A stretch of 64,000 nucleotides of DNA, from positions 62,001-126,000 of the forward strand of contig JAJFGL010000056.1 of the NCBI GenBank assembly GCA_021776135.1, read 5' to 3'. This document shows positions 1-64,000 of this stretch, one piece after another. How positions within the stretch are numbered: position 1 is the stretch's first letter; every line of letters begins with the position of its first letter. The DNA is from Kiloniellaceae bacterium. GTDB taxonomy: Bacteria > Pseudomonadota > Alphaproteobacteria > Kiloniellales > J153. Below the pieces are notes generated by a model, which made no database searches, had not been told where the DNA came from, and saw only the letters and a list, made by a program, of their open reading frames with translations. Position numbers and translations under genes: made by a program.

Positions 1-2
1 AG

Positions 3-254
3 CGCGGCCAGCGCTTCAGCCATTCCAGCCTCGCCATCCAGGCCGCCATCGACGCCCAGGGCGTCGCCCTGGTGCGCGCCTCCCTGGTCGGCCTCGACCT
101 GGAAGCCGGCCGCCTGATCCGCCCCTTCGGCCCGGCGATGAAATCCAACTACGCCTGCTACGTCGTTGCCCCCGAAGGCAGCGCCGAAAAACCCAAAATC
201 AAAGCCTTCCGCGACTGGCTGTTCGACGAAGCGGGCAAGGGCGGGGTTGGGTAG
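3..254 (+). CDS. LysR-family transcriptional regulator, C-terminal fragment
   Basis: The reading frame is open from the window edge and ends in TAG, so only about the last 83 residues are visible. Phrases such as SLAIQAAIDAQGVAL and the closing KIKAFRDWLFDEA fit the end of the effector-binding domain of GcvA-like LysR regulators, where a helix follows the last strand. The DNA-binding domain and start lie outside the window. The target genes cannot be inferred: the next genes downstream are convergent and of a different base composition, so they probably belong to a later insertion. Confidence 0.7.
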   Translation, partial: RGQRFSHSSLAIQAAIDAQGVALVRASLVGLDLEAGRLIRPFGPAMKSNYACYVVAPEGSAEKPKIKAFRDWLFDEAGKGGVG

Positions 255-369
255 GGGGGGTATCATAGGGCGGGGTTGGCGCTGGCGTAACCCACCCCCG
301 ACCCAGGGTCGCGACAAGACATACGCGCCCAAGGCGCTATACGGATCAGATCACTTAACCAGCAAGCAT

Positions 370-882
370 TCAAACATTCTTCGAAATATGATACGAGCGA
401 ACTAGCAGGTTATTGGTCTTGAAATAGCGGAAATACAACACTCGCTGGATGGTGCCTCTCCAAACGCAAAGGCACGGACTCTCTCCACTTTCTAGTTCTA
501 TGCCTCCAAGGATTGCCATAATTGGTTCACTGATTTGAGCTTCAGCATGTCTGGCTATTCGCCCCAACTCACGGCGATCCAACCAACTCATTGCCGGAAC
601 GGCCTGACCTGGATGGGTGTGCCAATCACCTAAATAGGTTTCTCGTCCGCCAGTATTCCTGAAATGATCCTCGATTATTGCCGTACGGTATTCACCATCA
701 GGTCGAAATCGATACCGGCTATGTTCAGCTTTCGGTCCCGGGCCAACCATTGTTGTTACCACATATTCGGTGCCGTTCATCCAGCCGATCAGTGATCCGC
801 CCGTTTCATAAGGATGGGCTTCCTTAGCCTCTGCCCTGAGATTCCAGAGCGCCGAGTCAGAAATCCAAGCTATGTACGACAA
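370..882 (-). CDS. JAB/JAMM (MPN+) metalloprotease, deconjugase of a ubiquitin-like system
   Basis: This 170-residue protein is a predicted zinc isopeptidase that would remove or process ubiquitin-like modifiers. The JAMM ligands are visible: E26 in PYETGG, then H88 and H90 in DWHTHPG, followed by S99 and D102 (SWLD). The spacing HxH-x8-S-x2-D is one residue longer than the usual x7. Its start overlaps the end of the E2-E1 gene by 13 bases, which suggests translational coupling. In bacterial E2-E1-JAB operons such as CBASS type II and Bil, the JAB protein reverses conjugation. Substrate and modifier are unknown here. The last 20 residues look unstructured. Confidence 0.8.
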   Translation of the reverse strand: MSYIAWISDSALWNLRAEAKEAHPYETGGSLIGWMNGTEYVVTTMVGPGPKAEHSRYRFRPDGEYRTAIIEDHFRNTGGRETYLGDWHTHPGQAVPAMSWLDRRELGRIARHAEAQISEPIMAILGGIELESGESPCLCVWRGTIQRVLYFRYFKTNNLLVRSYHISKNV

Positions 883-2453
883 TGTAGGCAGTCATCGTAT
901 CTGGGAACCGGAAAACTCTCCCATCTAGGCAACTGAAGGGCCCCGTCAAATTCCATACTAACAAAGGCGCTCTTCACATTGGCATTGAACGCCTGCACCG
1001 TCATTCGTAAAGCTTGTAGGCTTACCTCGGTAAGATCGAAACTCGCGCCGGTGAAAGTTGGATGGTTGCAGCCGGGCGGCAACACATGTCCGTCGATATC
1101 TTTCTTTGGTTCAGGAATCACTCCTTCATGGTAGATAGCTCGCTGTAGGCAAAACCAGCAGCCTTGCATGTCACCAGGGATAAAGCGTCCGACCATCCCG
1201 CCAACTGCGCCAGGGGTAGCAGATGCGAAAATATATGGGATATTCCCGTGAGCCGCTTGCGCAGACAGATACTGTTGTACTCCGACCTCGGCCGACGCAT
1301 CCACGATCAGGTCTGCCCCTGCTAGGGCCTGCGCCAATTTCTTCCGATGCTTCTTTGATTGCTCGTATTTGCCAAGTTCGGCGGTATCTCCGATGCGGAC
1401 ATTGAAAGGCTCAACACTGGCGTACGGGTAGTTGTCACGAAGAAATAACATCAGTTCGTCGCTCTTCCCAAAACCATAGCTGGGGAGTCCTAGGGGCCAC
1501 CGGATAGTGGGGCCAGGGTCCACAGTATCGCAATCGAGCAACCGCATATTTGCCCCGCAGCGCGTAAGATCAATAGCTATCGGCGCGCCCACCGCGCCAC
1601 ATCCGACCAGCAGAATTTTTTTCGCACGTAATGTGTTAACCGCAGGAACCCGTGCGCCGAAGTCGTTTAGTCCAGCACGATAACTGCGGATACGTTGAAC
1701 TGTCTCTTTTCCGGTATTCGCGTTTTTGCGAATCAAGAAAAACATCCATCCTGAGCCAGACTGGTTAGCCGCAATTTCCTCCGAGAAGGTGATTGCAACG
1801 ACAGCACATTTACCAACGCGTTCATGAGTAATCCAAATGCGTTTCCTGAGTCGCGGGCGCAGGATGCTGACAGCGGCCAGCTGCTCGCCTGGATCGTGGA
1901 TAAACTCCAGTCTTCCAATATGCTCAAAGGGCACCGTCAATCGCGTACTGAATCTGTTAGGACGATTGCCATGCCACTGAAAGGAAGTATTACCGCCGCC
2001 ACCGTGAACCTTAAGAACCATGCCGCTCAGAACGATGGATCCGGCGATCGGTCTGAATTCTACTGCTACATCAAGCTTGCCCCCACTGGCACTCACGCTC
2101 CATGCGCCATCGACAAGCACATTTGACGTAGGCGCATACTGGAAAAAGCTCGAATCTGGAGCGGCTTGCTCTTCCCAGCCTTGAGCAGTTTGCGTGCCTT
2201 GGTCCGCAAACACCATCGGTAACCGCTTGTCCAAATATGAAGCTAAAGTATCCTCTGGCTCCCATTCCTCGGTTCTGCCACCGATCAAACAAAGCTCTTT
2301 GGTAAGCGGATTCATGTGCCGTTTGAGATCGAGGTTTGAGGCGTATACAGCTGGACGAAAGTACGGAAACTCATCCGGGTAGACGGCAACTAACTCTAGC
2401 GTCTGTTCTTGCCAAGGATATACCAGGTGGAGAACGAGGACGCCTTTCTTCAA
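870..2453 (-). CDS. E2-E1 fusion of a ubiquitin-like conjugation system (ThiF-fold C-terminal half)
   Basis: Residues 1-75 look like a bacterial E2: the stretch around YPDEFPYFRP is followed by C55 in KELCLIGG, the expected catalytic cysteine, and a nearby EEW. The C-terminal half is a ThiF/MoeB/E1 adenylation domain with the nucleotide loop LVGCGAVGAP near residue 285, the acidic strand LLDCDTVDPG, and cysteine pairs GCWFC and DDCLHC near the end that fit zinc binding. The start is uncertain. TTG at 2453 is the only usable start in frame, yet the frame remains open for 28 more codons to a TAG at 2538-2540. That extra stretch (WERSPQYREEEH and so on) looks like a genuine E2 N-terminus. No CD-NTase is nearby, so this is not an ordinary CBASS operon. 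Confidence 0.8.
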   Translation of the reverse strand: MKKGVLVLHLVYPWQEQTLELVAVYPDEFPYFRPAVYASNLDLKRHMNPLTKELCLIGGRTEEWEPEDTLASYLDKRLPMVFADQGTQTAQGWEEQAAPDSSFFQYAPTSNVLVDGAWSVSASGGKLDVAVEFRPIAGSIVLSGMVLKVHGGGGNTSFQWHGNRPNRFSTRLTVPFEHIGRLEFIHDPGEQLAAVSILRPRLRKRIWITHERVGKCAVVAITFSEEIAANQSGSGWMFFLIRKNANTGKETVQRIRSYRAGLNDFGARVPAVNTLRAKKILLVGCGAVGAPIAIDLTRCGANMRLLDCDTVDPGPTIRWPLGLPSYGFGKSDELMLFLRDNYPYASVEPFNVRIGDTAELGKYEQSKKHRKKLAQALAGADLIVDASAEVGVQQYLSAQAAHGNIPYIFASATPGAVGGMVGRFIPGDMQGCWFCLQRAIYHEGVIPEPKKDIDGHVLPPGCNHPTFTGASFDLTEVSLQALRMTVQAFNANVKSAFVSMEFDGALQLPRWESFPVPRYDDCLHCRT

Positions 2454-2545
2454 GGCGTCCTCGTCTTCATTGAACTTTATCCCCGCACCCTTAAGTGCCC
2501 GATGTTCTTCCTCACGGTACTGCGGGCTGCGCTCCCACTAAGGCC

Positions 2546-2677
2546 TCACCCAACCTGTCCAGGGGTCGGTGGCTTCGGCGGGTTCTTTGGCCGGGGCACA
2601 TTGTCTGGCGGCCCCGGTGGAACGTTTGGATGATCGGGGGGATTAGCCCCCCCTGGGTTTTCAGGCTTACCATTCAT
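2546..2677 (-). CDS. Tiny proline/asparagine-rich protein upstream of the E2-E1 gene
   Basis: A 43-codon ORF opens with ATG nine bases after a strong AAGGAG ribosome site and ends at TGA just before the E2 frame becomes open. It begins MNGKPENPGG and is dominated by Pro, Asn and Gly, with no hydrophobic core. The composition resembles the flexible N-terminal leaders of bacterial multi-ubiquitin or Ubl proteins, but the beta-grasp domain that should follow is missing. I see either a short real peptide, a Ubl gene cut down by a deletion, or a leader joined to the E2 by frameshifting. The strong ribosome site makes translation likely; the function is not known. Confidence 0.5.
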   Translation of the reverse strand: MNGKPENPGGANPPDHPNVPPGPPDNVPRPKNPPKPPTPGQVG

Positions 2678-2711
2678 GTTCGGTTACTCCTTTTATCTTG
2701 AACATGGATTA

Positions 2712-2797
2712 GTTTACCATAATTTTTCACATGAAACAAGCTTTTGGTTTACATATCCATGATATAATATGTCTTTTGTAAACTCATGAATTAGAGG
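2712..2797 (+). promoter_or_regulatory. Promoter and likely operator of the XRE-ImmA gene
   Basis: An AT-rich divergent control region contains a consensus -10 box TATAAT (2763-2768). Two GTTTAC boxes (2712, 2747) lie upstream and the inverted box GTAAAC (2778) lies just downstream. This symmetry around the start of transcription fits autorepression by the XRE protein. AGAGGA at about 2792 is the ribosome site. The divergent proline-rich ORF and E2-E1 operon could be controlled from the same region. Confidence 0.5.
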
Positions 2798-2805
2798 ATT
2801 TTTAT

Positions 2806-3876
2806 ATGATAAGTCAACGACTTAAATTAGCTCGCAAAGCTGCTGGACTCTCTTTGCGCGATTTAGAAGCCAGAATTGGAAACCTCGTGACGGCGCAAGC
2901 CATCGGCAAGTATGAGCGTAATGAGTCCACGCCTAGCTCTGGCGTCCTCATTGCTCTTGCAAAGGCACTCGGCGTGTCAGTCGACTATTTGGCAGGCGAA
3001 CAAGAGATGGTGCTCGATGGAGTCGAGTTCCGCAAAAAACAAATAACGAGCAAGCGCGAGGAAGCCCAAATAGAAGCACAAGTTCTTCACTTAGTGGAAA
3101 GGTACCTAGCGGTGGAAGAATTGCTGGGCCTTTCTAGTGTCGAATGGGATAAGCCACGCGAAGCACCATACCCGGTGACTGGCGATGTAAATGAGGCTGA
3201 CCGCGCAGCACGTAGCATGCGAGTGCATTGGGGATTGGGGCTCGACCCGATTCCGAATTTGGTGGAATTGATGGAGGAACGGGGCATCAAAGTTCTCTCC
3301 ACCGGGGCAGAAAAAATTGACGGCCTTACGGCCTCTGTCCTGCGAGGAGGTAAAGCGCCATTGCCTGTGGTTGTAATTAATCGAGGTGATTGGGCAGAGC
3401 GCAAGCGGTTCAACCTTGCTCACGAACTAGGGCATATGGTGTTGGAAATTGGGCCGAAGATAAATGGAGAGAAAGCGGCACACAGATTTGCCGGAGCATT
3501 TCTTATGCCGGCCGAAGCGCTGTGGACAGAAATTGGAAAACATCGTACGTCGATTAGCCTAGGTGAGCTACGACGCCTCAAGAAGTTATTTGGCGCAAGC
3601 ATCCAGGCAATTACGTATCGGTGTAAGGATGTTGGTATATTCGGTGAACCACTTTTCCGCCGCTTGTTTCATGTCTTCAAGCAGCGTGGCTGGAGATCGC
3701 CTCCTTATGAAGAAATGGGGGCCTTGCCGCCAGAGTTGGAGGAATCTACGCGGTTAGAGAGATTATGTTTTCGTGCGCTAGCGGAGAACATTGTTTCGGA
3801 AGCTAGGGCTGCTGAATTGCTTGGCATATCTGTACGGGAACTCAACCGGCGCATGGAAGAACCCGAGACCTGTTAG
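2806..3876 (+). CDS. XRE-family regulator fused to ImmA/IrrE metallopeptidase
   Basis: This 356-residue protein has an N-terminal HTH_3 domain (about 1-65; RLKLARKAAGLSLRDLE and GKYERNESTPS) and a COG2856/ImmA-IrrE domain with the zinc motif HELGH at about residue 206, followed by FAGAFLMP. A C-terminal region has a second possible DNA-binding helix (AAELLGISVREL). The ImmR-ImmA pair of ICEBs1 and IrrE of Deinococcus show that such proteins cleave repressors after stress. Fusion with the HTH makes self-controlled derepression plausible. The PIN gene follows after only four bases, so the two are probably one operon and possibly an antitoxin-toxin-like pair. Confidence 0.85.
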   Translation: MISQRLKLARKAAGLSLRDLEARIGNLVTAQAIGKYERNESTPSSGVLIALAKALGVSVDYLAGEQEMVLDGVEFRKKQITSKREEAQIEAQVLHLVERYLAVEELLGLSSVEWDKPREAPYPVTGDVNEADRAARSMRVHWGLGLDPIPNLVELMEERGIKVLSTGAEKIDGLTASVLRGGKAPLPVVVINRGDWAERKRFNLAHELGHMVLEIGPKINGEKAAHRFAGAFLMPAEALWTEIGKHRTSISLGELRRLKKLFGASIQAITYRCKDVGIFGEPLFRRLFHVFKQRGWRSPPYEEMGALPPELEESTRLERLCFRALAENIVSEARAAELLGISVRELNRRMEEPETC

Positions 3877-3880
3877 CAAC

Positions 3881-4417
3881 ATGGCGGTTCTCGTATCTGA
3901 TACCTCAGTAATAATCGACCTGGAGCGCGGTGCTTTCCTTAACGCTGCATTTTCCCTCTCCTACCGTTTGGCAGTTCCGGATTTACTGTATGAGCGTGAG
4001 TTAAGGGGAGAGTGGGGAGATGAGCTCATAAAACTTGGGCTCTCTGTGGAAGAATTGGACGGCGAAGGTGTGGCACTTGCACTTCGTTTTCGTGAATCGA
4101 CGCCATCACTCTCTCTTCCCGATAGCTTCGCTCTGGTTTTAGCGAAACAGCGTCAATGGACCTTGCTGACAGGTGACAAGGTACTCCGCCAACTTGCGAT
4201 CCAAGAACATACTGCCTGCTACGGCGTACTGTGGTTAATCGATCAGTTGAATGACCAATCCATCGTTACTCCAGCCGCACTATTAGAAGGCCTGCAAGCC
4301 ATCGCGCGTCATCCGCGTTGCCGTCTTCCTTTGGCGGAAATCAGGGTTCGTTTGATACGGTTTGAAGCCTTGATTAGCAAAGGGCATCCTGAAGACCCAG
4401 GGAAGCGAGGCACATAA
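3881..4417 (+). CDS. PIN-domain protein (possible ribonuclease toxin)
   Basis: The ATG four bases after the preceding stop gives a 178-residue protein. PIN-domain acidic residues are visible: D in SDTSVIIDLE near the N-terminus, D in SLPDSFAL near residue 84, and D in LLTGDKVLR near residue 105. PIN domains are magnesium-dependent ribonucleases and are common toxins. Here the partner would be the adjacent XRE-ImmA protein, which is not a standard VapB-type antitoxin. About 70 C-terminal residues lie beyond the PIN core and have no recognised function. Toxicity is an inference from context. Confidence 0.7.
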   Translation: MAVLVSDTSVIIDLERGAFLNAAFSLSYRLAVPDLLYERELRGEWGDELIKLGLSVEELDGEGVALALRFRESTPSLSLPDSFALVLAKQRQWTLLTGDKVLRQLAIQEHTACYGVLWLIDQLNDQSIVTPAALLEGLQAIARHPRCRLPLAEIRVRLIRFEALISKGHPEDPGKRGT

Positions 4418-4693
4418 TGTGTATAAAGACCATATCACCTACCAGCCGCGCCCTCCCGGCCCCGCGCGCTTCCCGGCCTCATGCTTTCACTCTACGCGCC
4501 TGTGCGGGCATCATGCCGGTGTCATGCGCAAGGCCGGAAAAATTATACGAAAAGCATACAATCCATGATGGAATTATACGCCAATCGCACGGATATGGAG
4601 ACTGGGCCATGGGGGACTGGCAAAGCCTTGGCCGCTCTGCCATGCTCCGGTCCCGCACCGCGTTAGCCGATTCCCGATCGTAGGAGACCTTGG
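4418..4693. other. Intergenic region with no gene recognised
   Basis: This 276-base stretch marks the change from the AT-richer defence island to GC-rich housekeeping genes. I see no tRNA, no convincing ORF and no clear repeat at the junction. An AGGAG at 4682 is the ribosome site of the next gene. Confidence 0.4.
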
Positions 4694-5869
4694 GTGAGCG
4701 AGACCGCCAGCGTCAGCGAGGAGGTGCGCGCCATGATCGCGCGCCTGATCGCCTTCGACACCACCAGCCGTAATTCCAACCTGGATTTCATCCACTACGT
4801 GCGCGATTACCTGGGCGATCTGGGGGTTAAATCGCACCTGAGCTTCGACGACGGCGGCGGCAAGGCCAACCTCTACGCCACCCTGGGCCCCACCGACCGG
4901 GGCGGCATCGCGCTATCGGGCCACAGCGATGTAGTGCCCGTGGACGGCCAGGACTGGGCCAGCGACCCCTTTGACGTGAGCGAGCGCCAAGGCCGGCTGC
5001 ACGGCCGCGGCGCCTGCGACATGAAGGCCTTCATCGCCATCGCCCTGGTCTATGCCCCGAAATTCCTGGAAAAGGGCCTGAAGACGCCGATCCATTATTG
5101 CATTTCCTACGACGAGGAAGTCGGCTGTATCGGCGTGCCCCGGCTGCTCGACTTCCTGGCCGCGCAATACGTGCGCCCCCTGGGCTGCATCGTCGGTGAA
5201 CCCACGGACATGAAGGTCGTCGTCGGCCACAAGGGCAAGCTGTCGTGCCACTGCCATGTGCGCGGCTCCGAGGCGCATTCGTCCCTCGCCCCCAAGGCGG
5301 TCAACGCCATACAGGCCGCCGCCCGCGCCATCGCCTACCTGGACGGCATGGCCAAGCACAAGGCCGCCGAGGGGCCCTTCGACGAGGGCTACGACATACC
5401 CCACTCCACGGTCCATGTCGGGCTGGTGGCGGGCGGGACCGCGACCAATATCGTGCCCGCCGATTGCACCTTCGATTTCGAATTCCGCTGCCTGCCAAGC
5501 GACGACCCCATGGCCATGCTGGACGAGCTGCGCGACTATGTGGGCGCGGAGATCGAACCGGCCATGCAGGCCATCGTCCCGGGCACCGGCTTCACCTGGA
5601 CCCCTTCCCTGAGCCATCCGGGCCTGGATACGGCCCCGAATTCCGATCTCGTCACCCTGGTCAAGGCCCTGGCCGGCGCCAACGATACCGGCAAGGTCGC
5701 CTTCGGCACCGAGGCGAGCTTGTTCAGCGACAGCGGCATTCCCTCCGTGGTCTGCGGCCCCGGCTCCATCGAACAGGCCCATAAGCCCGACGAGTACGTC
5801 TCCCTGGAGCAGGTCGCGCTCTGCGTGCGCTTCATGGACCGCCTGCTCGAGCGGGTCGCCGAATCCTGA
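4694..5869 (+). CDS. argE: Acetylornithine deacetylase-type M20 metallopeptidase (ArgE-like)
   Basis: The protein is 391 residues, the usual ArgE length. It has the M20 metal ligands: H and D in SGHSDVVP, D in GRGACDMKAF, paired glutamates in YDEEVGC, E in VGEPTDM, and a late H in EQAHKPDEY. ArgE hydrolyses N2-acetylornithine to ornithine and acetate in the cytoplasm. Alphaproteobacteria usually use ArgJ, so many ArgE-like copies act on other N-acyl amino acids and the exact substrate is open. The GTG start sits seven bases after AGGAG. The AbrB-like membrane gene follows 14 bases later. Confidence 0.8.
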   Translation: MSETASVSEEVRAMIARLIAFDTTSRNSNLDFIHYVRDYLGDLGVKSHLSFDDGGGKANLYATLGPTDRGGIALSGHSDVVPVDGQDWASDPFDVSERQGRLHGRGACDMKAFIAIALVYAPKFLEKGLKTPIHYCISYDEEVGCIGVPRLLDFLAAQYVRPLGCIVGEPTDMKVVVGHKGKLSCHCHVRGSEAHSSLAPKAVNAIQAAARAIAYLDGMAKHKAAEGPFDEGYDIPHSTVHVGLVAGGTATNIVPADCTFDFEFRCLPSDDPMAMLDELRDYVGAEIEPAMQAIVPGTGFTWTPSLSHPGLDTAPNSDLVTLVKALAGANDTGKVAFGTEASLFSDSGIPSVVCGPGSIEQAHKPDEYVSLEQVALCVRFMDRLLERVAES

Positions 5870-5883
5870 ACAGCCAAGATCCC

Positions 5884-6957
5884 ATGCTCGCGCCGCGCTG
5901 GGACCGGGTTGTCCTGGCGCTGGCCATGGGGGCCGGCGGCGGCTGGGGCGCCAGTCTGCTGCAGGTGCCCCTGCCCTGGATGATCGGCGCCATGCTGGCG
6001 GCGACCGCTGGCTCGGTCGGGGGCTTGAACCTGGCCATGTCTATGCGCGCCCGCGCGGTCATGGTGGCGGTTCTGGGGGTCATGCTGGGCAGCGGCTTCA
6101 CCCCGGAAATCCTGGACCGCATGGCGCTCTGGTCGCTCAGCCTGGCCGGACTGGTCCTGTATTCCGCCGCCGCCGGGGGCGCCGCCTGGCTCTACCTGCA
6201 CAAGCTATGCGGTTACGACCGGGTGACCTCCTACTTCGCCGCCATGCCCGGCGGCCTGTCGGAGATGATCCTGGTGGGCACCGAAATGGGCGGCGACGCG
6301 CGTATCATCTCCCTGTCCCAGTCCTCGCGCCTGCTGCTCGTGGTCCTGATCCTGCCCTTCGGGTTTCAGTTCTTCCTGGGCTACGATCCCGGCGCCCGGC
6401 CGGCGATCGGCGTGCCCCTGGCGCAAACGCCCCTGAGCGACATGGCGGTCCTGGCCGCTTGCGGCATCGCCGGGTATTTCGCCGCCAAGGCCATCAGGAT
6501 GCCGGCCGCCGCCATTGTCGGCCCCATGATTCTCAGCGCCATCGTCCATCTGGCCGGCTGGTCCGAGGCGCGCCCGCCCTTTGAATTGGTCGCCGCCGCC
6601 CAGGTCGTGATCGGGACCGCCATCGGCTGCCGCTTCGCCGGCACCACCCTGCGCACGATCCGCAAGGCGGTCGCCGCCGCCCTGGGCTCCACGGCCATCT
6701 TATTGGCGATCAACGTCGCCTTCGCCCTCGCCCTGCACGCCGCGCTGGAGCTGCCGACCGCCGCCCTGATGCTGGCCTACGCCCCCGGCGGCCTGGCGGA
6801 GATGAGCCTGATCGCCATCGCCATCGGCACCGACGCCGCCTTCGTCGCCACCCACCACATCGTGCGTATTTTCCTGATCGTGGTTCTGGCGCCCCTGACC
6901 TTCAAGCTATTGGCGCGGTCACGCGGACGCGCCGCGCCGCCGCCCGCTCGCGAGTGA
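5884..6957 (+). CDS. AbrB-family (PF05145) integral membrane protein
   Basis: The 357-residue protein is almost entirely hydrophobic, with about ten membrane segments arranged as two similar halves. Each half carries a conserved turn, seen as MPGGLSEMILVG near residue 122 and YAPGGLAEMSLIA near residue 300. This duplicated layout is typical of the family once annotated as putative ammonia monooxygenase or AbrB. Its members are thought to be transporters, with no reaction firmly established. The close spacing to the ArgE-like gene suggests the pair may handle the same compound. The 3' end overlaps the convergent EamA gene by 56 bases. Confidence 0.8.
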   Translation: MLAPRWDRVVLALAMGAGGGWGASLLQVPLPWMIGAMLAATAGSVGGLNLAMSMRARAVMVAVLGVMLGSGFTPEILDRMALWSLSLAGLVLYSAAAGGAAWLYLHKLCGYDRVTSYFAAMPGGLSEMILVGTEMGGDARIISLSQSSRLLLVVLILPFGFQFFLGYDPGARPAIGVPLAQTPLSDMAVLAACGIAGYFAAKAIRMPAAAIVGPMILSAIVHLAGWSEARPPFELVAAAQVVIGTAIGCRFAGTTLRTIRKAVAAALGSTAILLAINVAFALALHAALELPTAALMLAYAPGGLAEMSLIAIAIGTDAAFVATHHIVRIFLIVVLAPLTFKLLARSRGRAAPPPARE

Positions 6958-7792
6958 AGACGAAGAGCCCGGCGCCGATCACCACCGCGCACCCGGCCCA
7001 GGTCAAGGCATCCGGGAAATCCCCAAACCAGACATAGCCGATCGCCGTCGCGGTCACGATTTCCAGGTAGGTCAAGGGCGCCAGGGCCGAGGCCTCGATA
7101 TGATCGAGAGCGCGGATAATGAACAGGTGGCCGAGCGCCATGACCGCGCCGATCCCGAACATCATCAACCAGGCGCTCAGGTCGGGCGTGCGCCAGGCCA
7201 TGATGGCGAGCGGCGTCGATGCCGCCGTTCCCACGACCGCCATGAACCACAGGGTGACCACCGCCGGCGTGCGCCCGGCCAGCTTGCGCGTGAGCAGGAA
7301 ATAACAGGAGAAGGCGAAGGTGGCGACCAGGGCCAGGACCGACCCCCAGGATGCCGCGCCCAGCCCGGGACGGACGATCAACAGCATGCCGAGCAGGCCC
7401 AGGATCACCGCGAACCAGCGCCGGGGTCCGACGCGCTCCCCCAAGACCAGGCCGGACAGGGCGGTCACCAGCAACGGCGCGCAAAATAGGATCGCCGCCG
7501 CATTGGCCAGGGGGATAAAGCGCAGCGAGAAAAAATAGGCCACCGTCGCCGCCACCATGACCAAACCGCGCAGGGTGTGCAGGCCGGCGCGTTCGGGAAT
7601 CCATATCCGCCGCCCGCGCCGCAAAACCATGAAGGGGGTCAAGATAATCACATGTGCCATCCAGCGGCCCCAGGCGATCTGGAAGGCGCTGTAGTCCAAA
7701 CTACCCAGATGCTTGGCGATGGCATCCCCAATCGGCAGGATCAAGGCCCCGAAGGCCGCCAGGGCGAAACCGATTAAGAGTTTTCTTTCCAT
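6902..7792 (-). CDS. EamA/DMT-superfamily transporter
   Basis: The 296-residue protein shows ten hydrophobic segments in two EamA repeats. It opens with a short LLIGFALAAFGALILPIGDAI segment typical of DMT exporters and ends in a basic tail. DMT proteins export amino acids, nucleotides or drugs by secondary transport; the substrate cannot be told. It is convergent with, and overlaps, the AbrB-like gene, and lies 56 bases downstream of the SDR gene on the same strand, so co-transcription with the SDR is possible. Confidence 0.85.
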   Translation of the reverse strand: MERKLLIGFALAAFGALILPIGDAIAKHLGSLDYSAFQIAWGRWMAHVIILTPFMVLRRGRRIWIPERAGLHTLRGLVMVAATVAYFFSLRFIPLANAAAILFCAPLLVTALSGLVLGERVGPRRWFAVILGLLGMLLIVRPGLGAASWGSVLALVATFAFSCYFLLTRKLAGRTPAVVTLWFMAVVGTAASTPLAIMAWRTPDLSAWLMMFGIGAVMALGHLFIIRALDHIEASALAPLTYLEIVTATAIGYVWFGDFPDALTWAGCAVVIGAGLFVFTRERAAARRVRVTAPIA

Positions 7793-7848
7793 CCGTACCC
7801 GATATCTTCAAAAGCCCGTAAGGCCGATTCAGCAAACGAAAAGAGTTT

Positions 7849-8646
7849 TCACACGCAGGTGGCGATCAGACCGCCATCGACCGCGAGCTCGACCGCGTTG
7901 ACGTATTTCGCCTCGTCCGAGGCCAGGAACAGGGCCGCGTGGGCCACATCCCAGGCATCGCCCATGGCGCCCGTGGGGCACTGCGCGTGGCGGGCGGCTT
8001 TCATCTTTTCGATGTCGCCATCGTAATGGCCCTTCAAGGGCTCGATATACATGGGCGTGTCCATAAAGCCGGGCAGGATGGAATTGGCGCGTATGCCCTT
8101 GGCGGCGTACTGCAAGGCCACCGCCTTGGTAAAGTGGATAACCCCCGCCTTGCTGGCATGATAGGAAATATAGGGCACGCCAAGCCAGCGCACCCCGGCG
8201 ATCGAGGCGATATTGACGATAGACCCGCCGCCTTGTTTTTCCATCACCGGCAGGATGTGCTTGCAGGTCAGAAACATGGACTTGAGGTTCGTGTCCACGA
8301 CCTTGTCCCACTCGGCCTCGCTCTGTTCGACCGGACCGCCGATCGATACGATACCGACATTGTTTTCCAGAACGTCGATGCGCCCCCAAAGATCCAGGCA
8401 ACGCTTGGTCAGGGCCGCGACCTCGGCCGTCTGAGTCACGTCGGCGTGCTGAACCTCCGCCGTCCCGCCTTCCTGGGCGATGATACCCGCTGTTTCCTCG
8501 GCCGCCGCCACATTGATATCGACGCACAAAACCTTGGCCCCTTCGCGCGCGAACAACACCGCCGCCGCCTTGCCATTGCCCCAACCGGCCCCGACCGAAC
8601 CCGCGCCGATCACGATCGCCACCTTGTCCTTCAACCGCCCCGCCAT
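7849..8646 (-). CDS. SDR-family NAD(P)-dependent oxidoreductase
   Basis: This 265-residue classical short-chain dehydrogenase has the nucleotide-binding loop GAGSVGAGWGNG near residue 15, NNVG near 88, a catalytic serine in NIASIAG, and YHASK near residue 160. It ends in the usual VDGG tail. The glycine loop is longer than the common GxxxGxG, which fits a subset of bacterial SDRs. GGGAGG five bases before ATG supports the start. The substrate is unknown. It is the last host gene before the disrupted tRNA-Leu and is transcribed away from it. Confidence 0.85.
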   Translation of the reverse strand: MAGRLKDKVAIVIGAGSVGAGWGNGKAAAVLFAREGAKVLCVDINVAAAEETAGIIAQEGGTAEVQHADVTQTAEVAALTKRCLDLWGRIDVLENNVGIVSIGGPVEQSEAEWDKVVDTNLKSMFLTCKHILPVMEKQGGGSIVNIASIAGVRWLGVPYISYHASKAGVIHFTKAVALQYAAKGIRANSILPGFMDTPMYIEPLKGHYDGDIEKMKAARHAQCPTGAMGDAWDVAHAALFLASDEAKYVNAVELAVDGGLIATCV

Positions 8647-8727
8647 GTCCGCCTCCCGTTGTTAACCGACGGTAAATCTGCCCCAGTTGCGGCCCGGCGG
8701 CAAATAAGACAAAAAGGGCGCGGAGAA
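8647..8727 (+). promoter_or_regulatory. Upstream region that must hold the host tRNA-Leu promoter
   Basis: The 81 bases between the divergent SDR start and the tRNA 5' end must contain the tRNA promoter, although I cannot assign confident -35/-10 boxes. A 21-bp stretch starting at 8696 recurs with two mismatches at 50747. Since integration, this promoter reads through attL toward the integrase, with no obvious terminator in between. Confidence 0.4.
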
Positions 8728-8762
8728 GCGGGCGTGGCGGAACTGGTAGACGCAACGGACTT
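8728..8762 (+). pseudogene. 5' half of disrupted host tRNA-Leu(UAA)
   Basis: The sequence starts GCGGGCGTGGCGGA and runs through the D-arm and the 5' strand of the anticodon stem (ACGGA) to CTT of the anticodon loop. Its acceptor strand pairs perfectly with CGCCCGC at 40924-40930. The anticodon stem pairs with TCCGT at 40887-40891. Beyond 8767 the sequence turns into AT-rich element DNA, so no complete tRNA can be made here. Joined to the 40883-40934 half it forms a normal 87-nt tRNA with encoded CCA. Confidence 0.93.
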
Positions 8763-8767
8763 AAAAT
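8757..8767 (+). repeat. attL core (11-bp direct repeat)
   Basis: GGACTTAAAAT spans the last three bases of the anticodon stem, the seven-base loop and the first base of the opposite stem. The identical 11 bases recur at 40877-40887; flanking bases differ (C/T here, A/C there). Around the uninterrupted target the stem sequences ACGGA and TCCGT form the inverted core sites expected for anticodon-loop integrases. Confidence 0.9.
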
Positions 8768-8857
8768 TACAAGATTTTTATATTCTGTAAAATATAAAAT
8801 ATAATAATTACAAGCAGATAAGACATTATTTGACCCCAAAAATAGCCTATGATATCC

Positions 8858-8887
8858 TTACACAGTCGTTACACACTTACACAGTTT
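8858..8887 (+). repeat. Left arm-type integrase binding repeats (three TTACAC-like copies)
   Basis: Three direct repeats occur within 30 bases: TTACACAGT (8858), TTACACAC (8869) and TTACACAGTTT (8877). The same three-repeat pattern in the same orientation and with nearly the same spacing lies inside the right end at 40800-40825. Paired arms of this kind are typical of lambda-type tyrosine integrases. Confidence 0.6.
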
Positions 8888-8915
8888 CGACGAGATTTTT
8901 ACCGAGGATATCGCC

Positions 8916-10103
8916 ATGGCGCACCACACATTGATGGGAGGAAAACTCCACCTCTACAAACGCGACAACAGCGGCTTCTGGCAGTGCTCGACCTATCTAT
9001 CGGGCAAGAACCGCCGCCTCAGCACCAAGGAAGAAAGCCTCTCCCAGGCCAAGGATTTTGCCGAGGACTGGTATCTCGAACTGCGCGGTAAACACCGGCG
9101 CGGCGAGATCAAGAACGAGAAGACTTTCCGCGAGGCAGCGACCCAATTCACCCGCGAATACGAGATCATCACCGAGGGCCAACGCAACCCGATCTATGTC
9201 GAAGGCCACAGCACGAGACTCCGCATCCACCTACTGCCGTTCTTCGGCGATATGGGCTTGTCGGAGATCACACCCGGCCAGGTCCAGGAGTACCGCATCC
9301 ACCGGCGGGAAAAGGCGATGGACCAACACGGCAAGCCGCCCGCCCGCAATACAATGCATCAGGAGATCGTCACGCTCCGGCAGACGCTAAAGACGGCCCT
9401 GAGGCATGGCTGGCTGCAATATCTGCCCGACCTGTCCGAGCCCTATAAGAGCTCCGGCAAAATCTCACACCGCGCATGGTTTTCGCCGGAGGAATACAAG
9501 CAGCTTTACGAAGCAACCCGAAAGCGCGCGCAGAAACCCATGCGCAAGCGCTACAAATGGGAGAGCGAACAACTTCACGACTTCGTGCTGTTCATGGCCA
9601 ACACTGGCCTTCGGCCCGATGAGGCATGGCGGCTCGAATATCGCGACGTGAAGATCGTCGATGACGATGCAACCGATGAAACGATTCTGGTAATCGAGGT
9701 GCGCGGTAAGCGCGGCGTCGGTTACTGCAAAAGCACAGCCGGGGCCGTTCGGCCGTTCGAAAGACTGAAAAAACGGAACAAGCCGGAGGGTCGAGACGAT
9801 CCGGAACCGACCGATCCGATCTTTCCGAAAACGCACCGGCAGCTTTTCAATACGATCCTGGACGAGGAAAACCTTAAATTCGACCGCGAAGGCAACAGGC
9901 GCACCGCCTATAGCCTGCGGCACACCTACATATGCCTGCGTCTCATGGAAGGCGCTGACATCTATCAAATCGCAAAAAATTGTCGCACCAGCGTCGAAAT
10001 GATTGAGAAATATTACGCCTCCCATATCAGTACTACGATCGATGCCGCCGCTATTAATGTTCGGCGCCCAAGACCAAATAAAAATAAGGACAGAAATGAA
10101 TAA
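8916..10103 (+). CDS. int: Tyrosine-recombinase integrase of the element
   Basis: The 395-residue protein has a short N-terminal arm-binding region, a SAM-like core-binding domain (about 65-170, including EITPGQVQEYRIHRR) and a C-terminal catalytic domain. Catalytic residues visible are the first Arg in NTGLRPDEAWRL, the His-Arg region in YSLRHTYICLRL, and the Tyr in EMIEKYYASH. It would excise and insert the element at the tRNA-Leu(UAA) anticodon loop. ATG follows GAGG by ten bases. It lies 149 bases inside attL, reads away from the junction and is downstream of the host tRNA promoter, so that promoter may drive it after integration. The element-borne tRNA follows 67 bases later. Confidence 0.92.
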   Translation: MAHHTLMGGKLHLYKRDNSGFWQCSTYLSGKNRRLSTKEESLSQAKDFAEDWYLELRGKHRRGEIKNEKTFREAATQFTREYEIITEGQRNPIYVEGHSTRLRIHLLPFFGDMGLSEITPGQVQEYRIHRREKAMDQHGKPPARNTMHQEIVTLRQTLKTALRHGWLQYLPDLSEPYKSSGKISHRAWFSPEEYKQLYEATRKRAQKPMRKRYKWESEQLHDFVLFMANTGLRPDEAWRLEYRDVKIVDDDATDETILVIEVRGKRGVGYCKSTAGAVRPFERLKKRNKPEGRDDPEPTDPIFPKTHRQLFNTILDEENLKFDREGNRRTAYSLRHTYICLRLMEGADIYQIAKNCRTSVEMIEKYYASHISTTIDAAAINVRRPRPNKNKDRNE

Positions 10104-10129
10104 GAACTCTACTGTCTCGTAAATTCTTC

Positions 10130-10158
10130 TTGGCCGTTTTCTGTTAGGCGGCTATAGA
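10130..10158 (+). promoter_or_regulatory. Candidate promoter of the element-borne tRNA-Leu
   Basis: TTGGCC (10130-10135) and TATAGA (10153-10158) are separated by exactly 17 bases and place a transcription start a few bases before the tRNA at 10171. The boxes match the sigma-70-type consensus moderately well. This would let the replacement tRNA be expressed independently of the integrase. Confidence 0.5.
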
Positions 10159-10170
10159 TGAAAGGGTCAC

Positions 10171-10502
10171 GCGGGCGTGGCGGAATCGGTAGACGCAACG
10201 GACTTGGGTCAAAACTTGAGTGCTCTTCCGGGAAACCGGAGATGTAGAACTGCTCAAATTCGGGGAAACCTGTGAAATGGCAATCCCGAGCCAAGCCTTC
10301 GACGGCACGTGCCGGAGAAGGAAGGTGTAGAGACTAGACGGGCAGCGCCTAAGCCCCGGCCCATGGCCGGGGTACGGTGAAGGGATAGTCCAGACCACAA
10401 AGGCACTCCCCTGCTAAGGGAGTGCGGCGGCGAAAGCCGTAGATGGTACGAAAATCCGTTGGGCGTAAGCCCGTGGGGGTTCGAGTCCCTCCGCCCGCAC
10501 CA
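10171..10502 (+). tRNA. Intact tRNA-Leu(UAA) carried by the element, interrupted by a group I intron
   Basis: Exon 1 (10171-10205) and exon 2 (10451-10502) join to an 87-nt tRNA-Leu with acceptor GCGGGCG/CGCCCGC, anticodon loop CUUAAAA, a long variable arm and an encoded CCA. It would read UUA and UUG codons. Compared with the split host gene, it differs only in the D-loop (ATC in place of ACT after GGCGGA... position) and in the variable-arm loop (GTAA in place of GAAA). It is therefore a separate allele and not a product of this insertion. It lies directly behind the integrase and is co-oriented with it. Because the host gene is broken, this copy probably supplies tRNA-Leu(UAA), unless another copy exists elsewhere. 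Confidence 0.93.
10206..10450 (+). ncRNA. Group I intron (IC3-like) in tRNA-Leu(UAA)
   Basis: The 245-nt intron has group I landmarks. P1 forms between exon ACUU plus intron GGGU and the internal ACUUGAGU, with a U.G pair at the 5' splice site. P2 is UCCGG-GAAA-CCGGA. The P and Q elements are near 10258 (UUCGGGGAAACC) and 10281 (AAUCCCGAGCC). R (AGACUAGACGGG, 10331) and S (AUAGUCC, 10385) form P7. P8 is a CCCCGGC hairpin and P9 is GCACUCCC/GGGAGUGC. The last base is G, as required. Insertion after U34 matches the cyanobacterial and plastid tRNA-Leu(UAA) introns. There is no homing-endonuclease ORF. Confidence 0.92.
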
Positions 10503-10705
10503 AACTTTCCTGCCAGTGATCACCGCGTCCTAATCTCACACCCCGATCTCCTGACACGGCCCCTGGCCAGGCCCGGCCTTTGGAACGCACAAGCACCGGC
10601 GCGGCCGAGTGAGTGTTCCGTCTTTCATCATCGTGCATCACTCTGTTGCAACTGAAAGCCGAATCGTGTAGCGTGAACAAAAAGGGAACACAAGGGCCTT
10701 CCGCC

Positions 10706-10939
10706 ATGAAGCGAAAACCCAAGAAATTCGGACCTCGGCTTACGGTCAGTCTGACCGCAGGCGACTACGATGCGCTCAACGTGCTCGCCCAGAAGGATGA
10801 GGTCTCCATATCCTGGGTAATGCGCCGCGCCATTGAAGAATATCTGCGCAGCCACCGGCAAGAGAGAGCGCGGACGCTGCCGCAGCGCGTTCTTCGGAAG
10901 CCAGAGGGACCGGTTGCCGGGCGCGCACAGGAAAGATAA
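10706..10939 (+). CDS. Ribbon-helix-helix (CopG/Arc-like) DNA-binding protein
   Basis: The 77-residue protein has a basic start, a beta strand (PRLTVSLTAGDYDALN) and two helices ending EEYLRSHRQ, the usual RHH layout. It is followed at once by the first methyltransferase gene, suggesting it represses or tunes the methyltransferase-nuclease operon. The basic C-terminal tail has no recognisable domain. The ATG at 10706 is chosen because residues before it lack the RHH pattern. Confidence 0.65.
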   Translation: MKRKPKKFGPRLTVSLTAGDYDALNVLAQKDEVSISWVMRRAIEEYLRSHRQERARTLPQRVLRKPEGPVAGRAQER

Positions 10940-10957
10940 GTGAAGCAGGGGGACGAC

Positions 10958-12817
10958 ATGCAAAAGCAACAGGTAAATGGCACAAAAAGAAAGATGCCAT
11001 CCAAAACCAGGGCGCTCGATGCTCTTTACGAAAAAGCGCTTCCAGCAAGTCGTACAGGCCATCTGTACAACGCGTTTCCATATCCGACCAAGATTTCCCC
11101 TGAAGCAATTGCCTTGTTCATCGCTGCCCACACCAAGCCGGGTGACACAGTGTTCGACGGCTTTGCCGGAAGCGGTACCACAGGGCTTGCCGCATTGCTG
11201 TGCGAAGACCCGCCCGAAGAGCTCCGCGAAGAAGCGAGGCGATTGGGCCTCAATGTGAATTGGGGTGCACGAAACGCGGTTCTGTATGAGCTCGGTGCGC
11301 TCGGCGCGTTTGTCGGTCAGACCCTGACCAACCCTCCCGTGCCCAAAACCTTTCGCAAGGCGGCTGAAGAGATTTTAGTCGCTTCCGAAGAAGCTGATGG
11401 CTGGATGTATCGTGCCACGGACCCAGAAGGGGGCGACGGTGCAATCCGCTATATGATCTGGTCCGACATACTCTGCTGTCCTGCCTGCGGCAGCGAAGCC
11501 ACGCTATGGGATGCCTGCGTCTCGCTTGGTCCGGCGCATATCGCATCGCGTTTCACCTGTCCTTCTTGTGCTCACGAAGCACCGCTGGATGCTGCCAAGC
11601 GCCTGACAGAAACCGTTTTGGATGACGTTACTAATGAAGACAGAGAACTCAGGAAGCGCTGTCCGGTCCGCATGTACGGGGTCAGCGGAAAAAAGACCTG
11701 GTCGCGTCCGGCCACCGCAGACGATGCGGAGCTGCTGAAACGCATCGCCGCTGAGCCGATCCCGGCCTCGGTTCCGCGCGTGGCCATTCCCTGGGGCGAT
11801 CTATACCGGCGCGGCTACCATCAAGGCGTCACCCATCTGCACCACTTTTACACCCGCCGAAATCTGATTGTTTTCGCACGGCTTTGGGAACGCGCCGGTC
11901 AATATGACAGCCACCTTCGGGACGCATTGCGTTTCTGGCTGCTGAGCTATAACGCCTCTCACGCTACGATCATGACGCGCGTGGTCGCCAAATCCGCTCA
12001 GAAGGATCTGGTTGTGACAAGCGCCCAGCCGGGTGTGCTTTATATCAGCGGCCTTCCCGTCGAGAAGAACCTCTTTGCCGGATTACGGCGCAAGCTCTCG
12101 ACCATTACCAAGGCCTTCGCTGTCATTCACGGACGCAAGGGCAGGGTCGAGGTGCAACAGAAATCAAGCTGCCACGTCGATCTGCCTGATCGCAGTATTG
12201 ATTATGTGTTCACCGATCCGCCGTTCGGCGGCAACATCCCATATGCAGAAATAAGCTTCCTCAATGAAGCCTGGCTTGGGCATTATACAGACCGCAATGA
12301 CGAGATTATCGTCAGTAACAGCCAGGACAAAACGGTCACTGACTACCAGGAGCTTCTAAAGACAGCGCTGAGTGAGGTGCACAGAATTCTGAAACGCGAT
12401 GGTAAGGCAACTCTCGTGTTCCATTCCGCGTCCGCAAATATATGGAACGCACTTCAGACTGCTTACACGGGCGCAGGTCTTGCTGTCGAATGTGCGGGTG
12501 TTCTCGACAAAACACAGGGCAGCTTCAAGCAGGTAACGACGACAGGGGCCGTCCGAGGCGATCCCGTATTGCTCCTTGGCAAGCGCCCAATGGAGGCGGA
12601 GCAATCTATCGAATGTGTCTGGACGGTTGCCCAGCAACTTCGCCAGGAAGCCACATTGACGCTCGACCCCACAGAACAGACAGCACAAAGACTCTATTCG
12701 CGCCTGATCAGCCACTTCCTCGCCAATCATCAGCAGGTACCGCTCAATGCCGACGCCTTTTACAGGTGGCACAACGAGCAGTATTTGGCGGAGGCAGCCG
12801 ATGGCGCAAGGCTCTGA
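10958..12817 (+). CDS. DNA methyltransferase with internal zinc ribbon
   Basis: This 619-residue protein starts best at an ATG after AGGGGG; an in-frame GTG at 10940 is possible. It has SAM motif I (FDGFAGSGTT) near residue 67 and motif IV DPPFGG near residue 420, so it is an amino-methyltransferase (N6-adenine or N4-cytosine). Between them, two CxxC pairs (CCPACG near 173 and CPSCAH near 205) form a zinc ribbon. It overlaps the next methyltransferase gene by 17 bases. As the first of three methyltransferases it probably sets the self mark of a restriction-like system. Target sequence is unknown. Confidence 0.8.
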   Translation: MQKQQVNGTKRKMPSKTRALDALYEKALPASRTGHLYNAFPYPTKISPEAIALFIAAHTKPGDTVFDGFAGSGTTGLAALLCEDPPEELREEARRLGLNVNWGARNAVLYELGALGAFVGQTLTNPPVPKTFRKAAEEILVASEEADGWMYRATDPEGGDGAIRYMIWSDILCCPACGSEATLWDACVSLGPAHIASRFTCPSCAHEAPLDAAKRLTETVLDDVTNEDRELRKRCPVRMYGVSGKKTWSRPATADDAELLKRIAAEPIPASVPRVAIPWGDLYRRGYHQGVTHLHHFYTRRNLIVFARLWERAGQYDSHLRDALRFWLLSYNASHATIMTRVVAKSAQKDLVVTSAQPGVLYISGLPVEKNLFAGLRRKLSTITKAFAVIHGRKGRVEVQQKSSCHVDLPDRSIDYVFTDPPFGGNIPYAEISFLNEAWLGHYTDRNDEIIVSNSQDKTVTDYQELLKTALSEVHRILKRDGKATLVFHSASANIWNALQTAYTGAGLAVECAGVLDKTQGSFKQVTTTGAVRGDPVLLLGKRPMEAEQSIECVWTVAQQLRQEATLTLDPTEQTAQRLYSRLISHFLANHQQVPLNADAFYRWHNEQYLAEAADGARL

Positions 12818-14930
12818 AGCCAGAGATGCCATGCGAGAAGAGGCACGCGCCTATGAAGCAGCGTTGCCCGCGGACCAGCGCAAACAGCTAGGACAGTTCT
12901 TTACCGGCGTTCGCCTCGGCAAGCTTCTCGCCCACCTGTCGCTTCAGTCTGATACGCGCACCGTTCTTGACCCGATGGCAGGTCATGGCGACCTTCTTGA
13001 CGCAACCTGGGAGGCGGCAGGTGAATGTGGCATCACGCTTGACCGGCTTGACGGCATTGAGATCGACATAGCCACAGCTTCCATGTGCCGGGACCGGCTT
13101 TCAGCGATTCGCGCAGAGCATGGAACGTCTGACCAGAAAATCGTGACGGGAAGCGCCTTTGATCCCGAATCGCTTAAGGAATCACCAGAACGCGGCTACG
13201 ATCTGGTCATCACCAATCCGCCATTTGTGCGCTATCAGACGCGCAATGGAAATGGTACCCAGGCCGAAGCAACGCGCTCCGGGCTCTTGGACATCGCAGG
13301 CAGCCAGCTCTCCGGCGATAAAAGCGACATCTGGAAAACTTTGATCAAGGGCTATTCCGGCCTCGCGGACCTTTCTGTCCCGTCATGGCTCCTGGCGGGC
13401 CTTATGGTGCGATCCGGAGGACGGCTTGCGCTTGTTGTGCCCGCTACCTGGCGCTCGCGTGATTATGCCGACGTGATCCGTTACCTTCTCCTGCGTTGCT
13501 TTTCGCTGGAAGCGATTGTCGAGGACACCCAGCCCGGCTGGTTTTCCGATGCACTTGTCCGAACCCATCTCATTGTTGCCAGACGCTTGCCGCCGGAAGA
13601 GGCCCTTAAGCCGCTTTGCGCCAGAGATCGCTGGCCACAGGCGCGATGGCTTCAGGTTGCACCGGACGCAGCGAATGATCAGTCCCTGGTTGGCGCGGCA
13701 TTTGAAGGTCGGCACCCTGAGGCAGCTTTCGCTACGTGGTTCCGCGCCATGAATGCGACAGCGCCGCGTGGCATCAAAGTTCGGGACTTCGACCTCCGCC
13801 ATGAATGGGCTACGCTGCAATCCCGCATTGGCAGGCGGCGTTGGTATCGGAAGCTTGAATGCGGCGGCGAAGAGCTGCCGCTATTTGCTGACCAGAGCGG
13901 TCCCGCGCCTGTTACGATTCCCGATACACTGCGGCATATGCTGCCGCCGCATGCGGAACCTGTTTCACTTGTCTCTCTTGAAGAGGCCGGTATCCGGGTA
14001 GGCCAGGGCCTGCGCACCGGATGCAACCAGTTTTTTTATGTGACCGTATGCAGCTCTTCAGCAGGAGGTACGGAACGCGTCAAGACATCTCCCGCTTTCG
14101 GAGGCCGCGAATTCACCATTCCTTCCGGCGCGCTGCGGTCTGTGCTCCGTCGCCAGTCAGAGATGAGTTATCTCGAAGGCAACATGATGCCGCCAGGGTG
14201 TGTTCTCGACCTGCGCGGCTGGGTGCTACCCGAAGACGCCAAACTCGTGGCAGACGCACAAGACGCCTACACAGCACGGGGCGAGACACCGCCCAGGATC
14301 ATGCCTGATGAACTGGCCGCATTTGTGCGGCACGCGGCGGCGCACGTTCTGACCCAGTCAGACAAGCTCATTCCCAGTCTGACGGCGGTACGCACCAATG
14401 TGCGGGTACCTCGCAACGGCAAGGTCACGCCACGCTTCTGGTACATGCTGCCGGACTTCGCACCCCGTCATCTGCCCGCCGCTTTTGTGGCACGCATCAA
14501 TCACGGCGTGCCCTGGGTTGAGGCCAACTGCGACCCATCCCTGCTGATTGATGCTAATTTCTCGACAATCTGGGCACGGGAGAGGGGCTGGACGCGATAT
14601 GCCCTTAAGGCCCTTCTGAATAGTGTCTGGTGCCGCGCTTTCATGGAGGCTCTTGGCACGCCGCTCGGCGGCGGCGCGCTCAAGCTTGAAGCCACCCATC
14701 TGCGGCAGATGCTTGTACCCCGCCTTACAGATGGAGCGAAGGCTGCACTTGATGCCGCCGGGGAAAACCTAAGCAGAAACTCTGCTGCCATCCAGACGCA
14801 AATCGATGCCGTCGTTTTACAGGCCATTCTCCCGGAGAAGATGGCAGCAAGCGGTTTGCCCGAACTCGCCGCAGATATGGCGGCACGGGCGGATATCATG
14901 CGCGGTTTGCGTCAGAGGGTAGCCTCATGA
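12801..14930 (+). CDS. N6-adenine DNA methyltransferase (Eco57I/class I type)
   Basis: The 709-residue product begins soon after GGAGG and has LGQFFT near residue 33, typical of large N6-adenine methyltransferases. SAM motif I is LDPMAGHGDLL near residue 57 and catalytic motif IV is NPPFVRYQ near 138. The long C-terminal half may be a target-recognition domain: NQFFYVT-type and LNSVWCRAFMEA-type phrases recur in this class. It overlaps both neighbours, including an ATGA overlap with the third methyltransferase, which implies one operon. No nuclease motif is obvious within it. Confidence 0.82.
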   Translation: MAQGSEARDAMREEARAYEAALPADQRKQLGQFFTGVRLGKLLAHLSLQSDTRTVLDPMAGHGDLLDATWEAAGECGITLDRLDGIEIDIATASMCRDRLSAIRAEHGTSDQKIVTGSAFDPESLKESPERGYDLVITNPPFVRYQTRNGNGTQAEATRSGLLDIAGSQLSGDKSDIWKTLIKGYSGLADLSVPSWLLAGLMVRSGGRLALVVPATWRSRDYADVIRYLLLRCFSLEAIVEDTQPGWFSDALVRTHLIVARRLPPEEALKPLCARDRWPQARWLQVAPDAANDQSLVGAAFEGRHPEAAFATWFRAMNATAPRGIKVRDFDLRHEWATLQSRIGRRRWYRKLECGGEELPLFADQSGPAPVTIPDTLRHMLPPHAEPVSLVSLEEAGIRVGQGLRTGCNQFFYVTVCSSSAGGTERVKTSPAFGGREFTIPSGALRSVLRRQSEMSYLEGNMMPPGCVLDLRGWVLPEDAKLVADAQDAYTARGETPPRIMPDELAAFVRHAAAHVLTQSDKLIPSLTAVRTNVRVPRNGKVTPRFWYMLPDFAPRHLPAAFVARINHGVPWVEANCDPSLLIDANFSTIWARERGWTRYALKALLNSVWCRAFMEALGTPLGGGALKLEATHLRQMLVPRLTDGAKAALDAAGENLSRNSAAIQTQIDAVVLQAILPEKMAASGLPELAADMAARADIMRGLRQRVAS

Positions 14931-17900
14931 GCGTTGATCTCGCGCAGGCCAGAGAAGCCATCAGGAGATGTCGGGAATTTCGCGATTCCGGCAAAGTCGA
15001 AGCCGTCCTGCGCGGTGAGTTCCAGTCGCGGTTGCGCCTGATCTTTCCGGCTCCCGACGATGAATCCTGGATCAATCATTACAGCGAAGGCACAGAGGCT
15101 CATACCAAGGTGGGACAGGCCGGTGGCGGGATTGCCAGCCGGTTCATCGATAATCTCATCGGCTCGACCACAATCGAATACGAGGCGGACTTGCGCGTTC
15201 CAGCAAAGCGCGATGAAGGCTTTGCGCAGGTACACGATCACGCAGCCGGTCTGATCCGGGGCGGTGTCCCGTTATCCCAGGTGCGCGGCGTTCTTGCCGA
15301 TACGGTGGACTGGTATGCCTATGACGTAGAGCTTGCGCCGGGTGTCGATCCGGCAGGCTGCACTGTCGATGACATCACTCTGGTTCAGGTTGACACGCTG
15401 GAGCTGATCGCAGATGACGAGCCGTCAGCCGTTCGTCTTATCGCGTTTGTCCGCAAACACCTTGCGCGCCAGCAGTCCCGCCCGCTCAGGGCCGGTTTTC
15501 TCACGCTTGATCTTGGGCTGGAGAGCGGCCCTTACAAACGAAGTGCCGATCCTCTGCGCGAACTCGTTGACGAAGGACGAGAGGCTGATCCGTCCATTGA
15601 GCTGGCAACAGAATTGTGGTCGCGGTTCGTCGATTACCTGGAAGGCGAAGCCGGAGCTTTTCGCTCAGCAGCTTATGTCGATGAAGCTTATCTCTGCATT
15701 CTTGCCCGCCTGCTGAGCGCCAACGTTCTCGCTGGCCAAGCGGCGTCCAGCGATGATGCAGAGCTTAAGGCGATACTGGACGGGACGTATTTTCGCGACC
15801 ATTACCAACTCGGCAACATGGTCGAGCAGGATTATTTCGGCTGGCTCACCAGTCCTGCCCATATCGACGGGCTGGTGCCCATCGCCAGAGAAATCCAGCG
15901 TGACCTCTACGCTTATGATTTTGGCTGGAAATCTGAGGAAGATCTCTTTGGCCGCCTCATGGCGCAGCTTGCGCGCCGCAGCCAGCGCAAGTTGCTGGGA
16001 CAGGAATGGACCCCCGGCTGGCTGGGCCGCCACCTCGCGGAGCGCTGCCTGGATAATCTTCCCGAAGGGGAGAAGCCGCGCATCGTCGATATGTGCTGCG
16101 GCTCAGGCTCGATCCTGGCCGAGGTTCTGAAAGCTGCCAGGGACCGCTTCGGTCTTTCCGAGATCGAAACGCTGCATGACGTGGCAACAGGTTTTGACAT
16201 TGACCCGCTTGCGGTCAGTCTGTCCAAGACGACCTGGGTTGTCACCCTGGCCGATGAAATCAAGGCGGCTACAAGCCCGATTGTCATTCCGGTTTATCAC
16301 GCCGACTCCCTCTTTGCGGTCACTCCGGTTACGCCCGTCCTTCCGTTCTTCGGTGAGAGCGATACAATTGACGTGTCTTTGGACGGGACAACGATCAAAC
16401 TGCCCGATGCCGTGATTCAGCCTGAATACCGCGAGCTGTTCGACCGGATTATCGACTGGGCTTATGACGAGGCGATCGATGCCCAGGCAAGGGGCAACGC
16501 CGCCCACCTGAACGAAGAGGCCACGGGGCAGTTCCTGGACGGCGCGGCAGGCGCTTCCGGTATCACTCTTCCCGCAGAACTCATAGAGGTGTTGACGCCC
16601 GCCGTCTTTGCGCTGGTGCACCGCATGGCTGAACTAGCGGTTGCGGGGCGCAATGGTATCTGGGCGTTCATCCTGCGCAACACCTACCGGCCAGGACTTC
16701 TCAGCGGACAATTCAACGGCCTCGTATCCAATCCGCCCTGGCTTGCCATGAGTCGTCTTGCGGATAATCCCTATCGGAACGTCCTTACAAACCGGGCGAA
16801 GCTCTATGGCGTCCGTCCTACGGGTCAGTCTTTTTTGCACCTGGAACTCGGCACAACCCATCTTCTCCATGCCATTGATCGTTATCTTTCTCCTGATGCG
16901 GCAGTCGCCTGTCTGGTGCCGGGTACGGTGTTCAACGGCCATCATCACGAACCCTTCCGCCAGCGTGAGTTCCTGACCAGCAAACGCCCTGTGTCGCTTG
17001 AGATCAGTGAAGTGTGGCAGGTCCAGCCGGGAACATTCAAGTATCCCGGTGCCGCTATCATCGGCCATAAGCGCACCGCGTCCGGCGGACTCAAGACGAA
17101 AGCGATCAGCGGATTTCTCGTTCGGGAGTCCGGCGTTGAGGCCGCAGACTTTTCGACCCGTGCCATCGGAACGAAGCGCACAGCCTGGGTGCTTGAAAAA
17201 GAGGGGCTGCCAATTGCCGCTTCCGCTGCTACCACTTTGCCTCAGCAGGGGGCCGATCTTATGCCGCGAACAGCGGTTTGCATCGAGGTTCTTAATGCAA
17301 ACGGCGCGGAATACAGGGTGGATACGCCGTCGCGCGATTCAGCATGGGGCTTTACGGTCAAGGCGGCAAAGGAACTCAAGGAAGAGCGTTTTCCCGGCCA
17401 TGTCGCACCCCGTTTTATTCATCGCATGGCACAATCCGAAAATCTCCTTCCTTTCGTTCTTGGTGAACATTGCGCGCCTATCGCTATTCCCGCTTTACGG
17501 GATAGCCATGGCGTCTGGCAGACTTACGATGAGGCTGACATTCGCCGCATGGGGTTTACGGAGACGGCAAGGCGGTTTCGCGCCATCAATGGCCGGCTGA
17601 AACAAATCGGGCAGGGTAAGTCCCTTCAGGAACGTATAGACGAACGCGGAAAACTGACAAAACAGGTTCTCGGCGATACCGGCCATCTCATCGTCGCCGG
17701 TGCCGGCGGGAAACATATTTGCGCGGCCTGTATTCCGCTTGCCGGTGGGAGTGATCTGGCCGTAGATCAGACTCTTTACTGGCAGGTTATTCAGAGCGAA
17801 GAGGAAGCCTGGTTTCGCGTCGGCATGCTGAACAGTCATGCCATGACCGAAGCAATTACGCCCTTTAACCCCAAGGGCGCATTCGGCGAGCGCCACATTC

Positions 17901-18187
17901 ATGCTCTGCCTTACCGTCTTATGCCCGCCTACGATCCGTCTAACGAGGACCACGAGCGAATTGCCATACTTGCACAGCAGATGGCAGGGCAGGCGCGGGC
18001 TATGGTTGTCGCGGATGCCTATCTGGGCGATCCGAACAGGGCTCTGACCGCTCGTCGCAGCAGACTTCGCGAAGCTCTTCGGGGAACCGCCGAACTTCAG
18101 GAGCTGGAACAGCTCTGCGCTGCTGCGCTTGGTACGACGGTTTTTGAAGAAGAAGCAGGCGATACCGCAAGTGGTGGCCCGGCATGA
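14927..18187 (+). CDS. Large DNA methyltransferase/restriction-like protein
   Basis: The protein is 1086 residues. About 370 residues precede a methyltransferase core with motif I VDMCCGSGSI near residue 388 and a motif IV variant SNPPWLAMSR near 601. The N-terminal region could hold a nuclease or regulatory domain, but I see no confident PD-(D/E)XK motif in it. The C-terminal part resembles target-recognition regions of type IIG-like enzymes. NPPW in place of NPPY/F is common in this class. ATGA overlaps at both ends tie it to the second methyltransferase and the small nuclease, so the three are probably made together. Confidence 0.78.
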   Translation: MSVDLAQAREAIRRCREFRDSGKVEAVLRGEFQSRLRLIFPAPDDESWINHYSEGTEAHTKVGQAGGGIASRFIDNLIGSTTIEYEADLRVPAKRDEGFAQVHDHAAGLIRGGVPLSQVRGVLADTVDWYAYDVELAPGVDPAGCTVDDITLVQVDTLELIADDEPSAVRLIAFVRKHLARQQSRPLRAGFLTLDLGLESGPYKRSADPLRELVDEGREADPSIELATELWSRFVDYLEGEAGAFRSAAYVDEAYLCILARLLSANVLAGQAASSDDAELKAILDGTYFRDHYQLGNMVEQDYFGWLTSPAHIDGLVPIAREIQRDLYAYDFGWKSEEDLFGRLMAQLARRSQRKLLGQEWTPGWLGRHLAERCLDNLPEGEKPRIVDMCCGSGSILAEVLKAARDRFGLSEIETLHDVATGFDIDPLAVSLSKTTWVVTLADEIKAATSPIVIPVYHADSLFAVTPVTPVLPFFGESDTIDVSLDGTTIKLPDAVIQPEYRELFDRIIDWAYDEAIDAQARGNAAHLNEEATGQFLDGAAGASGITLPAELIEVLTPAVFALVHRMAELAVAGRNGIWAFILRNTYRPGLLSGQFNGLVSNPPWLAMSRLADNPYRNVLTNRAKLYGVRPTGQSFLHLELGTTHLLHAIDRYLSPDAAVACLVPGTVFNGHHHEPFRQREFLTSKRPVSLEISEVWQVQPGTFKYPGAAIIGHKRTASGGLKTKAISGFLVRESGVEAADFSTRAIGTKRTAWVLEKEGLPIAASAATTLPQQGADLMPRTAVCIEVLNANGAEYRVDTPSRDSAWGFTVKAAKELKEERFPGHVAPRFIHRMAQSENLLPFVLGEHCAPIAIPALRDSHGVWQTYDEADIRRMGFTETARRFRAINGRLKQIGQGKSLQERIDERGKLTKQVLGDTGHLIVAGAGGKHICAACIPLAGGSDLAVDQTLYWQVIQSEEEAWFRVGMLNSHAMTEAITPFNPKGAFGERHIHALPYRLMPAYDPSNEDHERIAILAQQMAGQARAMVVADAYLGDPNRALTARRSRLREALRGTAELQELEQLCAAALGTTVFEEEAGDTASGGPA

Positions 18188-18645
18188 TCGATCTTGAGAA
18201 AGCAGGAAAGATTCTCGAACGCGCCCGGGAGGCAGCGATTGACTATTACGACCTCACCGGTAAACCGCTCGGAATCACGGGTGAAATTGGCGAATATATG
18301 ACGGCCAGGCTTCTTGGACTCGAACTCGCCGATGCCAGGGCGGCCGGCTATGATGCGACAGATAAGAAGGGCCGAAAGATTCAGATCAAGGCCCGCAGCA
18401 TTCCAAGTAAAAAGAAACTTTCCGGCCAGATCGGCTCTATCAGTCTCGATCATGAGTGGGATTGCGTCATGTTTATCCTACTTGATGAGCGGTTTGAGCC
18501 GCAGGCTATCTTTGAGGCTGATCGCGGTGCGCTGGAAGCTGCACTCGCGAAACCAGGAAGCAAGGCGCGCAACGAACGGGGTGCTCTTTCAATCAGCAAA
18601 TTCAGGAGTGTTGGAATGCAGATTTGGAGCGCTGATAGCGCATAG
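18184..18645 (+). CDS. Small PD-(D/E)XK-like nuclease subunit
   Basis: In this 153-residue protein GEIGEYMTARLLGL is followed by GYDATDKKGRKIQIKAR. That is a Glu, an Asp and a Q-x-K arranged as in Mrr/type II restriction nuclease cores. It shares an ATGA overlap with the large methyltransferase. The simplest reading is that it is the DNA-cutting subunit matched to the methyltransferases. It could instead be a DNA-binding member of the same fold without catalysis. The downstream ATPase gene starts 47 bases later. Confidence 0.65.
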   Translation: MIDLEKAGKILERAREAAIDYYDLTGKPLGITGEIGEYMTARLLGLELADARAAGYDATDKKGRKIQIKARSIPSKKKLSGQIGSISLDHEWDCVMFILLDERFEPQAIFEADRGALEAALAKPGSKARNERGALSISKFRSVGMQIWSADSA

Positions 18646-18692
18646 GTACTGGAGAAATCATCATACCAAGGTAAATCACGGGTTTTTTTTGA

Positions 18693-20996
18693 ATGCTTAC
18701 GGAGGTCAAATTCATACAGAGTATCGGGCGGTTTGAAACGGCCAAACCGACCCGTGGTGCGACTTTCGGCCCCCGCACCCTGATCTTCGGCGAAAACGGG
18801 TGGGGAAAATCCACCCTTGCCGATATTCTGCGCTCTCTTACCACGAATAATCCCGCCATTCTCGCAGGGCGCGCGACGCTTGCCGCCGACGCGCCGCCAA
18901 AAGCAGTGCTTGCCTTTGGCACGCAGAACGCCGTTTTTGAAAATGGTGCATGGTCCGGTCCCCGTCCGCGCATCGCCGTTTATGACAGCGCCTTTGTCAA
19001 TGATAACGTGTTCTCGGGCGATATCGTTTCCGCCGAGCATCTGAAGAACCAGTACGGCCTTGTCGTCGGCGAGGAAGGCGTGCGCTTTGTCCGGCGTATC
19101 GTCGAACTTGATGATGCTAACCGCGAAAACAACAAGGCCATCACGGCGGCAGAATCCGGGCTGAAAGCTGTTATGCGCACCATCGCCCCTCCGGCGATGA
19201 AGCTGGATGACTTTCTTGCCCTTGAAGCGCGCGCCGATATTGATGAGGCAATCACCAGGCAGGACGCACAAGTCCAGCAGGTGCGGCGCGCAGGCGAACT
19301 CAAAGCCGCCGCTGAACCGGCGCTGTTTCCGGTCCCGACCGAGACTGCAACGTTTCGCGATCTTCTGGGCAAAACCATTGATGATATCGCAGAAGAAGCA
19401 CTCGCCAGGGTACGTGCTCATATTGCTGCGCATGAGTGTGCGCCGCAGAAAGGCGATACGGCGCATGAAAGCTGGCTTGAAACAGGCATGGCCTTCGTGC
19501 AAACGGACAATTGCCCGTTTTGCGGCCAGCCCCTTACCGACCGAAATCTTGTCGATGCTTACCGGGATTTCTTTAGCGAGGCATATAAAACGCTTGGCGC
19601 ATCGCTCAAGAAGGTTCGCGATACTTTCGCCCGCTATGAAAGCGGCGACTTTCGCCAAACAGTTTCACGCCTTTCAGAGCAAAATGCCGGGCACTTCACG
19701 TATTGGCACGAGGCCGGAAAGATCAGCCCGCCCGATACGGGAGACACGGACGCCATCATCACGCAGATGGAAGGCGCAGCCGCCGGGCTTAACGCCCTGT
19801 TCGCACAGAAGCAGGCAAATCTGACAGAGGCGATTTCAGGCGCGGAGACGGGCGCGGCTTTACCTGCGTGGGAGGCCGGGCGCGATCAGCTCGCAGCGCT
19901 CAACACAAAAATCGAAGCCTTTCTTGCTGCGATCAAGGTGCTTAAGGAGTCCATCAATCCCGCCGCGTTGCCCGGCCTTGAAAGCGAACTCAAAATTTTG
20001 CAGGCCACAAAGCGCAGACATGAGGCTGATATCATTGCGCAGGCCACAACGCTTGGTGAATGCCACGTCATGAGAGATGCCATAGCCAAAGAAAAAGCGG
20101 CAGTGCGCACTGCGCTGAGTGATCACGGGCGCGTTATCACCACCGATCTTGGCACAGCGATCAACACCTACCTGAAACGGCTAGCCGCAGGATTCAGGAT
20201 CGATTACCAGGAACCCAACTACCAAACAAAAGAGCCGTCGGCGAGCTACAACATCCTCATCAAGGAGGTGCCGGTATCACCGCGCAGCAATGCCGGAGAA
20301 CTCGACAAGCCGAGTTTTCGGAACACACTCAGCGGCGGTGACAAGTCCACTCTCGCTCTTGCGCTGTTTCTGGCTAAAGTCAATGCTGATCCAAAGCTTG
20401 ATGAAACAATTGTCGTTCTCGACGATCCCTTTACCAGTCTGGATAACTTTCGCCGTCAGTTCACTGCCATAGAGATCAGGAAACTTTGCGGGCGCGCTCT
20501 GCAAACAATCGTGCTTTCGCACGAGAAGAGTTTCCTGCGCCTGCTTTGGGACAAGATCGACCAGAGCACGATTTCATCGCTTGCCCTGCAATCGGGGGCA
20601 CCGGGGATCACGACAATAGCGCCATATGATATCGAAGCGGCGACACAACCGCGCTATATCACCGAGCGCATGCAGATTGAGGAATTCGTGGAAGGCGAAC
20701 AGCACGAGCTGAATTACATCAGGACACGGCTGCGCACCGTTTGTGAAGATTATTACCGCAAGGGCGAACCGGCCCTGTTTCGGGAAGCTGCCAGTCTAGA
20801 AGAGATCATTCGCGGTCTTGAACAGGCGCCGGATGATCATCCCTACAAAGGCGCGCTTGAAGATTTACGCGACATCAACGAATACTCCCGTGGCGACAGC
20901 CATGCTGCCGTGCCAGGCAGTCCTATCGAAGAAACAAGTGTTGAGGAACTAAAGGAATTTTGCCGCAGGGTACTCGATCTTACCCGTGGCATGTGA
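18693..20996 (+). CDS. AAA_13 zinc-hook ATPase, RloC/PrrC-like candidate anticodon nuclease
   Basis: In this 767-residue protein, Walker A is FGENGWGKST (about 32-41) and a zinc hook NCPFCGQPL lies near residue 272 within coiled coil. The ABC signature LSGGDKST is near 546, Walker B VVLDDPFTSLD near 574 and the H-loop LSHEKSF near 608. Near the C-terminus R681-x3-E685 is followed 31 residues later by H716, matching the order and spacing of the PrrC catalytic triad (R320, E324, H356). PrrC and RloC are NTP-driven anticodon nucleases held silent by restriction systems. Next to a methyltransferase cluster, a guard role is plausible. The triad match is by eye only. Confidence 0.72.
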   Translation: MLTEVKFIQSIGRFETAKPTRGATFGPRTLIFGENGWGKSTLADILRSLTTNNPAILAGRATLAADAPPKAVLAFGTQNAVFENGAWSGPRPRIAVYDSAFVNDNVFSGDIVSAEHLKNQYGLVVGEEGVRFVRRIVELDDANRENNKAITAAESGLKAVMRTIAPPAMKLDDFLALEARADIDEAITRQDAQVQQVRRAGELKAAAEPALFPVPTETATFRDLLGKTIDDIAEEALARVRAHIAAHECAPQKGDTAHESWLETGMAFVQTDNCPFCGQPLTDRNLVDAYRDFFSEAYKTLGASLKKVRDTFARYESGDFRQTVSRLSEQNAGHFTYWHEAGKISPPDTGDTDAIITQMEGAAAGLNALFAQKQANLTEAISGAETGAALPAWEAGRDQLAALNTKIEAFLAAIKVLKESINPAALPGLESELKILQATKRRHEADIIAQATTLGECHVMRDAIAKEKAAVRTALSDHGRVITTDLGTAINTYLKRLAAGFRIDYQEPNYQTKEPSASYNILIKEVPVSPRSNAGELDKPSFRNTLSGGDKSTLALALFLAKVNADPKLDETIVVLDDPFTSLDNFRRQFTAIEIRKLCGRALQTIVLSHEKSFLRLLWDKIDQSTISSLALQSGAPGITTIAPYDIEAATQPRYITERMQIEEFVEGEQHELNYIRTRLRTVCEDYYRKGEPALFREAASLEEIIRGLEQAPDDHPYKGALEDLRDINEYSRGDSHAAVPGSPIEETSVEELKEFCRRVLDLTRGM

Positions 20997-21162
20997 CTAT
21001 GCTCTAAACCCTGCACTTGGGTGTGCCTTGCCACTCGCGAGTGATCAGGCCCGGTTTGGCTCAACGTCTTAAGATTACAGATTCTCTAATTTGATATAAC
21101 TGCCCGCGAACGTGTTTTTGACCGGGCTGACTCTTCTCCGAGCGGATTCCAGGACGTTCGAT

Positions 21163-22236
21163 TCAGGGAATGAATCCTGCGAGTCGGTTGCTGTTTCGTC
21201 CGACACGGAAGACCAAACCAGCTCTTCGCGACGCTTCAAGACGTGCCCGCGCGGAATCCGAGTCCCAAGGATGGACCCGAAGCTCGAATGTGTTTGGCGC
21301 TATTCGCCGAAACAGGATCAACGAATTTTCATATCTGAATCCCCCCATCGCAAGCGATGGCAGGTTGATTCGCTCCATGGCATTATCGCCATGCCAGGTC
21401 AAAGGACGGTCGCGCCACTCGCTAAGGCCTGACACCAACACGGGCTCGGCGATGTGATCCACCCGATCGAATTCATAACCTTCGAAGGCTGCACCGAAAA
21501 AACGATGAGCGCCCCGTGGTAATTCAAGCTGGGTTCTCGCGCCGCCCTGAAGGCCATGTGACTGAACCCACATTTGGCTATGTGCGCCGAGGTCGATTTC
21601 CGCGTCTCCGAAGGGTGTGTATTGGCCTAACCTGCCTACTTCCGGCTCTGGAATCGGGTCCAGTTCTTCGGTCGGATGCTCAGGGGCGGCGCGCTCCCGA
21701 AGAGCCCTATACCTCTCAAGTATTGCGGCCGTAAGAGGGATTGCCGGTCCTATGGCAGCGTCCCATGCCTCGTTCACGTGCTCCGGTTGGTTATGCTCCT
21801 GCTCCAGCCATGCCACTTCGGCATTTATCGTCAGGCCCCGGTTCGTGAGATTTGCCGAGCCGACGAGACTTCCTAGGGTTCCGTCTGGTCTATCGAACAG
21901 ATAGAGCTTTGGGTGGAAGGCCGCGCGTGGTGTGAGATTTTCTTGCTCCAATAGAGACGCGCCTGCAACCAGGACGTTGCAGTTTTGCGCCTCATCCCAA
22001 AATTGCAGCGCTGACGGTTCAGTTAAACCAAAATCCAGAGATGTGACAATTGTCTTCCTTACTCTCTCGTGATTGCCGTTCGGGGCCGACCTGCAAAGCC
22101 CATCAAACAAAATCTCACTGCCGGACATTGACATGTAGGCGCTGCACACGCGAACATTGTCGATGCCGATACGCATGAGATCGAACAGTGCGTTCTGCAT
22201 TGCTCCGGGACGAGCGTCATTCTGGACTATGAACAT
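21163..22236 (-). CDS. Phospholipase D-fold protein (putative NgoFVII-like nuclease)
   Basis: The 357-residue protein has one clear HKD motif, H108-x-K110 in AAFHPKLYLFD, followed by GSANLTNRG, the hallmark of the PLD fold. A single motif implies a dimer active site, as in BfiI-type and Nuc-type nucleases. The C-terminal 200 residues are unrecognised. It lies 20 bases downstream of the 192-residue gene on the same strand, so the two form an operon. Nuclease activity on DNA is the most likely role on a mobile element, but a phospholipase or a regulator cannot be excluded. Confidence 0.7.
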   Translation of the reverse strand: MFIVQNDARPGAMQNALFDLMRIGIDNVRVCSAYMSMSGSEILFDGLCRSAPNGNHERVRKTIVTSLDFGLTEPSALQFWDEAQNCNVLVAGASLLEQENLTPRAAFHPKLYLFDRPDGTLGSLVGSANLTNRGLTINAEVAWLEQEHNQPEHVNEAWDAAIGPAIPLTAAILERYRALRERAAPEHPTEELDPIPEPEVGRLGQYTPFGDAEIDLGAHSQMWVQSHGLQGGARTQLELPRGAHRFFGAAFEGYEFDRVDHIAEPVLVSGLSEWRDRPLTWHGDNAMERINLPSLAMGGFRYENSLILFRRIAPNTFELRVHPWDSDSARARLEASRRAGLVFRVGRNSNRLAGFIP

Positions 22237-22256
22237 TCTGTGCTCCCTGGCCTTGC

Positions 22257-22835
22257 CTACGCTGCCTTCGTTCCGCTAGCGCCCTTTGAGCCGGCCACCT
22301 GCAAGCGTGCCCTTTCGCCGGGATGCGCTGCACTTTCCTTGAGCCGCCACATGAAGCCGATTTCGACCGCGATGCCGAGCCCCTGCGCCGCCGTCACCAC
22401 GGCCCGGCAAGCCCCATTCGAGTCCTGGCCCTGCACCGAAACGTCGATATCGGATAGATAGCTAAAGCCTTCGTCCTCCTTCCGGCCTTTCACCATGTTC
22501 ACCGGGCAGAGTTTCCGGAGCTTTTCGAAGGTGCCAACACGCTTCATCGCGCGACGCAGTATCGCTTCCAACAGAAGGTTCCAGTTTGCCCTTGCCATCG
22601 GCTCTCCATCGATGGAGGCATCCAGAACCTTGGTGTGTGTCAACTCAGGCAGTACGCGCGGATCGATCCGGCGCTCCGCCTCTCCCGAGCCTTCACTACT
22701 AAGGGCGGGATGTCCCTCAATCTGTTCAAGCACGTCCAACCCCCGGTTGATCACCGTGTCTGTCGTGTCAACAAGCGGCTTTGCATGGCGCTGAAGCCGC
22801 TCAAAGGTCGAGTCCTTAATCATAATCTCTGGCAT
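22257..22835 (-). CDS. Unrecognised protein with SeqA-like/RHH-like N-terminus, partner of the PLD protein
   Basis: The first 40 of 192 residues (IKDSTFERLQRHAKP, then DTTDTVINRGLD) have the strand-helix-helix pattern seen in small DNA-binding dimerisation domains such as the SeqA N-terminus. The rest includes KLCPVNMVKGRKEDEG and is not recognised. ATACG direct repeats just upstream of the start are a natural operator, so autoregulation is likely. Its place as first gene before a PLD nuclease suggests a two-part system, with this protein either controlling or targeting the nuclease. Confidence 0.55.
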   Translation of the reverse strand: MPEIMIKDSTFERLQRHAKPLVDTTDTVINRGLDVLEQIEGHPALSSEGSGEAERRIDPRVLPELTHTKVLDASIDGEPMARANWNLLLEAILRRAMKRVGTFEKLRKLCPVNMVKGRKEDEGFSYLSDIDVSVQGQDSNGACRAVVTAAQGLGIAVEIGFMWRLKESAAHPGERARLQVAGSKGASGTKAA

Positions 22836-23300
22836 GAGTCTCTCCTATACCAATATACGAGAATACGGTAAAATACGATAATACACACAATACGTCAAGG
22901 TCAGATTTTGGCCAATTTTACCTGGCGCGCACGGCCCAAGGCCGGACCGGGCTCTAGGCTTGCGCCCCGAGCCTCCGATTCGCGGCGTCTCGGCCCGTGC
23001 GGGTAACGATCCCTCGCGCAATCTGACATCGCCAGCCTCCGGCTGAAGTTCTTTTCTCTTTTGATCGGGGCCTGCGGCCCCCTGGCCGTCAAGGCGACCC
23101 TGACGGGCTCCGGCGGGGCGTATCCCCGACCTTCCTCCGCTTCCCCCTTCGCCAAGGCTCCGGCGGACAAGCCGCTCCGTGCAGGCCGGGTGATCCCCCT
23201 CGCCCCTCCTCCGGCCTGTGACGGCCGTCCCCCGCTCATTGGCGCGGGCCTAGCCGGGTTGCAGCAGCAGCGCAACCCGCAAAGGCAAGGAGCAAAGCCA
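22836..23300. other. Gene-free region with ATACG repeats, long imperfect repeat copy A and ArdC leader
   Basis: The left part holds ATACG repeats. From about 22915 to 23030 is copy A of an imperfect repeat of about 115 bases found again near 27510, sharing GCCGGACCGGGCTCTAGGC and ACGATCCCTCGCGC. The remainder is GC-rich leader before ArdC, with several potential hairpins. No convincing ORF is present: an upstream extension of the ArdC frame is only low-complexity Pro/Ala-rich sequence. Confidence 0.5.
22855..22894. repeat. Tandem ATACG boxes, likely operator of the PLD operon
   Basis: ATACG occurs at 22855, 22863, 22873 and 22890, with ATACA at 22881, giving a period of 8-10 bases. The array lies just upstream of the minus-strand 192-residue gene. 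RHH-type repressors typically bind such short phased repeats. Confidence 0.55.
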
Positions 23301-24209
23301 ATGACGACCACGAAACCGGATGTTTACACCCGCATCACCAATCGCATTGTTGCCGGGCTGGAACAGGGCGTGCGCCCTTGGTTCAAGCCCTGGAACGCCG
23401 AGCACGCGGCGGGCCGCATCACCAAACCCCTGCGGCATAACGGCCAGCCCTATAACGGGATCAACGTCGTCATGTTGTGGACGGAAGCCGTCACCAAGGG
23501 CTATGCCGCGCCGATCTGGATGACATACCGGCAGGCGCAGGAACTCGGGGCGCACGTCCGCAAGGGAGAGCGCGGTTCCCTTGTCGTCTATGCCAACACC
23601 GTCACCCGCACCGAGACGGACGAGACCACCGGCGAGGAAATCGAAAAAGCGATTCCGTTCATGAAGGGATACAGCGTTTTTAACGTCGAGCAGATCGAAG
23701 GACTTCTTTCGCCCTACTACGCTTTGGCCGAACCCGTGCTCGATCCCGTCAAGCGCATCGACTGCGCCGAAGCCTTCTTCGCGGCAACCGGCGCGGATAC
23801 CCGGCATGGCGGGGACCGGGCTTACTACGCCGTCACACATGATTACGTACAAATGCCGCCCTTCGAGACCTTCCGCGATGCCGAGTCCTACTACGCCACG
23901 CTGGCCCATGAGTGCAGCCATTGGACAAGACACCCGAAGCGGCTTGACCGGGATTTCGGGCGCAAGCGCTGGGGCGATGAAGGCTACGCGATGGAGGAAC
24001 TGGTCGCCGAACTCGGCTCCGCGTTTCTTTCCGCCGACCTCGGATTGGCGATTGAGCCGCGCGCAGACCACGCCGCTTATATCGGCTCATGGCTTAAGGT
24101 TCTGGATAACGACAAACGCGCTATCTTCACCGCCGCCGCCCACGCGCAGCGCGCGGCGGACTTCCTACACGGGCTTCAGCCTGTCACGCAGCAGGAGGCA
24201 GCGGAATGA
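23301..24209 (+). CDS. ardC: ArdC-like antirestriction protein
   Basis: The 302-residue product has the two-domain ArdC layout. The N-terminal ssDNA-binding domain is recognisable from VAGLEQGVRPWFKPWN and the PLRHNGQPYNGIN region. A C-terminal zinc metallopeptidase-like domain carries HECSH near residue 204, with a later ELGSAFLS. ArdC protects incoming single-stranded plasmid DNA from restriction during conjugation and is a common early-expressed gene on mobile elements. The ATG lies eight bases after AAGGAG. It shares an ATGA overlap with the small gene downstream. Confidence 0.88.
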   Translation: MTTTKPDVYTRITNRIVAGLEQGVRPWFKPWNAEHAAGRITKPLRHNGQPYNGINVVMLWTEAVTKGYAAPIWMTYRQAQELGAHVRKGERGSLVVYANTVTRTETDETTGEEIEKAIPFMKGYSVFNVEQIEGLLSPYYALAEPVLDPVKRIDCAEAFFAATGADTRHGGDRAYYAVTHDYVQMPPFETFRDAESYYATLAHECSHWTRHPKRLDRDFGRKRWGDEGYAMEELVAELGSAFLSADLGLAIEPRADHAAYIGSWLKVLDNDKRAIFTAAAHAQRAADFLHGLQPVTQQEAAE

Positions 24210-24427
24210 AAGCGCCGGATACCTTCGTCATTGACGGGCGCGCCTATGGCTGGCGGCGCATCGCCGAATTGCGCCGAGAGCAGCTTAAAGCCCGGAAGGC
24301 TTCGCAGCCTCACCAGCCGACATTGTTCGATCTAAAGGACGATTGCCGACCAGCATCCGAACGCACAACCGCCGGGCGTTATCAGGAGCCCACCTTATTG
24401 GCTTTCCTACAGGACGCGGCGGAGTAA
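24206..24427 (+). CDS. Small conserved-looking protein coupled to ArdC
   Basis: The 73-residue product overlaps the ArdC stop by ATGA, so translation is coupled. It is basic in the first half (WRRIAELRREQLKARKA) and has a short PTLFDL motif in the middle, resembling a linear interaction motif. No domain is recognised. Its job is probably tied to ArdC or to entry of the element into a new host, by position only. Confidence 0.6.
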   Translation: MKAPDTFVIDGRAYGWRRIAELRREQLKARKASQPHQPTLFDLKDDCRPASERTTAGRYQEPTLLAFLQDAAE

Positions 24428-24537
24428 ACTCCGCTGCGTCACTCAGCGAATCGTCTATCATAACAGGCGCGTCAGGGTACTCGCGGCGCGATTTTTCCGT
24501 GAGCGGAATTTGAGAATCGTTTTAGGTTAGGAACATT

Positions 24538-25392
24538 ATGGGACTTACCATTAGTAGCCGCTCTATTGCGGAGGCAAGGATTCAGCATCTAAGCATACGA
24601 CCTGTTTTCGGTGCTTACGAACTGATATTCGGCCTTTCTATTACTGTATCCGCCGAACAGGACTTAGGGCGCTGGGCTACGATCGCGGGAACGCGGGTTT
24701 CGGTTAAATCGAGCGACGGGCCACAGCAGCAGGTGGGCTTCGCACGCCCGGAAATTCCCATCGCCATTAGGCCCCACCCGTTTACCAGCAACATGACCCC
24801 AAGCGTGTCGCTGGCCGTTCAGCCGCAACAAGTCCTGGCGCTTGAAGAAATGCGCGCCGGAGGCGATCTCAATTTTGAGCTTCTAGCCGTCGGAGAAGGA
24901 TACGACGGCGAACGCGAGCAACAGATTCAAGATACGTGGCGCATAAGCATCCCCCGCTCGGATTGGATCGAGAAGATGCGCGCGGCCGGAATCTTGGACA
25001 TTCTTCTCCTTGAGATTCCGATGCCTGCCGGCGAACTATCGGACGAATGGGCCGAACTCGGTGACCATCTTATGCGCGCGCAGAGGCACTTTCTCAACGG
25101 GGAGTATTTTTCGTGTGTCTCTCAGTGCCGTTTGGTTGTTCACGAGGTAGGCCAGAAGAAATTCGGGAAAGGCGAAGAATGGGCCGTGCCGCTCCTGAAG
25201 CGACTGGCCCATGAGCGCGACAAGATGACAAAGGACGAGAGGGAAGCGGCGATATACGCCGTGCTCCGGCACTACACGCATCAAGCCCATCATTCGAAAA
25301 GCGAAGGCGGAGAAGCCGCATACACGCGGTCCGAGGCGAAAATGATACTTTCGCAAACAGCCGCCCTCGTTGCCCATGCGCGCGGCATTTAG
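24538..25392 (+). CDS. Unrecognised 284-residue cytoplasmic protein
   Basis: There is no signal peptide or membrane segment. The N-terminal half is predicted mostly strand (ISSRSIAEARIQHLSIRP onward) and the C-terminal 110 residues are helical, with HEVGQKKFGKGEEW and many His residues near AVLRHYTHQAHHS. The helical part could be a HEPN-like module, but I do not see the diagnostic Rx4-6H motif placed convincingly. AGGA precedes ATG by six bases. It stands alone between the ArdC pair and a coiled-coil gene. Confidence 0.6.
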   Translation: MGLTISSRSIAEARIQHLSIRPVFGAYELIFGLSITVSAEQDLGRWATIAGTRVSVKSSDGPQQQVGFARPEIPIAIRPHPFTSNMTPSVSLAVQPQQVLALEEMRAGGDLNFELLAVGEGYDGEREQQIQDTWRISIPRSDWIEKMRAAGILDILLLEIPMPAGELSDEWAELGDHLMRAQRHFLNGEYFSCVSQCRLVVHEVGQKKFGKGEEWAVPLLKRLAHERDKMTKDEREAAIYAVLRHYTHQAHHSKSEGGEAAYTRSEAKMILSQTAALVAHARGI

Positions 25393-25493
25393 CCTGCCGC
25401 CTGAAATTTGACATAAAGGGTTAAAAAACAATACAATAGATACATATTTTGAATGATTCTATAAACTTAAGCTTTTGATGTGGTGGGGTTTTC

Positions 25494-26357
25494 TTGGACG
25501 AAGAGTTTGAAAAACAAGGCTATGAACGCCAACGCGCGCGGTGGGAAGAAGACAGCGACGACCTGAATCGCGAGGCTGCCGGTGTCCAGGGAAACCGTAT
25601 CGCGCGGTTCAAGAGCGATGACGCCGACTCCCGGCTTGGCACTACAAACAAGAAGGATGAGGACGCAGGCGAATTTGCCGAATTCGTCATGTGGGCGCTG
25701 GCCAGTTCTCAGGACATCGCGCGCCTGCGCACCAAGATCGGCCTGCTCGACAGCGCCAGCCTCGAAGCCTTGCGCGAGACCGAAGGCACGCTGGAAGGGG
25801 CGCGCGAAGACTTAAAACACATCAGAGACAACGCTTATCAATTGCCGGACGGGCGCAAGGTCTACCGGACCGAAGACGGCAATGCCGTTTATGACGACGA
25901 CGGCAACCAGGTGAGTCCCAGTGTCATTGACCCCAAAAATATCCCTCCGGAAAAAAGCAGTTGGGAAAAACGCCAGCAAGCCGGTGAACGTGTCGAAGAC
26001 CTGGAGACGCAGCAACAAGACATTCAAGGCTATCGCACGCGTCTTGACCGAACACGCAAGAGACTGGACGACGACAACATCACGCAGGATGAACTCGACG
26101 AGCTCGACAAGGAGCTTGAAAACGACATGCCCGATGCTGTCCGCCAGCACCGAGACCGCTTGGCAGCCAACGATCCCGACTCCAAAGCCGAGCCGACCCG
26201 CACCACCTCAGCCGCCGCCAGGCATGACGCCGGGCCCGGTTTTGAGACGGCCCCCGAAGTGGGGGAATCTTTCGCCGTTGCCGTAGCCGGACTTCCCGAG
26301 TCACCCCGCCCCGCAACTGCACCCTCAGCCCAACCCCGCGACGATTTCACGGTCTGA
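25494..26357 (+). CDS. Acidic coiled-coil protein of unknown function
   Basis: The 287-residue protein is very rich in Asp, Glu, Arg and Gln. It has a probable coiled coil (RVEDLETQQQDIQGYRTRL region) and a disordered Pro/Ala-rich tail. A middle segment, LPDGRKVYRTEDGNAVYD, resembles a short two-strand repeat. The start is a TTG seven bases after GGTGGGG. No enzyme motif is seen. Such proteins are often conjugation or partition accessories. The 3' end overlaps the convergent resolvase gene by 11 bases. Confidence 0.6.
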   Translation: MDEEFEKQGYERQRARWEEDSDDLNREAAGVQGNRIARFKSDDADSRLGTTNKKDEDAGEFAEFVMWALASSQDIARLRTKIGLLDSASLEALRETEGTLEGAREDLKHIRDNAYQLPDGRKVYRTEDGNAVYDDDGNQVSPSVIDPKNIPPEKSSWEKRQQAGERVEDLETQQQDIQGYRTRLDRTRKRLDDDNITQDELDELDKELENDMPDAVRQHRDRLAANDPDSKAEPTRTTSAAARHDAGPGFETAPEVGESFAVAVAGLPESPRPATAPSAQPRDDFTV

Positions 26358-26922
26358 CGACCGGTCCCTTTTCCCGGTGCACAGCCCGGCGCAGTGTCGA
26401 TCGGTGAACCCCGAATAACCTCGCCACGGACCCGTAGCTTTGCGCCGGGTCGTTCAGCATTTCCCGCGCGGTCTGGATTTGATCCGCCGTCAGTTTGGGC
26501 GGTCGGCCGATATGCCTCCCACGGCGCTTGGCAGCGGCCATGCCTTCCTTCGTCCGCTGAGAGATCATATCGCGCTCGAATTCAGCCCAACTCGACAGCT
26601 CCCGGTAAAAATGACGCCCTTCCGGCGTCCCTGTATCGATGTTGATCGTGATGATCTTCAACGCGATGCCGCTTCGCAGCAACTCCTCCAACTTGAGGAT
26701 CGCTTCAACGGTTGACCGGAAGGCTCGATCCAGCTTCCAGATCACAAAGGTATCGCCGGGCTTCAGGAGCCGCATTGCTTCCGCGAAGGCGGGCCGCTGC
26801 CTGCCCACCGCCGAAATCCCCTCATCCTGAAAAATCCTGTCGCAGCCTTCCGCCTCCAAAGCATCAACCTGAAGAGCCGTGTCCTGATCATCCTTTGATA
26901 CCCGCGCGTAGCCAATCTTCAT
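26347..26922 (-). CDS. Serine recombinase (resolvase/invertase family)
   Basis: In this 191-residue protein the catalytic serine is S9 in MKIGYARVSKDDQ. It is followed by the conserved core (WKLDRAFRSTVEAILKL, then GRHFYRELSSWAEFERDMI) and a C-terminal HTH (YGSVARLFGVHRSTLRRAV). Resolvases of this size resolve dimers or cointegrates at res sites, or invert DNA. An upstream in-frame ATG would add 11 residues. Two CAAAAGGG palindromes lie directly upstream and are the likely res subsites or operator. A role in resolving multimers of the circular form is an inference. Confidence 0.85.
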   Translation of the reverse strand: MKIGYARVSKDDQDTALQVDALEAEGCDRIFQDEGISAVGRQRPAFAEAMRLLKPGDTFVIWKLDRAFRSTVEAILKLEELLRSGIALKIITINIDTGTPEGRHFYRELSSWAEFERDMISQRTKEGMAAAKRRGRHIGRPPKLTADQIQTAREMLNDPAQSYGSVARLFGVHRSTLRRAVHREKGPVVRP

Positions 26923-26988
26923 CGCCGGCGTCGCGCGCCGCTTTCCGTTAGGCATGCGCCCGCCAATCGTTCATAGCTTGTCAGGAAT

Positions 26989-27113
26989 CGCAAAAGGGAA
27001 CCCTTTTGCGAAGGGGACGGCTGACGTTCTCGGAGGCACGCCAAACCATGAATTTAAGCATACTTCAAATAATAATCCGTGTATATGAGAAACAGTGCAA
27101 AAGGGTTCCCTTT
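26989..27113. promoter_or_regulatory. Candidate res site: two CAAAAGGG palindromes
   Basis: Subsite 1 (26989-27010) is a perfect inverted repeat, CGCAAAAGGG-AA-CCCTTTTGCG. Subsite 2 (27097-27113) repeats GCAAAAGGG-TT-CCCTTT. The centres are 107 bases apart, close to ten helical turns, and lie between the resolvase and the divergent exported-protein gene. The sites could serve recombination, repression or both. Confidence 0.55.
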
Positions 27114-27146
27114 AACGCCTTATACTGACGCGGGAATTATCAAGCA

Positions 27147-27497
27147 ATGAGACGAGATATTCTTCTCGTTATCCATTTGTTATTTGCTTTGACCTGCACG
27201 TCCAGCCCGGCATGGGCGATCACGGCGGAAGACGTGATGGAGAAAATGGGCAAGGACGAACGCTGGGGCTATCTCACCGGCCTTGTCGATATGATGTCCT
27301 ATCAGGAGGTTCTGAACAGCAACGACACTCGAGCCCAATGCATTGTTGACTGGTTTTACGACGACGAAGCCACGATCAAGAGGGTTTTTGCAACGCTCCT
27401 GCACTTCCCGGACAAATCTGTCGAAGGCATTCTCTTTCTGATGGGCAAGAAGGCTTGCGGCACGCCGGATTCCGCGCCCCAACAATCGGGAAAATAA
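27147..27497 (+). CDS. Small exported protein of unknown function
   Basis: The first 24 of 116 residues form a signal peptide (RRDILLVIHLLFALT, ending at a PAWA cleavage site). The mature part is about 92 residues, with two cysteines that could form a disulfide (QCIVDW and KKACG). A helical region, GYLTGLVDMMSYQE, vaguely recalls Rap1a/Tai immunity-like proteins. It probably acts in the periplasm. Its promoter region contains the second CAAAAGGG palindrome, so the resolvase may affect its expression. Confidence 0.6.
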   Translation: MRRDILLVIHLLFALTCTSSPAWAITAEDVMEKMGKDERWGYLTGLVDMMSYQEVLNSNDTRAQCIVDWFYDDEATIKRVFATLLHFPDKSVEGILFLMGKKACGTPDSAPQQSGK

Positions 27498-27931
27498 GTT
27501 TCACCGGCAAGCGGGCGCGTCCGGCCCGATGCCGGACCGGGCTCTAGGCGCTGCGCGCCCGGAGCCGCCGTCCCGCCGTCTCCGCCATGCGGTGACGATC
27601 CCTCGCGCTGCACATAAGGACAGCGCCATTCCGGCGCTGACATTTCAGAAATCCAGAAAGGCTTAGGAAGGGTGCTGCCCTCCCCCCTTGATGCGTCTTC
27701 TTGAGGTCCGGCAAGGCCGCGTCCGGAGCAGACCAATCTGGCCCGCCCCATCCGCAACCCGGCCGGCCATGCGCAGCACACGGCGGACTACCTCAACAGT
27801 TTTCAGGAAGCGCAAGAAATGGCAGCCTAAGTGGCAGCTACTTTACTTCTGCCAAAAATCGCACGGCTTCCGCCTGACGGCGGAAGCCGCTACTTGTTCA
27901 GCAGGATCGATGTTCGCTAGGTCGCAATGAT
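27498..27931. other. Gene-poor region with repeat copy B and an ArdC-like C-terminal remnant
   Basis: Bases 27505-27620 are copy B of the imperfect 115-base repeat seen at 22915. From about 27700 to 27832 one frame reads NPAGHAQHTADYLNSFQEAQ before a stop. It resembles the C-terminus of ArdC (AAAHAQRAADFLHGLQ in the intact gene) but has no start and is cut off by a stop upstream. I read it as a remnant of a second ArdC-type gene and not as a working ORF. Confidence 0.4.
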
Positions 27932-28636
27932 CTAACCGACAAGCCCAATATGTTCAAGAAACCTCCGCCCCAAGGGCGTAATTTCGAATTCCTGGTTCTG
28001 ATTATTCCAATCTTCCGATGAAACACGAAGCAAGCCAAATGCAGCAAGGTGGGTTCTCATGGATTCGTTTAGCTGAGTAGCCTCTTGAGCCTTTTCCCTC
28101 ACTTCGTGATCCAGGATATCCTCGACAACATGCCCCGGCTGAAGGACATCCCGGTTAACTCGGTGAAAGTCCACTGCTTTATCCTCCCCTACATAGGGTC
28201 TGTTCTCCGGTAAATATTCTGCCAGCAGTACGATCTGACGATCATCTATTTGATTGAGGATGCGGAGGAAATGGCGAGCCTCTTGCCGGCTCGCGTCTTC
28301 CCCCTTTATCCCCTCCGCGACCAGCCTTGCGATCCTTTGTTTTCGCTCATCCGACAATCCTCTGGCAGCCTGCCACAGCCCTTCTTCGAACAGGTCAAGA
28401 CCCTCGGGCGTTTCCATCGACCGTGTGAACTCAGTTTCATCTATACGGTCCGACAGATGATGGAGGAAGGCTTCGATCCTTTCGGTACGTTGATTGGGGA
28501 TGGTAGTTTCAATTATCGTATTAATGATCGGACCGATGCCTGGCACCAAGCTCAAAAATCCCTTTCCCCAAGTCACCTGGAGGTCACGATCCGTCTCTCC
28601 GAGGGGCGGGGTCTCACCGCTGTCCTTGTCTGCCAT
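27932..28636 (-). CDS. Unrecognised 234-residue protein with C-terminal winged-helix-like segment
   Basis: The start at 28636 is fixed by AGGAGG six bases upstream. A glycine-rich hydrophobic stretch near residue 28 (GFLSLVPGIGPIINTII) is followed by a long helical, charged body. The end (FEITPLGRRFLEHIGL) resembles the wing of small winged-helix proteins. This layout is seen in abortive-infection-like and pore-forming accessory proteins, but I do not recognise the family. It is a single-gene unit between two repeat-rich gaps. Confidence 0.6.
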   Translation of the reverse strand: MADKDSGETPPLGETDRDLQVTWGKGFLSLVPGIGPIINTIIETTIPNQRTERIEAFLHHLSDRIDETEFTRSMETPEGLDLFEEGLWQAARGLSDERKQRIARLVAEGIKGEDASRQEARHFLRILNQIDDRQIVLLAEYLPENRPYVGEDKAVDFHRVNRDVLQPGHVVEDILDHEVREKAQEATQLNESMRTHLAAFGLLRVSSEDWNNQNQEFEITPLGRRFLEHIGLVG

Positions 28637-28835
28637 ATTCCCTCCTGAATAAAAAATCACTCAGTGCTGGCCAAATTCTTAAATCAACGCCACCACGGAC
28701 AACGCTAACCCACTCACGTCACCAATGATAACGCGGGCGTGTTCGGCCCGAGACCTTTTTGTTAACCCGATCAGTGACCCGCTCCAAGTGCAAAGTACTC
28801 TAGGCACTACCTTGTGTTTTCAAGCCGACGAAATC

Positions 28836-29015
28836 CTACCCATCGACGCGATGGCTGTCACGATGACCCATGAAATCATCCGTTTTGGCCAACCTCTTCG
28901 TATTCCTCTCCATTAACAAGCTGCGACCGTCCTCAAGGACCGGCCCATATGTTCGAATCCTATTGAGCACGGCCTCCCTTAAAGCACGTCCAATTTCCAT
29001 CCCACAATCGTGCAT
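28836..29015 (-). CDS. Possible small ORF, 59 residues
   Basis: AGGAG lies seven bases before the ATG. The product is a charged 59-residue peptide containing EIGRALREAVLNRIRTYG and ending in a basic stretch. No homologous family is recognised. The good ribosome site is the main reason to list it; composition alone would not justify a call. Confidence 0.35.
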   Translation of the reverse strand: MHDCGMEIGRALREAVLNRIRTYGPVLEDGRSLLMERNTKRLAKTDDFMGHRDSHRVDG

Positions 29016-29181
29016 CGCCGTTCTCCTAAAATGCCTATCCGAATGAGCAATCCTCAATGCGCACCACAACGTTTTGGAGCGAAAACACTCCGCGTATGGA
29101 CGGCTGCGCAGGGGTGTCCTCGGTCCAGCTTGCGTAGCTCGCTCCTACGGGGCCACCGAATAGGCAGCCCGGTGCGGCCCG

Positions 29182-29406
29182 TCAAGGTGTGGGTGGCTTT
29201 GGTGCCGGACGCGCCCGGCGCTTGCGGCGCTCTTCCTGCTGCCGGTGCAGTTCCTGCTGCTCGGCCAGACGGCACTTGTGTATGCGTTCGCGCTCTTTGG
29301 CTTCATCGATGAGGATGATCCAGATGACCGCGAGCCAGAATGTCCAGCGTAGGAATCTTTCGCGTTGTTGCGCCAGGTCGTTAAAGAGGGATGTAAGCGT
29401 CTGCAT
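29182..29406 (-). CDS. Small single-pass membrane protein
   Basis: The ATG follows GGGAGAG by six bases and gives 74 residues. One hydrophobic helix (RWTFWLAVIWIILID) is flanked by charged helices, and the C-terminus is Arg/Gln/Glu-rich, ending in Pro. The layout suggests a membrane-anchored coiled-coil peptide with its basic tail in the cytoplasm. The function is unknown; on this element it could belong to mobilization or entry exclusion. Confidence 0.5.
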   Translation of the reverse strand: MQTLTSLFNDLAQQRERFLRWTFWLAVIWIILIDEAKERERIHKCRLAEQQELHRQQEERRKRRARPAPKPPTP

Positions 29407-29706
29407 TTTTCTCTCCCGTGCTCTTGAGACCCGGCCAATCCGGACCTTTCCTGGCGACAGGGAGGGCATGCAGTGCCGCAGCAGCATCCCGGAGGGAAAC
29501 GACGGGACCGGAACGCAAGTGCAGGAGCTTCACGCTTGCGGCTGAAAGGCGCTGTATTGCCATAACGTGCGCTAAAGGCCCGATGGCCGGCGCTGAAAAG
29601 AAAGAAAAAGAGGAGAGAAAAACAGCTCGAAACAGCCCTAATGGCCTGGCGCGGTCAGGCGAAAGGTTTCAGCCTGTATCGACGCCTACATCATGGAGTA
29701 CCCGCC
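29407..29706. other. 300-base gap without a recognised gene
   Basis: The region holds no recognised RNA. A GGCCCGATGGCCGG-type sequence at about 29578 resembles the start of the dispersed repeats at 22920 and 27520. It carries the 5' leader of the next plus-strand gene. Confidence 0.35.
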
Positions 29707-30246
29707 ATGCAGGACGACCACCCCGCACAGCCGCTGGAAGAGTCCAGCAAGACGCGCAAAGCCCCCGTCGCACCGAAGCGCCGACGGCGCAAACGCCCGC
29801 GCAAGAAGCAGGAGGAATATGTCGACTATGAAATCGGCGTGACCGGTTGGGATAGCTATTACTGGTTCCGGGTTAGCGATCCGAAGAGCCGATATGAGCC
29901 CGGACCCTACAGCGAAATCGCGACACTTATATTCACCGGCGCGCTAATCCGGCCCGAAACCTCACTGTACAAGACAGCCGCACTCACCCTGAGCGCTCAC
30001 GCAGGTATGATGGAAGAACGATGGGATAAACCGCCGACCTCCATCGGCTCCCTGACAGCGCGCGAAAATACGCTTGAGGCTTACGTCTTCATCCCGGTCG
30101 AGCGCATGGCATCGATGGTCGCTTTGGCGCAATCCGGCCGCGTGCTGACCGCCTCCATTGGCGGCACGCGCCTGCGCTACCGCTCGGGCCAAGTACTTAG
30201 CATTTCCCTGAATACACGCATCGAGGGCGAGGACGACGAAGACTGA
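29707..30246 (+). CDS. Unrecognised 179-residue protein with basic N-terminus
   Basis: A strongly basic, proline-rich leader (APKRRRRKRPRKKQEEY) precedes a compact domain rich in strands (YYWFRVSDPKSRYEPGP, then EAYVFIPVERMASMV) and an acidic tail. There is no signal peptide or membrane helix. The basic leader could bind nucleic acid. An upstream in-frame ATG at 29641 would add 22 residues that do not look conserved. No family is recognised. Confidence 0.55.
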   Translation: MQDDHPAQPLEESSKTRKAPVAPKRRRRKRPRKKQEEYVDYEIGVTGWDSYYWFRVSDPKSRYEPGPYSEIATLIFTGALIRPETSLYKTAALTLSAHAGMMEERWDKPPTSIGSLTARENTLEAYVFIPVERMASMVALAQSGRVLTASIGGTRLRYRSGQVLSISLNTRIEGEDDED

Positions 30247-30482
30247 CAAGTTGTATGAGCCCGTTCCGCTCTTCGCGTTGTCTCCGGCAATTCCGCACCG
30301 CTTTCTTTCCTTCGCCGGGTTTCCCTCAAGCGTCAGCCGTTATGGCCAAGCGCGCTGCCCCGTCAATGCCCGGCCCGCACCACTCCATGAATGGAGCCGT
30401 GTAGGGCATGACGGTTCAGCTAATCCGCTCAGCCTTTCGTCTCCGCATATCGAGAAAAACCCTAACCGAATGGAGAAAGACA

Positions 30483-30722
30483 ATGACACGTAACCGCAAC
30501 AACACTCGCAACCGGGAACAGGAGTCCAAACTTCCGGCCTTCATCGCCTACCACGTTCCCGACCGGGACAAGGCTCCCTGGGCCCGCATCGGCGCGGCAT
30601 GGGACCACAAGGACGGCGAGGGCTTCACCCTTCAGCTCGACCTGGTTCCCGTCGCCACGGGGCGCATCGTCCTCCGGGCCTACGATCCCGAAGCCGCCGA
30701 GACAAGCGAGGGCGGCGCGTAA
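30483..30722 (+). CDS. Small conserved-looking element protein (79 residues)
   Basis: The protein starts with an Asn/Arg-rich leader and continues as a small beta-rich domain (AFIAYHVPDRD, IGAAWDHKDGEGF, GRIVLRAYD). Short proteins of this type recur on alphaproteobacterial plasmids and islands near ArdC genes, though I cannot name the family. The ATG lies a few bases after a purine-rich GAGAAAG. An intrinsic terminator follows the stop, so the transcript ends here. Confidence 0.6.
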   Translation: MTRNRNNTRNREQESKLPAFIAYHVPDRDKAPWARIGAAWDHKDGEGFTLQLDLVPVATGRIVLRAYDPEAAETSEGGA

Positions 30723-30747
30723 GCGCCCCCTCCCCTTATCCACATGA

Positions 30748-30774
30748 AAAACGGGCCTTCTGGCCCGTTTTTCT
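30748..30774 (+). terminator. Rho-independent terminator
   Basis: AAACGGGCC-TTCT-GGCCCGTTTTT forms a strong GC hairpin followed by a run of T, 25 bases after the preceding stop codon. Confidence 0.85.
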
Positions 30775-30834
30775 TTGTCGATTGCCGGGAGCGCCTACGA
30801 TGTAATCATCAACAACTGCCGCACAGAGATTTCA

Positions 30835-31098
30835 ATGCCGCCTTCTTCAAAGAAAAAAAACGCAAGCTCTAAGATCAAGATTCGGGGGAAGGACAACGCG
30901 CCGCTCGCGATGGCGGAACTGCGGCAAGGGCTCTATGACGTCGCCCGCAAGATGGAGCGGTACGCGGATTACCGCGCGAAATGGGTCACGCTGTATTTGA
31001 CGGTGGTGGACGAGGACGGAAACGAGGTTCTGATCGACAAGAAAGGCGAATGGACCCTACACCCCTACCGCAGCGCGGCCGACGAGCACGGGGCTTAA
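30835..31098 (+). CDS. Small basic protein (87 residues)
   Basis: It opens with a Ser/Lys-rich tail (PPSSKKKNASSKIKIRG) followed by a helix (AELRQGLYDVARKMERYAD) and two strands (VTLYLTVVDEDG and EWTLHPYR). The compact helix-strand-strand fold and positive charge are compatible with nucleic-acid binding. It lies directly after the terminator and so has its own promoter. Function is unknown. Confidence 0.55.
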   Translation: MPPSSKKKNASSKIKIRGKDNAPLAMAELRQGLYDVARKMERYADYRAKWVTLYLTVVDEDGNEVLIDKKGEWTLHPYRSAADEHGA

Positions 31099-31299
31099 TA
31101 CTACCCAGCCCCGGCGATGACTGCTCACCTCACATCAGCTTTCGACGGGCTGAACCCTAGCGTTTTCTACCTATGCTGTGTAGTATCTTCTCGATCTCAA
31201 CCGCTGTTTGGCACGAAAAGGATGCGTTTGTGCATTATGCCAACAATCCCCAATCCCTCAGCCGCCCCACGGAAACCTCATTAAGCTAGGAAGAGACAA

Positions 31300-32139
31300 A
31301 TGAAACGCACCGTTTCTATCCTCTCTCTAATGCTCGCGCTCTTCGTAGTTTCGCCGAACAGCGCTCATGCAACTTCAAACTTGCGGAAAGCGACGATACT
31401 CCTCACCATGTCGGAATCCGCGCTAGCCGCAGTATCACTCATCCAAGACCAAAGTAAGCGCAAGCTGAAGGAGCTTTCATGGTCTATCAATTATTCTCAG
31501 AGAGAATGGGTGTTTGAAGCCAAAGGGTTCTTTGATGACCAAGAAGTCAACTTCACTTTATCCGGGTTTCTATGGGGTCAAGACAAAGAGGACTGGCTTA
31601 TAACCTACTCGGGTCAGGGCCAGATAGGAAAAGACCCCTTGCGTATTCATGGCCATACGTCCTGGCGCTACGATAAAGAAGCTTCGGATTATCAGGAAAT
31701 GGATTTCCGCCAGATTATAAAGTTTGGAGATAATTCGTTTTGGACGTGGATGTTTGGCGCAGAACTTGTGGTTGGTGGGACAATAGGTGCCGTAACAGGA
31801 GGAGGCGGCACCGTAATAGCTACAGGTGGATTGGGGCTTGGCGCCGCGCCGTGGATTGCGGCAAAAGGCGCAGCCGTGGGAGCAGCTGCATTGGTAACGA
31901 TAAGCGCGGGCGCCAAAGTGCTCCTTGATTCGGATGACCCGCCACCGCCCCCAACGCCTCCGAAGCGGCCTTCCCCTCCAAGCGAGGGCGAAAAGCTGGT
32001 ACCGCAAGACGGGATTCTCTACGCCGCTGTTTCACGAGATGGGAGGATATTAGGAAGTGGGTCAGACGGAGTTTCCATCTTATCCGGCAATCACGATTCC
32101 GAAGATAAAACCGCCACCGGGAAAGTTTTTGTTCCGTAA
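31300..32139 (+). CDS. Exported or membrane-inserted protein with Gly/Ala-rich segment
   Basis: A signal peptide (RTVSILSLMLALFVVSP, cleavage near SAHA) is followed by a soluble domain of about 120 residues. Then comes a long Gly/Ala/Val-rich hydrophobic region that could span the membrane twice, a Pro-rich linker (DDPPPPPTPPKRPSPP) and a Gly/Ser-rich end. AGGAAGAG precedes the ATG. The glycine-zipper-like middle recalls pore or bacteriocin-like segments, but no family is recognised. A periplasmic or outer-membrane accessory of the element is likely. Confidence 0.55.
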   Translation: MKRTVSILSLMLALFVVSPNSAHATSNLRKATILLTMSESALAAVSLIQDQSKRKLKELSWSINYSQREWVFEAKGFFDDQEVNFTLSGFLWGQDKEDWLITYSGQGQIGKDPLRIHGHTSWRYDKEASDYQEMDFRQIIKFGDNSFWTWMFGAELVVGGTIGAVTGGGGTVIATGGLGLGAAPWIAAKGAAVGAAALVTISAGAKVLLDSDDPPPPPTPPKRPSPPSEGEKLVPQDGILYAAVSRDGRILGSGSDGVSILSGNHDSEDKTATGKVFVP

Positions 32140-32194
32140 TCTATCACAAACAATGTATTGACCAGCATTGCGTGCTAGTATTATTATACGCGTC

Positions 32195-32419
32195 ATGAAT
32201 ACATTGACTCGTTTATTTAACAACAGATCTTTGGTAAAGGCCGCGTGTATAGGTAGTGTAGCCATCGGCTCACTTGGCGTTCTCACCGGTGCGTGGCTGG
32301 CTGCTCAGGGCGAACTATCAGGTCTCGGAGCCGTACCCAGCGCCGCAACCTTTGCAATGGGTTGGTGGGGATTGAAGGTACTAAGGCAAACCAGCCCCGG
32401 AGCAAACCAGCCTAGGTAA
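32195..32419 (+). CDS. Small membrane protein with two hydrophobic segments
   Basis: The 74-residue protein has two predicted membrane segments (AACIGSVAIGSLGVLTGAW and SAATFAMGWWGLKVL) joined by a short loop. It lies 55 bases after the exported-protein gene and could be co-transcribed with it, perhaps as an immunity or anchoring partner. A start further upstream is possible but adds no membrane segment. Confidence 0.45.
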   Translation: MNTLTRLFNNRSLVKAACIGSVAIGSLGVLTGAWLAAQGELSGLGAVPSAATFAMGWWGLKVLRQTSPGANQPR

Positions 32420-32547
32420 ACCATTGATCTGCTGAAGCGCCCGTTTCCGGCTGAACTGTTAAAGCCGTTCGGCTTAAGCGGTTGGCGCATCCTTACTGAC
32501 ATGCGATTTCGCCGCTTGCAGTCATTTGGACAGACTTTCATAGAATT

Positions 32548-33237
32548 CTAATTCCAACCGCAATGTCGTTTGACGGCCTCCGCAGCTTGATTGAGTTGCT
32601 GCGCGAACACGTCCGAGCCGCCAAGGTCGGGGTGAACGCGCTTCATTAGTTCCCGGTGCCGCCGCTTGAGATCGTCCAGCGTGAACGCTCCATCCTCTAG
32701 CCCGAGAATCTTGAGCGCTTGCCCGTAGCCGTCCTCTTGCCGCTCCCGGCGGGGCTCCGGTTCTTCGTCCCATTCGAATCCCCGCCCGGTACGCTTCCAT
32801 AGCCAATACTCCAAAACAAATTCTTCGAAGCTTTCGAACCTGTCGTGATGTAGCGCATATAACCGGCGCATTTCGGCATCGTCCGCCTCGTCACTTTCCC
32901 GACTCTGTGCCGGCTTGCCAATCGCTCGCCGAAAGACTCTTACCGGCAGCAACAAAACCCACCAAAGGAGCGCGCCAATCCGCTGGAAAAGCCTCACGAT
33001 GGCCTGGTCGAGCCAATCGACCAGCGCCTCAAACGGACTCACAAAAAGAGCATCAATAAGATTAAAAATTTTTTCAACGAACCACAGCACCCCAAGCGCA
33101 ATCGATGCAAACACATACACAACCGCGCCAGCAGCCATAAAGAGCATCAAAAATGAGACCGCCACCGCAGCCACCTGGCCCCACGGCCCTAATGTCTCCC
33201 CGATTCCAAGCCAGACGGCCCCAATCCACTCCCACAT
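32548..33237 (-). CDS. Membrane-anchored DnaJ-domain protein
   Basis: The N-terminal third of this 229-residue protein has two membrane helices (AAVAVSFLMLFMAAGAVVYV and IALGVLWFVEKIFNLIDAL) and a further hydrophobic stretch. The C-terminal 65 residues are a J domain with the essential HPD (RVHPDLGGSDVFAQQLNQA). J domains stimulate Hsp70 ATPase, so this protein would recruit DnaK to the membrane. It is the last gene of the minus-strand mobilization run that begins with the lipoprotein, which suggests a role in the transfer apparatus. Confidence 0.8.
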   Translation of the reverse strand: MWEWIGAVWLGIGETLGPWGQVAAVAVSFLMLFMAAGAVVYVFASIALGVLWFVEKIFNLIDALFVSPFEALVDWLDQAIVRLFQRIGALLWWVLLLPVRVFRRAIGKPAQSRESDEADDAEMRRLYALHHDRFESFEEFVLEYWLWKRTGRGFEWDEEPEPRRERQEDGYGQALKILGLEDGAFTLDDLKRRHRELMKRVHPDLGGSDVFAQQLNQAAEAVKRHCGWN

Positions 33238-33239
33238 CC

Positions 33240-33373
33240 CGATGCCCCTACCGCCGGCCGCCCAGGCTCATGCGCCGCCAGAAGCTTCCCCCCGTGGCGG
33301 TGGCGGCTTCCCTTTGCACCGGCCAGTTGCCGCGCCGGCATGATCCGCCAGCCCGCCAACTGGCAGGTGGCCA
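33240..33373 (-). pseudogene. Decayed partial duplicate of the 3' end of the neighbouring membrane-protein gene
   Basis: One frame ends GSFWRRMSLGGRR and stop, almost identical to GSFWRRMGLGGRR at the end of the gene at 33693. Another frame just upstream reads RIMPARQLAG against RIMLARQLAS. The copies are out of frame with each other and lack everything before this, so this is a shortened, frameshifted leftover of a tandem duplication. Confidence 0.6.
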
Positions 33374-33589
33374 CTAGTTAGAAGGCATCGTGGCAAAGGC
33401 CTTGTGATCGCTATCGTAGTAGACAGCCTTTGGCCCTTGGAGCAGCGTTAAGAGAGCCATGAACTCGTTGAAATTCGACAAAGGCACCGGACGGTATTCC
33501 TCGGAAGAACCGAGCCTTACCGTGATTCTTCCCACATTGTCTTCGATTTTCCACGCTACGCGATAGTCGGTGACAACTGCTTGTGTCAT
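33374..33589 (-). CDS. Small protein of the mobilization region (71 residues)
   Basis: AGGAGAGAGG immediately before the ATG supports translation from 33589; an earlier in-frame start adds 14 residues without support. The product has strands (RVAWKIEDNVGRITVRLG) and one helix (FNEFMALLTLL), and ends KAFATMPSN. It sits between the duplicated ends of the membrane-protein gene, so the duplication may have arisen by insertion or copying around it. Function is unknown. Confidence 0.55.
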   Translation of the reverse strand: MTQAVVTDYRVAWKIEDNVGRITVRLGSSEEYRPVPLSNFNEFMALLTLLQGPKAVYYDSDHKAFATMPSN

Positions 33590-33692
33590 TTTCCTCTCTC
33601 CTTGCTGCACAACTTCCACCATGGTGACCAAAGCATTTGAGGGGCGGATTGACTCCCAACGCCCGTGAACCCACGCTCACATCTACGACCCA

Positions 33693-34448
33693 TTACCGCC
33701 GTCCGCCCAAGCCCATGCGCCGCCAGAAACTTCCGTCCGTCTCGGCGGCGGCTTCCCCTTCTTCATCCGGCAGCGACGGACCCGGACCGAATTCGTCACC
33801 GCCCGCAGCAGCAGCCTGCCTTTGCGACGCCAGTTGCCGCGCCAGCATGATACGCGCCGCCACCTGGTCGGCCCGGAGCTTGCTCCCATAGATGCTGACG
33901 ACAACGACCGGCTCGCCGTGATACGGCATCACAACTTCGAAAGCGTTTTGAAAATACCGCGCCTTGCCGCGCGGTCGTTTGCCCGCTTCCCGGCGGCTTT
34001 GGTCGCGCATCGTCTCGATACCTAAATCCTGATCCTGCAACACGGCCAGCGGACCGACCCCGTCGCTTGCGAAACGCTGGCCCTTAAAGGCGATGATATC
34101 GGGCGTGACGGTAACGGCCGTTCTCTTGATCAGGAAACGCCGCGCGGGCCAATTGTAGAAATGCGGAATCCGCTTCACGATGGCGACGCCAACGATCCAG
34201 ATCGCGAGCAGCACCCACCCTTCCACGCGGAGCGTTTCCCAATCGCCCCGGAACACGTCGCCCGCCGTCGCAATGGCCGTGATCGCGAGGACTTCCCCCC
34301 AATCGAGCAACCATTGCACCCATCCGGCGCTATGCGGCCAGGGCGGGGCGTAGGCATCGTACAGGATGGAAATGCCGATGATTCGTACCGCCCATGGAAA
34401 TAGCCAGGCATCGTACAGATAGGCGCGTCGCGGCGTCAGGTGCGGCAC
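33693..34448 (-). CDS. Membrane protein next to the coupling protein
   Basis: The first 105 of 251 residues contain three or four membrane helices (SAGWVQWLLDWGEVLAITAI and GWVLLAIWIVGVAIV among them). A cytoplasmic domain follows, with AFKGQRFASDGVGPLAVLQD and a helix (ARIMLARQLASQ). The gene starts with GTG, 59 bases downstream of the coupling-protein stop and on the same strand. Since that coupling protein lacks its own membrane anchor, this protein could provide it. This is an inference from position and topology. Confidence 0.6.
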   Translation of the reverse strand: MPHLTPRRAYLYDAWLFPWAVRIIGISILYDAYAPPWPHSAGWVQWLLDWGEVLAITAIATAGDVFRGDWETLRVEGWVLLAIWIVGVAIVKRIPHFYNWPARRFLIKRTAVTVTPDIIAFKGQRFASDGVGPLAVLQDQDLGIETMRDQSRREAGKRPRGKARYFQNAFEVVMPYHGEPVVVVSIYGSKLRADQVAARIMLARQLASQRQAAAAGGDEFGPGPSLPDEEGEAAAETDGSFWRRMGLGGRR

Positions 34449-34507
34449 CGTGATTTTGAAACCGTTCCGAATCGGTTTAGTAGGCGGCCAACCGCCCAGT
34501 CCGCTCG

Positions 34508-36037
34508 CTACCCCATCGCGTCGTACTTCCCTTCAAACACCGGGTCCGTGTGATAGACGACCCGTTCCAAAACCATCGGCGGCTGACCCGCCCAGATCAC
34601 CAGTTGCCGCCGCTGCGGATCGTCGCGCCCGAAAAACCGGCTGGCTTCCTCCGGCGTGAGCAGATCGTAAAGTTCGATCCCCCAGGACTCGCCGGATGCA
34701 CCCTTCATCCGTTGCTCATGCGTCGTTTCCGATTCCCGCCGCATGCGGATCGCCGTCTTGCCGAGCCGCTTGGATATGAAATCCAGCGTGCTCATATCGT
34801 TGTTGCCGAAAAACTGAATCACCCCGGCATTGCCGAGGAAAGTTTCCCATCCCTCGCGGTAATCGCGTTTCAATTGCGTGAGGTCTTGCAGGATCGGCCA
34901 GAGCTTCACCCCGAAGCCCGCGATCTGTCCCGCCGCCGCTTCGATCTGCCGCATGTGGCCGAGCGCCGCAAATTCGTCGAGGCACATAAGAACGGGGACC
35001 GGCGGAACGGTTTGCTCCCGCTCCATGGCTTCAAGGGCCAGGTTCACGAACACCCGGAACCACCGACTGCATGTGGCGAGCCGCGTCGCCGGCAGACACA
35101 GATAAACCGTCATGCCTTCCGGCGCGGTTTTCATATCCGTGAGATCGAAATCGTGACCCGTCAAAACTGATTGCAGATTCGGGAAGTCCAGAAACTTCGT
35201 ATGACGCCGCGCGGTCGAAAGCACCGATCCGCGCTCAACGTCCGGTTTGTCGAAAAAATCCGACGCGGCTCCCTCGATGGCCGCCGTTGTTCCTTCATCG
35301 TGCTCCGCGTGTACCTCGACGTTATGCAACATCTCGACACGGAGACCCTGCATGCCATGCGCTTCCCTTTCACCGTGCGCGATGTGCGCGCCGTTCATCA
35401 GAAGCTTGCGCACCGTCACCAGATTGCGCTGGCCCTCGTAACCGGGATAGGTGGCGACATGAAGAACGATCCCTTCGATGAAGTTGCGCGCGCTGTCATC
35501 CCAATGCGGATCGCTGCCCCCGGCGATCACCAGCGCGTCGGCAATGAGTCCCGCATCCTCGACAAGCGTTGCGCTATCGGGTTTTAGGATCGACAAGGGA
35601 TTGTACGAAGCCTTGTAAGGCGCGACCCGTGGTTCGGCCCGGTCGAACGGGTCAAGCACGTAAACGCGCTGTCCCAATCCTTCCGCGCGCCGCCGCGCGG
35701 TAATGTTCGCGAGCTCGGCCTTCGGGTCGATGGCGAGCACGCTCCCCTCATAAAAAATCAAATTCGGCACGATGGCCGAAACGCCCTTGCCCGCGCGCGA
35801 TCCGGCGACGGTCATGATATGACGGTTGTCCGCGACACCGACCAACTGGCCGTCGAGCGCGCCAAGTAGCATTTTGCGGCCCGGATTGGCCGGATCATAA
35901 GCGAACGTCCCGGACGACGCGATAAGGTCCGGCGGCATCCAGGCCGCAAGCGGCGTGCGGTGATCATGCAGCTTGCGCGACCGCACCCCGCGCGGAAGAT
36001 CGTCGAGTACCTTTTCCTTTTCTCCGGCCAACGCCAA
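34508..36037 (-). CDS. VirD4/TraG-family type IV coupling ATPase without visible membrane anchor
   Basis: The 509-residue protein has Walker A GSRAGKGVS (about 79-87), Walker B VLMCLDEFAALG near residue 350 and the family motifs DPKAEL and SWGIELYDLLTPEEA. It would pump the relaxase-DNA complex into a secretion channel. Canonical VirD4 has two N-terminal membrane helices; here the N-terminus is hydrophilic. The start is TTG; a second TTG two codons later is better spaced from AGGAG. It is eight bases downstream of the lipoprotein gene. No VirB genes accompany it, so it must dock on a foreign channel. Confidence 0.85.
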   Translation of the reverse strand: MALAGEKEKVLDDLPRGVRSRKLHDHRTPLAAWMPPDLIASSGTFAYDPANPGRKMLLGALDGQLVGVADNRHIMTVAGSRAGKGVSAIVPNLIFYEGSVLAIDPKAELANITARRRAEGLGQRVYVLDPFDRAEPRVAPYKASYNPLSILKPDSATLVEDAGLIADALVIAGGSDPHWDDSARNFIEGIVLHVATYPGYEGQRNLVTVRKLLMNGAHIAHGEREAHGMQGLRVEMLHNVEVHAEHDEGTTAAIEGAASDFFDKPDVERGSVLSTARRHTKFLDFPNLQSVLTGHDFDLTDMKTAPEGMTVYLCLPATRLATCSRWFRVFVNLALEAMEREQTVPPVPVLMCLDEFAALGHMRQIEAAAGQIAGFGVKLWPILQDLTQLKRDYREGWETFLGNAGVIQFFGNNDMSTLDFISKRLGKTAIRMRRESETTHEQRMKGASGESWGIELYDLLTPEEASRFFGRDDPQRRQLVIWAGQPPMVLERVVYHTDPVFEGKYDAMG

Positions 36038-36044
36038 GCTCCTG

Positions 36045-37052
36045 TTATTCTTTCAGGGCCTCCTTAACGCTGCTTCCAATCGCCCCTCGTATCGAGGCGC
36101 GGATAGCTTTTTCGATAGCGCTTACGTCGTCCAACGCCGCCGCAGAGCCGCGCTCGACCACCGCGACGCTGATGGTGCCAACAGCCGGAGCGTTGCGCAG
36201 CGGCACGAAGAGTGGCCCGTGCGCCACGTTTAGTTCTTTTCTCGTATCCGGCGAGAAATCGAATTCTTTTGGCACATACTTCGGATTGACATACTCGGTT
36301 CCTAATTTCGTCTTGGTTCCTATCTCGATTCCCGAATAACTGAAGGGCGACGTGGTGATAAGCTTGACTGAGTTGACGTTGGTTTTCGGATCGGACTGAA
36401 CGGCAGCAATTGTGATAGTCTGGCTCAAATTGATCTTTGACCGCCCATTCCTCTGTTTGCCTGTCTGCGCTGCCGCTTTATCGACACGCAGATAGACAGG
36501 CGTCATTGTCAATCCGGCGACAACAGAAGAACCCTCCGGCACATGCTGATCGATAAAACTCACCAGAACCATTGCCGGTTCCCCGGCACTTTTGCGTTGG
36601 ACGATCACACATTCTCGATCCATGGAACCCAGAGAGAGATCATTAGCTAAGGCAGTAGCCCCGTACTCTCTTACGGCGGCCTTTTTCAATTTTTCACGGC
36701 GCGCATCGATAGCGCCGACAATTACGTCGAAGGCCGCTTGGCCGGCCGCGACAATAAACGGAATAGCGAGAGCTGGGATCATCGGTTTTTTTAGCATCTC
36801 GGTGCAAAGCCGCTCGATCTCATCCGGTATCTTCGCCTTCTTGAAATCGAAGCACTCCAGATTCTTGCACGCTTCAGCCTCCGATTTGACGTTCGATACG
36901 AAAATCGGATTGACATATGCGACATGAACGGTTTGATCGGCCGTAACGCCGCTGTTTTCATCCGCCTTGAATTGCAGAACCGCCAACGACCCGCAGCCCG
37001 AGACGGCCGCCGGCAAGATCGCCGTCGTGAGCAAGCGCAAGAATGTCCGCAT
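36045..37052 (-). CDS. Lipoprotein of the mobilization operon
   Basis: The first 20 residues form a lipoprotein signal with lipobox AVSGC. The mature protein, about 315 residues, contains mixed strands and a hydrophobic helix (MIPALAIPFIVAAGQAAFD). It ends in a helical repeat of IEKAIRASIRGAIG type. GAGGAGGGGAAG directly before the ATG is a very strong ribosome site. As the first gene of the operon leading to the coupling protein, it may be an envelope component used in transfer, but no known conjugation lipoprotein family is recognised. Confidence 0.65.
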   Translation of the reverse strand: MRTFLRLLTTAILPAAVSGCGSLAVLQFKADENSGVTADQTVHVAYVNPIFVSNVKSEAEACKNLECFDFKKAKIPDEIERLCTEMLKKPMIPALAIPFIVAAGQAAFDVIVGAIDARREKLKKAAVREYGATALANDLSLGSMDRECVIVQRKSAGEPAMVLVSFIDQHVPEGSSVVAGLTMTPVYLRVDKAAAQTGKQRNGRSKINLSQTITIAAVQSDPKTNVNSVKLITTSPFSYSGIEIGTKTKLGTEYVNPKYVPKEFDFSPDTRKELNVAHGPLFVPLRNAPAVGTISVAVVERGSAAALDDVSAIEKAIRASIRGAIGSSVKEALKE

Positions 37053-37659
37053 CTTCCCCTCCTCTTTTTCCGGCCGCCGCGCCTCTTGACGCAGAGTCCT
37101 TTTCCGTACCGGCGCGGTCGGGTTGTCTCTCGATGCCGCGCGCTAGGCACTGTCCAGGGTTAGATTTCTCGTCCTGGCAATCGCCCAGAGCCACAGCCAA
37201 TGGCAGCGCCGGCAATTCTGACGCCATTGTGAACTCGATGCTAAACCCAGTCGCGTGAGGATGGGGAGTCATTTTCGCGTGTTGAGAGCAGCCAGCAGCA
37301 ATTTTTGCGGCTCCAACCTTTGATAGGTAGCGATTATTTTTTACACCAGAGCAGGGTGTTAGAGAATGTTAAACTACCCTTAAGGATATTATGTAAAACT
37401 AAAGGTTGTGTGGAGGGCGCACTTTTGGGTTTGCAGCGCAAACCCGCGCCCAGGCTCAACGGGGGAGGCTCCCCCAAGCCGCGAGGCTTCCCCCTCATCC
37501 GGCCCTCATGGGAAATGGAGGGCCGGAGCAATCGCGACGTTCCCGACAAAGCGTCGCGCTTGCAGAAACCGGCTCCCGCCGGTGATTAAGGGCTGCCCGC
37601 CCTTAAAAATCCCGGCCGGAGACAGCGGCTCCGAACCCGCTAGCGTGGGGGTGTGGGCA
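37053..37659. other. Divergent control and oriT region with multiple hairpins
   Basis: The gap between divergent lipoprotein and relaxase genes has no coding sequence I can support. It holds the oriT core and further inverted repeats: GGGGGAG-G-CTCCCCC (37461) and CCGGCCCTC/GAGGGCCGG (37499/37518), plus AAGGGC/GCCCTT near 37585. The AT-rich section around 37330-37400 probably contains promoters. Confidence 0.6.
37412..37445 (-). other. oriT: Origin of transfer core (oriT, RSF1010/MobQ type)
   Basis: Read on the minus strand, a perfect 8-bp inverted repeat (GGGTTTGC, loop GCT, GCAAACCC) is followed directly by AAAAGTGCGCCCTCC. RSF1010-group and related oriTs have the same order: an inverted repeat then TAAGTGCGCCCT, with the nick in the GCGCCC part. 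The site lies about 215 bases before the relaxase start, the usual place. The nicked strand would be the minus strand. Confidence 0.85.
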
Positions 37660-39180
37660 ATGGCGATATATTCGTGCAACCTGAAAAGCATCGGCCGCAC
37701 AACGCACACGGCAGGCACGGCCGGGGCGCATATTCGCTACATTAGCCGCCCGGACGCGCAGCCGACGATCCTCGCCGAGCATATGCCCTACGATCCGAGC
37801 GACGCGCGCAACTGGACCGACCGCGCCGAACGCGCTTCCCGGAAGAATGCCCGCGTGCTGGATAAAATCAGGATCGCCCTGCCCCGCGAACTGAGCGACG
37901 TGGAGCGCGCCGCCCTGGTCGAGGAATACATGGCCGATCTCGCAGGCGGGCGGCGCGTGCCGTGGTACGCCGCCATTCATCAGACCGGTAAGGATACCCT
38001 CAACCCCCACGTCCATATCGCCGTTCATGACCGCGATATGGACACCGGCAAGCGCGTATTGCGCTTGTCGGACAGCGCGCGTGACCGCGCCAAGGACGGC
38101 CTTCCCGGCCCCAAGGCGGTGGATTGGATCAGAGAGCGATGGGAAGAAACATGCAATCGCGCCTTGGAGCAGGCCGGTCACGACCTACGCATCGACCGTC
38201 GCACCCTGGAAGCGCAGGGCCTCGACCGGGAACCGACAATCCATATCGGTCCCCGCGCAAGCCACATCGACGGCAATGTCAAACGCCCGGAATCCAAGCG
38301 CCGGGTCAACGGCTGTGGCCGTGTGATCGATTACCCTGTCATCGACAAAGGAAAGACCCGGCGGGAATTCAATGCACAGATCGTCGATCTGAATTTAGAG
38401 CGCGCCGCCCGTTCCGAGAACCCTGCCACTGCGGCTTGGGCGGCCTTCGAGAAAGACCAGATCGAAAGAGACCGGTCGCTCGAAGACCGGCTTGCCGCCG
38501 AGAACCGGCAACGCACGGCCCAACTGCGTAACACGGCCAATATCTACAACGCGCGCATTGCGCGTCTCCGCGCCGAAAATCGACTTAAGCAACGACGCGC
38601 ACAGACCCTGGTACACGAACGCTTCCAGCCGGCCCGCGAAAACCAGCAAGATCGCCAACGCCGCGAGCATAAGGCTCTCAAGAGCAAACACGGGCGGCTC
38701 TATATGCGGCTTCTCACAGCCATCGATATTACCGGAACCTCCCGTCGCCGGCAGGAAGCGGCGCGCAGATCGCTTAGCGCAGCGCACAGGACCGAGAGAC
38801 GGGAATTTGCAGATAGATACCGCCAGGCCCAATCTGCGGCGTCGGCGGCTGTCAAATCCCACTATAGCGACCGGTTGACAGAAGTCCGTGAAAAGAGGTC
38901 TGTCCACCTCGCGCAGCTTCAGGAGCGCCATGATGAGGTGGAACGTTTCGCGGATGCGGAACGACAACGTCGCGAAACGGATCGCGAGCACGCCCGCCAA
39001 ATTACCGAACGGAAAATTCAGGATTGGGTGAAGGGCCGCAAACAGGCTTCCCGTTCGGAAACGCAGGGCAAACAAGAGGACAGCGCCTTAGCCCGTGCCT
39101 TCAACAAAGCGACCAAAAAAGAACAAAAAAGACCCCTACAAAGGCCCGGTGGACGGGGGCGGACCTACCGTCCGTCCTAA
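37660..39180 (+). CDS. mobA: MobQ-type relaxase (MobA/MobL family)
   Basis: The 506-residue protein starts MAIYSCNLKSIGR. The HUH metal triad lies in NPHVHIAVHD (H117, H119, H123), with a probable catalytic Tyr at 27 (RYISRP). The N-terminal 250 residues are the relaxase; the rest is a long charged coiled coil ending SALARAFNKATKK. It nicks oriT, stays bound to the 5' end and leads the strand into the recipient. The ATG was chosen because upstream codons are low-complexity and overlap the oriT hairpins. The adjacent oriT matches the family expected for this relaxase. Confidence 0.88.
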   Translation: MAIYSCNLKSIGRTTHTAGTAGAHIRYISRPDAQPTILAEHMPYDPSDARNWTDRAERASRKNARVLDKIRIALPRELSDVERAALVEEYMADLAGGRRVPWYAAIHQTGKDTLNPHVHIAVHDRDMDTGKRVLRLSDSARDRAKDGLPGPKAVDWIRERWEETCNRALEQAGHDLRIDRRTLEAQGLDREPTIHIGPRASHIDGNVKRPESKRRVNGCGRVIDYPVIDKGKTRREFNAQIVDLNLERAARSENPATAAWAAFEKDQIERDRSLEDRLAAENRQRTAQLRNTANIYNARIARLRAENRLKQRRAQTLVHERFQPARENQQDRQRREHKALKSKHGRLYMRLLTAIDITGTSRRRQEAARRSLSAAHRTERREFADRYRQAQSAASAAVKSHYSDRLTEVREKRSVHLAQLQERHDEVERFADAERQRRETDREHARQITERKIQDWVKGRKQASRSETQGKQEDSALARAFNKATKKEQKRPLQRPGGRGRTYRPS

Positions 39181-39716
39181 TGCCGTCTCGTACGGGCCAG
39201 CTTCGGGCCATCCTTGACGCGGCAAATTTCATCCACGATGACACCACCCGCCGTGAGAACGAATTTGGGATAGCAACTCACGGACCATTCCTCGCAGAAC
39301 TGCAACGCGCCCTGGACCATCGCCCAGGCAAGGCCCCGGACTTTGCGGCTGCGCTCTTCGCGCGGCGCGATCGGATCGAACATCGTCTCCGCGTAATCGA
39401 GGAAAATCTCCGAGGGGTATTCGACGGAATCCATCGGTCCATAGACACTCTTCCCGCAGACGCGGTGCGCTTCCTTATCTATAACAAAATCGGATGCCCC
39501 ATGAAGGAACTCATAGTAGAGTCCCGGATCGTATTCGTCGCAAAATCTCAGGCCAGCGATCAGGAGCGCCGTGGCTATGCCGAAGACAAGCGGATCGGAT
39601 AGATCATCATCGAGAGCAACAAAGGCAAAATCACGGAAGGTTTCCGGCGATATGTCTTCCGCCGTTTCGATAACACGGCTAAATGCGAACTCCGCAATAT
39701 TGATGCTTTCGGCCAT
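39177..39716 (-). CDS. Unrecognised 179-residue acidic protein
   Basis: The protein is acidic and mostly helical (AEFAFSRVIETAEDISPE, IATALLIAGLRFCDEYD). No signal peptide or enzyme motif is visible. It is convergent with the relaxase, overlapping its stop by four bases, and divergent from the next coiled-coil gene. It may be a small regulatory or entry-exclusion-type protein; nothing in the sequence decides this. Confidence 0.6.
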   Translation of the reverse strand: MAESINIAEFAFSRVIETAEDISPETFRDFAFVALDDDLSDPLVFGIATALLIAGLRFCDEYDPGLYYEFLHGASDFVIDKEAHRVCGKSVYGPMDSVEYPSEIFLDYAETMFDPIAPREERSRKVRGLAWAMVQGALQFCEEWSVSCYPKFVLTAGGVIVDEICRVKDGPKLARTRRH

Positions 39717-39792
39717 TTATTCTTCTTTTCTTCTATTCCCAATCTTCTCATAGCCGTCTCCGGCTTGTCAAAATTCACTCCGGTGCCCTGCC

Positions 39793-40338
39793 ATGATAAG
39801 CCCCGAAAAGCCCGCAAGGCCCGCCTTCGATAAGGCGTCCGATTGGATCGCCCATCAAGAAACCCAACTCACCGAAGAGCAGCGGCGGCGTTACGAAGAG
39901 CAGAAAAAGGCTCAGAACCAAAACCGTGAGGAAGAGCGCAAGAAACTGGACGCGCTGGTGGCTCAGCATGACGAAATCAGAAAGAACCGGCGTATCGCGG
40001 CAAAGCTGCATCTGGCGATGGGAGCGGCGCGGGGCAACCCGGCGCTTCAGGAGAAGGTTCGGCAGATACAGAATCAGAAGGAAGTCACTGAACGGCTGGG
40101 CGAACAAATCGAGCAAGAGCGCATTGCGTTGTTGCGCAATTGCGAACGAGAGCGGCTGACCAAGCAAGAATTTCGGCGGGTCGCGGGGACCGGCGAAACA
40201 AAATCCGAGGACGACGCGCTTGCACGGGCCTTCGATAAAGCCAATGCGCACGACGCGGAGCGGGAACATACCCAGAGCCAGGAACGAGGCCGCCAACTCT
40301 CACGCACGTTCAACGACGCGGCCCGGTCCAAGGATTAG
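39793..40338 (+). CDS. Coiled-coil mobilization accessory protein
   Basis: This 181-residue, very charged helical protein has repeated heptads (RRYEEQKKAQNQNREEERKK). Its phrase EDDALARAFDKAN closely echoes EDSALARAFNKAT at the end of the relaxase. The shared tail suggests duplication from the relaxase gene or a common recognition tag, for instance for the coupling protein. It is the last gene before the right end of the element. Confidence 0.65.
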   Translation: MISPEKPARPAFDKASDWIAHQETQLTEEQRRRYEEQKKAQNQNREEERKKLDALVAQHDEIRKNRRIAAKLHLAMGAARGNPALQEKVRQIQNQKEVTERLGEQIEQERIALLRNCERERLTKQEFRRVAGTGETKSEDDALARAFDKANAHDAEREHTQSQERGRQLSRTFNDAARSKD

Positions 40339-40876
40339 GCTGCGCAACGCGAAAGCCGCCGCCGGCGTTGTACCGGACGGCGACTCCGGGCCTATAGCCC
40401 GATTTCGGGCAGTGTCAGGAAAAGCGTGAGCTTGTCTCGCGTGCGATGTTTTCCAACGATGCAAGCGCCGGGGGAACGCGCGGGCGCGATCTGTCTTAGC
40501 GCCTTCGCGGACGCGCCGGTTTCGACGCGTCCCAGCCCGTATCTTGCGGGACTCTGGTTCACCACCAAAGCAAGCCCTTTGCCGTGCTTCCAGGAGTCAC
40601 GTCGCCCCTGTTTTGTGAGGGCGACGGTGGCTCCATACGAAGCAGGCAAAGATAAAAGAAGGGGTGCAGGCACGATTGCCGCAGCCTTCCCGACAGCGCA
40701 AAACGCCCAAGAAGCGCCTATATGGTAGCAAGTCTCTGAATTTTCAGTATTTTTCGAGCTAAGCGTTTGAATTTATGGCGGAATCGACAAGGCCAAAAAT
40801 TACACAGTTTCTTACATATTTACAGGCTATTAAATAATTTATTGAATTATTTCAGATACTTATTAATACAATAAAA
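40339..40876. other. Right-end non-coding region of the element
   Basis: The first 400 bases are GC-rich and have overlapping open frames on both strands (for example a GTG-start 93-codon frame at 40392-40673 minus) with no ribosome site or known domain. The last 130 bases are AT-rich and hold the right arm-type repeats. No terminator or RNA gene is recognised. Confidence 0.45.
40800..40825 (+). repeat. Right arm-type integrase binding repeats
   Basis: TTACACAGTTT (40800), TTACAT (40812) and TTACAG (40820) have steps of 12 and 8 bases. The left-end triplet has steps of 11 and 8 bases, and the orientation is the same. The set lies 52 bases from the attR core. Confidence 0.6.
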
Positions 40877-40887
40877 GGACTTAAAAT
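40877..40887 (+). repeat. attR core (11-bp direct repeat)
   Basis: GGACTTAAAAT is identical to the left core. It is preceded by AT-rich element DNA (AATACAATAAAA) and followed by the 3' anticodon stem of tRNA-Leu. Crossing over between the two cores would restore a complete host tRNA gene. Confidence 0.9.
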
Positions 40888-40934
40888 CCGTTGGGCGAAA
40901 GCCCGTGGGGGTTCGAGTCCCTCCGCCCGCACCA
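40883..40934 (+). pseudogene. 3' half of disrupted host tRNA-Leu(UAA)
   Basis: The sequence runs from the AAAA of the anticodon loop through stem TCCGT, a long variable arm (GGGCGAAAGCCC), the T-arm with GGTTCGAGTCC, acceptor CGCCCGC and an encoded ACCA. The corresponding 5' half is 32 kb away at 8728. No promoter or replacement 5' half precedes it, so it cannot yield a tRNA. Confidence 0.93.
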
Positions 40935-41051
40935 TCCTCTGAGTGCCAAACCGGAGGTCCGCAACCGCCCGAACCAACCAATCGCTACTCTTGGCCGGAG
41001 CGGCCGCGCGAGAAATAGCGGTTCGTCTTAGCATCCTCCATCCCGTTACCT

Positions 41052-42350
41052 CTAAGCCATCGCGCGGCAGGCGGCATCTAGGATGCGCAGGGTGTCCTCT
41101 AATTCCGCCGCGCCGTGCGCGGCCGAGAAGAATCGCCTGCCGCCGGGCAGCGCGTAAATACCGCGCTTCATGCATTCGGCATCCAGCCTGCGCATGGCCG
41201 CGCCGTCGCCGGCCATGATGTCGGCCTGGGTCTCTGGGCGTTTAGTCATAAAAAGAATCTGCCAAAGAGAGCCCGTGTTCTCGACCAAGGCCGGCAGACC
41301 ATGCCGGTCGAGCACCTTCTGGCATTCGCCGCACGCTATATCCGCGAAGCCGTTCAGGCGGTCGTAGGTCCCGGGCCGGGCCAGTTCGTCAAGTATGGCG
41401 AGGGTCGCCGCGGCCGCCACCGGGTTCCCATGCAAAGTCCCATTGAAGTAGACGTAGTTTGGCTCACCTTTTCGGTGCGGGTCGCAAAGATCCAAGACAT
41501 CGGCCCGGCCGGCGACGCAAGACAAAGGCCCACCGGCGCCGATGACCTTGCCGAAGCTCGCCAGGTCCGGCGTGACATCGTAGTGGACCTGAGCACCGCC
41601 ATAGGCGAGGCGAAATCCGGTCACCACCTCGTCGAAAATGAGCAGCACCCCGTTTTGATCGCATATACGGCGGAGCGCTTGAAGAAATTCGGGCCGCGCG
41701 GGAATAATCCGCTGCACCGGCTCGACGATGATCGCGGCCAGATCTTCGCGGTGTGTTTTCACGATCCGCTCGACGGCCTCGGCATCGTTGTAAGGCGCGA
41801 CCAGCATGGTTGAGCGGGTGCCGGCCGGCCGGCCGGCGGTATCGTCCTGGCCGTGCAAGTCGTTGCCCAGGGCCGTGGGAAAGGTCGAGGTCAAGGCGTA
41901 ATCGTGGTTGCCGTGATAGGCGCCCTCGAACTTCAGGATCAAATCCCGACCGGTAAAGGCACGGGCCAGGCGCATGGCGTAGGCCGTGGCCTCCGAGCCG
42001 GTGGTGGCATAGACGATCTTCTCGGCGCAGGGGATATCGTGCACAAGGCGCACCGCCAGGCGGATGGCTGGCTCGTTCAGGGTGCCGAACATGTGCATGC
42101 CGCGCGCCATCTGGCTTTGCGCGGCCTCGACCACGGCCGGATGGGAATGGCCCAGGATCAAGGCTCCCGCGCCGCCCACGTAATCGATATACTCCCGCCC
42201 CTCGACATCGCGCAGCCGCGCGCCCGAACCTTCAGCGAAGACGAAGCGGATGTCCTCCGGCAGGGCATAACCGCCGAGGCCGGCGCCCGGCAGCACGCAC
42301 TCGGCAAGCGCGAAAAGTTCGGCGTTGCCTTGGTTCGCAAGGGAGTCCAT
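41052..42350 (-). CDS. Class III aminotransferase, glutamate-1-semialdehyde aminomutase-like
   Basis: The 432-residue PLP enzyme has GSEATAYAMRLARA (cofactor loop), LLIFDEVVTGFR (Asp that contacts the PLP ring) and the Schiff-base lysine in ASFGKVIGAGGP near residue 265. The GKVIGGG-type motif points to the GSAM/HemL-like subgroup, yet the setting is catabolic and not tetrapyrrole-related. A role as amine:2-oxo acid transaminase or aminomutase is more likely. The start at 42350 has AAGGA seven bases upstream; longer in-frame reads run into the neighbouring gene. It is the last gene of the minus-strand catabolic operon. Confidence 0.85.
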   Translation of the reverse strand: MDSLANQGNAELFALAECVLPGAGLGGYALPEDIRFVFAEGSGARLRDVEGREYIDYVGGAGALILGHSHPAVVEAAQSQMARGMHMFGTLNEPAIRLAVRLVHDIPCAEKIVYATTGSEATAYAMRLARAFTGRDLILKFEGAYHGNHDYALTSTFPTALGNDLHGQDDTAGRPAGTRSTMLVAPYNDAEAVERIVKTHREDLAAIIVEPVQRIIPARPEFLQALRRICDQNGVLLIFDEVVTGFRLAYGGAQVHYDVTPDLASFGKVIGAGGPLSCVAGRADVLDLCDPHRKGEPNYVYFNGTLHGNPVAAAATLAILDELARPGTYDRLNGFADIACGECQKVLDRHGLPALVENTGSLWQILFMTKRPETQADIMAGDGAAMRRLDAECMKRGIYALPGGRRFFSAAHGAAELEDTLRILDAACRAMA

Positions 42351-42364
42351 GGCGGTATTCCTTC

Positions 42365-43468
42365 TCATTGGTAGACGGCGAGCGGATCGCCAAGTACGAT
42401 CTCGTCCGGGCTGACCCCGAGGCCCGGCCGTTCGGAGGGCGCGAGGCGGGCGTTCTCGCGCACGGGCCCATCGGGCGCGACGCGCGGCGTGACATAGCCC
42501 GAGAGATCGCAGGTATTGAGCAGATAGCGCGGCGGCGTCGTAATCGCGAGATGCGCGAGCGCCGCGGTCGTAATATCGGAACCCCAGGTGTCCTCGATCG
42601 TCATCATGGTTTTCAGGTGCAGACAAAGATCGCGGCCTCGGCGCGCGGCGCTCAAGCCGCCGAATTTCGACAGCTTCAGCGCCACCACATCCATACAGCC
42701 CAGGGCATGAGCCTTGAGTAGCGAGCCCATGTCGTGGGCGCTCTCGTCGATCTTCATGGCGATACCGGCTACCTTGCGGACCTCGGCGCAGGCTTCCAGG
42801 CTCTCGCAGGGTTGCTCCAGCATGATATCGAGATCGCGCACCGCCTGGGCGGCCCGGATCGCGGTCAGGGTGGTCGCGCCGCAGTTCCAATCGGCATAGA
42901 CCAGCGGCCCCGGCCCAACCGCATCGCGCACGGCGCGGATGCGCGCCACATCGGCTTGCCAATCCTCATCCGCCCCGACCTTGACTTGAAACTGGCGGAT
43001 GCCCTGGGCGTAGGCGGTCGCGGCAATTCCCGCCATGACGTCCGGCTCGACGCAAGTGATCGAATGATAGAGCGGCGCGCTGTCCATTTGGCGGCCGCCA
43101 AGCAAGCGGTAGAGCGGCATGGCTGCGGCCTTGGCCGTCAGATCCCAAAGCGCCATGTCGAGCGCCGACTTGGCATAAACGTGGCCTTGCAGGAAAGCAT
43201 CGCATCGCGCCATGAGGGCCTCCGGCCCGATGGGATCGGCGCCGATGAGAACCGGCGCCAGTTCCTCGATAACGGGCGCCACCCCGCGCGCGTAGGCAGG
43301 CAGATAGTGAGGGATCGGACAGACTTCGCCCCAACCCGTCAGGCCTTCGTCTGTATCGAGACGCAGAACGACGCTTTCGACCGTATCGCAGGTTTTCCCA
43401 CCTGCCATGCGGTAGGTCTCATGGCTGGTTAAGGGAACCTGCCAAAGGGTCATGCGTTGAATTTTCAT
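42365..43468 (-). CDS. Mandelate racemase/muconate-lactonizing (enolase superfamily) enzyme, HpbD-like
   Basis: The 367-residue enzyme has a lysine in RQFQVKVG, metal ligands D in YADWN, E in MLEQPC and D/E in KIDESA, and a late lysine in KLSKFGG. GHVYAKSALDMALWDL and EDTWGSDITTAALAHLA look like the hydroxyproline-betaine epimerase (HpbD) and cis-3-hydroxyproline dehydratase subgroup. It would epimerise or dehydrate an amino-acid-like substrate after proton abstraction. It overlaps the paralogous next gene by four bases (ATGA), so both are made from one mRNA. The exact substrate is unknown. Confidence 0.82.
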   Translation of the reverse strand: MKIQRMTLWQVPLTSHETYRMAGGKTCDTVESVVLRLDTDEGLTGWGEVCPIPHYLPAYARGVAPVIEELAPVLIGADPIGPEALMARCDAFLQGHVYAKSALDMALWDLTAKAAAMPLYRLLGGRQMDSAPLYHSITCVEPDVMAGIAATAYAQGIRQFQVKVGADEDWQADVARIRAVRDAVGPGPLVYADWNCGATTLTAIRAAQAVRDLDIMLEQPCESLEACAEVRKVAGIAMKIDESAHDMGSLLKAHALGCMDVVALKLSKFGGLSAARRGRDLCLHLKTMMTIEDTWGSDITTAALAHLAITTPPRYLLNTCDLSGYVTPRVAPDGPVRENARLAPSERPGLGVSPDEIVLGDPLAVYQ

Positions 43469-44571
43469 TGGTAAACCGCAAACGGATCGCCGAGCATTTC
43501 ATCATCGGGAACGATGCCGTGCCCCGGCGTGTCGCTAACGGTCAGTTTGCCGTTTACATTCCGCGCGCCTTGCCCCGGCGCCATATCGATGGTCAGCATG
43601 TCCTGACAGGCCCATGTACCAAGGCGAAACTCTTGAGGAATGGTCTGGGCCAGGTGGGCTGCTTCCGTATCGGCCAGAACCGACCCGCCGGTCGCCATAA
43701 CGTATATTTGCATGCCATGGGCCAGCGCCACATCTCGCATACGGGCGGCTTTGGTCAGGCCGCCAACGCGGTTCAACTTGATGCCGAACACCTCCGCCAG
43801 CCCATCACGGGCAATACGGGTTGCGTCTTGCAATGTGACCAGGCTTTCATCGACACTGATCGGTGTCGAGGTGATTTTCCTGAGGGCCGCGATATCGTCC
43901 AGCGTTTCGCAAGGCTGTTCAACCGTGATGCCAAGATCGGCCACGTTATTCATGACGATTGAGGCTTCGCGCCGCGTCCACGCGCGGTTTACGTCATAAA
44001 GAAAGCGTTCGCCCGGTAAGCGGTTTTCTTCAAGAAACCGGATGCGGGCGATGTCTTTTTCGATATCCCCGCCAACTTTACAGGAATGGGCTTTATATCC
44101 GCGCCGGCGATAACTTTCGACAATCCTGAGCATATATTCCGGTTCGCCCGTAGATACCGACGATGCAATCCATGTTCCTTCCTCATCGCGCCCGCCAAGC
44201 ATATCGGCAATCGGCAAACCTGCTGCTTGTCCGGCAATATCCCAGCAGGCAAGATCTATGGGCGCCTTGGCATAGAAATGGCCCGGCAGGCAGAGGTCCA
44301 TCGCCCGCTCGACATGGGCCAAGCGGCGGGGGTCCTGCCCAAGGATAGCAGACGCCATGGTTTCAATTCCCGCCCTGATGCCAGGGCCATGCGCCGGTAC
44401 ATAGGTATGTCCCCATGGCGTGCCTTCACCCCAGCCAAGGATGCCCGCATCCGTTTCGATCTTGACGAATGTCGCATCCAGCACCTCGAATTTCAGCCGC
44501 CCACCGGAAAGCCAATAGGGATGGCTTAGCGGCAGGTCTTTTTGGAAGACTGAAATTTTGACGATCTTCAT
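43465..44571 (-). CDS. Second enolase-superfamily (MR/MLE) enzyme
   Basis: The 368-residue protein is a paralogue of the previous enzyme with the same frame: K in AHSCKVGG, D in YDVNRAW, E in TVEQPC, D/E in SVDESLV and K in IKLNRVGG. The catalytic-loop details differ (CKVGG in place of VKVG), so it probably acts on a different stereoisomer or a later intermediate. Both flanking junctions are ATGA overlaps. Two tandem MR/MLE genes with a Rieske oxygenase are typical of betaine or sugar-acid catabolism. Confidence 0.82.
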   Translation of the reverse strand: MKIVKISVFQKDLPLSHPYWLSGGRLKFEVLDATFVKIETDAGILGWGEGTPWGHTYVPAHGPGIRAGIETMASAILGQDPRRLAHVERAMDLCLPGHFYAKAPIDLACWDIAGQAAGLPIADMLGGRDEEGTWIASSVSTGEPEYMLRIVESYRRRGYKAHSCKVGGDIEKDIARIRFLEENRLPGERFLYDVNRAWTRREASIVMNNVADLGITVEQPCETLDDIAALRKITSTPISVDESLVTLQDATRIARDGLAEVFGIKLNRVGGLTKAARMRDVALAHGMQIYVMATGGSVLADTEAAHLAQTIPQEFRLGTWACQDMLTIDMAPGQGARNVNGKLTVSDTPGHGIVPDDEMLGDPFAVYQ

Positions 44572-45665
44572 GGGACCGCCACGATATTGCCGACGTGGCG
44601 CTTGGCGACGAAGGCTTCTTGCGCCTCGGCCAGCTTCGCCAGGGGATAGGTGGCGGCCAGAAGCGGCTTTATCTCGCCACGCTCGATGTAGCCGACGAGA
44701 TCGGCGAAGACGCCGGGCGGTACGACGGTCGCGCCGGTGAAAGTTAGATCGCGCAGGTAGAAAGTCCTCAGGTCGAACTCCACCATGGGCCCCGCGATGG
44801 CGCCGGCGCAGGTGTAACGGCCGCCGCGCGCCAGTACATCGATGAACTGGGGCCACATCCCGCCGCCGACCACATCGGCGACGACGGTTACCGTGTCCCG
44901 GCCGATTGCCCCCAGAAGCGCCGCTTTCAGATCGTCCGGCGCGCGGGGCAGCACGGCGTCGGGACCGACCGCGGCGACGGCCTGGGCTTTGGACCCGCCG
45001 CACAGGGCGACGGTTTTCGCGCCGCGCCGCTTGGCGAGTTGGATGAGCGCCGACCCCACCCCGCCCGAGGCGCCGGGGATGAGCACGATATCGGCGGCGC
45101 CCACGCCGGCGCGGTTCAGCATGTTCTCGGCGGTAACGTAGGAGGTCGCGAAACTAGCCAGCTCCGCATGAGACAGGCCGCTTTCGACCGGATGGACGTT
45201 GCGGAAATCGGCCTTGGTGTATTGGGCAAAGCCACCGTCGCACTCGGAACCGAAGTAGCCGCACTTATCTTGATCGAGCGGATGATCCCAATCCCGCAGC
45301 CAGGTGTCGATCAGGACACGCTTGCCGATCAAACCGATGCCACTATCGCCGCCCGCCGCGACAACTGTGCCGCAGACATCGGCGCCCTGAATGCGCGGGA
45401 AGTCGATCGCCGCCGCGCCCCAACCAGAGTCCTCGTCCGCGGCCTGGCCGGCGGCGTCGCCGGTCGTCGGCCCCGAAACTTTCTTGGAATACCAGGCGGT
45501 GCGGGTGTTCACGTCGGTGTTGTTCAAGCCGCAGGCATGGACCTCGATCAAGACCTCGTCCAGGCCGGGCACCGGCACCGGCCAGTCATCGCGGTAGACA
45601 AGCTTGTCGGGCCCGCCATGGCCGGTCAGCACTACGGCGCGCATGGTTTTGGGGAGATCAGACAT
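44568..45665 (-). CDS. MDR-family (zinc alcohol dehydrogenase/quinone reductase-like) oxidoreductase
   Basis: The 365-residue protein has a GroES-like N-terminal half (VLIEVHACGLNNTDVNTR) and a Rossmann half with PGASGGVGSALIQLA near residue 200. Catalytic-zinc positions are partly kept (IQGADVCGTVVAAG; DKCGYFGSECDG). It probably oxidises an alcohol or reduces an enone intermediate using NAD(P)H. The ATG overlaps the Rieske gene by eight bases, so it belongs to the same operon. The substrate cannot be told. Confidence 0.82.
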   Translation of the reverse strand: MSDLPKTMRAVVLTGHGGPDKLVYRDDWPVPVPGLDEVLIEVHACGLNNTDVNTRTAWYSKKVSGPTTGDAAGQAADEDSGWGAAAIDFPRIQGADVCGTVVAAGGDSGIGLIGKRVLIDTWLRDWDHPLDQDKCGYFGSECDGGFAQYTKADFRNVHPVESGLSHAELASFATSYVTAENMLNRAGVGAADIVLIPGASGGVGSALIQLAKRRGAKTVALCGGSKAQAVAAVGPDAVLPRAPDDLKAALLGAIGRDTVTVVADVVGGGMWPQFIDVLARGGRYTCAGAIAGPMVEFDLRTFYLRDLTFTGATVVPPGVFADLVGYIERGEIKPLLAATYPLAKLAEAQEAFVAKRHVGNIVAVP

Positions 45666-46740
45666 CGACGGCCTCGCGCATCCATTCGTGCAGTTTCGCG
45701 ATCGAGTGTTCGGAGTCGATGCCCTCATCCGGATTGAGTACCAGGGGCCCTGGCCGGTAACCCATGGACCCCAGGCCGCGCTGTACCCGCTTCACCAGCT
45801 CAAGGTCTTCGGAAAATGTCGTGTCGCGATCGAGGTCGATCACCTTCTGAAGGCTGTCGTCCACCACCCCGTCGCGCGAGTACCAACCCCGATAGACGCG
45901 CGTGTCCGCCACCGAAATAGGCCGCCAGTGATAAGTGTTGACCAGGCCCGATGGATAGATCTGGAGGCTGAAGGATGGCCAAAGAAAGAACGACCCATAG
46001 TCCGAACCGGAGGTATCGTACCAGGCGGTCTCGCCCACTTGCGCCTTGGCCGTGTGCTGCAGGCATTTGGCCGTCCCGAATGCCCGGATGTTATAGCTCT
46101 TGGTATCGATGACGCCGGAGGCGAAGGTCGGGTGCACAACCTTGCAATGATAACACTCGTTGTAGTTCTCGACCGCCACCAACCAGTTGCAATATTCCTG
46201 TGTGTCGTGTTCCTGCGCGAAAGCACGCTCTTCGATATCGGGGCAAAGTGCGAGTATTTCTTGTTCGACGCCGGGAAACGTCTTCGCCATCGGCAAGGCT
46301 TGAGGGTCGAGATTGACGAAGATGAAACCGCAGAAGACCTCCAGCTTGACTTCGGTCAAACAAATGGCCGCGCCGTCGAAGCCCGGCAGATTCCGCGTTC
46401 GAGGCGCATTGCGCAGCTTGCCGTCGAGATTGTAGGACCAGGCGTGATAGGGGCAGACTACAAGACGCGTACGCCCTGCGCCTTCGAGCAAGGCATGTCC
46501 GCGGTGCTGGCAGACATTGAAAAAACAGCGCGCCTCGCCATCCCGGCCCCGAATCACGAAAAGATCCTGATCGAGTACGGAGAAGGTCAGATAATCGCCG
46601 GTTTCGGGAATACGGCTTAGATGGCAGGCGAACTGCCACGACCGGTGGAACAATCTATCGCGCGCTTGGGCGTAAACCTCCAGCGCCGTATAGTAGCGCC
46701 CGGCAAGAGCGCGCACCTGAACCTCTGCCGTATCGCCCAT
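45658..46740 (-). CDS. Rieske non-heme iron oxygenase, alpha subunit
   Basis: The 360-residue protein has the Rieske [2Fe-2S] ligands C77-x-H79 and C96-x2-H99 (CQHRG and CPYHAW). The catalytic iron site has histidines in NYNECYHCKVVHP near 205-210 and a later Asp in DLDRDTTFSEDLE. Length and spacing fit the GbcA/Stc2/carnitine-oxygenase type that demethylates or cleaves quaternary amines, more than ring-hydroxylating dioxygenases. GGGAGGATG before the ATG supports the start. No reductase gene is adjacent, so it must borrow one from elsewhere. First gene of the operon. Confidence 0.85.
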   Translation of the reverse strand: MGDTAEVQVRALAGRYYTALEVYAQARDRLFHRSWQFACHLSRIPETGDYLTFSVLDQDLFVIRGRDGEARCFFNVCQHRGHALLEGAGRTRLVVCPYHAWSYNLDGKLRNAPRTRNLPGFDGAAICLTEVKLEVFCGFIFVNLDPQALPMAKTFPGVEQEILALCPDIEERAFAQEHDTQEYCNWLVAVENYNECYHCKVVHPTFASGVIDTKSYNIRAFGTAKCLQHTAKAQVGETAWYDTSGSDYGSFFLWPSFSLQIYPSGLVNTYHWRPISVADTRVYRGWYSRDGVVDDSLQKVIDLDRDTTFSEDLELVKRVQRGLGSMGYRPGPLVLNPDEGIDSEHSIAKLHEWMREAVDV

Positions 46741-46750
46741 GACATCCTCC

Positions 46751-47659
46751 CTATCCAAGCGCCCCCAGGCGCGTATCCTCTTCGTAAATGCCGGCTGCGA
46801 GACGCTCGGCATGGAACGCTTCGATGCGCGCTTGGGCGTCCTCTCCCGCCCGGGCGACGAGCAGGGCGATTAGCGCCTCCAAAAGGGCCGTCACGGCGGC
46901 CTGCGACTGAAAGAACTGCGGTGTGTGCGTGGGACAGATCAGCGCTTGATCGGCCTCGCGCGCCAAGGGCGAGGTCACGCTATCGGTGATCCCGATCACC
47001 CGCGCCCCACGGCGCTTGGCCATGCGCACGGCGGCCATGGTTTCCGCGCGGTAAGGCTGGAACGTCAGGGCGATCATCAGGTCGTCCCCGCCAACAGTCG
47101 CCAGATCGTCGATCGGATGCGAACCATGCCGGGGAATTGGAACCATATGCCCGAAGGCCATGCGCGTTACGTACCAGAACTGATGCGCCAGGTTGTAAGC
47201 CGAACCCAAACCCAACACATAGACGGTCTTGGCCTCTAGGATCGCGTCGCAGGTTTTCTCAAGCACCGCGACATCCTGTTTCTGAAATCCGCGCTCGACA
47301 TTATCGGCGATGGCCGCCGCCATGCCGCCCAGAATCGCGGCCGAACCGCCTTTCGCCGCCATGACTTGCAGCCAGCGGGCGCGGTCGCGAAACCCGCCCA
47401 GGCCGTCGGTGACCACGAAGTCGCGGAAACGCTCGCGCATCTCGTCATAGCCATCGAAGCCGATTTGGCGGGCCAGGCGGACGAAGGCGTTGGGATGGAC
47501 CGAGGTCTTGATGGCCAGGGCGCGCATCGAGAGAACTCCGGCCTCGCGCGGATGATCGATGATGTGCCGGGCCGCCGCCTGCAAGGCCGGCGACAACCCG
47601 GAAAAGGCCTCCGTCAGAGCGGCGATCGTGGCCTTGGCTGTGTCGGGCGGTGAGCTCAT
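46751..47659 (-). CDS. RpiR-family transcriptional regulator (HTH plus SIS domain)
   Basis: The 302-residue protein has an N-terminal HTH_6 domain (RALAIKTSVHPNAFVRLARQ near 45-65) and a C-terminal SIS domain (TVYVLGLGSAYNLAHQF near 130; ALTFQPYRAETMAAV and RVIGITDSVTSPLA later). SIS domains sense phosphosugars or related metabolites. It lies immediately upstream of the Rieske operon, 10 bases away on the same strand, and divergent from the flavoprotein gene. A 25-bp dyad in the divergent spacer is its likely operator. It probably controls both directions. Confidence 0.88.
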   Translation of the reverse strand: MSSPPDTAKATIAALTEAFSGLSPALQAAARHIIDHPREAGVLSMRALAIKTSVHPNAFVRLARQIGFDGYDEMRERFRDFVVTDGLGGFRDRARWLQVMAAKGGSAAILGGMAAAIADNVERGFQKQDVAVLEKTCDAILEAKTVYVLGLGSAYNLAHQFWYVTRMAFGHMVPIPRHGSHPIDDLATVGGDDLMIALTFQPYRAETMAAVRMAKRRGARVIGITDSVTSPLAREADQALICPTHTPQFFQSQAAVTALLEALIALLVARAGEDAQARIEAFHAERLAAGIYEEDTRLGALG

Positions 47660-47662
47660 TGT

Positions 47663-47687
47663 GTATCAGTTTCATTGACAATGATAC
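47663..47687. promoter_or_regulatory. Nested palindrome, probable RpiR operator
   Basis: GTATCA (47663) and TGATAC (47682) form an outer inverted repeat. Within it lies a perfect 13-base palindrome, TCATTG-A-CAATGA (47672-47684). The dyad sits between the divergent regulator and flavoprotein genes, where a shared operator is expected. Confidence 0.65.
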
Positions 47688-47738
47688 GTTTGTACTATTT
47701 TATACGGGCAAAATTAGGGGAAGGCAAGAGGCACGCGC

Positions 47739-50174
47739 ATGGAGACGCAGGCACGGGTCGTGATTATCGGCGGCGGCGTCATGGGCTGCGCCCTTGCCTA
47801 TCACCTGTGCAAGGAAGGCTGGAACGACGTCATCCTGCTTGAGAAGGCGGAGCTCACTTCCGGCTCGACCTGGCACGCGGCGGGTCAGATCACCCATTCC
47901 GTATCGCACCACGGCCTCGCCAAGATCGCCGCCTACGGGACCCAGCTTTATCCCCGCCTGGAAGAGGAAACGGGCCAGTCCTGCTCCTGGCACGGATGCG
48001 GCAGCCTGCGGGTCGCCTATGAGGACGCCGAGGTCGATTGGCTGCGCTACACCCTTTCGGTCGGGCGCGGACTGGGCCACGAGATGGAAATCGTCGGCCC
48101 TGACCGCATCCGCGAATTGCACCCCTTCTATAACCTCGACGGCATAAAGGCGGCGCTGCACACCCCCCATGACGGTCATGTGGACCCGGCGGGCGTGACC
48201 TTCGGCATGGCGGCGGGCGCCCGCCGGATGGGCGCCAAGATCATCCGCCACAACCGCGCGACCGGCCTTGCCGCCAAGCCGAACGGCGAATGGCTGGTCC
48301 ATACCGAAAAGGGCGATATCGCCTGCGAGATCGTCGTCAATGCCGGCGGCACCTTTGCCCGCCAGATCGGCAAGTGGGCGGGTCTCGACCTGCCAATCGC
48401 CAATCTTCTCCATCATTATCTGATTACCGAGCCGGTGCCGCAATTCCAGGATCTCGACACCGAACTGCCGGTGGTGCGCGACGACCGCGAGGTCTCCGGC
48501 TACATCCGCATGGAGCAGAAGTCGGGCCTTATCGGTATTTACGAGAAAGCCAAGGCCACCACCGTGTGGGACGACGGAACCCCGTGGGACGCGGAGAGCG
48601 AGCTGTTCGAGCCTGACTACGACCGCATCATGCCGTGGCTCGAAAACGCCATGGCGCGTATGCCGGTCTTCGCGGATCTGGGCATCAAGCGGGTCGTGCA
48701 TGGCGCCATCACCCATCCGCCGGACGGCAATATGCTGCTCGGGCCCTCGGGGATGCGGAATTTCTGGCTCTGCTGCGGCTCTCAGGTCGGGATCGCCTGG
48801 GGGCCGGGCGCCGGCAAGTATCTGGCGCAATGGATGGTGCACGGCGCGGCCGACATTTCCATGGCGAGCTTCGATCCGCGCCGTTTCGGCGCCCGAATCG
48901 ACGACAGCTACCGCATCGCCAAGGCCAAGGAAGACTATCTTCTGCGCCACGAAATTCCCTTTCCCCAACTCGACCGGCCCGGATGCCGGCCCTCCCATTC
49001 CAAAACCTCGCCGCTTTACGAGGTGCTCAAGGAAAGAGGCGCGGTCTATCAGGACGTCTACGGTTGGGAGCGGCCCTATTGGTACGCGGAGAACGGCGTT
49101 CCCCAAGAGCACATCCATTCGTTCCGGCGTTCGGCCCTCCATGAGATCGTCGGGGCGGAGGTGCGGGGCTTGCGCGCGGCGGCGGGCCTCGCCGATCTGA
49201 CCGCCTTCGCCAAGTTGGAAATTCACGGCGCCGATGCGGCCGCCTTTCTAGAGCGCGTGTCGTCGAACCGGCTGCCGAAGCAGACCGGTTCGGTGTCGCT
49301 CACCTATTTCATCAACGCCAACGGCCGGACCGAAGGCGAGGCGACCTTGGTCAGGCTCGCCGGGGACCGCTTCTACGCCGTCTACGCGGCGGTCAAGGAA
49401 TACGCCCTTCTCGATTGGCTCGAGACGCAGCGTCAGGCCAGCGAGGCCGTCGCTTTCGACAACCTCTCCGAAGCCACTGGCGTCCTCATGCTGGCGGGGC
49501 CCGCCAGCCGCGCCATCCTGTCTGCCTGCACGGACACCGCCCTCGACAACGCCGCGTTCCGCTGGCTTTCGGCCCAAGACATCGCGGTCGCGGGCGTCGA
49601 AGCCGTGCGCGCCATGCGGGTCACCTATACCGGCGAACTCGGTTGGGAGCTGCATGTTCCCATGGCCGGCATGGGCGCGGTCTATGATGCGCTTGCCGCC
49701 GCCGGCGAAGCGCGGGGCATGGTTCACGTCGGCGCCGCCGCGCTCAACGCCATGCGCATGGAGAAAGGTTATAAGTCCGGCCACGAAGTCACCAACGAGG
49801 TCACACTCGCCGAGGCCGAGCTAACCCGCTTCGCCCGGCCGTCGGGATTCCAGGGCGACGAGATCAGCCTTGCCGGGCCCAAAAAATGGGTGCTTGCCTG
49901 TCTCCAGCTTGAAGAACCTTCCGCCGGCCAGCCGAACGCCGATCCGCTCGGTTCCGAATCGGTCTGGGCGAAGGGGAAATGTGTCGGCGCGATCTCTTCG
50001 GGCGGTTTCGGATATGGTGTCGATGCCTACATCGCCTGGGCCTATATTGAGCCGTCTTCCGTCGCCGCCGGCGCGAAACTAGAAGTCATGGTTCTGGGCC
50101 AAGCGCGTCGCGCGCGTGTCCTGGATGGACCAGTCTGGGACCCAGAAAACGCGCGCCCGCGCGCCGAGGGATAA
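47739..50174 (+). CDS. FAD-dependent dimethylglycine/sarcosine dehydrogenase-like protein with GcvT domain
   Basis: The 811-residue protein has an N-terminal FAD-binding oxidoreductase half (VVIIGGGVMGCALAYHL; SGSTWHAAGQI is the family signature) and a C-terminal aminomethyltransferase (GcvT) half (RVTYTGELGWELHVP; ALNAMRMEKGYKSG). This fusion oxidises N-methyl groups of dimethylglycine or sarcosine and passes the one-carbon unit to tetrahydrofolate. In this cluster it would finish demethylation begun by the Rieske oxygenase. It is divergent from the RpiR gene and followed closely by the carboxymuconolactone decarboxylase-like gene. Confidence 0.88.
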   Translation: METQARVVIIGGGVMGCALAYHLCKEGWNDVILLEKAELTSGSTWHAAGQITHSVSHHGLAKIAAYGTQLYPRLEEETGQSCSWHGCGSLRVAYEDAEVDWLRYTLSVGRGLGHEMEIVGPDRIRELHPFYNLDGIKAALHTPHDGHVDPAGVTFGMAAGARRMGAKIIRHNRATGLAAKPNGEWLVHTEKGDIACEIVVNAGGTFARQIGKWAGLDLPIANLLHHYLITEPVPQFQDLDTELPVVRDDREVSGYIRMEQKSGLIGIYEKAKATTVWDDGTPWDAESELFEPDYDRIMPWLENAMARMPVFADLGIKRVVHGAITHPPDGNMLLGPSGMRNFWLCCGSQVGIAWGPGAGKYLAQWMVHGAADISMASFDPRRFGARIDDSYRIAKAKEDYLLRHEIPFPQLDRPGCRPSHSKTSPLYEVLKERGAVYQDVYGWERPYWYAENGVPQEHIHSFRRSALHEIVGAEVRGLRAAAGLADLTAFAKLEIHGADAAAFLERVSSNRLPKQTGSVSLTYFINANGRTEGEATLVRLAGDRFYAVYAAVKEYALLDWLETQRQASEAVAFDNLSEATGVLMLAGPASRAILSACTDTALDNAAFRWLSAQDIAVAGVEAVRAMRVTYTGELGWELHVPMAGMGAVYDALAAAGEARGMVHVGAAALNAMRMEKGYKSGHEVTNEVTLAEAELTRFARPSGFQGDEISLAGPKKWVLACLQLEEPSAGQPNADPLGSESVWAKGKCVGAISSGGFGYGVDAYIAWAYIEPSSVAAGAKLEVMVLGQARRARVLDGPVWDPENARPRAEG

Positions 50175-50200
50175 CGCCGTAAACCGTTAGGAGCATGAGC

Positions 50201-50581
50201 ATGGATAAGGAGCTATTCGACCGGGGTCTCGCCCAGCGCAAGGCAACACTTGGCGCCGACTACGTCACCAGGAACCTCGCGGCGGCCGACGATTTCACCC
50301 GCCCCTTCCAGGAAGCCATGACGGAATGGTGCTGGGGATTCGGCTGGGGCGACGAGGCCATCGACCCGAAGACGCGCAGCTTGATGAACTTGGCCATGAT
50401 CGGCGCCCTGGGCAAGATGCCCGAATGGGAAACCCATTGCCGGGGCGCGCTCAACAATGGCGTCACCAAGGACCAGATACGCGCCGCCATTCACATCGTG
50501 GGCATATACTGCGGCGTGCCCCAGGCGCTCGAATGCTTCCGTGCCGCCCGGAAGGTTCTCGAAGAGGCCGGTGAGATTTAG
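50201..50581 (+). CDS. Carboxymuconolactone decarboxylase-family protein
   Basis: The 126-residue protein has the CMD/AhpD helical core (KTRSLMNLAMIGALGKMPEW, then HCRGALNNGVTKDQIRAAI and GIYCGVPQALECF). It resembles PcaC, which decarboxylates 4-carboxymuconolactone, but lone CMD genes often have other roles, including peroxidase-like ones; only one cysteine lies in the second helix. The ATG at 50201 is seven bases after GGAG; an ATG at 50195 is too close to it. It lies 26 bases after the flavoprotein gene, so it belongs to the same catabolic unit. Confidence 0.8.
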   Translation: MDKELFDRGLAQRKATLGADYVTRNLAAADDFTRPFQEAMTEWCWGFGWGDEAIDPKTRSLMNLAMIGALGKMPEWETHCRGALNNGVTKDQIRAAIHIVGIYCGVPQALECFRAARKVLEEAGEI

Positions 50582-50818
50582 GATCCATCCAGTGGAACAC
50601 GGGCATGACACTGTGGAGTTAAGACACAACTAGCAGGATCGCTCGGGCCGGCTGGCATGAATTTAATTAATCGGCAAAGCGGATTTGCCGGTCATTCGAT
50701 TGGTGTCCTCGCGATGTTCCCCAAATTTTTCCTCGTATCGACATCAGGCGGCAAATAGGACAGAAAGAACAGGAAAACGCGGGTAAGGCGGACCCGAATG
50801 GAAAAGCAGGTGAAATGA
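50582..50818. other. Intergenic region with a degenerate copy of the tRNA-Leu upstream region
   Basis: Bases 50747-50767 match 8696-8716 at 19 of 21 positions. Exactly 32 bases after the start of each match comes GCGGGTAAGGCGGA here and GCGGGCGTGGCGGA at the tRNA 5' end. Homology then ends, so this cannot be a tRNA gene. No other feature is seen in the region. Confidence 0.4.
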
Positions 50819-52144
50819 ATGCGCGGCCAGGGAGGACGGTCAAGATCGCCAAGCCTTGCCGATGCGATCCGCGCCGGCGACCGGCAAGCGATGGCGAGGG
50901 CCGCCGCCGCGCCGATTCTGCCCTTGAACGACAACCTGGTGGCGCGCCCCTGGGGCGGGCGGCGGCTGTGCGCCTACAAGGGCGTCAGTAAAAGCCCGGA
51001 GCGGCGCTGGGGCGAGGCCTTCGAGATATGCGCCCATGACGGCGACGAAGAAGCCGCCGCCCATCCCAGTACGATCCGCTTCGGCGATGGCTCCGAAATC
51101 GGGCTGCCGGCGCTTCTCGCCGCCGCCGGCCCCGAGATACTGGGCGCGGATTTCGCCGCCAGGCACAGCCACCAACTACCCTTGCTGCCCAAGACCCTGG
51201 ACGTCGGAACCTTGCTGTCGGTCCAGGCCCATCCGCCGGGTCTGACCGAGGTCTATATCATCCTGGAGGCCGAGGCGGGGGCGACGATCCGCCTTGGCTT
51301 CAAGCAAGATGTCGAGCCCGCCGCGCTTGCCCGCAAGCTCAAGGAGGGGCGGCATCTACAGCAGGGGATGCTGAGGCATCTTCGCGAGGAGGCCGATCTC
51401 GAGGTCCTGCAGGCAAGCCTCGCGGGTAACTTCGCGCAGCGCGGCGAAGCCGCCGAGGCCGTTCTGCCCGCCCTGGGGCCCTTGCTGCAAGCCGGTCAAG
51501 CGGAAGGGCCTCTCGAAGCATCTCTACAAGCCCTCAAGGCGCTCTACTGGGAGGTTCTGGACCTCCTCAACGAGATTCCGGCCGCCCCAGGACAGGTCAT
51601 CTACAATGCCAACCCCGAAGCCGTGGGCGCCGCCACGGGGCGGCCCAGGTCGGCCGAGGTTCACGCCCTCGGCAATCCCCAGGGCCGGGAAATTCTGGCC
51701 CTTGAGATACGCCTCCCGGGGCCTACTTACCGGGCCTGGGACCATGTGCGCTTTCCCCTGCGTCCCTTGGAAGTGGAAAAGGCCCTCGGCGCGCTCAATC
51801 TACAGGCGACCCGGCCGGCGGACTTCCTAGTCACGCCCAAACCTCTCGCCGGCAGTCCTGGGATATTCCGCTCGGTCGAGGATAAATCCTTCGTCATCGA
51901 CCATTTCCGCCCGCGCCCGGACACGGCGGTTACCCTGCCCGCCGGAACCCCCTGGCATAGCCTTCATGTCATCGCGGGTAGCGTGAAGCTGGAAACGGAG
52001 GATGGCAAGGAACCGGCGGTCCTGGCGCGCGGCCAAAGCGCCCTGATCCCGGTGGGCATGGGCGGCTACCGGCTAACAACAAGCGATAGGAATAGCGAAG
52101 CGGTTATGGTGACTGTTCCCCTCACCGCCACAGTGGAACCTTAG
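50819..52144 (+). CDS. manA: Type I mannose-6-phosphate isomerase
   Basis: In this 441-residue protein the signature segment is LPLLPKTLDVGTLLSVQAHP near residue 125, with the zinc ligands of type I PMI (Q and H in QAHP). NDNLVARPWGG near 37 matches the usual N-terminal TxYxWGG region, and a cupin-like end holds HVIAGSVKLET. The enzyme interconverts mannose-6-P and fructose-6-P and supplies GDP-mannose for polysaccharides. The first 24 residues are unlike the family; an in-frame ATG at 50891 gives a more typical start. It heads the surface-polysaccharide part of the window. Confidence 0.78.
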   Translation: MRGQGGRSRSPSLADAIRAGDRQAMARAAAAPILPLNDNLVARPWGGRRLCAYKGVSKSPERRWGEAFEICAHDGDEEAAAHPSTIRFGDGSEIGLPALLAAAGPEILGADFAARHSHQLPLLPKTLDVGTLLSVQAHPPGLTEVYIILEAEAGATIRLGFKQDVEPAALARKLKEGRHLQQGMLRHLREEADLEVLQASLAGNFAQRGEAAEAVLPALGPLLQAGQAEGPLEASLQALKALYWEVLDLLNEIPAAPGQVIYNANPEAVGAATGRPRSAEVHALGNPQGREILALEIRLPGPTYRAWDHVRFPLRPLEVEKALGALNLQATRPADFLVTPKPLAGSPGIFRSVEDKSFVIDHFRPRPDTAVTLPAGTPWHSLHVIAGSVKLETEDGKEPAVLARGQSALIPVGMGGYRLTTSDRNSEAVMVTVPLTATVEP

Positions 52145-52256
52145 CGGTGGAACCTTAGCGGGTTTCTCGGCGCGCGGGCGTCCGGCGCGGCCGCCTTGTG
52201 GCCGCTGACGGCATCAAGCCGCGTGGCTTAGGGCCGTAATCGAAAGATAAGCCGGA

Positions 52257-53078
52257 TCACGCTGTCTGCGAACGCCGCTTGCGGCCGGCGAAACCGAAAA
52301 GGAACACGAGACCGGAGCCCAACAGAACGATCGGCGCCGGCAAGGGAATGGGCTGTATTTCGCCACCGAGGAAAAGGGATCCGCCATTTATCGAATCCGG
52401 GGTTACCGACTGCAGACGTATATAGGCGAAGTCGAAGATATCGGTAATCATCAGGCCCGCGAGCGTGCCGTCGAGAAACTGCAGGGTGAAGACATCTAAA
52501 TCCCCGGCGCCGAACTGCGATCCGCAAGTCTTGATGACGCCATTGCCGCAGGTCTCCGCCAGCGCCAGGTCCACGATAAGCGCGCCCCTGGACGCGGAAC
52601 CGACATCGTTGGTCGGCTGCGGCAGACCGTCGCCACCAGGAGAGCCGTCGTTGGTGAAGACGATCTCCCAATCGAAGGAAAGCAAGCCTTCGGTCGTCGA
52701 GTTTATGACATTCGTCAGCAAACTCGACACCAAGCCCGTATTCGTTGTGTCGAACAGGAACGCCACGCTGGTAACGTCGTAGCCGACCGGGCCGCCGCTA
52801 CCGGATGGGTCTAAGGCGCTGTACCCGATTTTGATCTGGTCCGTGGCGTCGCCGGAGGTCTGGTTCACAATCTCCAGGCCCATTCGTCCCCACGAGCCCG
52901 AGGTATCGACGCCATCGAAAAACCCGCCGGAGCCATCCACGCCGTCGGCGGGATTGCCGAAGTCGTCATAAAAGAAATCGGCGGTGCCAACCGTGGCCGC
53001 CATCGCCGATCCGCTCACGGCCAAAAACGCCGCCCCAAGAACGACGCTCCCAAGTAAACCCGCAATACCTTGCCGCAT
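52257..53078 (-). CDS. Exported PEP-CTERM-type (exosortase substrate) protein
   Basis: The 273-residue protein has an N-terminal signal peptide (LLGSVVLGAAFLAVSGSAMA). The middle is Gly/Asp/Thr/Ser-rich. The C-terminal sorting tail has a VPEP-like motif variant (PIPLPAPIVLLGSGLVFLF) followed by GRKRR. Proteins with this tripartite tail are cleaved by exosortase and tied to extracellular polysaccharide export. GGGAG precedes the ATG. A TPR protein of the same system and polysaccharide genes lie nearby; the exosortase itself is outside the window. Confidence 0.82.
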   Translation of the reverse strand: MRQGIAGLLGSVVLGAAFLAVSGSAMAATVGTADFFYDDFGNPADGVDGSGGFFDGVDTSGSWGRMGLEIVNQTSGDATDQIKIGYSALDPSGSGGPVGYDVTSVAFLFDTTNTGLVSSLLTNVINSTTEGLLSFDWEIVFTNDGSPGGDGLPQPTNDVGSASRGALIVDLALAETCGNGVIKTCGSQFGAGDLDVFTLQFLDGTLAGLMITDIFDFAYIRLQSVTPDSINGGSLFLGGEIQPIPLPAPIVLLGSGLVFLFGFAGRKRRSQTA

Positions 53079-53288
53079 AAAAAAACTCCCTATCTGGGTA
53101 TTAACTTATTCAATATTCCAGAACCCATCCCTAGTATCATAGTGTAATCGTATAAAATTCAATTTTCAAGACTTTGTTAATCAACCAGTCATCTAGGCAA
53201 GATGCAATAACGGCAAGGTGCCGTATGACAAGCCCATTTTCATACGCATGCCATCAATACTGCGCTATGAAGTTAAAATCCTGTCTCG

Positions 53289-54482
53289 CTATACACACAC
53301 GACTTCGGCGTCGAGGCCGAGATCGCGGACCGAGGTCTCGATCTCGCCCTTGTAGATGGGGTTCATGATCACGACCATATCGGGTTTCTCGGCGCGCAGG
53401 GCTTCCGGGGCGACCACCTTGTGGCCGCTGCCGGCCACATGCAGGCCATGTTTGCGCGGCGAAATATCGACAACGCAGGCGACGTTATCCCCGGCCTTGA
53501 CCGCATTGAGGAAAGAGACGCCCTTGGACCCGGCGCCCCAGATCACGGCCCGGCGGCCATCCTGGGCCATGGTGGCCAAGCGGCCGCGCCAACCCAGCAT
53601 CAGGCGGTCGTATTCGCCGGCGAACCTGGCCACCAGGGCGGCGACCCCATCCATATCGGCGGCGGCGGGCGGCGATGCGCCCTCCGGCGATACGACCGCG
53701 TCCAGGCAGAGGTACTGGCCGTCGTAAACCTCCCGCAGGCCGCGCACGTCAAAGCCGGAAAGCTCAAAGGCGCGGGTCAGGGACTTGGGCGTGAAGTAGG
53801 AGATGTGTTCGTAGATCAGATCCCAGATACCCATATCGCGCAGGGTGTAGAGCGCATTGGGAACCTCGTAGAATATGCCCGTTTGGGGCCGGCCGGAAAC
53901 CGCGCGCCGGACCGTCGCCAGCATGTCGCGCGGGGCGCCCAGGTGCTCGAGCACCTGGCGGCAGCAAACCAGGTCGGCCTTCAGGCCGGCGTAGCGTTCC
54001 GAATAGGAATCGGTAATGAAGGTGATGGGCCCGTCGTCCCGGCGCGACCCCGTCTCCCCGTCCAAGGTGGGATCGAGGCCGATACCCCGGACCCCGCCCA
54101 GCTTGCACACCAGCCGCAGGAAATCGCCCTGGCCGCAGCCCAGATCGACCATGACCTTGCCGCGCAGGTCGTGGGTTTCGATCAGTTGCTTGGCCAGTGA
54201 TTCCGCATAGGCCCGAAACCGGGGCGAGAAGTGCAGGGAGTTCTCGTAATCCTCGCTATAGGTAATCAGCGCCGGATCGAAAACCGTATTGAAGATATGA
54301 GTACAATCGCGGCAGAACCCCAGGCGCATATCGCCGCGCGCCGCCGCCACCGCTTCTTCCCGGGTCGGCCACAGCACATTGCAATAAACCGGGATGTCCA
54401 GAAGGCTAACGAACACCTCGATGTCGCCCGAATCGCAAACTGGACAAGACGCGATTTCCGCCTGGCCATTGTTCTTCGTCAT
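53289..54482 (-). CDS. SAM-dependent (sugar) C-methyltransferase-like protein, copy 1
   Basis: The 397-residue protein has three parts: an N-terminal zinc-binding segment (CPVCDSGDIEV with later CRDCTHIFN), a class I methyltransferase core (MVDLGCGQGDFLRLV near residue 113) and a C-terminal Rossmann-like domain (AVIWGAGSKGVSFLNAV). This is the layout of NDP-4-keto-sugar C3-methyltransferases of the TylCIII/EvaC type. It is the most distal gene of a minus-strand operon led by RfbF. It is a clear paralogue of the next two genes, so they may methylate different sugars or be partly redundant. Confidence 0.82.
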   Translation of the reverse strand: MTKNNGQAEIASCPVCDSGDIEVFVSLLDIPVYCNVLWPTREEAVAAARGDMRLGFCRDCTHIFNTVFDPALITYSEDYENSLHFSPRFRAYAESLAKQLIETHDLRGKVMVDLGCGQGDFLRLVCKLGGVRGIGLDPTLDGETGSRRDDGPITFITDSYSERYAGLKADLVCCRQVLEHLGAPRDMLATVRRAVSGRPQTGIFYEVPNALYTLRDMGIWDLIYEHISYFTPKSLTRAFELSGFDVRGLREVYDGQYLCLDAVVSPEGASPPAAADMDGVAALVARFAGEYDRLMLGWRGRLATMAQDGRRAVIWGAGSKGVSFLNAVKAGDNVACVVDISPRKHGLHVAGSGHKVVAPEALRAEKPDMVVIMNPIYKGEIETSVRDLGLDAEVVCV

Positions 54483-54510
54483 GGCATGAATCCCAGCCAG
54501 TTAAAGCCGC

Positions 54511-55692
54511 TCACGCGGTTAAGATTTCCGCCTTCACGCCCAGGCTTTCGAGTTGCTCGCCGATCTCGCGGCAATAAATCGGATTCATGACGATGACCGC
54601 GTCGGGCTTGTAGTCGCGTAAGGTTTCCGGCGACACAACCTCCTGGCCCGTGCCGGCCATGAAAGTGCCGTGCTTCAGCGGATTGATATCGACCGCGTAG
54701 GAGATCTCGTCCTTGATGCCAAGGGTGGTCAGGAACGCCACGCCCTTGGACCCCCCGCCCCAGATAACGGTCCTTTGGCCCTTGGCCTTTCTCTCGGCCA
54801 AGTCCTTGCGCCAGGACTCCACCTTGGCGCCCCAATGGCCGGCGAAATAGGCGATATCGGTGGCGATGCTCTCCAGATCCTTGGCCTTGTCCGGCAAGGG
54901 GCCGGGGGCGCCCTTGGCGGGGCGCGCCTCGATCATCAGGTATTGATCGCCGTATTCGGTCTTCAAATCCAGAACGTCGAAACCGCAGGATTGAAATAAC
55001 CGCGCCAAGGACGGCAGGCTGAAGTAAGAGCAATGCTCGTAATAGATATCCCAGAAACCGAGATCGCGCAGAATCAACCTGACGTCGGGAACCTGGAAAA
55101 ACACGGTCGCATCGGGCTGATCGCCGATCACGCGGCGCACGTTCTGGATGAACTTGCCGGTGTCGGTAATATGCTCCAGGGTCATCTTACAGCAGTAAAA
55201 ATCGCCCTGAGTATCGGCGTATTTTTCGGAATAGTAGTCCTTCACGACCTTTACGTTTTTCCCGTCGATCGCGGGATTGCGGCCCGCCACGAAAGCCGGG
55301 TCGAAACCGATTCCCGTGTTGTTTCCCGCCGCGCACAACAGGGCCAGAAACTCGCCCTGGCCGCAGCCGATTTCCACAACAACCTTGCCATGGAGGTCAT
55401 AGCGATCGACCAGACCCTGGGCCAGTTCGCTATGAAAGGCGCTGAACGTGGGGGAATACTGCTGGGTCGATTCGTACTCGTGGGAGTAGTCGTGCAGTTT
55501 GGGGTCGAAGGCGATGTTGGAGACGAACCCACAGGCGGCGCAAGAGGCCAGTTCTATGTTCCCCTTGGGATAATCGAGGGCTTCCTGCCGGGTTTTCAAT
55601 AGCTGCACGCTGTGCACCGGCACACCGTCAACCTTGAAAAACGTCGCCATCCCGGCGGCGCCGCAATTGGGGCAAGTATGCTTTTTCGGCAT
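54511..55692 (-). CDS. SAM-dependent (sugar) C-methyltransferase-like protein, copy 2
   Basis: The 393 residues have the same three-part layout: CPNCGAAGMATFF and CAACGF at the start, VVEIGCGQGEFLALL near 105, and TVIWGGGSKGVAFLTTL in the C-terminal domain. It is more like copy 1 than copy 3, as seen in the shared GQGxFLxL and IWGxGSKGVxFL motifs. This suggests a recent tandem duplication. Spacing of 28 bases to copy 1 and 60 to copy 3 fits one operon. The natural sugar is unknown. Confidence 0.82.
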   Translation of the reverse strand: MPKKHTCPNCGAAGMATFFKVDGVPVHSVQLLKTRQEALDYPKGNIELASCAACGFVSNIAFDPKLHDYSHEYESTQQYSPTFSAFHSELAQGLVDRYDLHGKVVVEIGCGQGEFLALLCAAGNNTGIGFDPAFVAGRNPAIDGKNVKVVKDYYSEKYADTQGDFYCCKMTLEHITDTGKFIQNVRRVIGDQPDATVFFQVPDVRLILRDLGFWDIYYEHCSYFSLPSLARLFQSCGFDVLDLKTEYGDQYLMIEARPAKGAPGPLPDKAKDLESIATDIAYFAGHWGAKVESWRKDLAERKAKGQRTVIWGGGSKGVAFLTTLGIKDEISYAVDINPLKHGTFMAGTGQEVVSPETLRDYKPDAVIVMNPIYCREIGEQLESLGVKAEILTA

Positions 55693-55752
55693 TCGTCGTG
55701 TCTCCTGGCTCTAGCGAGAGCAAATAGTACCGGCCAAGCCTGTCAGGGCGGC

Positions 55753-56982
55753 TTAAACCACCTTAGGTTCCGGTATGGGGATAATGAATTTCCCGCCCTG
55801 TTCGCGGAACGACGCCTGCTGTTTCATGATTTCCTCGGCGAAATTCCAGGCCAGAATCAGGGCGTAATCCGGTTTCTCGTCGAGCAGTTTCGACGGCGGA
55901 CATATCTCTAGATGGTTGCCGGCCATGAAACGGCCTTGCTTGAACTTGCTCAGGTCGATGACGTAATCGACATGAGAATCGTCGATGCCGCAGTAACTCA
56001 TCATGGTCGTGCCCTTGGCGGCGGCGCCGTAAGCGACGATGTGCTTACCCTGCGCCTTAAGGTCGGCCAAAAGCTTCATAAGGGATGTCTTGACGCCTTC
56101 GACCCGCTGGGCGAAATCGCGGAAATAATCGATATTATCGACCTTGCGGCGTTTTTCCTCGGCCAGCAAATCGCGCACCGAGTCCCCGACCCGCTCGCGC
56201 GGCTCAACGAACAGCCGCAATGAACCGCCGTGTATCTTGAGGCGCTTCACCTCGTTGAGATAGAGCCCATGGCGCCGGAAGAGGTTATCCAGCGCGGTGG
56301 CCGAGAAGTAGCAAAGATGCTGGTGGTAAATGGTGTCGAATTCGCAGTGATCGACCAATTCGACCACATGCGGGCATTCGATCACCGCCATGCCGGTATC
56401 TTTCAAAAGGGTCTTGATGCCATCGACGAAACCGTTGAGATCGGGCACATGGGCCAGCACGTTATTGGCCAGAAACAGATCGGCGCCGCCGTCTTCCGTT
56501 TTGATCTTCTTGGCCAGATCGGTGGTGAAGAAGGTGTTCAGGGTTCGCACCCCCGCTTCCTCGGCCGCCTTTGCCGGGCCGTCCGCCGGGTCGATGCCCA
56601 GGACCGGGATGCCGCGCTCGACAAAATTACGCAGCATGTAACCGTCGTTGCTCGCCGCCTCGACAACCAGGCTATCGGGCCCAAGATCGCGGCTGTCCAT
56701 GATCGCTTGGGCACTGGACCCGAAGTGTTCCATGAGCGCGGGATTGACCGAGGAGAAATACGGGTAGTTATTACAAAATAATATCTCCGGCGGCACCGAA
56801 ACGGTGATCTGCACCAGGGCGCAATCGGCGCAGAACACCAGGTCGAGAAGCGCCGTGTATTCCGGCTTGTCGAGCTGATCGGCGGTCAGCAACTGATCCG
56901 CCAAGGGGGTCTTGCCGAGATCGAGAACCGGCAAGAGATCGGCCGACCCGCAAGAGCGGCAAACGGGGGATGTCTCAGTCAT
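55753..56982 (-). CDS. NDP-4-keto-sugar C-methyltransferase (TylCIII-like), copy 3
   Basis: The 409 residues hold a zinc segment [16 protein letters not shown] with later CADCALVQ, a motif I variant [16 protein letters not shown] near 106, [14 protein letters not shown] near 185 and a C-terminal Rossmann part ([17 protein letters not shown]). The SNDGYM and YHEHLxYFS-type motifs are diagnostic of true NDP-sugar 3-C-methyltransferases such as TylCIII, which make branched deoxysugars. This copy is the most canonical of the three. It lies 20 bases downstream of the epimerase gene. Confidence 0.86.
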
Positions 56983-57002
56983 GGAATTTCGATCCGCTAT
57001 GT

Positions 57003-58055
57003 TTAGCTTGCCGCCGCGCGGAGGACTTCTTCCGAGCGCCAGCGCAGATTGTTTTCGAGAAGGCCGCTTTCCAGCAAGCTTTTCAGGTGCGCGATCCGGC
57101 TGAAGCGCGTGCCTTCGAACTCTTCCAAGGTCAGGCCGACCTTCTGATAAATATCGTAGAGTTCCTGGGCGCCCTTGCGGACGGTCCACTGGGGCTTGAA
57201 TTCCGGCAGGGTCTCGATCGCCTTGGTGCAATCGACCCGGTAACAGCGCTTGTCGGGGCCGGCATCGGGCGCGAACTCGATCTTGCAGCCGGGCACCGTC
57301 TCGGCGACGATCTCCGCGATCTCCTTGATCCGGTAATTTTCCTCGTTGCGGCCGATGTTGAAAGCCTGGTCGTAAATAGCCTCTTTCGGGGCATGGAGCA
57401 CCGCCAGGAAGGCGCGCGAAATATCTTCGATATGAACCACCGGCCGCCAGGGCGTGCCGTCGCTCTTCATGTACACCAGCTTGGTGCAGTAAGCCCAGGC
57501 CACCAGATTGTTGAGCACCAGATCGAAACGCAGGCGCGGCGATACCCCGTAAGCCGTGGCATTGCGCAAATAGGTGGGGATAAAGGTATCGTCGGCCATC
57601 TTGGCCAGATCCTGTTCAACCCGCACCTTGGAGGTGCCGTAGGGCGTGACCGGGTTGAAGGCCGATTCCTCGGTCAGAAGATCGTCGCCGGCGGCGCCGT
57701 AGTTGCTGCACGAGGAGGAGAAAATAAACCGCGAGACCCCCGCCTCCTTGGCCAGCTTGGCCAAGCGCATCGTGGCCATATGATTGATCTCGAAGGTGAC
57801 CTCGGGATTGAAATCGCCCAGAGGGTCGTTGGACAGGCCGGCCAGATGCATGATCGCGTCGAAGCCCTTTACGTCGCCGGCCTCGACATCGCGCACGTCC
57901 TTGAGCATTTCGGGAATCTCGACGATCCCGTCCTTGAAGGTGCAACGCCGGTACAGATCGTTGTCCAGGCCGACGACATCGTGACCGGCCTCGATCAGCA
58001 TGGGCACGAGAATCGTGCCGATATAACCCATGTGCCCTGTGACTAAAACGCGCAT
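57003..58055 (-). CDS. NAD-dependent sugar epimerase/dehydratase (extended SDR)
   Basis: The 350-residue protein has the nucleotide loop [11 protein letters not shown] at the N-terminus, SSCSNYG near residue 118 and the catalytic YGTSK near 140. It would act on a nucleotide sugar, as a 4-epimerase or dehydratase. The neighbours (RfbF and three C-methyltransferases) suggest a CDP- or GDP-activated branched sugar. A classical CDP-glucose 4,6-dehydratase (RfbG) is not in the window, and this protein lacks obvious RfbG features. The start is 22 bases after the RfbF stop. Confidence 0.82.
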
Positions 58056-58077
58056 ATCTTTATTCCCTATTTCACCG

Positions 58078-58848
58078 TTATTCCCATGACTTCCAGGGCG
58101 GGTTCCCTGTGTCCCATAGCCGCTGCAAAACCGTCTTGTCGCGCAGCGTATCCATGCATTGCCAAAAATCCTCGTGCTTATAGGCCATGAGCTGGCCTTC
58201 GCGCGCCAGACCTTCCAGCGGCGCGTGCTCCCACATGGTCTGGTCGCCTTCGATATAGTCGAATACCTGAGGTTCCAGCACGAAGAAAGCGCCGTTGATC
58301 CAACCTTCCGCCGTTTGCGGCTTCTCGGTGAATTCCAGCACCTTGTTGCCGTCGAATTCGATATGGCCGTAGCGGGCCGGCGGGCGCACCGCCGTCATGG
58401 TCGCCAACTTGCCATGGGCGCGGTGAAAGGCCAGCAGGTCCGCGATGTTCACGTCGGAGACCCCGTCGCCCCAGGTCAACATAAAGGTTTCGTTGCCAAT
58501 CAAGGACGCCAGGCGCTTGATACGGCCCCCGGTCAGGGTCGCGGCGCCGGTATCGACCAGATCGACCGTCCAGTCCGGCCGCTCGCCCCCGCGCGCATCG
58601 ACCTTCCCGGTCTTCAAATCGACCTTTAGATGACCGTCCAAGGAGCAGTAATCGACAAAATACTTCTTGATGTACTCGCCCTTGTAGCCGAGGGCGATGG
58701 CGAATTCCCGGAAACCGAAATGGGCATAGTGCTTCATAATGTGCAAAATAATCGGCATACCGCCGATCTCGACCATGGGCTTCGGCTTGACCTCGGTCTC
58801 CTCGGCCAAGCGCGTTCCCGCACCGCCCGCCAAAATCGCGACTTTCAT
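58078..58848 (-). CDS. rfbF: Glucose-1-phosphate cytidylyltransferase
   Basis: The 256 residues, the family length, start [17 protein letters not shown] with the nucleotidyltransferase signature. [21 protein letters not shown] and [11 protein letters not shown] (metal-binding Asp) are typical of RfbF. It makes CDP-glucose from glucose-1-P and CTP, the first step to CDP-linked 3,6-dideoxy or branched sugars. It is the first gene of the five-gene minus-strand operon. The AT-rich region upstream would hold the promoter. Confidence 0.9.
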
Positions 58849-59102
58849 TACACCCTCGATATTCTATCGATTGAAACAATCCCGCCGGCCGCCCGCATCG
58901 GTGAACCCTATGCCATAAAATTGGCCCGCCATGCGCGATACCATGGAGAACATATAGAAATATTATCAAAAAATCAACTATAAAAATAATTAACCTTAAT
59001 ATTGCGCGAGTTAATATTTATTTTTATTAATATTCGCAGTTGGAAAATAACGTATTTACTTGTAATCCGGTGTTTATCGAACCTGGCGCCGAAATGCGCT
59101 TA
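58849..59102. other. AT-rich intergenic region
   Basis: The 254 bases between RfbF and the TPR gene are strikingly AT-rich around 58950-59060. They hold no ORF or RNA I recognise. The part next to RfbF probably contains the promoter of the sugar operon. Confidence 0.4.
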
Positions 59103-61505
59103 TCAAGAGTCCGGCGCATTGGACAGGGCTTTCCTGGCTGCATCCGTGAAGGGTAAATCGACTCCTTCCGGCAAGGCTTTTTCCAGATGCTCGCGGGCCA
59201 GTGCGGTTTGCTTCGCCGCCAGTAAGGCCATTCCCATGTGATAGTTTATCTCGGGGCTTTGCGGCGCCAGATCGATGGCTCGTTTGAGAAAGGCTATGGC
59301 CTGGGGCGCCTCCCCGGCCCGATAGTGCAGCCATCCAATCGTGTCCAGGAACTGCGGGTTGTCCGATGTTTGGAGCGGTTCGACCAAGCTAAGGGCCTGG
59401 CGCAAGGCCGCCGGATCCTCATTGACGTGATCCGCGATCAACACCGCCAGGTTATTTATGGCGACCACGGAACCGGGGGCGATTGCCAGAAAAGCACGAT
59501 ACGTGGCGATCGCGCCGTCGAGCTTTCCTAGGCGTTGCTGGTTAAGCGCAAGCATGACAGATAGATTCTCGTTCGCCGGAATCGCCTTAACGCCGCGCCG
59601 CAGGGCTGCGATGGCTTCGTCATCGCGGTCTTGACGGAAATAAACTTGGGCGAGCCTAAGATAACCGGCACTACTCTCTGGATTGGAATTGGAAACTTCC
59701 TCGTAGGCCTCCAGTGCGGAGCTAAAATCCTTCAACTGCAAATTTACGTCCCCCAGCCATAACCAGGCGTCGCCGTCATCCGGATGATCCGCAAGATATT
59801 CCCCGAGAGCCTTTACGGCGCCGCCGTAACGTTCGAGACGCACGAGCGCCTTCACCAAACCGGAGAGGAATGAGCCGGTATCCGGATCGATCTCCCGCGC
59901 TTTTTCGAAGGCTCCGGCGGCATCCCCTAACCGCCCTTCGGCGAACGCCACCTTGCCCACGAGCGCCCAGTAAGCCGCCTCGCCGCGCGAAGCCGTCTTG
60001 ACCTTCCCGGCTATGCGCATCGCCTCCGCGTAGCGCTGCAACTCGATAAGCAACTCGGCCTTCGTCGTCAGCCAGGGAACAGTTAAAGAAGAAGAACCGA
60101 TGGACTCGTCCAGATAACGCAACGCGATTTCCAAATCGCCTTGGCGCGCTAAGAGCTGCGATAGCTGCAATTTACTCGCAAAAGCATCCGGCCGCAGATC
60201 GACCAAGCGCTGCAGGCTGTTAATCGCGAGTTCGACGCCGCCTTCCCGCAAGTAGGCTTGGCTAAGAAGCAACAGCGCGGCGACCGAGTTGGGATCGCCG
60301 CGTAGCATGGTTCGCAGGTCGGCGACCGCGGCCTGGAAATTACCTTCGTCTAATGAAACCTGGGCGCGCAGAAAAAGCGCGGCCGGGTTTCGCGGCTCCA
60401 AACCGATCACTTCCTCGATCAACATATGGGCGGTGGCGCGGTCTTCGGCCAATAAATTGAGCCGGGCCAGGGAGACCTTCGCTCTTATGGCCTGAGGGCC
60501 GGTCACGCCACGCTCGCCGATGTCCTGGAGAACGCCCATGGCCGCGTCGCGTCTGTCGTGGCGGTTATAGAGCTCCGCCAAGCCGAAACGAAGCGCGACA
60601 CTCTCGGGCGCGGCCTCGATAAAGGCCGTAAGCTCGTCTTCGGCGGCGATCAAAAACTTCTTCTGATTCTCGATAAAATCAACGAGCAAGAGCTTAATGC
60701 CATCATCGCCGGGATTGGCGGCGACCGCTTCGCGCAGCACCGCTTCCGCGTCGTCCAAACGGCCCCAGGACACGTAAAGTTTGGCCAAACTGGTCCGGTA
60801 GGGAACGTTATCGGGGAATGCATCGACCAGAATCCGCATGTCACGCTCAGCCGCGTCACGCTCCTGGCGATCGAGGTGCAAGGCAACTTTCAGCAGACGC
60901 AAGGAAGGCTCCGCCGGGTTCAGTTCCAAGCCTCTTTCCAGCACCGCGATGGCCTCGCCGTTCTGATCCTGGGACCGATGATAGGCGGCCAGAACCGCGC
61001 TCGCCGAGGCAGAGGCCGGGTCGAGGCCGAGCGCCCGAACCGCTTCCACCCGCGCCTCGCCGTATTTCTCCTGGCGCAGATAAACGGCGCCGCGCAAGGC
61101 GATAGCCTCCGCGTTTTCCGCCGCCGCTATGACGACTTCGGCCCTGGCCAGGGCTTCGTCGTAATCGCCGGCCAAAACGTACATGCGGCCCAGGCGAATG
61201 TTCGCACCCAGGTGCGCGGGGGCGTGTTCAACCGACTTCAAATAAGAGGAAAAGGCCTTGGGCCAGAGCTTCTTCGCTTCATAGATACGCGCGATGTAGA
61301 AGTAAGCCTCGGCATTCTTGGGGTTAATCTGCGCAACATTCCGAAACTCGACCAAAGCGCGTTCACGATCGCCGACCGCGAAGTAATCAATCCCGCGTTG
61401 GAAATGCCCGCTCTCGCGCTCCTCGGCGCTTTCGCAAGCGGCGAGGGGAAGGGCGAGGACAATCGCCAGTAATACCCAGTGAATACGTCGTGAGAACACG
61501 GTCAT
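59103..61505 (-). CDS. PEP-CTERM/exosortase-associated TPR-repeat lipoprotein (PrsT-like)
   Basis: The 800-residue protein opens with a lipoprotein signal (VLLAIVLALPLAACES, lipobox Cys near residue 24). More than 20 TPR units fill the rest, with recurring phrases such as AEAYFYIARIYE, LRFGLAELYNRH and INYHMGMALLAAK. The size and layout match the PEP-CTERM system TPR lipoproteins found in exosortase loci. It would act in the periplasm as a scaffold for polysaccharide export or exosortase substrates. The start at the ATG at 61505 puts the signal peptide at the N-terminus. Confidence 0.85.
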   Translation of the reverse strand: MTVFSRRIHWVLLAIVLALPLAACESAEERESGHFQRGIDYFAVGDRERALVEFRNVAQINPKNAEAYFYIARIYEAKKLWPKAFSSYLKSVEHAPAHLGANIRLGRMYVLAGDYDEALARAEVVIAAAENAEAIALRGAVYLRQEKYGEARVEAVRALGLDPASASASAVLAAYHRSQDQNGEAIAVLERGLELNPAEPSLRLLKVALHLDRQERDAAERDMRILVDAFPDNVPYRTSLAKLYVSWGRLDDAEAVLREAVAANPGDDGIKLLLVDFIENQKKFLIAAEDELTAFIEAAPESVALRFGLAELYNRHDRRDAAMGVLQDIGERGVTGPQAIRAKVSLARLNLLAEDRATAHMLIEEVIGLEPRNPAALFLRAQVSLDEGNFQAAVADLRTMLRGDPNSVAALLLLSQAYLREGGVELAINSLQRLVDLRPDAFASKLQLSQLLARQGDLEIALRYLDESIGSSSLTVPWLTTKAELLIELQRYAEAMRIAGKVKTASRGEAAYWALVGKVAFAEGRLGDAAGAFEKAREIDPDTGSFLSGLVKALVRLERYGGAVKALGEYLADHPDDGDAWLWLGDVNLQLKDFSSALEAYEEVSNSNPESSAGYLRLAQVYFRQDRDDEAIAALRRGVKAIPANENLSVMLALNQQRLGKLDGAIATYRAFLAIAPGSVVAINNLAVLIADHVNEDPAALRQALSLVEPLQTSDNPQFLDTIGWLHYRAGEAPQAIAFLKRAIDLAPQSPEINYHMGMALLAAKQTALAREHLEKALPEGVDLPFTDAARKALSNAPDS

Positions 61506-62043
61506 ATCTCTTCGAATCTTCGCTTCCTGCAAAGACAATACTAGGCGAGTCGTTAAATATCGGCCCACCACTTGACCGTGCCCAGGACAGCTGCCCGGCT
61601 AGGCCGTTGCCCACCTGCGCCACACCGCCGTATCTGCTTAACCCCTTTGTGGCTTAAGCTCCATGCGGCGTCAAACCGCCGCGCCCGGCGGGACCAGACT
61701 GGGCTCGTTATAAACCCTTAGACCGTACCGCTGGCGAACGCGCGCGCCTGGTCAAACCTTGCACCGCCGTTTCCGTCCTATCTGGTAAGCACTTCTAAGT
61801 TCGCTATAAAATCAGATAACCCAAACACTAACAATAAAATAACCATGGCCCACGGATTAAATCAATATCCACATTTACATCCGATGGTTTTCTAAACTTC
61901 TTGAATGGCCAAAAACTTCACGATTCCAAGCAATTACCCCAAGCCCCCCCTTGGTTTGAATCTACGCCGGCGCATTTATTAGTGCGAAAAACCTCGGCTC
62001 ATGCTTTCGTCCAGGATACGGTCGGCCGCGGTCGCGGCGGGCT
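61506..62043. other. 538-base gap without a recognised gene
   Basis: The left part is GC-rich and could contain the TPR-gene promoter. From 61790 to 61870 it is AT-rich. A short open frame at 61901-62104 overlaps the end of the glycosyltransferase gene and lacks a ribosome site, so I do not call it. No RNA gene or repeat is seen. Confidence 0.4.
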
Positions 62044-63021
62044 TTATTTATCGGGCCGCCACTCACTGGCGAACAGCGAGGTGCGGATGAAAGCATGGGC
62101 GTGAAAACGCAACACCCGCAGCCTTAACAGCCGATCCGGGAACTTGCCTCGTCCGCGCACGGCCGCCACCAGGTCGGATGCCGCCCAGGCCAGGCTTCGC
62201 GGCACCAAGTCGGCCGTGTAAATGAGGTTTGCGAGCCAAGCCGTCCCCCGGCCCCGCCACTTCCAAAGAAATCGAAGCGCGGCGCGGCGTTTTATCTCAT
62301 AAACCCACGCGGCGACTTCCGGTTTGCGCGAACTGGCGGAATGGTGATGAACGACCGTGGCCCCCGGGAAAAATACGGTCTTCAAGCCCTGCCGGCCAAG
62401 CCGGAAACACAGGTCTTCTTCCTCGCCATACATGAAGTATCCAGAGTCGAAAATCTCGTCGCCCTCGATAACCGAACGGCGTACGAACATGAAACCGCCC
62501 ATCACGCAATCAACATCGCGGGTGCGATCGAACTCCCTGTAGCCGTAACGATCCCAGTTCAAAATATACGATCGCCGGAAGACCTGAGAAATATACAGAG
62601 AGGTCAGAAGGATGCCGCGAAGACTCTTGAAACGAAAACTGCTGCTCTGCGTGGAACCGTCGGGATACTCTACCCGGCAGCCTAAAACGGCCACTTTGGG
62701 ATTCTGGTCCAGGTGTTGCGCGCAGCGTGCGATAGCATTGTCCGTTACAAAGGCGTCGCTATTGATCATGACAAAATAGTCGCCCACCGAAACCTCGAAC
62801 GCCTGGTTTACGGCTTTCGAGAAACCAAGGTTCGCGGCGTTTTGGATTAGCTTTACACGCGGGAATTCCGCCGCGACCATCTCGGCGCTGCCGTCGCTTG
62901 AATGGTTATCCACGACGACAGCCTCAACGGACTCCAGCTCCATATCGGATTTCAAGCTGGTCAAACACTGCCGCAGCAACTCTCGCGTATTCCAGTTTAC
63001 GATGGCGATCGAAACGCGCAT
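62044..63021 (-). CDS. Glycosyltransferase family 2 (rhamnosyltransferase-like)
   Basis: The 325-residue GT-A enzyme starts VSIAIVNWNTRELLRQCL. It has VVVDNHSSDGSAEMV near 40, the metal motif in MINSDAFV near 95, and GGFMFVRRSVI and YGEEEDLCFRLG near 190-215. The C-terminal part has an amphipathic helix (RRAALRFLWKWRGRG) typical of membrane-associated transferases such as WbbL. It would add a deoxyhexose to a lipid-linked polysaccharide. An upstream extension of 39 codons is possible but does not look like the family. Confidence 0.85.
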   Translation of the reverse strand: MRVSIAIVNWNTRELLRQCLTSLKSDMELESVEAVVVDNHSSDGSAEMVAAEFPRVKLIQNAANLGFSKAVNQAFEVSVGDYFVMINSDAFVTDNAIARCAQHLDQNPKVAVLGCRVEYPDGSTQSSSFRFKSLRGILLTSLYISQVFRRSYILNWDRYGYREFDRTRDVDCVMGGFMFVRRSVIEGDEIFDSGYFMYGEEEDLCFRLGRQGLKTVFFPGATVVHHHSASSRKPEVAAWVYEIKRRAALRFLWKWRGRGTAWLANLIYTADLVPRSLAWAASDLVAAVRGRGKFPDRLLRLRVLRFHAHAFIRTSLFASEWRPDK

Positions 63022-63052
63022 ACACTCATTCTCCACGAAACGCCGTTGGATA

Positions 63053-63985
63053 TCAGTTGGATCCCGAGGATCTGTTCCAGGATGCGGCCTGAACCTCCGG
63101 CTGCGCGCTGGTGACCAGACGCAGCATCCGGCCGGCACGGTAAAAGCGTATGCGAACCAGCGCCGCCATGGCCAGCAATCGGGCGCGAAACCCCGATATC
63201 CGAGTGGATTTCAAGATCTGGACCACATGAATGAGCGGCGAGAGCGCGACGGCCCCGGCGAGCCCTACCCAGGCGCCCCTGTTTCGCCCGGCGTCCCGCC
63301 AATCGCGAAAATCGTGCCGTACATGACGGTCCCATTTCTCGAACAAACCTTCGAAGCCGCTTCGCGCCGGGTGATAAACAATCATCTCCGGAACGTAAAC
63401 GATATCGTATCCAGCCGACCGCGCCCGCCGGCCCCATTCCCGGTCTTCCGCCACGTCTATTCCGGCGAAGGGCCCTATGGCATCGAAATCGCGCCGCCGT
63501 ACCGCGAGGTTGCCGGTCCCTGAAAATCCGCGCTTTTCTATGTATTCCCGCTGCCGGTAAGCAAAGACGCTCTCATACGCCTCCAACATGGTGAGACGCC
63601 CCCGATCCTCAATCGCGATTTTCACATCGCCGCCCAGAATCAGCCTTTCCCGGGCCGATACGAAACGCCCGGCAATAGCCGCGAGCCAAGCATCCCCGGC
63701 CGTACAATCCGCATCGATAAAGGCTAGAATCTCACCGCGCGACCCGGTCACACCCCGGTTACGCGCCGGTCCCGGACCGCTCAAGGATTCGCACTCTAGC
63801 CGAACGCCAGCGAAGCTGTCCGTGATATCGCTTGGGAGGAGAATAGAGCCATTATCGACAACCACGACTTCGAAGAGCTCGCGCGGACAGCTTTGCGCCA
63901 AAAGCGACTGCAAGCAGCGGCGTAGGGGCTCTTGCTGATTGAGGTGCGGGATAATAACGCTAATAAGAGGCGGCTTGTCTGCCAT
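63053..63985 (-). CDS. Glycosyltransferase family 2
   Basis: The 310 residues open ISVIIPHLNQQEPLRRCLQ and have VVVDNGS, FIDADCTAGDAW near residue 92 (DxD) and FSGTGNLAVRR and EDREWGRRARSAGYD further on. The C-terminal 80 residues include a hydrophobic helix (GLAGAVALSPLIHVVQIL) that could touch the membrane. It lies 31 bases upstream of the other GT2 gene in the same direction and continues the polysaccharide locus, which probably extends past the window. Confidence 0.85.
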   Translation of the reverse strand: MADKPPLISVIIPHLNQQEPLRRCLQSLLAQSCPRELFEVVVVDNGSILLPSDITDSFAGVRLECESLSGPGPARNRGVTGSRGEILAFIDADCTAGDAWLAAIAGRFVSARERLILGGDVKIAIEDRGRLTMLEAYESVFAYRQREYIEKRGFSGTGNLAVRRRDFDAIGPFAGIDVAEDREWGRRARSAGYDIVYVPEMIVYHPARSGFEGLFEKWDRHVRHDFRDWRDAGRNRGAWVGLAGAVALSPLIHVVQILKSTRISGFRARLLAMAALVRIRFYRAGRMLRLVTSAQPEVQAASWNRSSGSN

Positions 63986-64000
63986 CGGTGTCCGTCGATC

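Follow-up and report, generated by a model that had tools for sequence, protein, structure and literature searches.

An integrative element splits its host's tRNA-Leu(UAA) gene and carries its own copy, in which a group I intron interrupts the attachment core

How does a bacterium decode UUA when its tRNA-Leu(UAA) gene has been cut in two? The question arises in a 64,000-nucleotide stretch of a Kiloniellaceae draft genome (contig JAJFGL010000056.1 of assembly GCA_021776135.1; hereafter the window), where a 32.1-kb integrative element divides the native gene at its anticodon loop (Table 1). When the host flanks were joined, an 87-nt tRNA-Leu(UAA) was obtained that ARAGORN accepted. The 11-bp core GGACTTAAAAT is present at both junctions and nowhere else in the window (chance expectation 0.01), and a tyrosine integrase lies just inside the left end, as the first-pass annotation had described. 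ARAGORN run without introns reported no tRNA in the whole window; therefore neither junction rebuilds the gene. No functional tRNA was found by this program at either gene half, whether introns were allowed or not, and an attP-borne tRNA end of the kind that rebuilds the target in conventional tRNA-restoring islands is absent from both junctions. Two of three congeners were seen to have an intact, intronless tRNA-Leu(UAA) gene next to this left flank. Sequence from the window's right flank, past position 40939, was not found near the intact gene within the stretches of these two congeners that were read, so the assignment of the empty site relies on the left flank and the intact gene rather than on both flanks. 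From the split gene, the two cores and the intact gene of the congeners we conclude that insertion destroyed the target.

Table 1. Position, strand and basis of assignment of the features of the element and its junctions
Feature	Position	Strand	Basis
5' half of host tRNA-Leu(UAA), ending in attL core	8728-8767	+	sequence comparison
attL core GGACTTAAAAT	8757-8767	+	11-bp repeat
Tyrosine integrase, 395 aa (P0001)	8916-10103	+	Pfam; PHROG 1, E 6e-33
Promoter-like hexamers TTGGCC-17 nt-TATAGA, 12 nt upstream of the internal tRNA gene	10130-10158	+	read by eye
Proposed replacement tRNA-Leu(UAA) gene, CCA encoded	10171-10502	+	ARAGORN with introns
Group I intron, 245 nt, after first anticodon base, breaking the attachment core	10206-10450	+	ARAGORN, RF00028, comparison with host gene
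Three methylase/type IIG restriction-modification-like ORFs, cargo	10940-18187	+	Pfam (third ORF barely below cut-off), PADLOC
DUF6998/methyl-directed restriction enzyme-like, cargo	18184-18645	+	Pfam, PADLOC
AAA_13 ATPase, PADLOC candidate PDC-S06, cargo	18693-20996	+	Pfam, PADLOC
Serine resolvase	26347-26955	-	Pfam Resolvase, E 9e-38
Type IV coupling protein (T4SS-DNA_transf, TraG-D_C)	34508-36037	-	Pfam
MobA/MobL-type relaxase	37408-39180	+	Pfam
3' half of host tRNA-Leu(UAA), beginning with attR core	40877-40934	+	sequence comparison
attR core GGACTTAAAAT	40877-40887	+	11-bp repeat

The integrase scored barely above the Pfam cut-off for Phage_int_SAM_3 and SAM_5 and below it for Phage_integrase (22.5 vs 27.1 bits). 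It shares the space between the direct repeats with genes for a relaxase and coupling protein; the element is integrative and probably mobilizable. Among the 20 element ORFs scanned, the coupling protein was the only mating-pair (T4SS) gene, and Pfam recognized no phage structural family. A phage origin was considered and found unsupported, given the relaxase and coupling protein, the lack of phage families and the weak phage matches of the integrase: only two among 50,697 phage records (24-32% identity) and one weak relative (27% identity) in a scan of viral_contigs.

With introns allowed, ARAGORN found a single tRNA in the window, a tRNA-Leu(UAA) within the element. The first-pass annotation had called this gene complete, with a plausible promoter and two small differences from the host gene. 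It is complete and folds into a regular cloverleaf, but a 245-nt intron interrupts it, and the spliced form differs from the host gene at three positions. Hexamers resembling a promoter could be read by eye, whereas a strict sigma-70 scan reported no promoter for this gene; a looser pattern fits 18 of 42 element tRNAs, including that of the window. The intron matches Rfam RF00028 over all 253 positions with 49.5 bits (E 5e-11; gathering score 50), and the introns of relatives at loci L216-L219 and L224 exceed the cut-off. In an alignment of 29 family genes, 84 pairs were predicted in tRNA and intron together, and for 35 of them one sequence or more had changed at both partners, which points to a paired group I core conserved with compensatory changes. 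The attachment core is absent from the DNA of this gene because the intron sits at that position. The first-pass annotation had named an intron-containing tRNA as a search target only and had proposed no role for the intron.

We propose that the element's tyrosine integrase recombines attP with an attB core situated in the tRNA-Leu(UAA) anticodon loop. As attP would share only the core, insertion destroys the gene. The element's own tRNA would then take over UUA decoding, as is suggested by three observations: it has a regular cloverleaf, no other copy was found, and the family has conserved it. Splicing at the RNA level should yield a normal tRNA, and the coreless gene would not be recombined by the integrase with attL, attR or attP. 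The intron may thus shield the replacement, and sister elements that arrive later would likewise be kept from disrupting the one copy left. We give this explanation as a whole, a tRNA-Leu(UAA) replaced in trans by a core-sharing element whose copy is protected from the integrase by its intron, a probability of roughly 0.85.

Homologous integrases were found at 80 other loci (best-segment identity 64-81%) in groups that include alpha- and gammaproteobacteria, acidobacteria and planctomycetes, and their tree spans several phyla. A search at E ≤ 1e-20 of 58 genomes of the same genus, family and order returned a close integrase only from the genome under study. With the window included, a split tRNA-Leu gene lies at the integrase in 67 of 81 family loci, 42 of them UAA and 25 CAA; in a recount, the 5'-half pattern fitted 65 of 66 relatives, and the remaining one (L166), cut by a contig start, was counted by eye. 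An intron-bearing tRNA-Leu(UAA) accompanies 39 of the 42 UAA insertions (window included; one of the 39 could be read only 7 nt into its intron). As the first-pass annotation had suggested looking for, it stands directly downstream of the integrase in 37 insertions; in one it lies further on (L162) and in one on another contig (L177). The other three UAA insertions comprise L157, which is cut by a contig end, and L166 and L180, which have no replacement near the integrase and belong to metagenome-assembled genomes with an intact UAA gene elsewhere. The only readable UAA replacement without an intron, at L130, has the altered stem CACTTAAAATG instead.

The intron also occurs apart from the integrase. 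A BLAST search of 385 alphaproteobacterial genomes (E ≤ 1e-20) gave matches in 19; one match lay in a tRNA-Arg, which leaves at least 18 genomes with an intron-bearing tRNA-Leu(UAA). A family integrase adjoins it in seven of the 18, our genome included. In ten such genomes no family integrase was found in the 11-16 kb read around the gene, which shows that the element is not needed for the intron to be retained. One genome (G199) retains a remnant in which the split gene, the intron tRNA and attR are present; the parts of it that were read showed no family integrase.

Insertions into tRNA-Leu(CAA) mostly come with a replacement tRNA as well, at either end of the element. As judged from their sequences, the core in these relatives is more often disrupted by altered bases of the anticodon stem or loop: 18 of 24 intronless CAA copies have a changed att core. 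It is unaltered in the other six (L119, L121, L123, L135, L145 and L155), so shielding is not universal. At L134 the CAA copy has a group I intron one nucleotide earlier, and its sister L164 has a base change instead. The four bases before CAA read GACT in about 118, GATT in 29 and otherwise in 3 of 150 listed alphaproteobacterial background matches (counted by hand), and GACT in 5, GATT in 3 and otherwise in 16 of the 24 element copies; we give no P value because the background is alphaproteobacterial, most element copies are acidobacterial and several are identical. A replacement near the integrase was absent at 14 CAA loci, and further reading of the genomes revealed one for nine of these loci; an earlier idea of acidobacterial CAA elements without a replacement was therefore dropped. 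Five of the seven recoded copies situated away from the integrase are identical in sequence and so not independent. Of the other five loci without a nearby replacement, L135 has a complete CAA gene, possibly a rebuilt target, 25.8 kb on. At L141, L143, L151 and L152 the contig ends before the far end of the element, and the parts of L141 and L143 that were read yielded no CAA replacement.

These comparisons bear on the strongest alternative, in which replacement is real but the intron came along as a passenger: an ancestor of the family happened to acquire an intron-bearing tRNA-Leu(UAA), and the intron has been handed down with no function directed at the integrase. In cyanobacteria and plastids, too, the group I introns of tRNA-Leu(UAA) interrupt the anticodon loop at this point, so position by itself is no proof of selection. 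Introns and integrases are correlated (Mantel r 0.35 for 38 genes, a value reached in none of 2000 permutations), as a co-inherited cassette would predict, and the unshielded core of some CAA copies fits this reading too. It accounts less readily for the introns found across several phyla in every readable UAA replacement except L130, for the altered stem that L130 has in place of one, or for CAA elements that break the core by other means, including the earlier intron of L134 and the base change of its sister. On balance we regard a passenger intron as unlikely, though as the rival to be taken most seriously, and prefer the intron as a shield.

A different objection treats the internal tRNA as plain cargo: the host would live on another tRNA-Leu(UAA) gene in an unassembled part of its genome. 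The search for such a gene that the first-pass annotation had called for found none in the draft assembly (97.9% complete, 70 contigs), which has one copy each of the Leu genes UAG, CAA, GAG and CAG. A looser 12-mer search gave one suggestive match among those listed (G000:C34:108572); by sequence it falls inside a cytochrome-like coding region and is no tRNA. Some expected tRNAs, such as Ile-GAU, are missing from the assembly, so an overlooked UAA gene is conceivable, and L166 and L180 do have an intact copy elsewhere. Against this, cargo would not be expected to accompany the integrase in 39 of 42 UAA insertions, and two isolates, Nitrobacter vulgaris and Pelagibacterium luteolum, yielded no UAA gene besides the split one and the copy with the intron among all matches with no or one mismatch to the 5' half. 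We consider the cargo reading very improbable. We know of no trans-splicing of tRNA halves in Bacteria. That the split gene still functions in this way is a negligible prospect, even though the sequence of both halves is kept and split tRNAs occur in Archaea (PMC3293823), since the halves lie 32 kb apart and the element has a complete copy. The disrupted gene is probably indispensable to the host. A cell that lost the element by any route but precise excision would be expected to die, and a built-in addiction to the element is a plausible prediction.

Replacement of the destroyed tRNA in trans, which the first-pass annotation had put forward as another strategy, is supported here and is not new. 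It was proven by experiment for mycobacteriophages, under the name of tRNA-dependent lysogeny of actinobacteriophages (Guerrero-Bustamante and Hatfull, mBio 2024, PMC10865867). The likeness is close: a tyrosine integrase, a short common core (about 10 bp in the phages) inside a host tRNA gene that is not rebuilt, and an element tRNA of the same isotype; phage Gaia targets tRNA-Leu(CAA) and has its tRNA downstream of the integrase. Unlike those phages, our element has genes for a coupling protein and a relaxase, it does not look like a temperate phage by the 20 ORFs scanned, the hosts are others, and the copies bear a group I intron or an altered anticodon stem. The available portions of that article describe no intron in the phage replacement tRNAs, and the word 'intron' occurs in them only within the title of one reference. 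In Sinorhizobium meliloti, likewise of the Alphaproteobacteria, prophages inactivate a tRNA-Leu and replace it with their own, more distant copy (PMC11476347); there the target is tRNA-Leu(UAG), and 'intron' does not appear in the text of that source as available. Islander islands share the tyrosine integrase and the tRNA target, whereas the restoration of the target gene that defines them (PMC4383910, as far as available) is missing here.

Introns have been linked to integration before. In Caldiarchaeum a 5' tRNA-Thr fragment, about 1.8 kb with a recombinase and a complete tRNA-Thr with an extra intron lie together, and the intron was suggested to guard against further elements (Sugahara et al. 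2012, PMC3293823); unlike ours, that is an archaeal tRNA intron at 24/25, at one locus, and in the model attP itself carries the intron. Self-splicing introns of the type seen here are known in bacterial tRNA genes (PMC3984707), but in the window the intron moves together with an integrase directed at that very loop, and the words 'integrase' and 'genomic island' are absent from the accessible part of that review. Among the matches listed from the open-licence PMC literature, an intron-bearing replacement tRNA beside an integrase is undescribed. No printed account was found of an intron or a recoding by which the replacement could escape the integrase, or of the family's spread over several phyla.

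The locus thus represents a replace-what-you-break strategy on a non-phage-like element, in a large integrase family of several phyla, and it offers a possible job for group I introns in tRNA genes. Disrupted tRNA genes have been proposed to be kept as protection against integrating elements (Randau and Soell, cited in PMC4390854); that proposal, in the part seen, concerns hosts, whereas in our case it is the element that the guard would benefit. A tRNA finder blind to introns misses such genes, so these islands look like killers of an essential tRNA. We put at about even odds the wider proposal that this multi-phylum family destroys tRNA-Leu and supplies integrase-immune copies, by a self-splicing intron for UAA and mostly by recoding for CAA, and that its traffic explains much of the scattered occurrence of the intron in proteobacteria and acidobacteria. 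If true, the group I intron would be a target-immunity device, and orphan introns would be leftovers of integrases that have decayed.

The host tRNA-Leu(UAA) gene is interrupted at its anticodon loop by an element of 32.1 kb, measured between the cores. The core GGACTTAAAAT is present in the 5′ and 3′ halves alike and occurs twice in the window, compared to 0.01 expected. Joining the host flanks by script yielded a regular 87-nt tRNA-Leu(UAA). Because ARAGORN run without introns found no tRNA in the window, we conclude that neither junction is functional. When introns were allowed, a complete tRNA-Leu(UAA) was found starting 67 nt past the integrase, a diverged tyrosine recombinase. The first anticodon base of this tRNA is followed by a 245-nt intron that aligned with the full length of the Rfam group I intron model (49.5 bits, E 5e-11; gathering score 50). 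After splicing in silico this replacement tRNA differs from the host gene at 3 positions. Scanning of 20 ORFs besides the integrase revealed methylases and type IIG-like restriction-modification, together with PADLOC candidate PDC-S06, an AAA_13 ATPase. A resolvase and a type IV coupling protein were also seen, and a MobA/MobL relaxase lies close to the right end. The element looks like an integrative mobilizable element with defence genes as cargo.

Positions of the split gene, the element features and the related loci
Feature	Sequence	Positions	Remark
5′ half of host tRNA-Leu(UAA)	window	8728-8767	attL core 8757-8767
Integrase	window	8916-10103	(+), 395 aa
Replacement tRNA-Leu(UAA)	window	10171-10502	
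3′ half of host tRNA-Leu(UAA)	window	40877-40934	attR core 40877-40887
5′ halves in third congener	G003:C26	279 and 32461	L066, L067
Intron-containing tRNA-Leu(CAA)	L134	7457-7777	
Planctomycete locus	L153	5700-7340	
Asticcacaulis plasmid relative	L058	3740-3850	
Element remnant	G199:C5	29571-44787	L100, L257
Acidobacterial recoded tRNA-Leu(CAA)	G458:C46	44187	~0.2-0.3 kb from attR
Acidobacterial recoded tRNA-Leu(CAA)	G459:C64	37601	~0.2-0.3 kb from attR
Acidobacterial recoded tRNA-Leu(CAA)	G457:C12	53520	~0.2-0.3 kb from attR
Acidobacterial recoded tRNA-Leu(CAA)	G451:C2	132612	~0.2-0.3 kb from attR

The first-pass annotation had made its argument depend on the lack of another tRNA-Leu(UAA) in the genome and on relatives with an intact gene at this locus, and both expectations were supported. 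The window belongs to a 3.96-Mb draft genome of 70 contigs (97.9% complete), in which 39 tRNAs were found and decoded by Rfam, the intron-bearing tRNA being additional to these. Single tRNA-Leu genes for UAG, CAA, GAG and CAG were present in this assembly, and UAA was found on the element only. A 12-mer match elsewhere in the genome, considered as a second UAA gene, is not a tRNA. As some expected tRNAs are missing from the assembly, e.g. Ile-GAU, it is likely but not proven that the genome lacks another UAA gene. Two of three congeners contain an intact intronless tRNA-Leu(UAA) near the window's left flank; 3.8 kb left of this gene match the window at 83% in G002, and the flank lies ~1.1 kb from it in G001. 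The third congener (G003), in which a complete UAA gene was not seen, has two tRNA-Leu(UAA) 5′ halves 32 kb apart, both continuing as non-tRNA sequence. The flank upstream of these halves is duplicated.

A species-genome collection was scanned with an alignment of 5 integrases. Of the 437 loci confirmed, the best 80 were kept, and our family counts refer to these plus the window (n = 81). In 67/81 loci, the window included (42 UAA and 25 CAA), the region upstream of the integrase contains the 5′ half of a tRNA-Leu gene, broken off at the anticodon loop; its distance to the integrase match was measured in 65 relatives and is 118–247 nt. No such half was counted at the integrase in 14/81: seven loci contain the core only (L119, L121, L122, L130, L146, L154, L160), L167 begins at a contig end, four integrases adjoin an intact tRNA (Met in L118, Arg in L139 and L142, Phe in L163), and no tRNA half was found at L125 or L153. 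At the planctomycete locus L153 the integrase is followed by a tRNA-Leu(UAG) and preceded, in reverse orientation, by a UAG-type anticodon loop; tRNA-Leu(UAG) may be a third target. L119 and L121, from two differently named MAGs, have near-identical integrase regions in which the core stands without a tRNA half; these may represent a circular form or a different integration site. In the Asticcacaulis plasmid relative the 3′ part of a CAT-anticodon tRNA lies directly upstream of the integrase.

The intron-containing tRNA-Leu(UAA) that the first-pass annotation suggested seeking beside integrase homologues lies directly downstream of the integrase in 37/42 UAA elements. This gene is truncated at a contig end in 4 of the 37 (L106, L107, L124, L165), with only the 5′ exon plus 7 nt visible in L165, agreeing with its complete sister L167; its start is masked by Ns in L131. 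The intron tRNA is further from the integrase and in the opposite direction in L162 and on a different contig in L177, the contig of L157 ends soon after the integrase, and no replacement was found in the 6 kb downstream of the integrase in L166 and L180, whose MAGs contain an intact UAA gene. The split gene and the intron copy are the sole UAA genes in Nitrobacter vulgaris and Pelagibacterium luteolum, among all 9 and all 11 matches to the 5′ half, respectively (≤1 mismatch); the remaining matches are Leu CAA, Leu UAG or non-tRNA. Edaphobacter lichenicola M8US30 and Granulicella sp. L46 additionally contain a 3′ half together with some of the 5′ half, 33 kb away on the same contig in the former and on a different contig in the latter; both look like attR. 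The attL of L177, L162, L181, L094 and L140 runs into a 3′ tRNA-like end without a long variable arm, the acceptor stem being unpaired in those compared by eye; this is perhaps a decayed restoring attP next to a separate intron tRNA.

An adjacent intronless tRNA-Leu(CAA) with a core unlike attL was found in 8/25 CAA elements (GGCT in L108, L109 and L113; CACT in L110 and L168; GTCT in L133; GATT in L158 and L164); the adjacent copy of L123 has an unaltered core. The CAA-targeting L134 carries a tRNA-Leu(CAA) interrupted between U33 and C34 by a group I intron; the usual UAA intron position is one nucleotide further on. The CAA-targeting Granulicella element L175 has an intron tRNA-Leu(UAA), and no CAA copy, downstream of the integrase. 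No replacement was found near the integrase in 14/25 CAA elements, and the genomes of 7 of these 14 contain a GTCTCAAAAAC copy. This copy lies ~0.2–0.3 kb from attR in L149, L171, L173, L178 and L174 (in L174 both are on a different contig from attL). In L169 it shares a contig with attL at a distance of 19 kb, and in L159 it is on another contig; 5/7 copies are identical in sequence. Recoded acidobacterial genes opposite the integrase end are listed in the table. The genomes of two others of the 14 have unaltered-core copies, 4.9 kb before attR in L145 and, with attR not seen, 30 kb from attL in L155. A complete CAA gene 25.8 kb onward in L135 is possibly a rebuilt target, and the contig ends too early in 4 of the 14. 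Five core-only loci have CAA copies, with GTCT in L146, L154 and L160 and an unaltered core in L119 and L121. Including these five, 18/24 intronless CAA copies do not match the att core, and several core changes keep stem pairing, e.g. A31-U39 to U31-A39.

In the integrase tree (90 rows, quick method, 33/86 inner branches open, midpoint root for drawing only), integrases adjoining intact Met and Phe tRNAs and plasmid-borne integrases lie near the base, and those adjoining intact Arg tRNA are nested within the tree. The target switches back and forth between UAA and CAA across its branches, and replacement type tracks target; in the sister pair L134/L164 (support 100) the core is broken by an intron and by base change, respectively. 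Integrase and intron distances are correlated (r 0.35; 0/2000 permutations as high). Element tRNAs start GCGGGCG in 31/42 cases, many of them acidobacterial; acidobacterial host halves often start GCCCGGA or GCCGGGA. From these starts, the tree and the correlation, the replacement seems to travel with the element instead of being drawn from each host. The alignment of 29 genes predicts 84 pairs in tRNA and intron combined, with both-side changes in 35, and the acceptor stem, by our own pattern, is fully paired in 33/38 complete genes. Introns in these 38 are 204–281 nt long, a small size for introns that encode a homing endonuclease, and an intron start rebuilding GACTTAAAA was found in 0/29.

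To set a base rate, 385 alphaproteobacterial genomes were searched by BLAST at E ≤ 1e-20. At least 18 contain an intron tRNA-Leu(UAA) (19 matches, one in tRNA-Arg). Isotypes are taken from the alignment for some of these genes, in which the intron position given by ARAGORN is wrong. The family integrase adjoins the gene in 7/18 genomes, our own included. No family integrase was found within 11–16 kb around ten alphaproteobacterial intron genes (L088, L090, L091, L095, L096, L098, L099, L102, L103, L104), which are either native or orphaned. One genome (G199) has a 15.2-kb remnant with a split tRNA-Leu(UAA), attR plus 3′ half, and an intron tRNA 207 nt inside attL. No family integrase was found in this remnant outside 38001–42499, and it looks like a decayed element retained by its tRNA. 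The acidobacterial MAG of L135 yielded three further group I intron matches (L219, L224, L226), and one match each came from the genomes of L119, L169 and L175.

What the sequence establishes is the split gene with its core, the replacement tRNA, the placement of the intron at that core, and the recurrence of these features across the family. The intron or recoding would remove the core from the replacement DNA, leaving the integrase unable to recombine the element's own tRNA with attL, attR or attP, and protecting the last tRNA copy from destruction by sister elements. In favor of this interpretation, the core is broken repeatedly and by different routes; against it, some CAA copies have an unaltered core, and tRNA-Leu(UAA) introns have a standard position, which is where this intron lies. 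With phage Fionnbharth, no transformants were obtained from integration plasmids that lacked the phage tRNA (PMC10865867); by analogy, the replacement very likely supplies UUA decoding. Imprecise loss of the element would then be lethal. Replacement in trans of a destroyed tRNA is described for actinobacteriophages (PMC10865867) and Sinorhizobium prophages (PMC11476347); other S. meliloti prophages at tRNA-Leu(UAA) rebuild the target gene (PMC12429752). An archaeal locus described in 2012 comprises a recombinase, part of a tRNA and a tRNA that has gained an intron; protection from further elements was the role suggested for that intron (PMC3293823). Searches of the open-licence literature turned up neither this integrase family nor its intron-bearing tRNA-Leu, and the recoded CAA copies were not found there either.

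What the first reader, a model, noticed from the sequence alone, without database searches (positions are those of the whole stretch)
10171..10502. Group I intron sits exactly inside the integrase core site of the element's own tRNA
The intron lies after U34, which divides the 11-bp att core into GGACTT and AAAAT, 245 bases apart. A carried tRNA-Leu(UAA) without the intron would hold a perfect attB and would invite the integrase to insert or delete within the element. The intron removes the DNA target but restores the same RNA after splicing. I propose the intron works as self-immunity for the integrase, a role distinct from homing. It also explains why an endonuclease-free intron is kept here.
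Basis: partly seen in the sequence, partly recalled or inferred. Interest (0 to 1): 0.92.

Follow-up and report, generated by a model that had tools for sequence, protein, structure and literature searches.

The report
Intron hides a replacement tRNA gene
A mobile DNA element cuts its host's only tRNA-Leu(UAA) gene in two and brings a replacement copy whose intron breaks the very sequence the element's integrase would otherwise attack; many related elements do the same, which suggests, but does not prove, that the intron protects the replacement from its own integrase.

Summary
A 32-kb element (8757-40887) splits the host tRNA-Leu(UAA) gene at an 11-bp core, GGACTTAAAAT, and rebuilds it at neither junction. 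It carries a whole tRNA-Leu(UAA) whose 245-nt group I intron divides that core after U34. This is tRNA-dependent integration, known from actinophages, plus an intron.

In relatives of this integrase, 38 distinct complete carried tRNAs (and 7 truncated or moved) have this intron; in all 38 the joined exons recreate the core. The only intronless UAA copy has its 30-40 pair flipped. Elements aimed at tRNA-Leu(CAA) mostly carry intronless copies, but positions 30/31 are changed in 9 of 16 intronless lineages against 3 of 80 natural genes. One CAA copy has the intron, shifted by one base with a changed guide sequence.

Against the strict claim: three intronless tRNA-Leu lineages and one tRNA-Tyr element keep a usable core, several actinophages carry unprotected tRNAs, and such introns also occur in tRNA-Leu(UAA) genes with no integrase nearby. 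Self-immunity by core disruption is favoured (0.55); passive inheritance of an intron-bearing tRNA is the main rival. Nothing was tested at the bench.

The parts
8728..8767 (+). attL: 5' half of the host's interrupted tRNA-Leu(UAA), ending in the core
   Evidence: GCGGGCGTGGCGGAACTGGTAGACGCAACGGACTTAAAAT, then element DNA
8757..8767 (+). att core GGACTTAAAAT, left copy
8916..10103 (+). tyrosine integrase of the element
   Evidence: translation; weak hits to Phage_integrase and Phage_int_SAM; relatives up to about 82% identical
10171..10205 (+). exon 1 of the carried replacement tRNA-Leu(UAA), ends at U34
10206..10450 (+). group I intron, 245 nt, no endonuclease; interrupts the att core after GGACTT
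   Evidence: RF00028, E 1.8e-11; alignment of 29, 24 of 49 pairs with compensatory changes
10451..10502 (+). exon 2 of the carried tRNA-Leu(UAA), starts AAAATCC, CCA end encoded
10940..20996 (+). cargo: DNA methylases (PglX-like, Eco57I-like, type IIG-like) and an AAA protein, probably defence
34508..36037 (-). type IV coupling protein
   Evidence: PF02534 E 2.9e-70
37408..39180 (+). MobA/MobL relaxase
   Evidence: PF03389 E 1.8e-25
40877..40887 (+). att core GGACTTAAAAT, right copy
40877..40934 (+). attR: core plus 3' half of the host's interrupted tRNA-Leu(UAA)

Best explanation
This is an integrative (probably mobilizable) element that integrates in the anticodon loop of tRNA-Leu(UAA), destroys that gene, and survives because it carries a complete replacement. 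Shown from sequence: the split target, the 11-bp core, the carried tRNA, and the group I intron exactly in the core. Inferred: the pre-tRNA self-splices to a normal tRNA-Leu(UAA). Inferred: because the two parts of the core lie 245 bp apart in the DNA, the integrase does not recognise the replacement gene, so it cannot recombine attL or attR with it (which would delete int), and incoming copies cannot integrate into the only working tRNA-Leu(UAA). Across the integrase family the carried tRNA is usually unlike the target, either through this intron or through base changes in the anticodon stem or loop, which indicates selection against carrying a functional attB. The intron was probably acquired ready-made with a tRNA-Leu(UAA) gene and then kept for this benefit.
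For: 1) Target split and replacement present; no other contiguous tRNA-Leu(UAA) seen in the assembly. 2) Relatives: 38 distinct complete carried tRNAs with the intron, all 38 giving GACTYAAAATC when joined; about a dozen attR sites read elsewhere show the same short core, minimally ACTYAAAA = positions 31-38. 3) Of 16 intronless carried tRNA-Leu lineages, 9 have 30/31 different from GA, against 3 of 80 natural alphaproteobacterial tRNA-Leu(CAA) (P 1.5e-6; P 7e-4 after collapsing look-alikes) and 0 of 38 intron-bearing; 11 of 16 differ from their own target inside the 8-bp core. 4) Cases that break the link between intron and anticodon: L060 (UAA, no intron) has 30-40 flipped; L065 (CAA) has the intron after U33 with its internal guide changed from UUGAGU to UGGGUC, so that the pairings with the exons are kept. 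5) Intron presence changes 9 times on the integrase tree; in independent pairs intron and intact core go together in 4-5 and oppose in 0. 6) L025: a related element that now sits in tRNA-Met keeps only a decayed tRNA-Leu plus intron relic, as expected if the replacement is kept only while needed. 7) The intron's structure is under selection.
Against: Intronless carried tRNAs with an unaltered core exist in the same integrase family: L049/L051, L053, L312 and tRNA-Tyr in L317. In L060 and L100 only positions 30 and 40 differ and the 8-bp core is intact. Of five tRNA-dependent actinophages read, Fionnbharth and Gaia have altered copies but Gabriela, MsGreen and OneUp do not. Introns of this family occur in free-standing tRNA-Leu(UAA) genes (6 of 179 alphaproteobacterial genomes) and in many phage tRNAs without this integrase. 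Intact exon sequence in intron-bearing copies is also needed for splicing, so it is not independent evidence. The C32-to-U changes are common in nature (15 of 80) and weak as evidence. The natural control is alphaproteobacterial, while several altered copies are in Acidobacteria, Phycisphaerae or gammaproteobacteria. The paired test reaches only P = 0.06. No insertion into any carried tRNA was seen, with or without intron, so the supposed harm was not observed. No splicing or recombination assay exists.
Confidence: 0.55

Rival explanations
1. Passive inheritance. An ancestor picked up a tRNA-Leu(UAA) gene that happened to contain a widespread group I intron. The intron stayed because precise loss is rare. 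It lies in the core only because integrases and tRNA introns both favour the anticodon loop.
For: Same intron family in free-standing and phage tRNA-Leu(UAA). Introns after U34 are usual for this intron class. Four intronless lineages with intact core persist. Intron and integrase distances are correlated, though weakly (rho 0.20, P 0.02), as partial co-inheritance would give.
Against: Does not explain why intronless carried tRNAs so often alter conserved positions 30/31, why the single intronless UAA copy is altered, or the shifted intron in L065. Only about 3% of alphaproteobacterial genomes have a free-standing intron-bearing gene, yet almost all UAA elements carry one, and the intron tree needs at least 3 transitions between element and non-element copies.
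Confidence: 0.3
2. Protection against other elements rather than self. The intron shields the only working tRNA-Leu(UAA) from any integrase that uses the anticodon loop, so that later arrivals cannot kill the host or displace the element.
For: Many different elements of this family use the same anticodon loop; the same split core would block all of them. Parallels the archaeal proposal that tRNA introns guard against integration (PMC4390854, citing Randau and Soll).
Against: Cannot be told apart from self-immunity by sequence; base changes at 30/31 fit avoidance of one specific core better.
Confidence: 0.1
3. The intron regulates tRNA output, for example by making supply depend on splicing conditions.
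For: Group I splicing needs guanosine and correct folding (general knowledge).
Against: Nothing in the sequence points to regulation; intron lengths and peripheral domains vary freely (204-281 nt).
Confidence: 0.05

Closest known systems
tRNA-dependent lysogeny of actinobacteriophages (Guerrero-Bustamante and Hatfull 2024, PMC10865867)
   Same: Tyrosine integrase, short core (8-17 bp), host tRNA not reconstructed, same isotype carried and needed.
   Different: No intron in the carried tRNA is described there. Here the element looks like an integrative mobilizable element with a different integrase family, and the core in the carried gene is split. The paper speculates that its unprotected plasmid-borne tRNA may serve as attB for tandem integration, which is the problem the intron would solve.
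tRNA-Leu(UAA) group I intron of cyanobacteria and plastids (PMC4476775)
   Same: Same gene, group I intron in the anticodon loop.
   Different: Here it sits in an element-borne replacement gene next to an integrase that attacks exactly that site. Whether it descends from the cyanobacterial intron was not tested.
Archaeal tRNA introns as protection from integration (Randau and Soll, as cited in PMC4390854); intron spread by integrating elements (Sugahara et al., as cited in PMC8371274)
   Same: An intron removes an integration target in a tRNA gene.
   Different: There a host gene is said to be protected and archaeal introns are cut by proteins. Here the element's own copy would be protected, by a ribozyme.
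Classical tRNA-integrating islands that restore the gene (Islander, PMC4383910)
   Same: Tyrosine integrase at tRNA genes; close relatives of this integrase do this at Met, Arg, Phe, Gln, Trp.
   Different: This element restores nothing at its junctions.

Membership tests
tRNA-dependent integration/lysogeny | Tyrosine integrase with attP/attB inside a tRNA gene | tested here: met
tRNA-dependent integration/lysogeny | Short core, tRNA not reconstructed at either junction | tested here: met
   11 bp; attL has only the 5' half and attR only the 3' half
[quoted passage not shown]
tRNA-dependent integration/lysogeny | Disrupted tRNA has no other copy in the host | tested here: met
   assembly 97.9% complete, so a missing copy cannot be excluded
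tRNA-dependent integration/lysogeny | Carried tRNA is required for establishment | not testable with these tools
   needs a knockout
Group I intron | Conserved paired core, U at the 5' splice site, terminal G | tested here: met
   RF00028 score 49.5 against cut-off 50, E 1.8e-11
Group I intron | Self-splicing | not testable with these tools
   no assay
Integrative mobilizable element | Integrase plus relaxase and coupling protein, no full conjugation set | tested here: inconclusive
   integrase, MobA/MobL and coupling protein found; not all other genes were searched
Self-immunity device | Carried gene is not a substrate of the cognate integrase because of the intron | not testable with these tools
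   supported only by comparative pattern

The most novel reading that the evidence does not exclude
A mobile element uses a self-splicing intron as a DNA-level mask: the integrase's target is absent from the element's own essential tRNA gene but is restored in the RNA. Across the family the same problem is solved either by the intron, which can be shifted and re-guided when the target anticodon changes, or by compensated base-pair swaps in the anticodon stem.
Probability: 0.5. Interest if true: 0.87.

Novelty: new variant of a known kind. Interest (0 to 1): 0.74.

Why it matters
It would give a bacterial group I intron a concrete selected role other than homing, and explain how elements that destroy an essential tRNA gene avoid attacking their own replacement. 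It also turns an old archaeal hypothesis, that tRNA introns block integration, into a simple recombination assay with ready-made natural controls (L060, L065, L312).

Tried and rejected
Rejected: that the intron is exclusive to this element family (6 of the 9 tRNA-Leu(UAA) introns found by pattern in 179 genomes have no such integrase within about 8 kb). Rejected: that every carried tRNA must be protected (L049/L051, L053, L312, L317). Not supported: that actinophage carried tRNAs are generally protected (2 of 5). Insertions into carried tRNAs were sought and not found. Phage and plasmid collections held few close relatives of the integrase. Literature searches found no paper linking a group I intron to this role; the library lacks most subscription journals.

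Full report
What is there. The window holds a 32-kb element between two copies of GGACTTAAAAT (8757-8767, 40877-40887). The left copy ends the 5' half of a tRNA-Leu(UAA) gene and the right copy begins its 3' half. Neither junction rebuilds the tRNA. About 150 bp inside the left junction lies a tyrosine integrase (8916-10103), followed 67 bp later by a complete tRNA-Leu(UAA), 10171-10502, interrupted after U34 by a 245-nt group I intron. The joined exons read GGACTTAAAATCC, which contains the core exactly; in the DNA the core is split by the intron. The rest of the element encodes methylases and an AAA protein that look like defence, a coupling protein and a MobA/MobL relaxase, so it is probably an integrative mobilizable element. 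A pattern search of the host assembly for tRNA-Leu(UAA/CAA) 5' parts found only one CAA gene and the interrupted half, so the carried gene appears to be the sole source of tRNA-Leu(UAA) (assembly 97.9% complete).

Survey of relatives. I searched about 1,670 whole genomes and the named genome collection with the integrase and read the flanks of each hit. Two modes appear. In one, an intact tRNA (Met, Arg, Phe, Gln, Trp) stands upstream of the integrase, as in classical islands that restore the gene. In the other, as here, a tRNA-Leu 5' half stands about 140-160 bp upstream. In attR sites elsewhere the element side and the tRNA side share at least ACTTAAAA or ACTCAAAA, that is positions 31-38, essentially the anticodon loop.

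What the second group carries. Elements that split tRNA-Leu(UAA) carry tRNA-Leu(UAA) with a 204-281 nt group I intron after U34: 38 distinct complete cases (one of them, L065, the CAA variant below), plus truncated ones and one moved to the other strand 4.7 kb away (L094). All 38 give GACTYAAAATC after joining. Elements that split tRNA-Leu(CAA) either carry nothing, mainly in Acidobacteria (tRNA-Leu(UAA) can also read UUG, so CAA may be dispensable; inference), or carry an intronless tRNA-Leu(CAA). In 9 of 16 intronless lineages positions 30/31 are not GA, usually with the partner base changed too so that pairing is kept (G30-C40 to C-G; A31-U39 to U-A). Natural alphaproteobacterial tRNA-Leu(CAA) genes deviate there in 3 of 80. 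Two cases separate intron from anticodon. L060, the one intronless UAA copy, has 30-40 flipped. L065, a CAA copy with an intron, has the splice site moved to follow U33 and the internal guide changed from UUGAGU to UGGGUC, matching the new exon junction. Its sister L096 has no intron and a C32-to-U change.

Is the intron a working ribozyme? Alignment of 29 introns shows the conserved group I core, a terminal G, and 24 of 49 predicted pairs with compensatory changes. Splicing itself was not tested.

What speaks against the immunity reading. Three intronless lineages (L049/L051, L053, L312) and a tRNA-Tyr element (L317, attL core GACTGTAAA, carried GACTGTAAA) keep the core intact. In L060 and L100 only the flanking pair 30-40 is changed. 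Of five actinophages with tRNA-dependent lysogeny or close kin that I read, two (Fionnbharth at 31/39, Gaia at 32) differ from their attP core and three (Gabriela, MsGreen, OneUp) do not; host attB sequences were not at hand, so these comparisons rest on attP alone. Introns of this family are found in free-standing tRNA-Leu(UAA) genes in 6 of 179 alphaproteobacterial genomes, with no such integrase within about 8 kb, and in many phage tRNAs. So the intron could have been inherited passively with a captured gene. The intron tree is poorly resolved; element copies, viral copies and three of the free-standing copies intermingle, which allows several captures. The phylogenetically paired test points one way, 4-5 to 0, but with too few pairs for significance. 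The natural control set is alphaproteobacterial only, and the GTCTCAAAAAC copies come from other phyla.

Literature. The closest published system is tRNA-dependent lysogeny in actinophages (PMC10865867), which lacks the intron and in which tandem integration into a carried tRNA is suggested as a possible complication. Introns as guards of archaeal tRNA genes were proposed earlier (PMC4390854). No paper found joins the two.

Judgement. The claim that the intron works as self-immunity is the best single account of the family-wide pattern, since it predicts both the intron and the compensated stem changes, but exceptions show that protection is not obligatory. I put it at 0.55, with passive inheritance at 0.3 and protection from other elements at 0.1. 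The deciding experiment is a three-target recombination assay.

Noticed in passing
L025 (G017:C1:2942531-2946688): Element in a tRNA-Met site carries a second, intact initiator-like tRNA-Met 268 bp downstream of int and, 670 bp downstream, a decayed tRNA-Leu(UAA) plus intron lacking its 5' exon.
   Followed up: partly
L065:11395-11715: Group I intron in a tRNA-Leu(CAA), spliced after U33, with guide sequence changed to fit: a natural re-targeting of an intron.
   Followed up: partly
L337-L342 (G172, G095, G133, G103, G074, G083): Free-standing intron-bearing tRNA-Leu(UAA) in alphaproteobacteria; three (G103, G074, G083) group apart, three mingle with element introns and could be relics left by lost elements.
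   Followed up: partly
L317 (G406:C5:98181-99326): Same integrase family splitting tRNA-Tyr and carrying an intronless tRNA-Tyr with intact core.
   Followed up: partly
L049, L051, L052, L060, L077, L085, L091, L143: Here the core next to int is flanked by element-like arms on both sides (attP form), not by a tRNA half; L051 and L077 have a tRNA-Pro 5-7 kb upstream. Tandem insertion or integration by another route is possible.
   Followed up: partly
L094, L110, L114, L071 upstream of int: After the attL core comes a CTTCCAGT...GTTCGA stretch resembling a tRNA 3' half without the long variable arm, perhaps a remnant of a restoring attP.
   Followed up: no
L098, L113, L117: Split tRNA-Leu(UAA) with no replacement found within 2-10 kb downstream of int; whether the host has a second copy was not settled.
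   Followed up: no
L107/L154: attL is a tRNA-Leu(CAA) half but the carried tRNA is UAA with intron: apparent recent target switch.
   Followed up: no
L014 and L084: Distant integrase relatives carrying an intronless tRNA-Leu(UAG); their targets were not identified.
   Followed up: no
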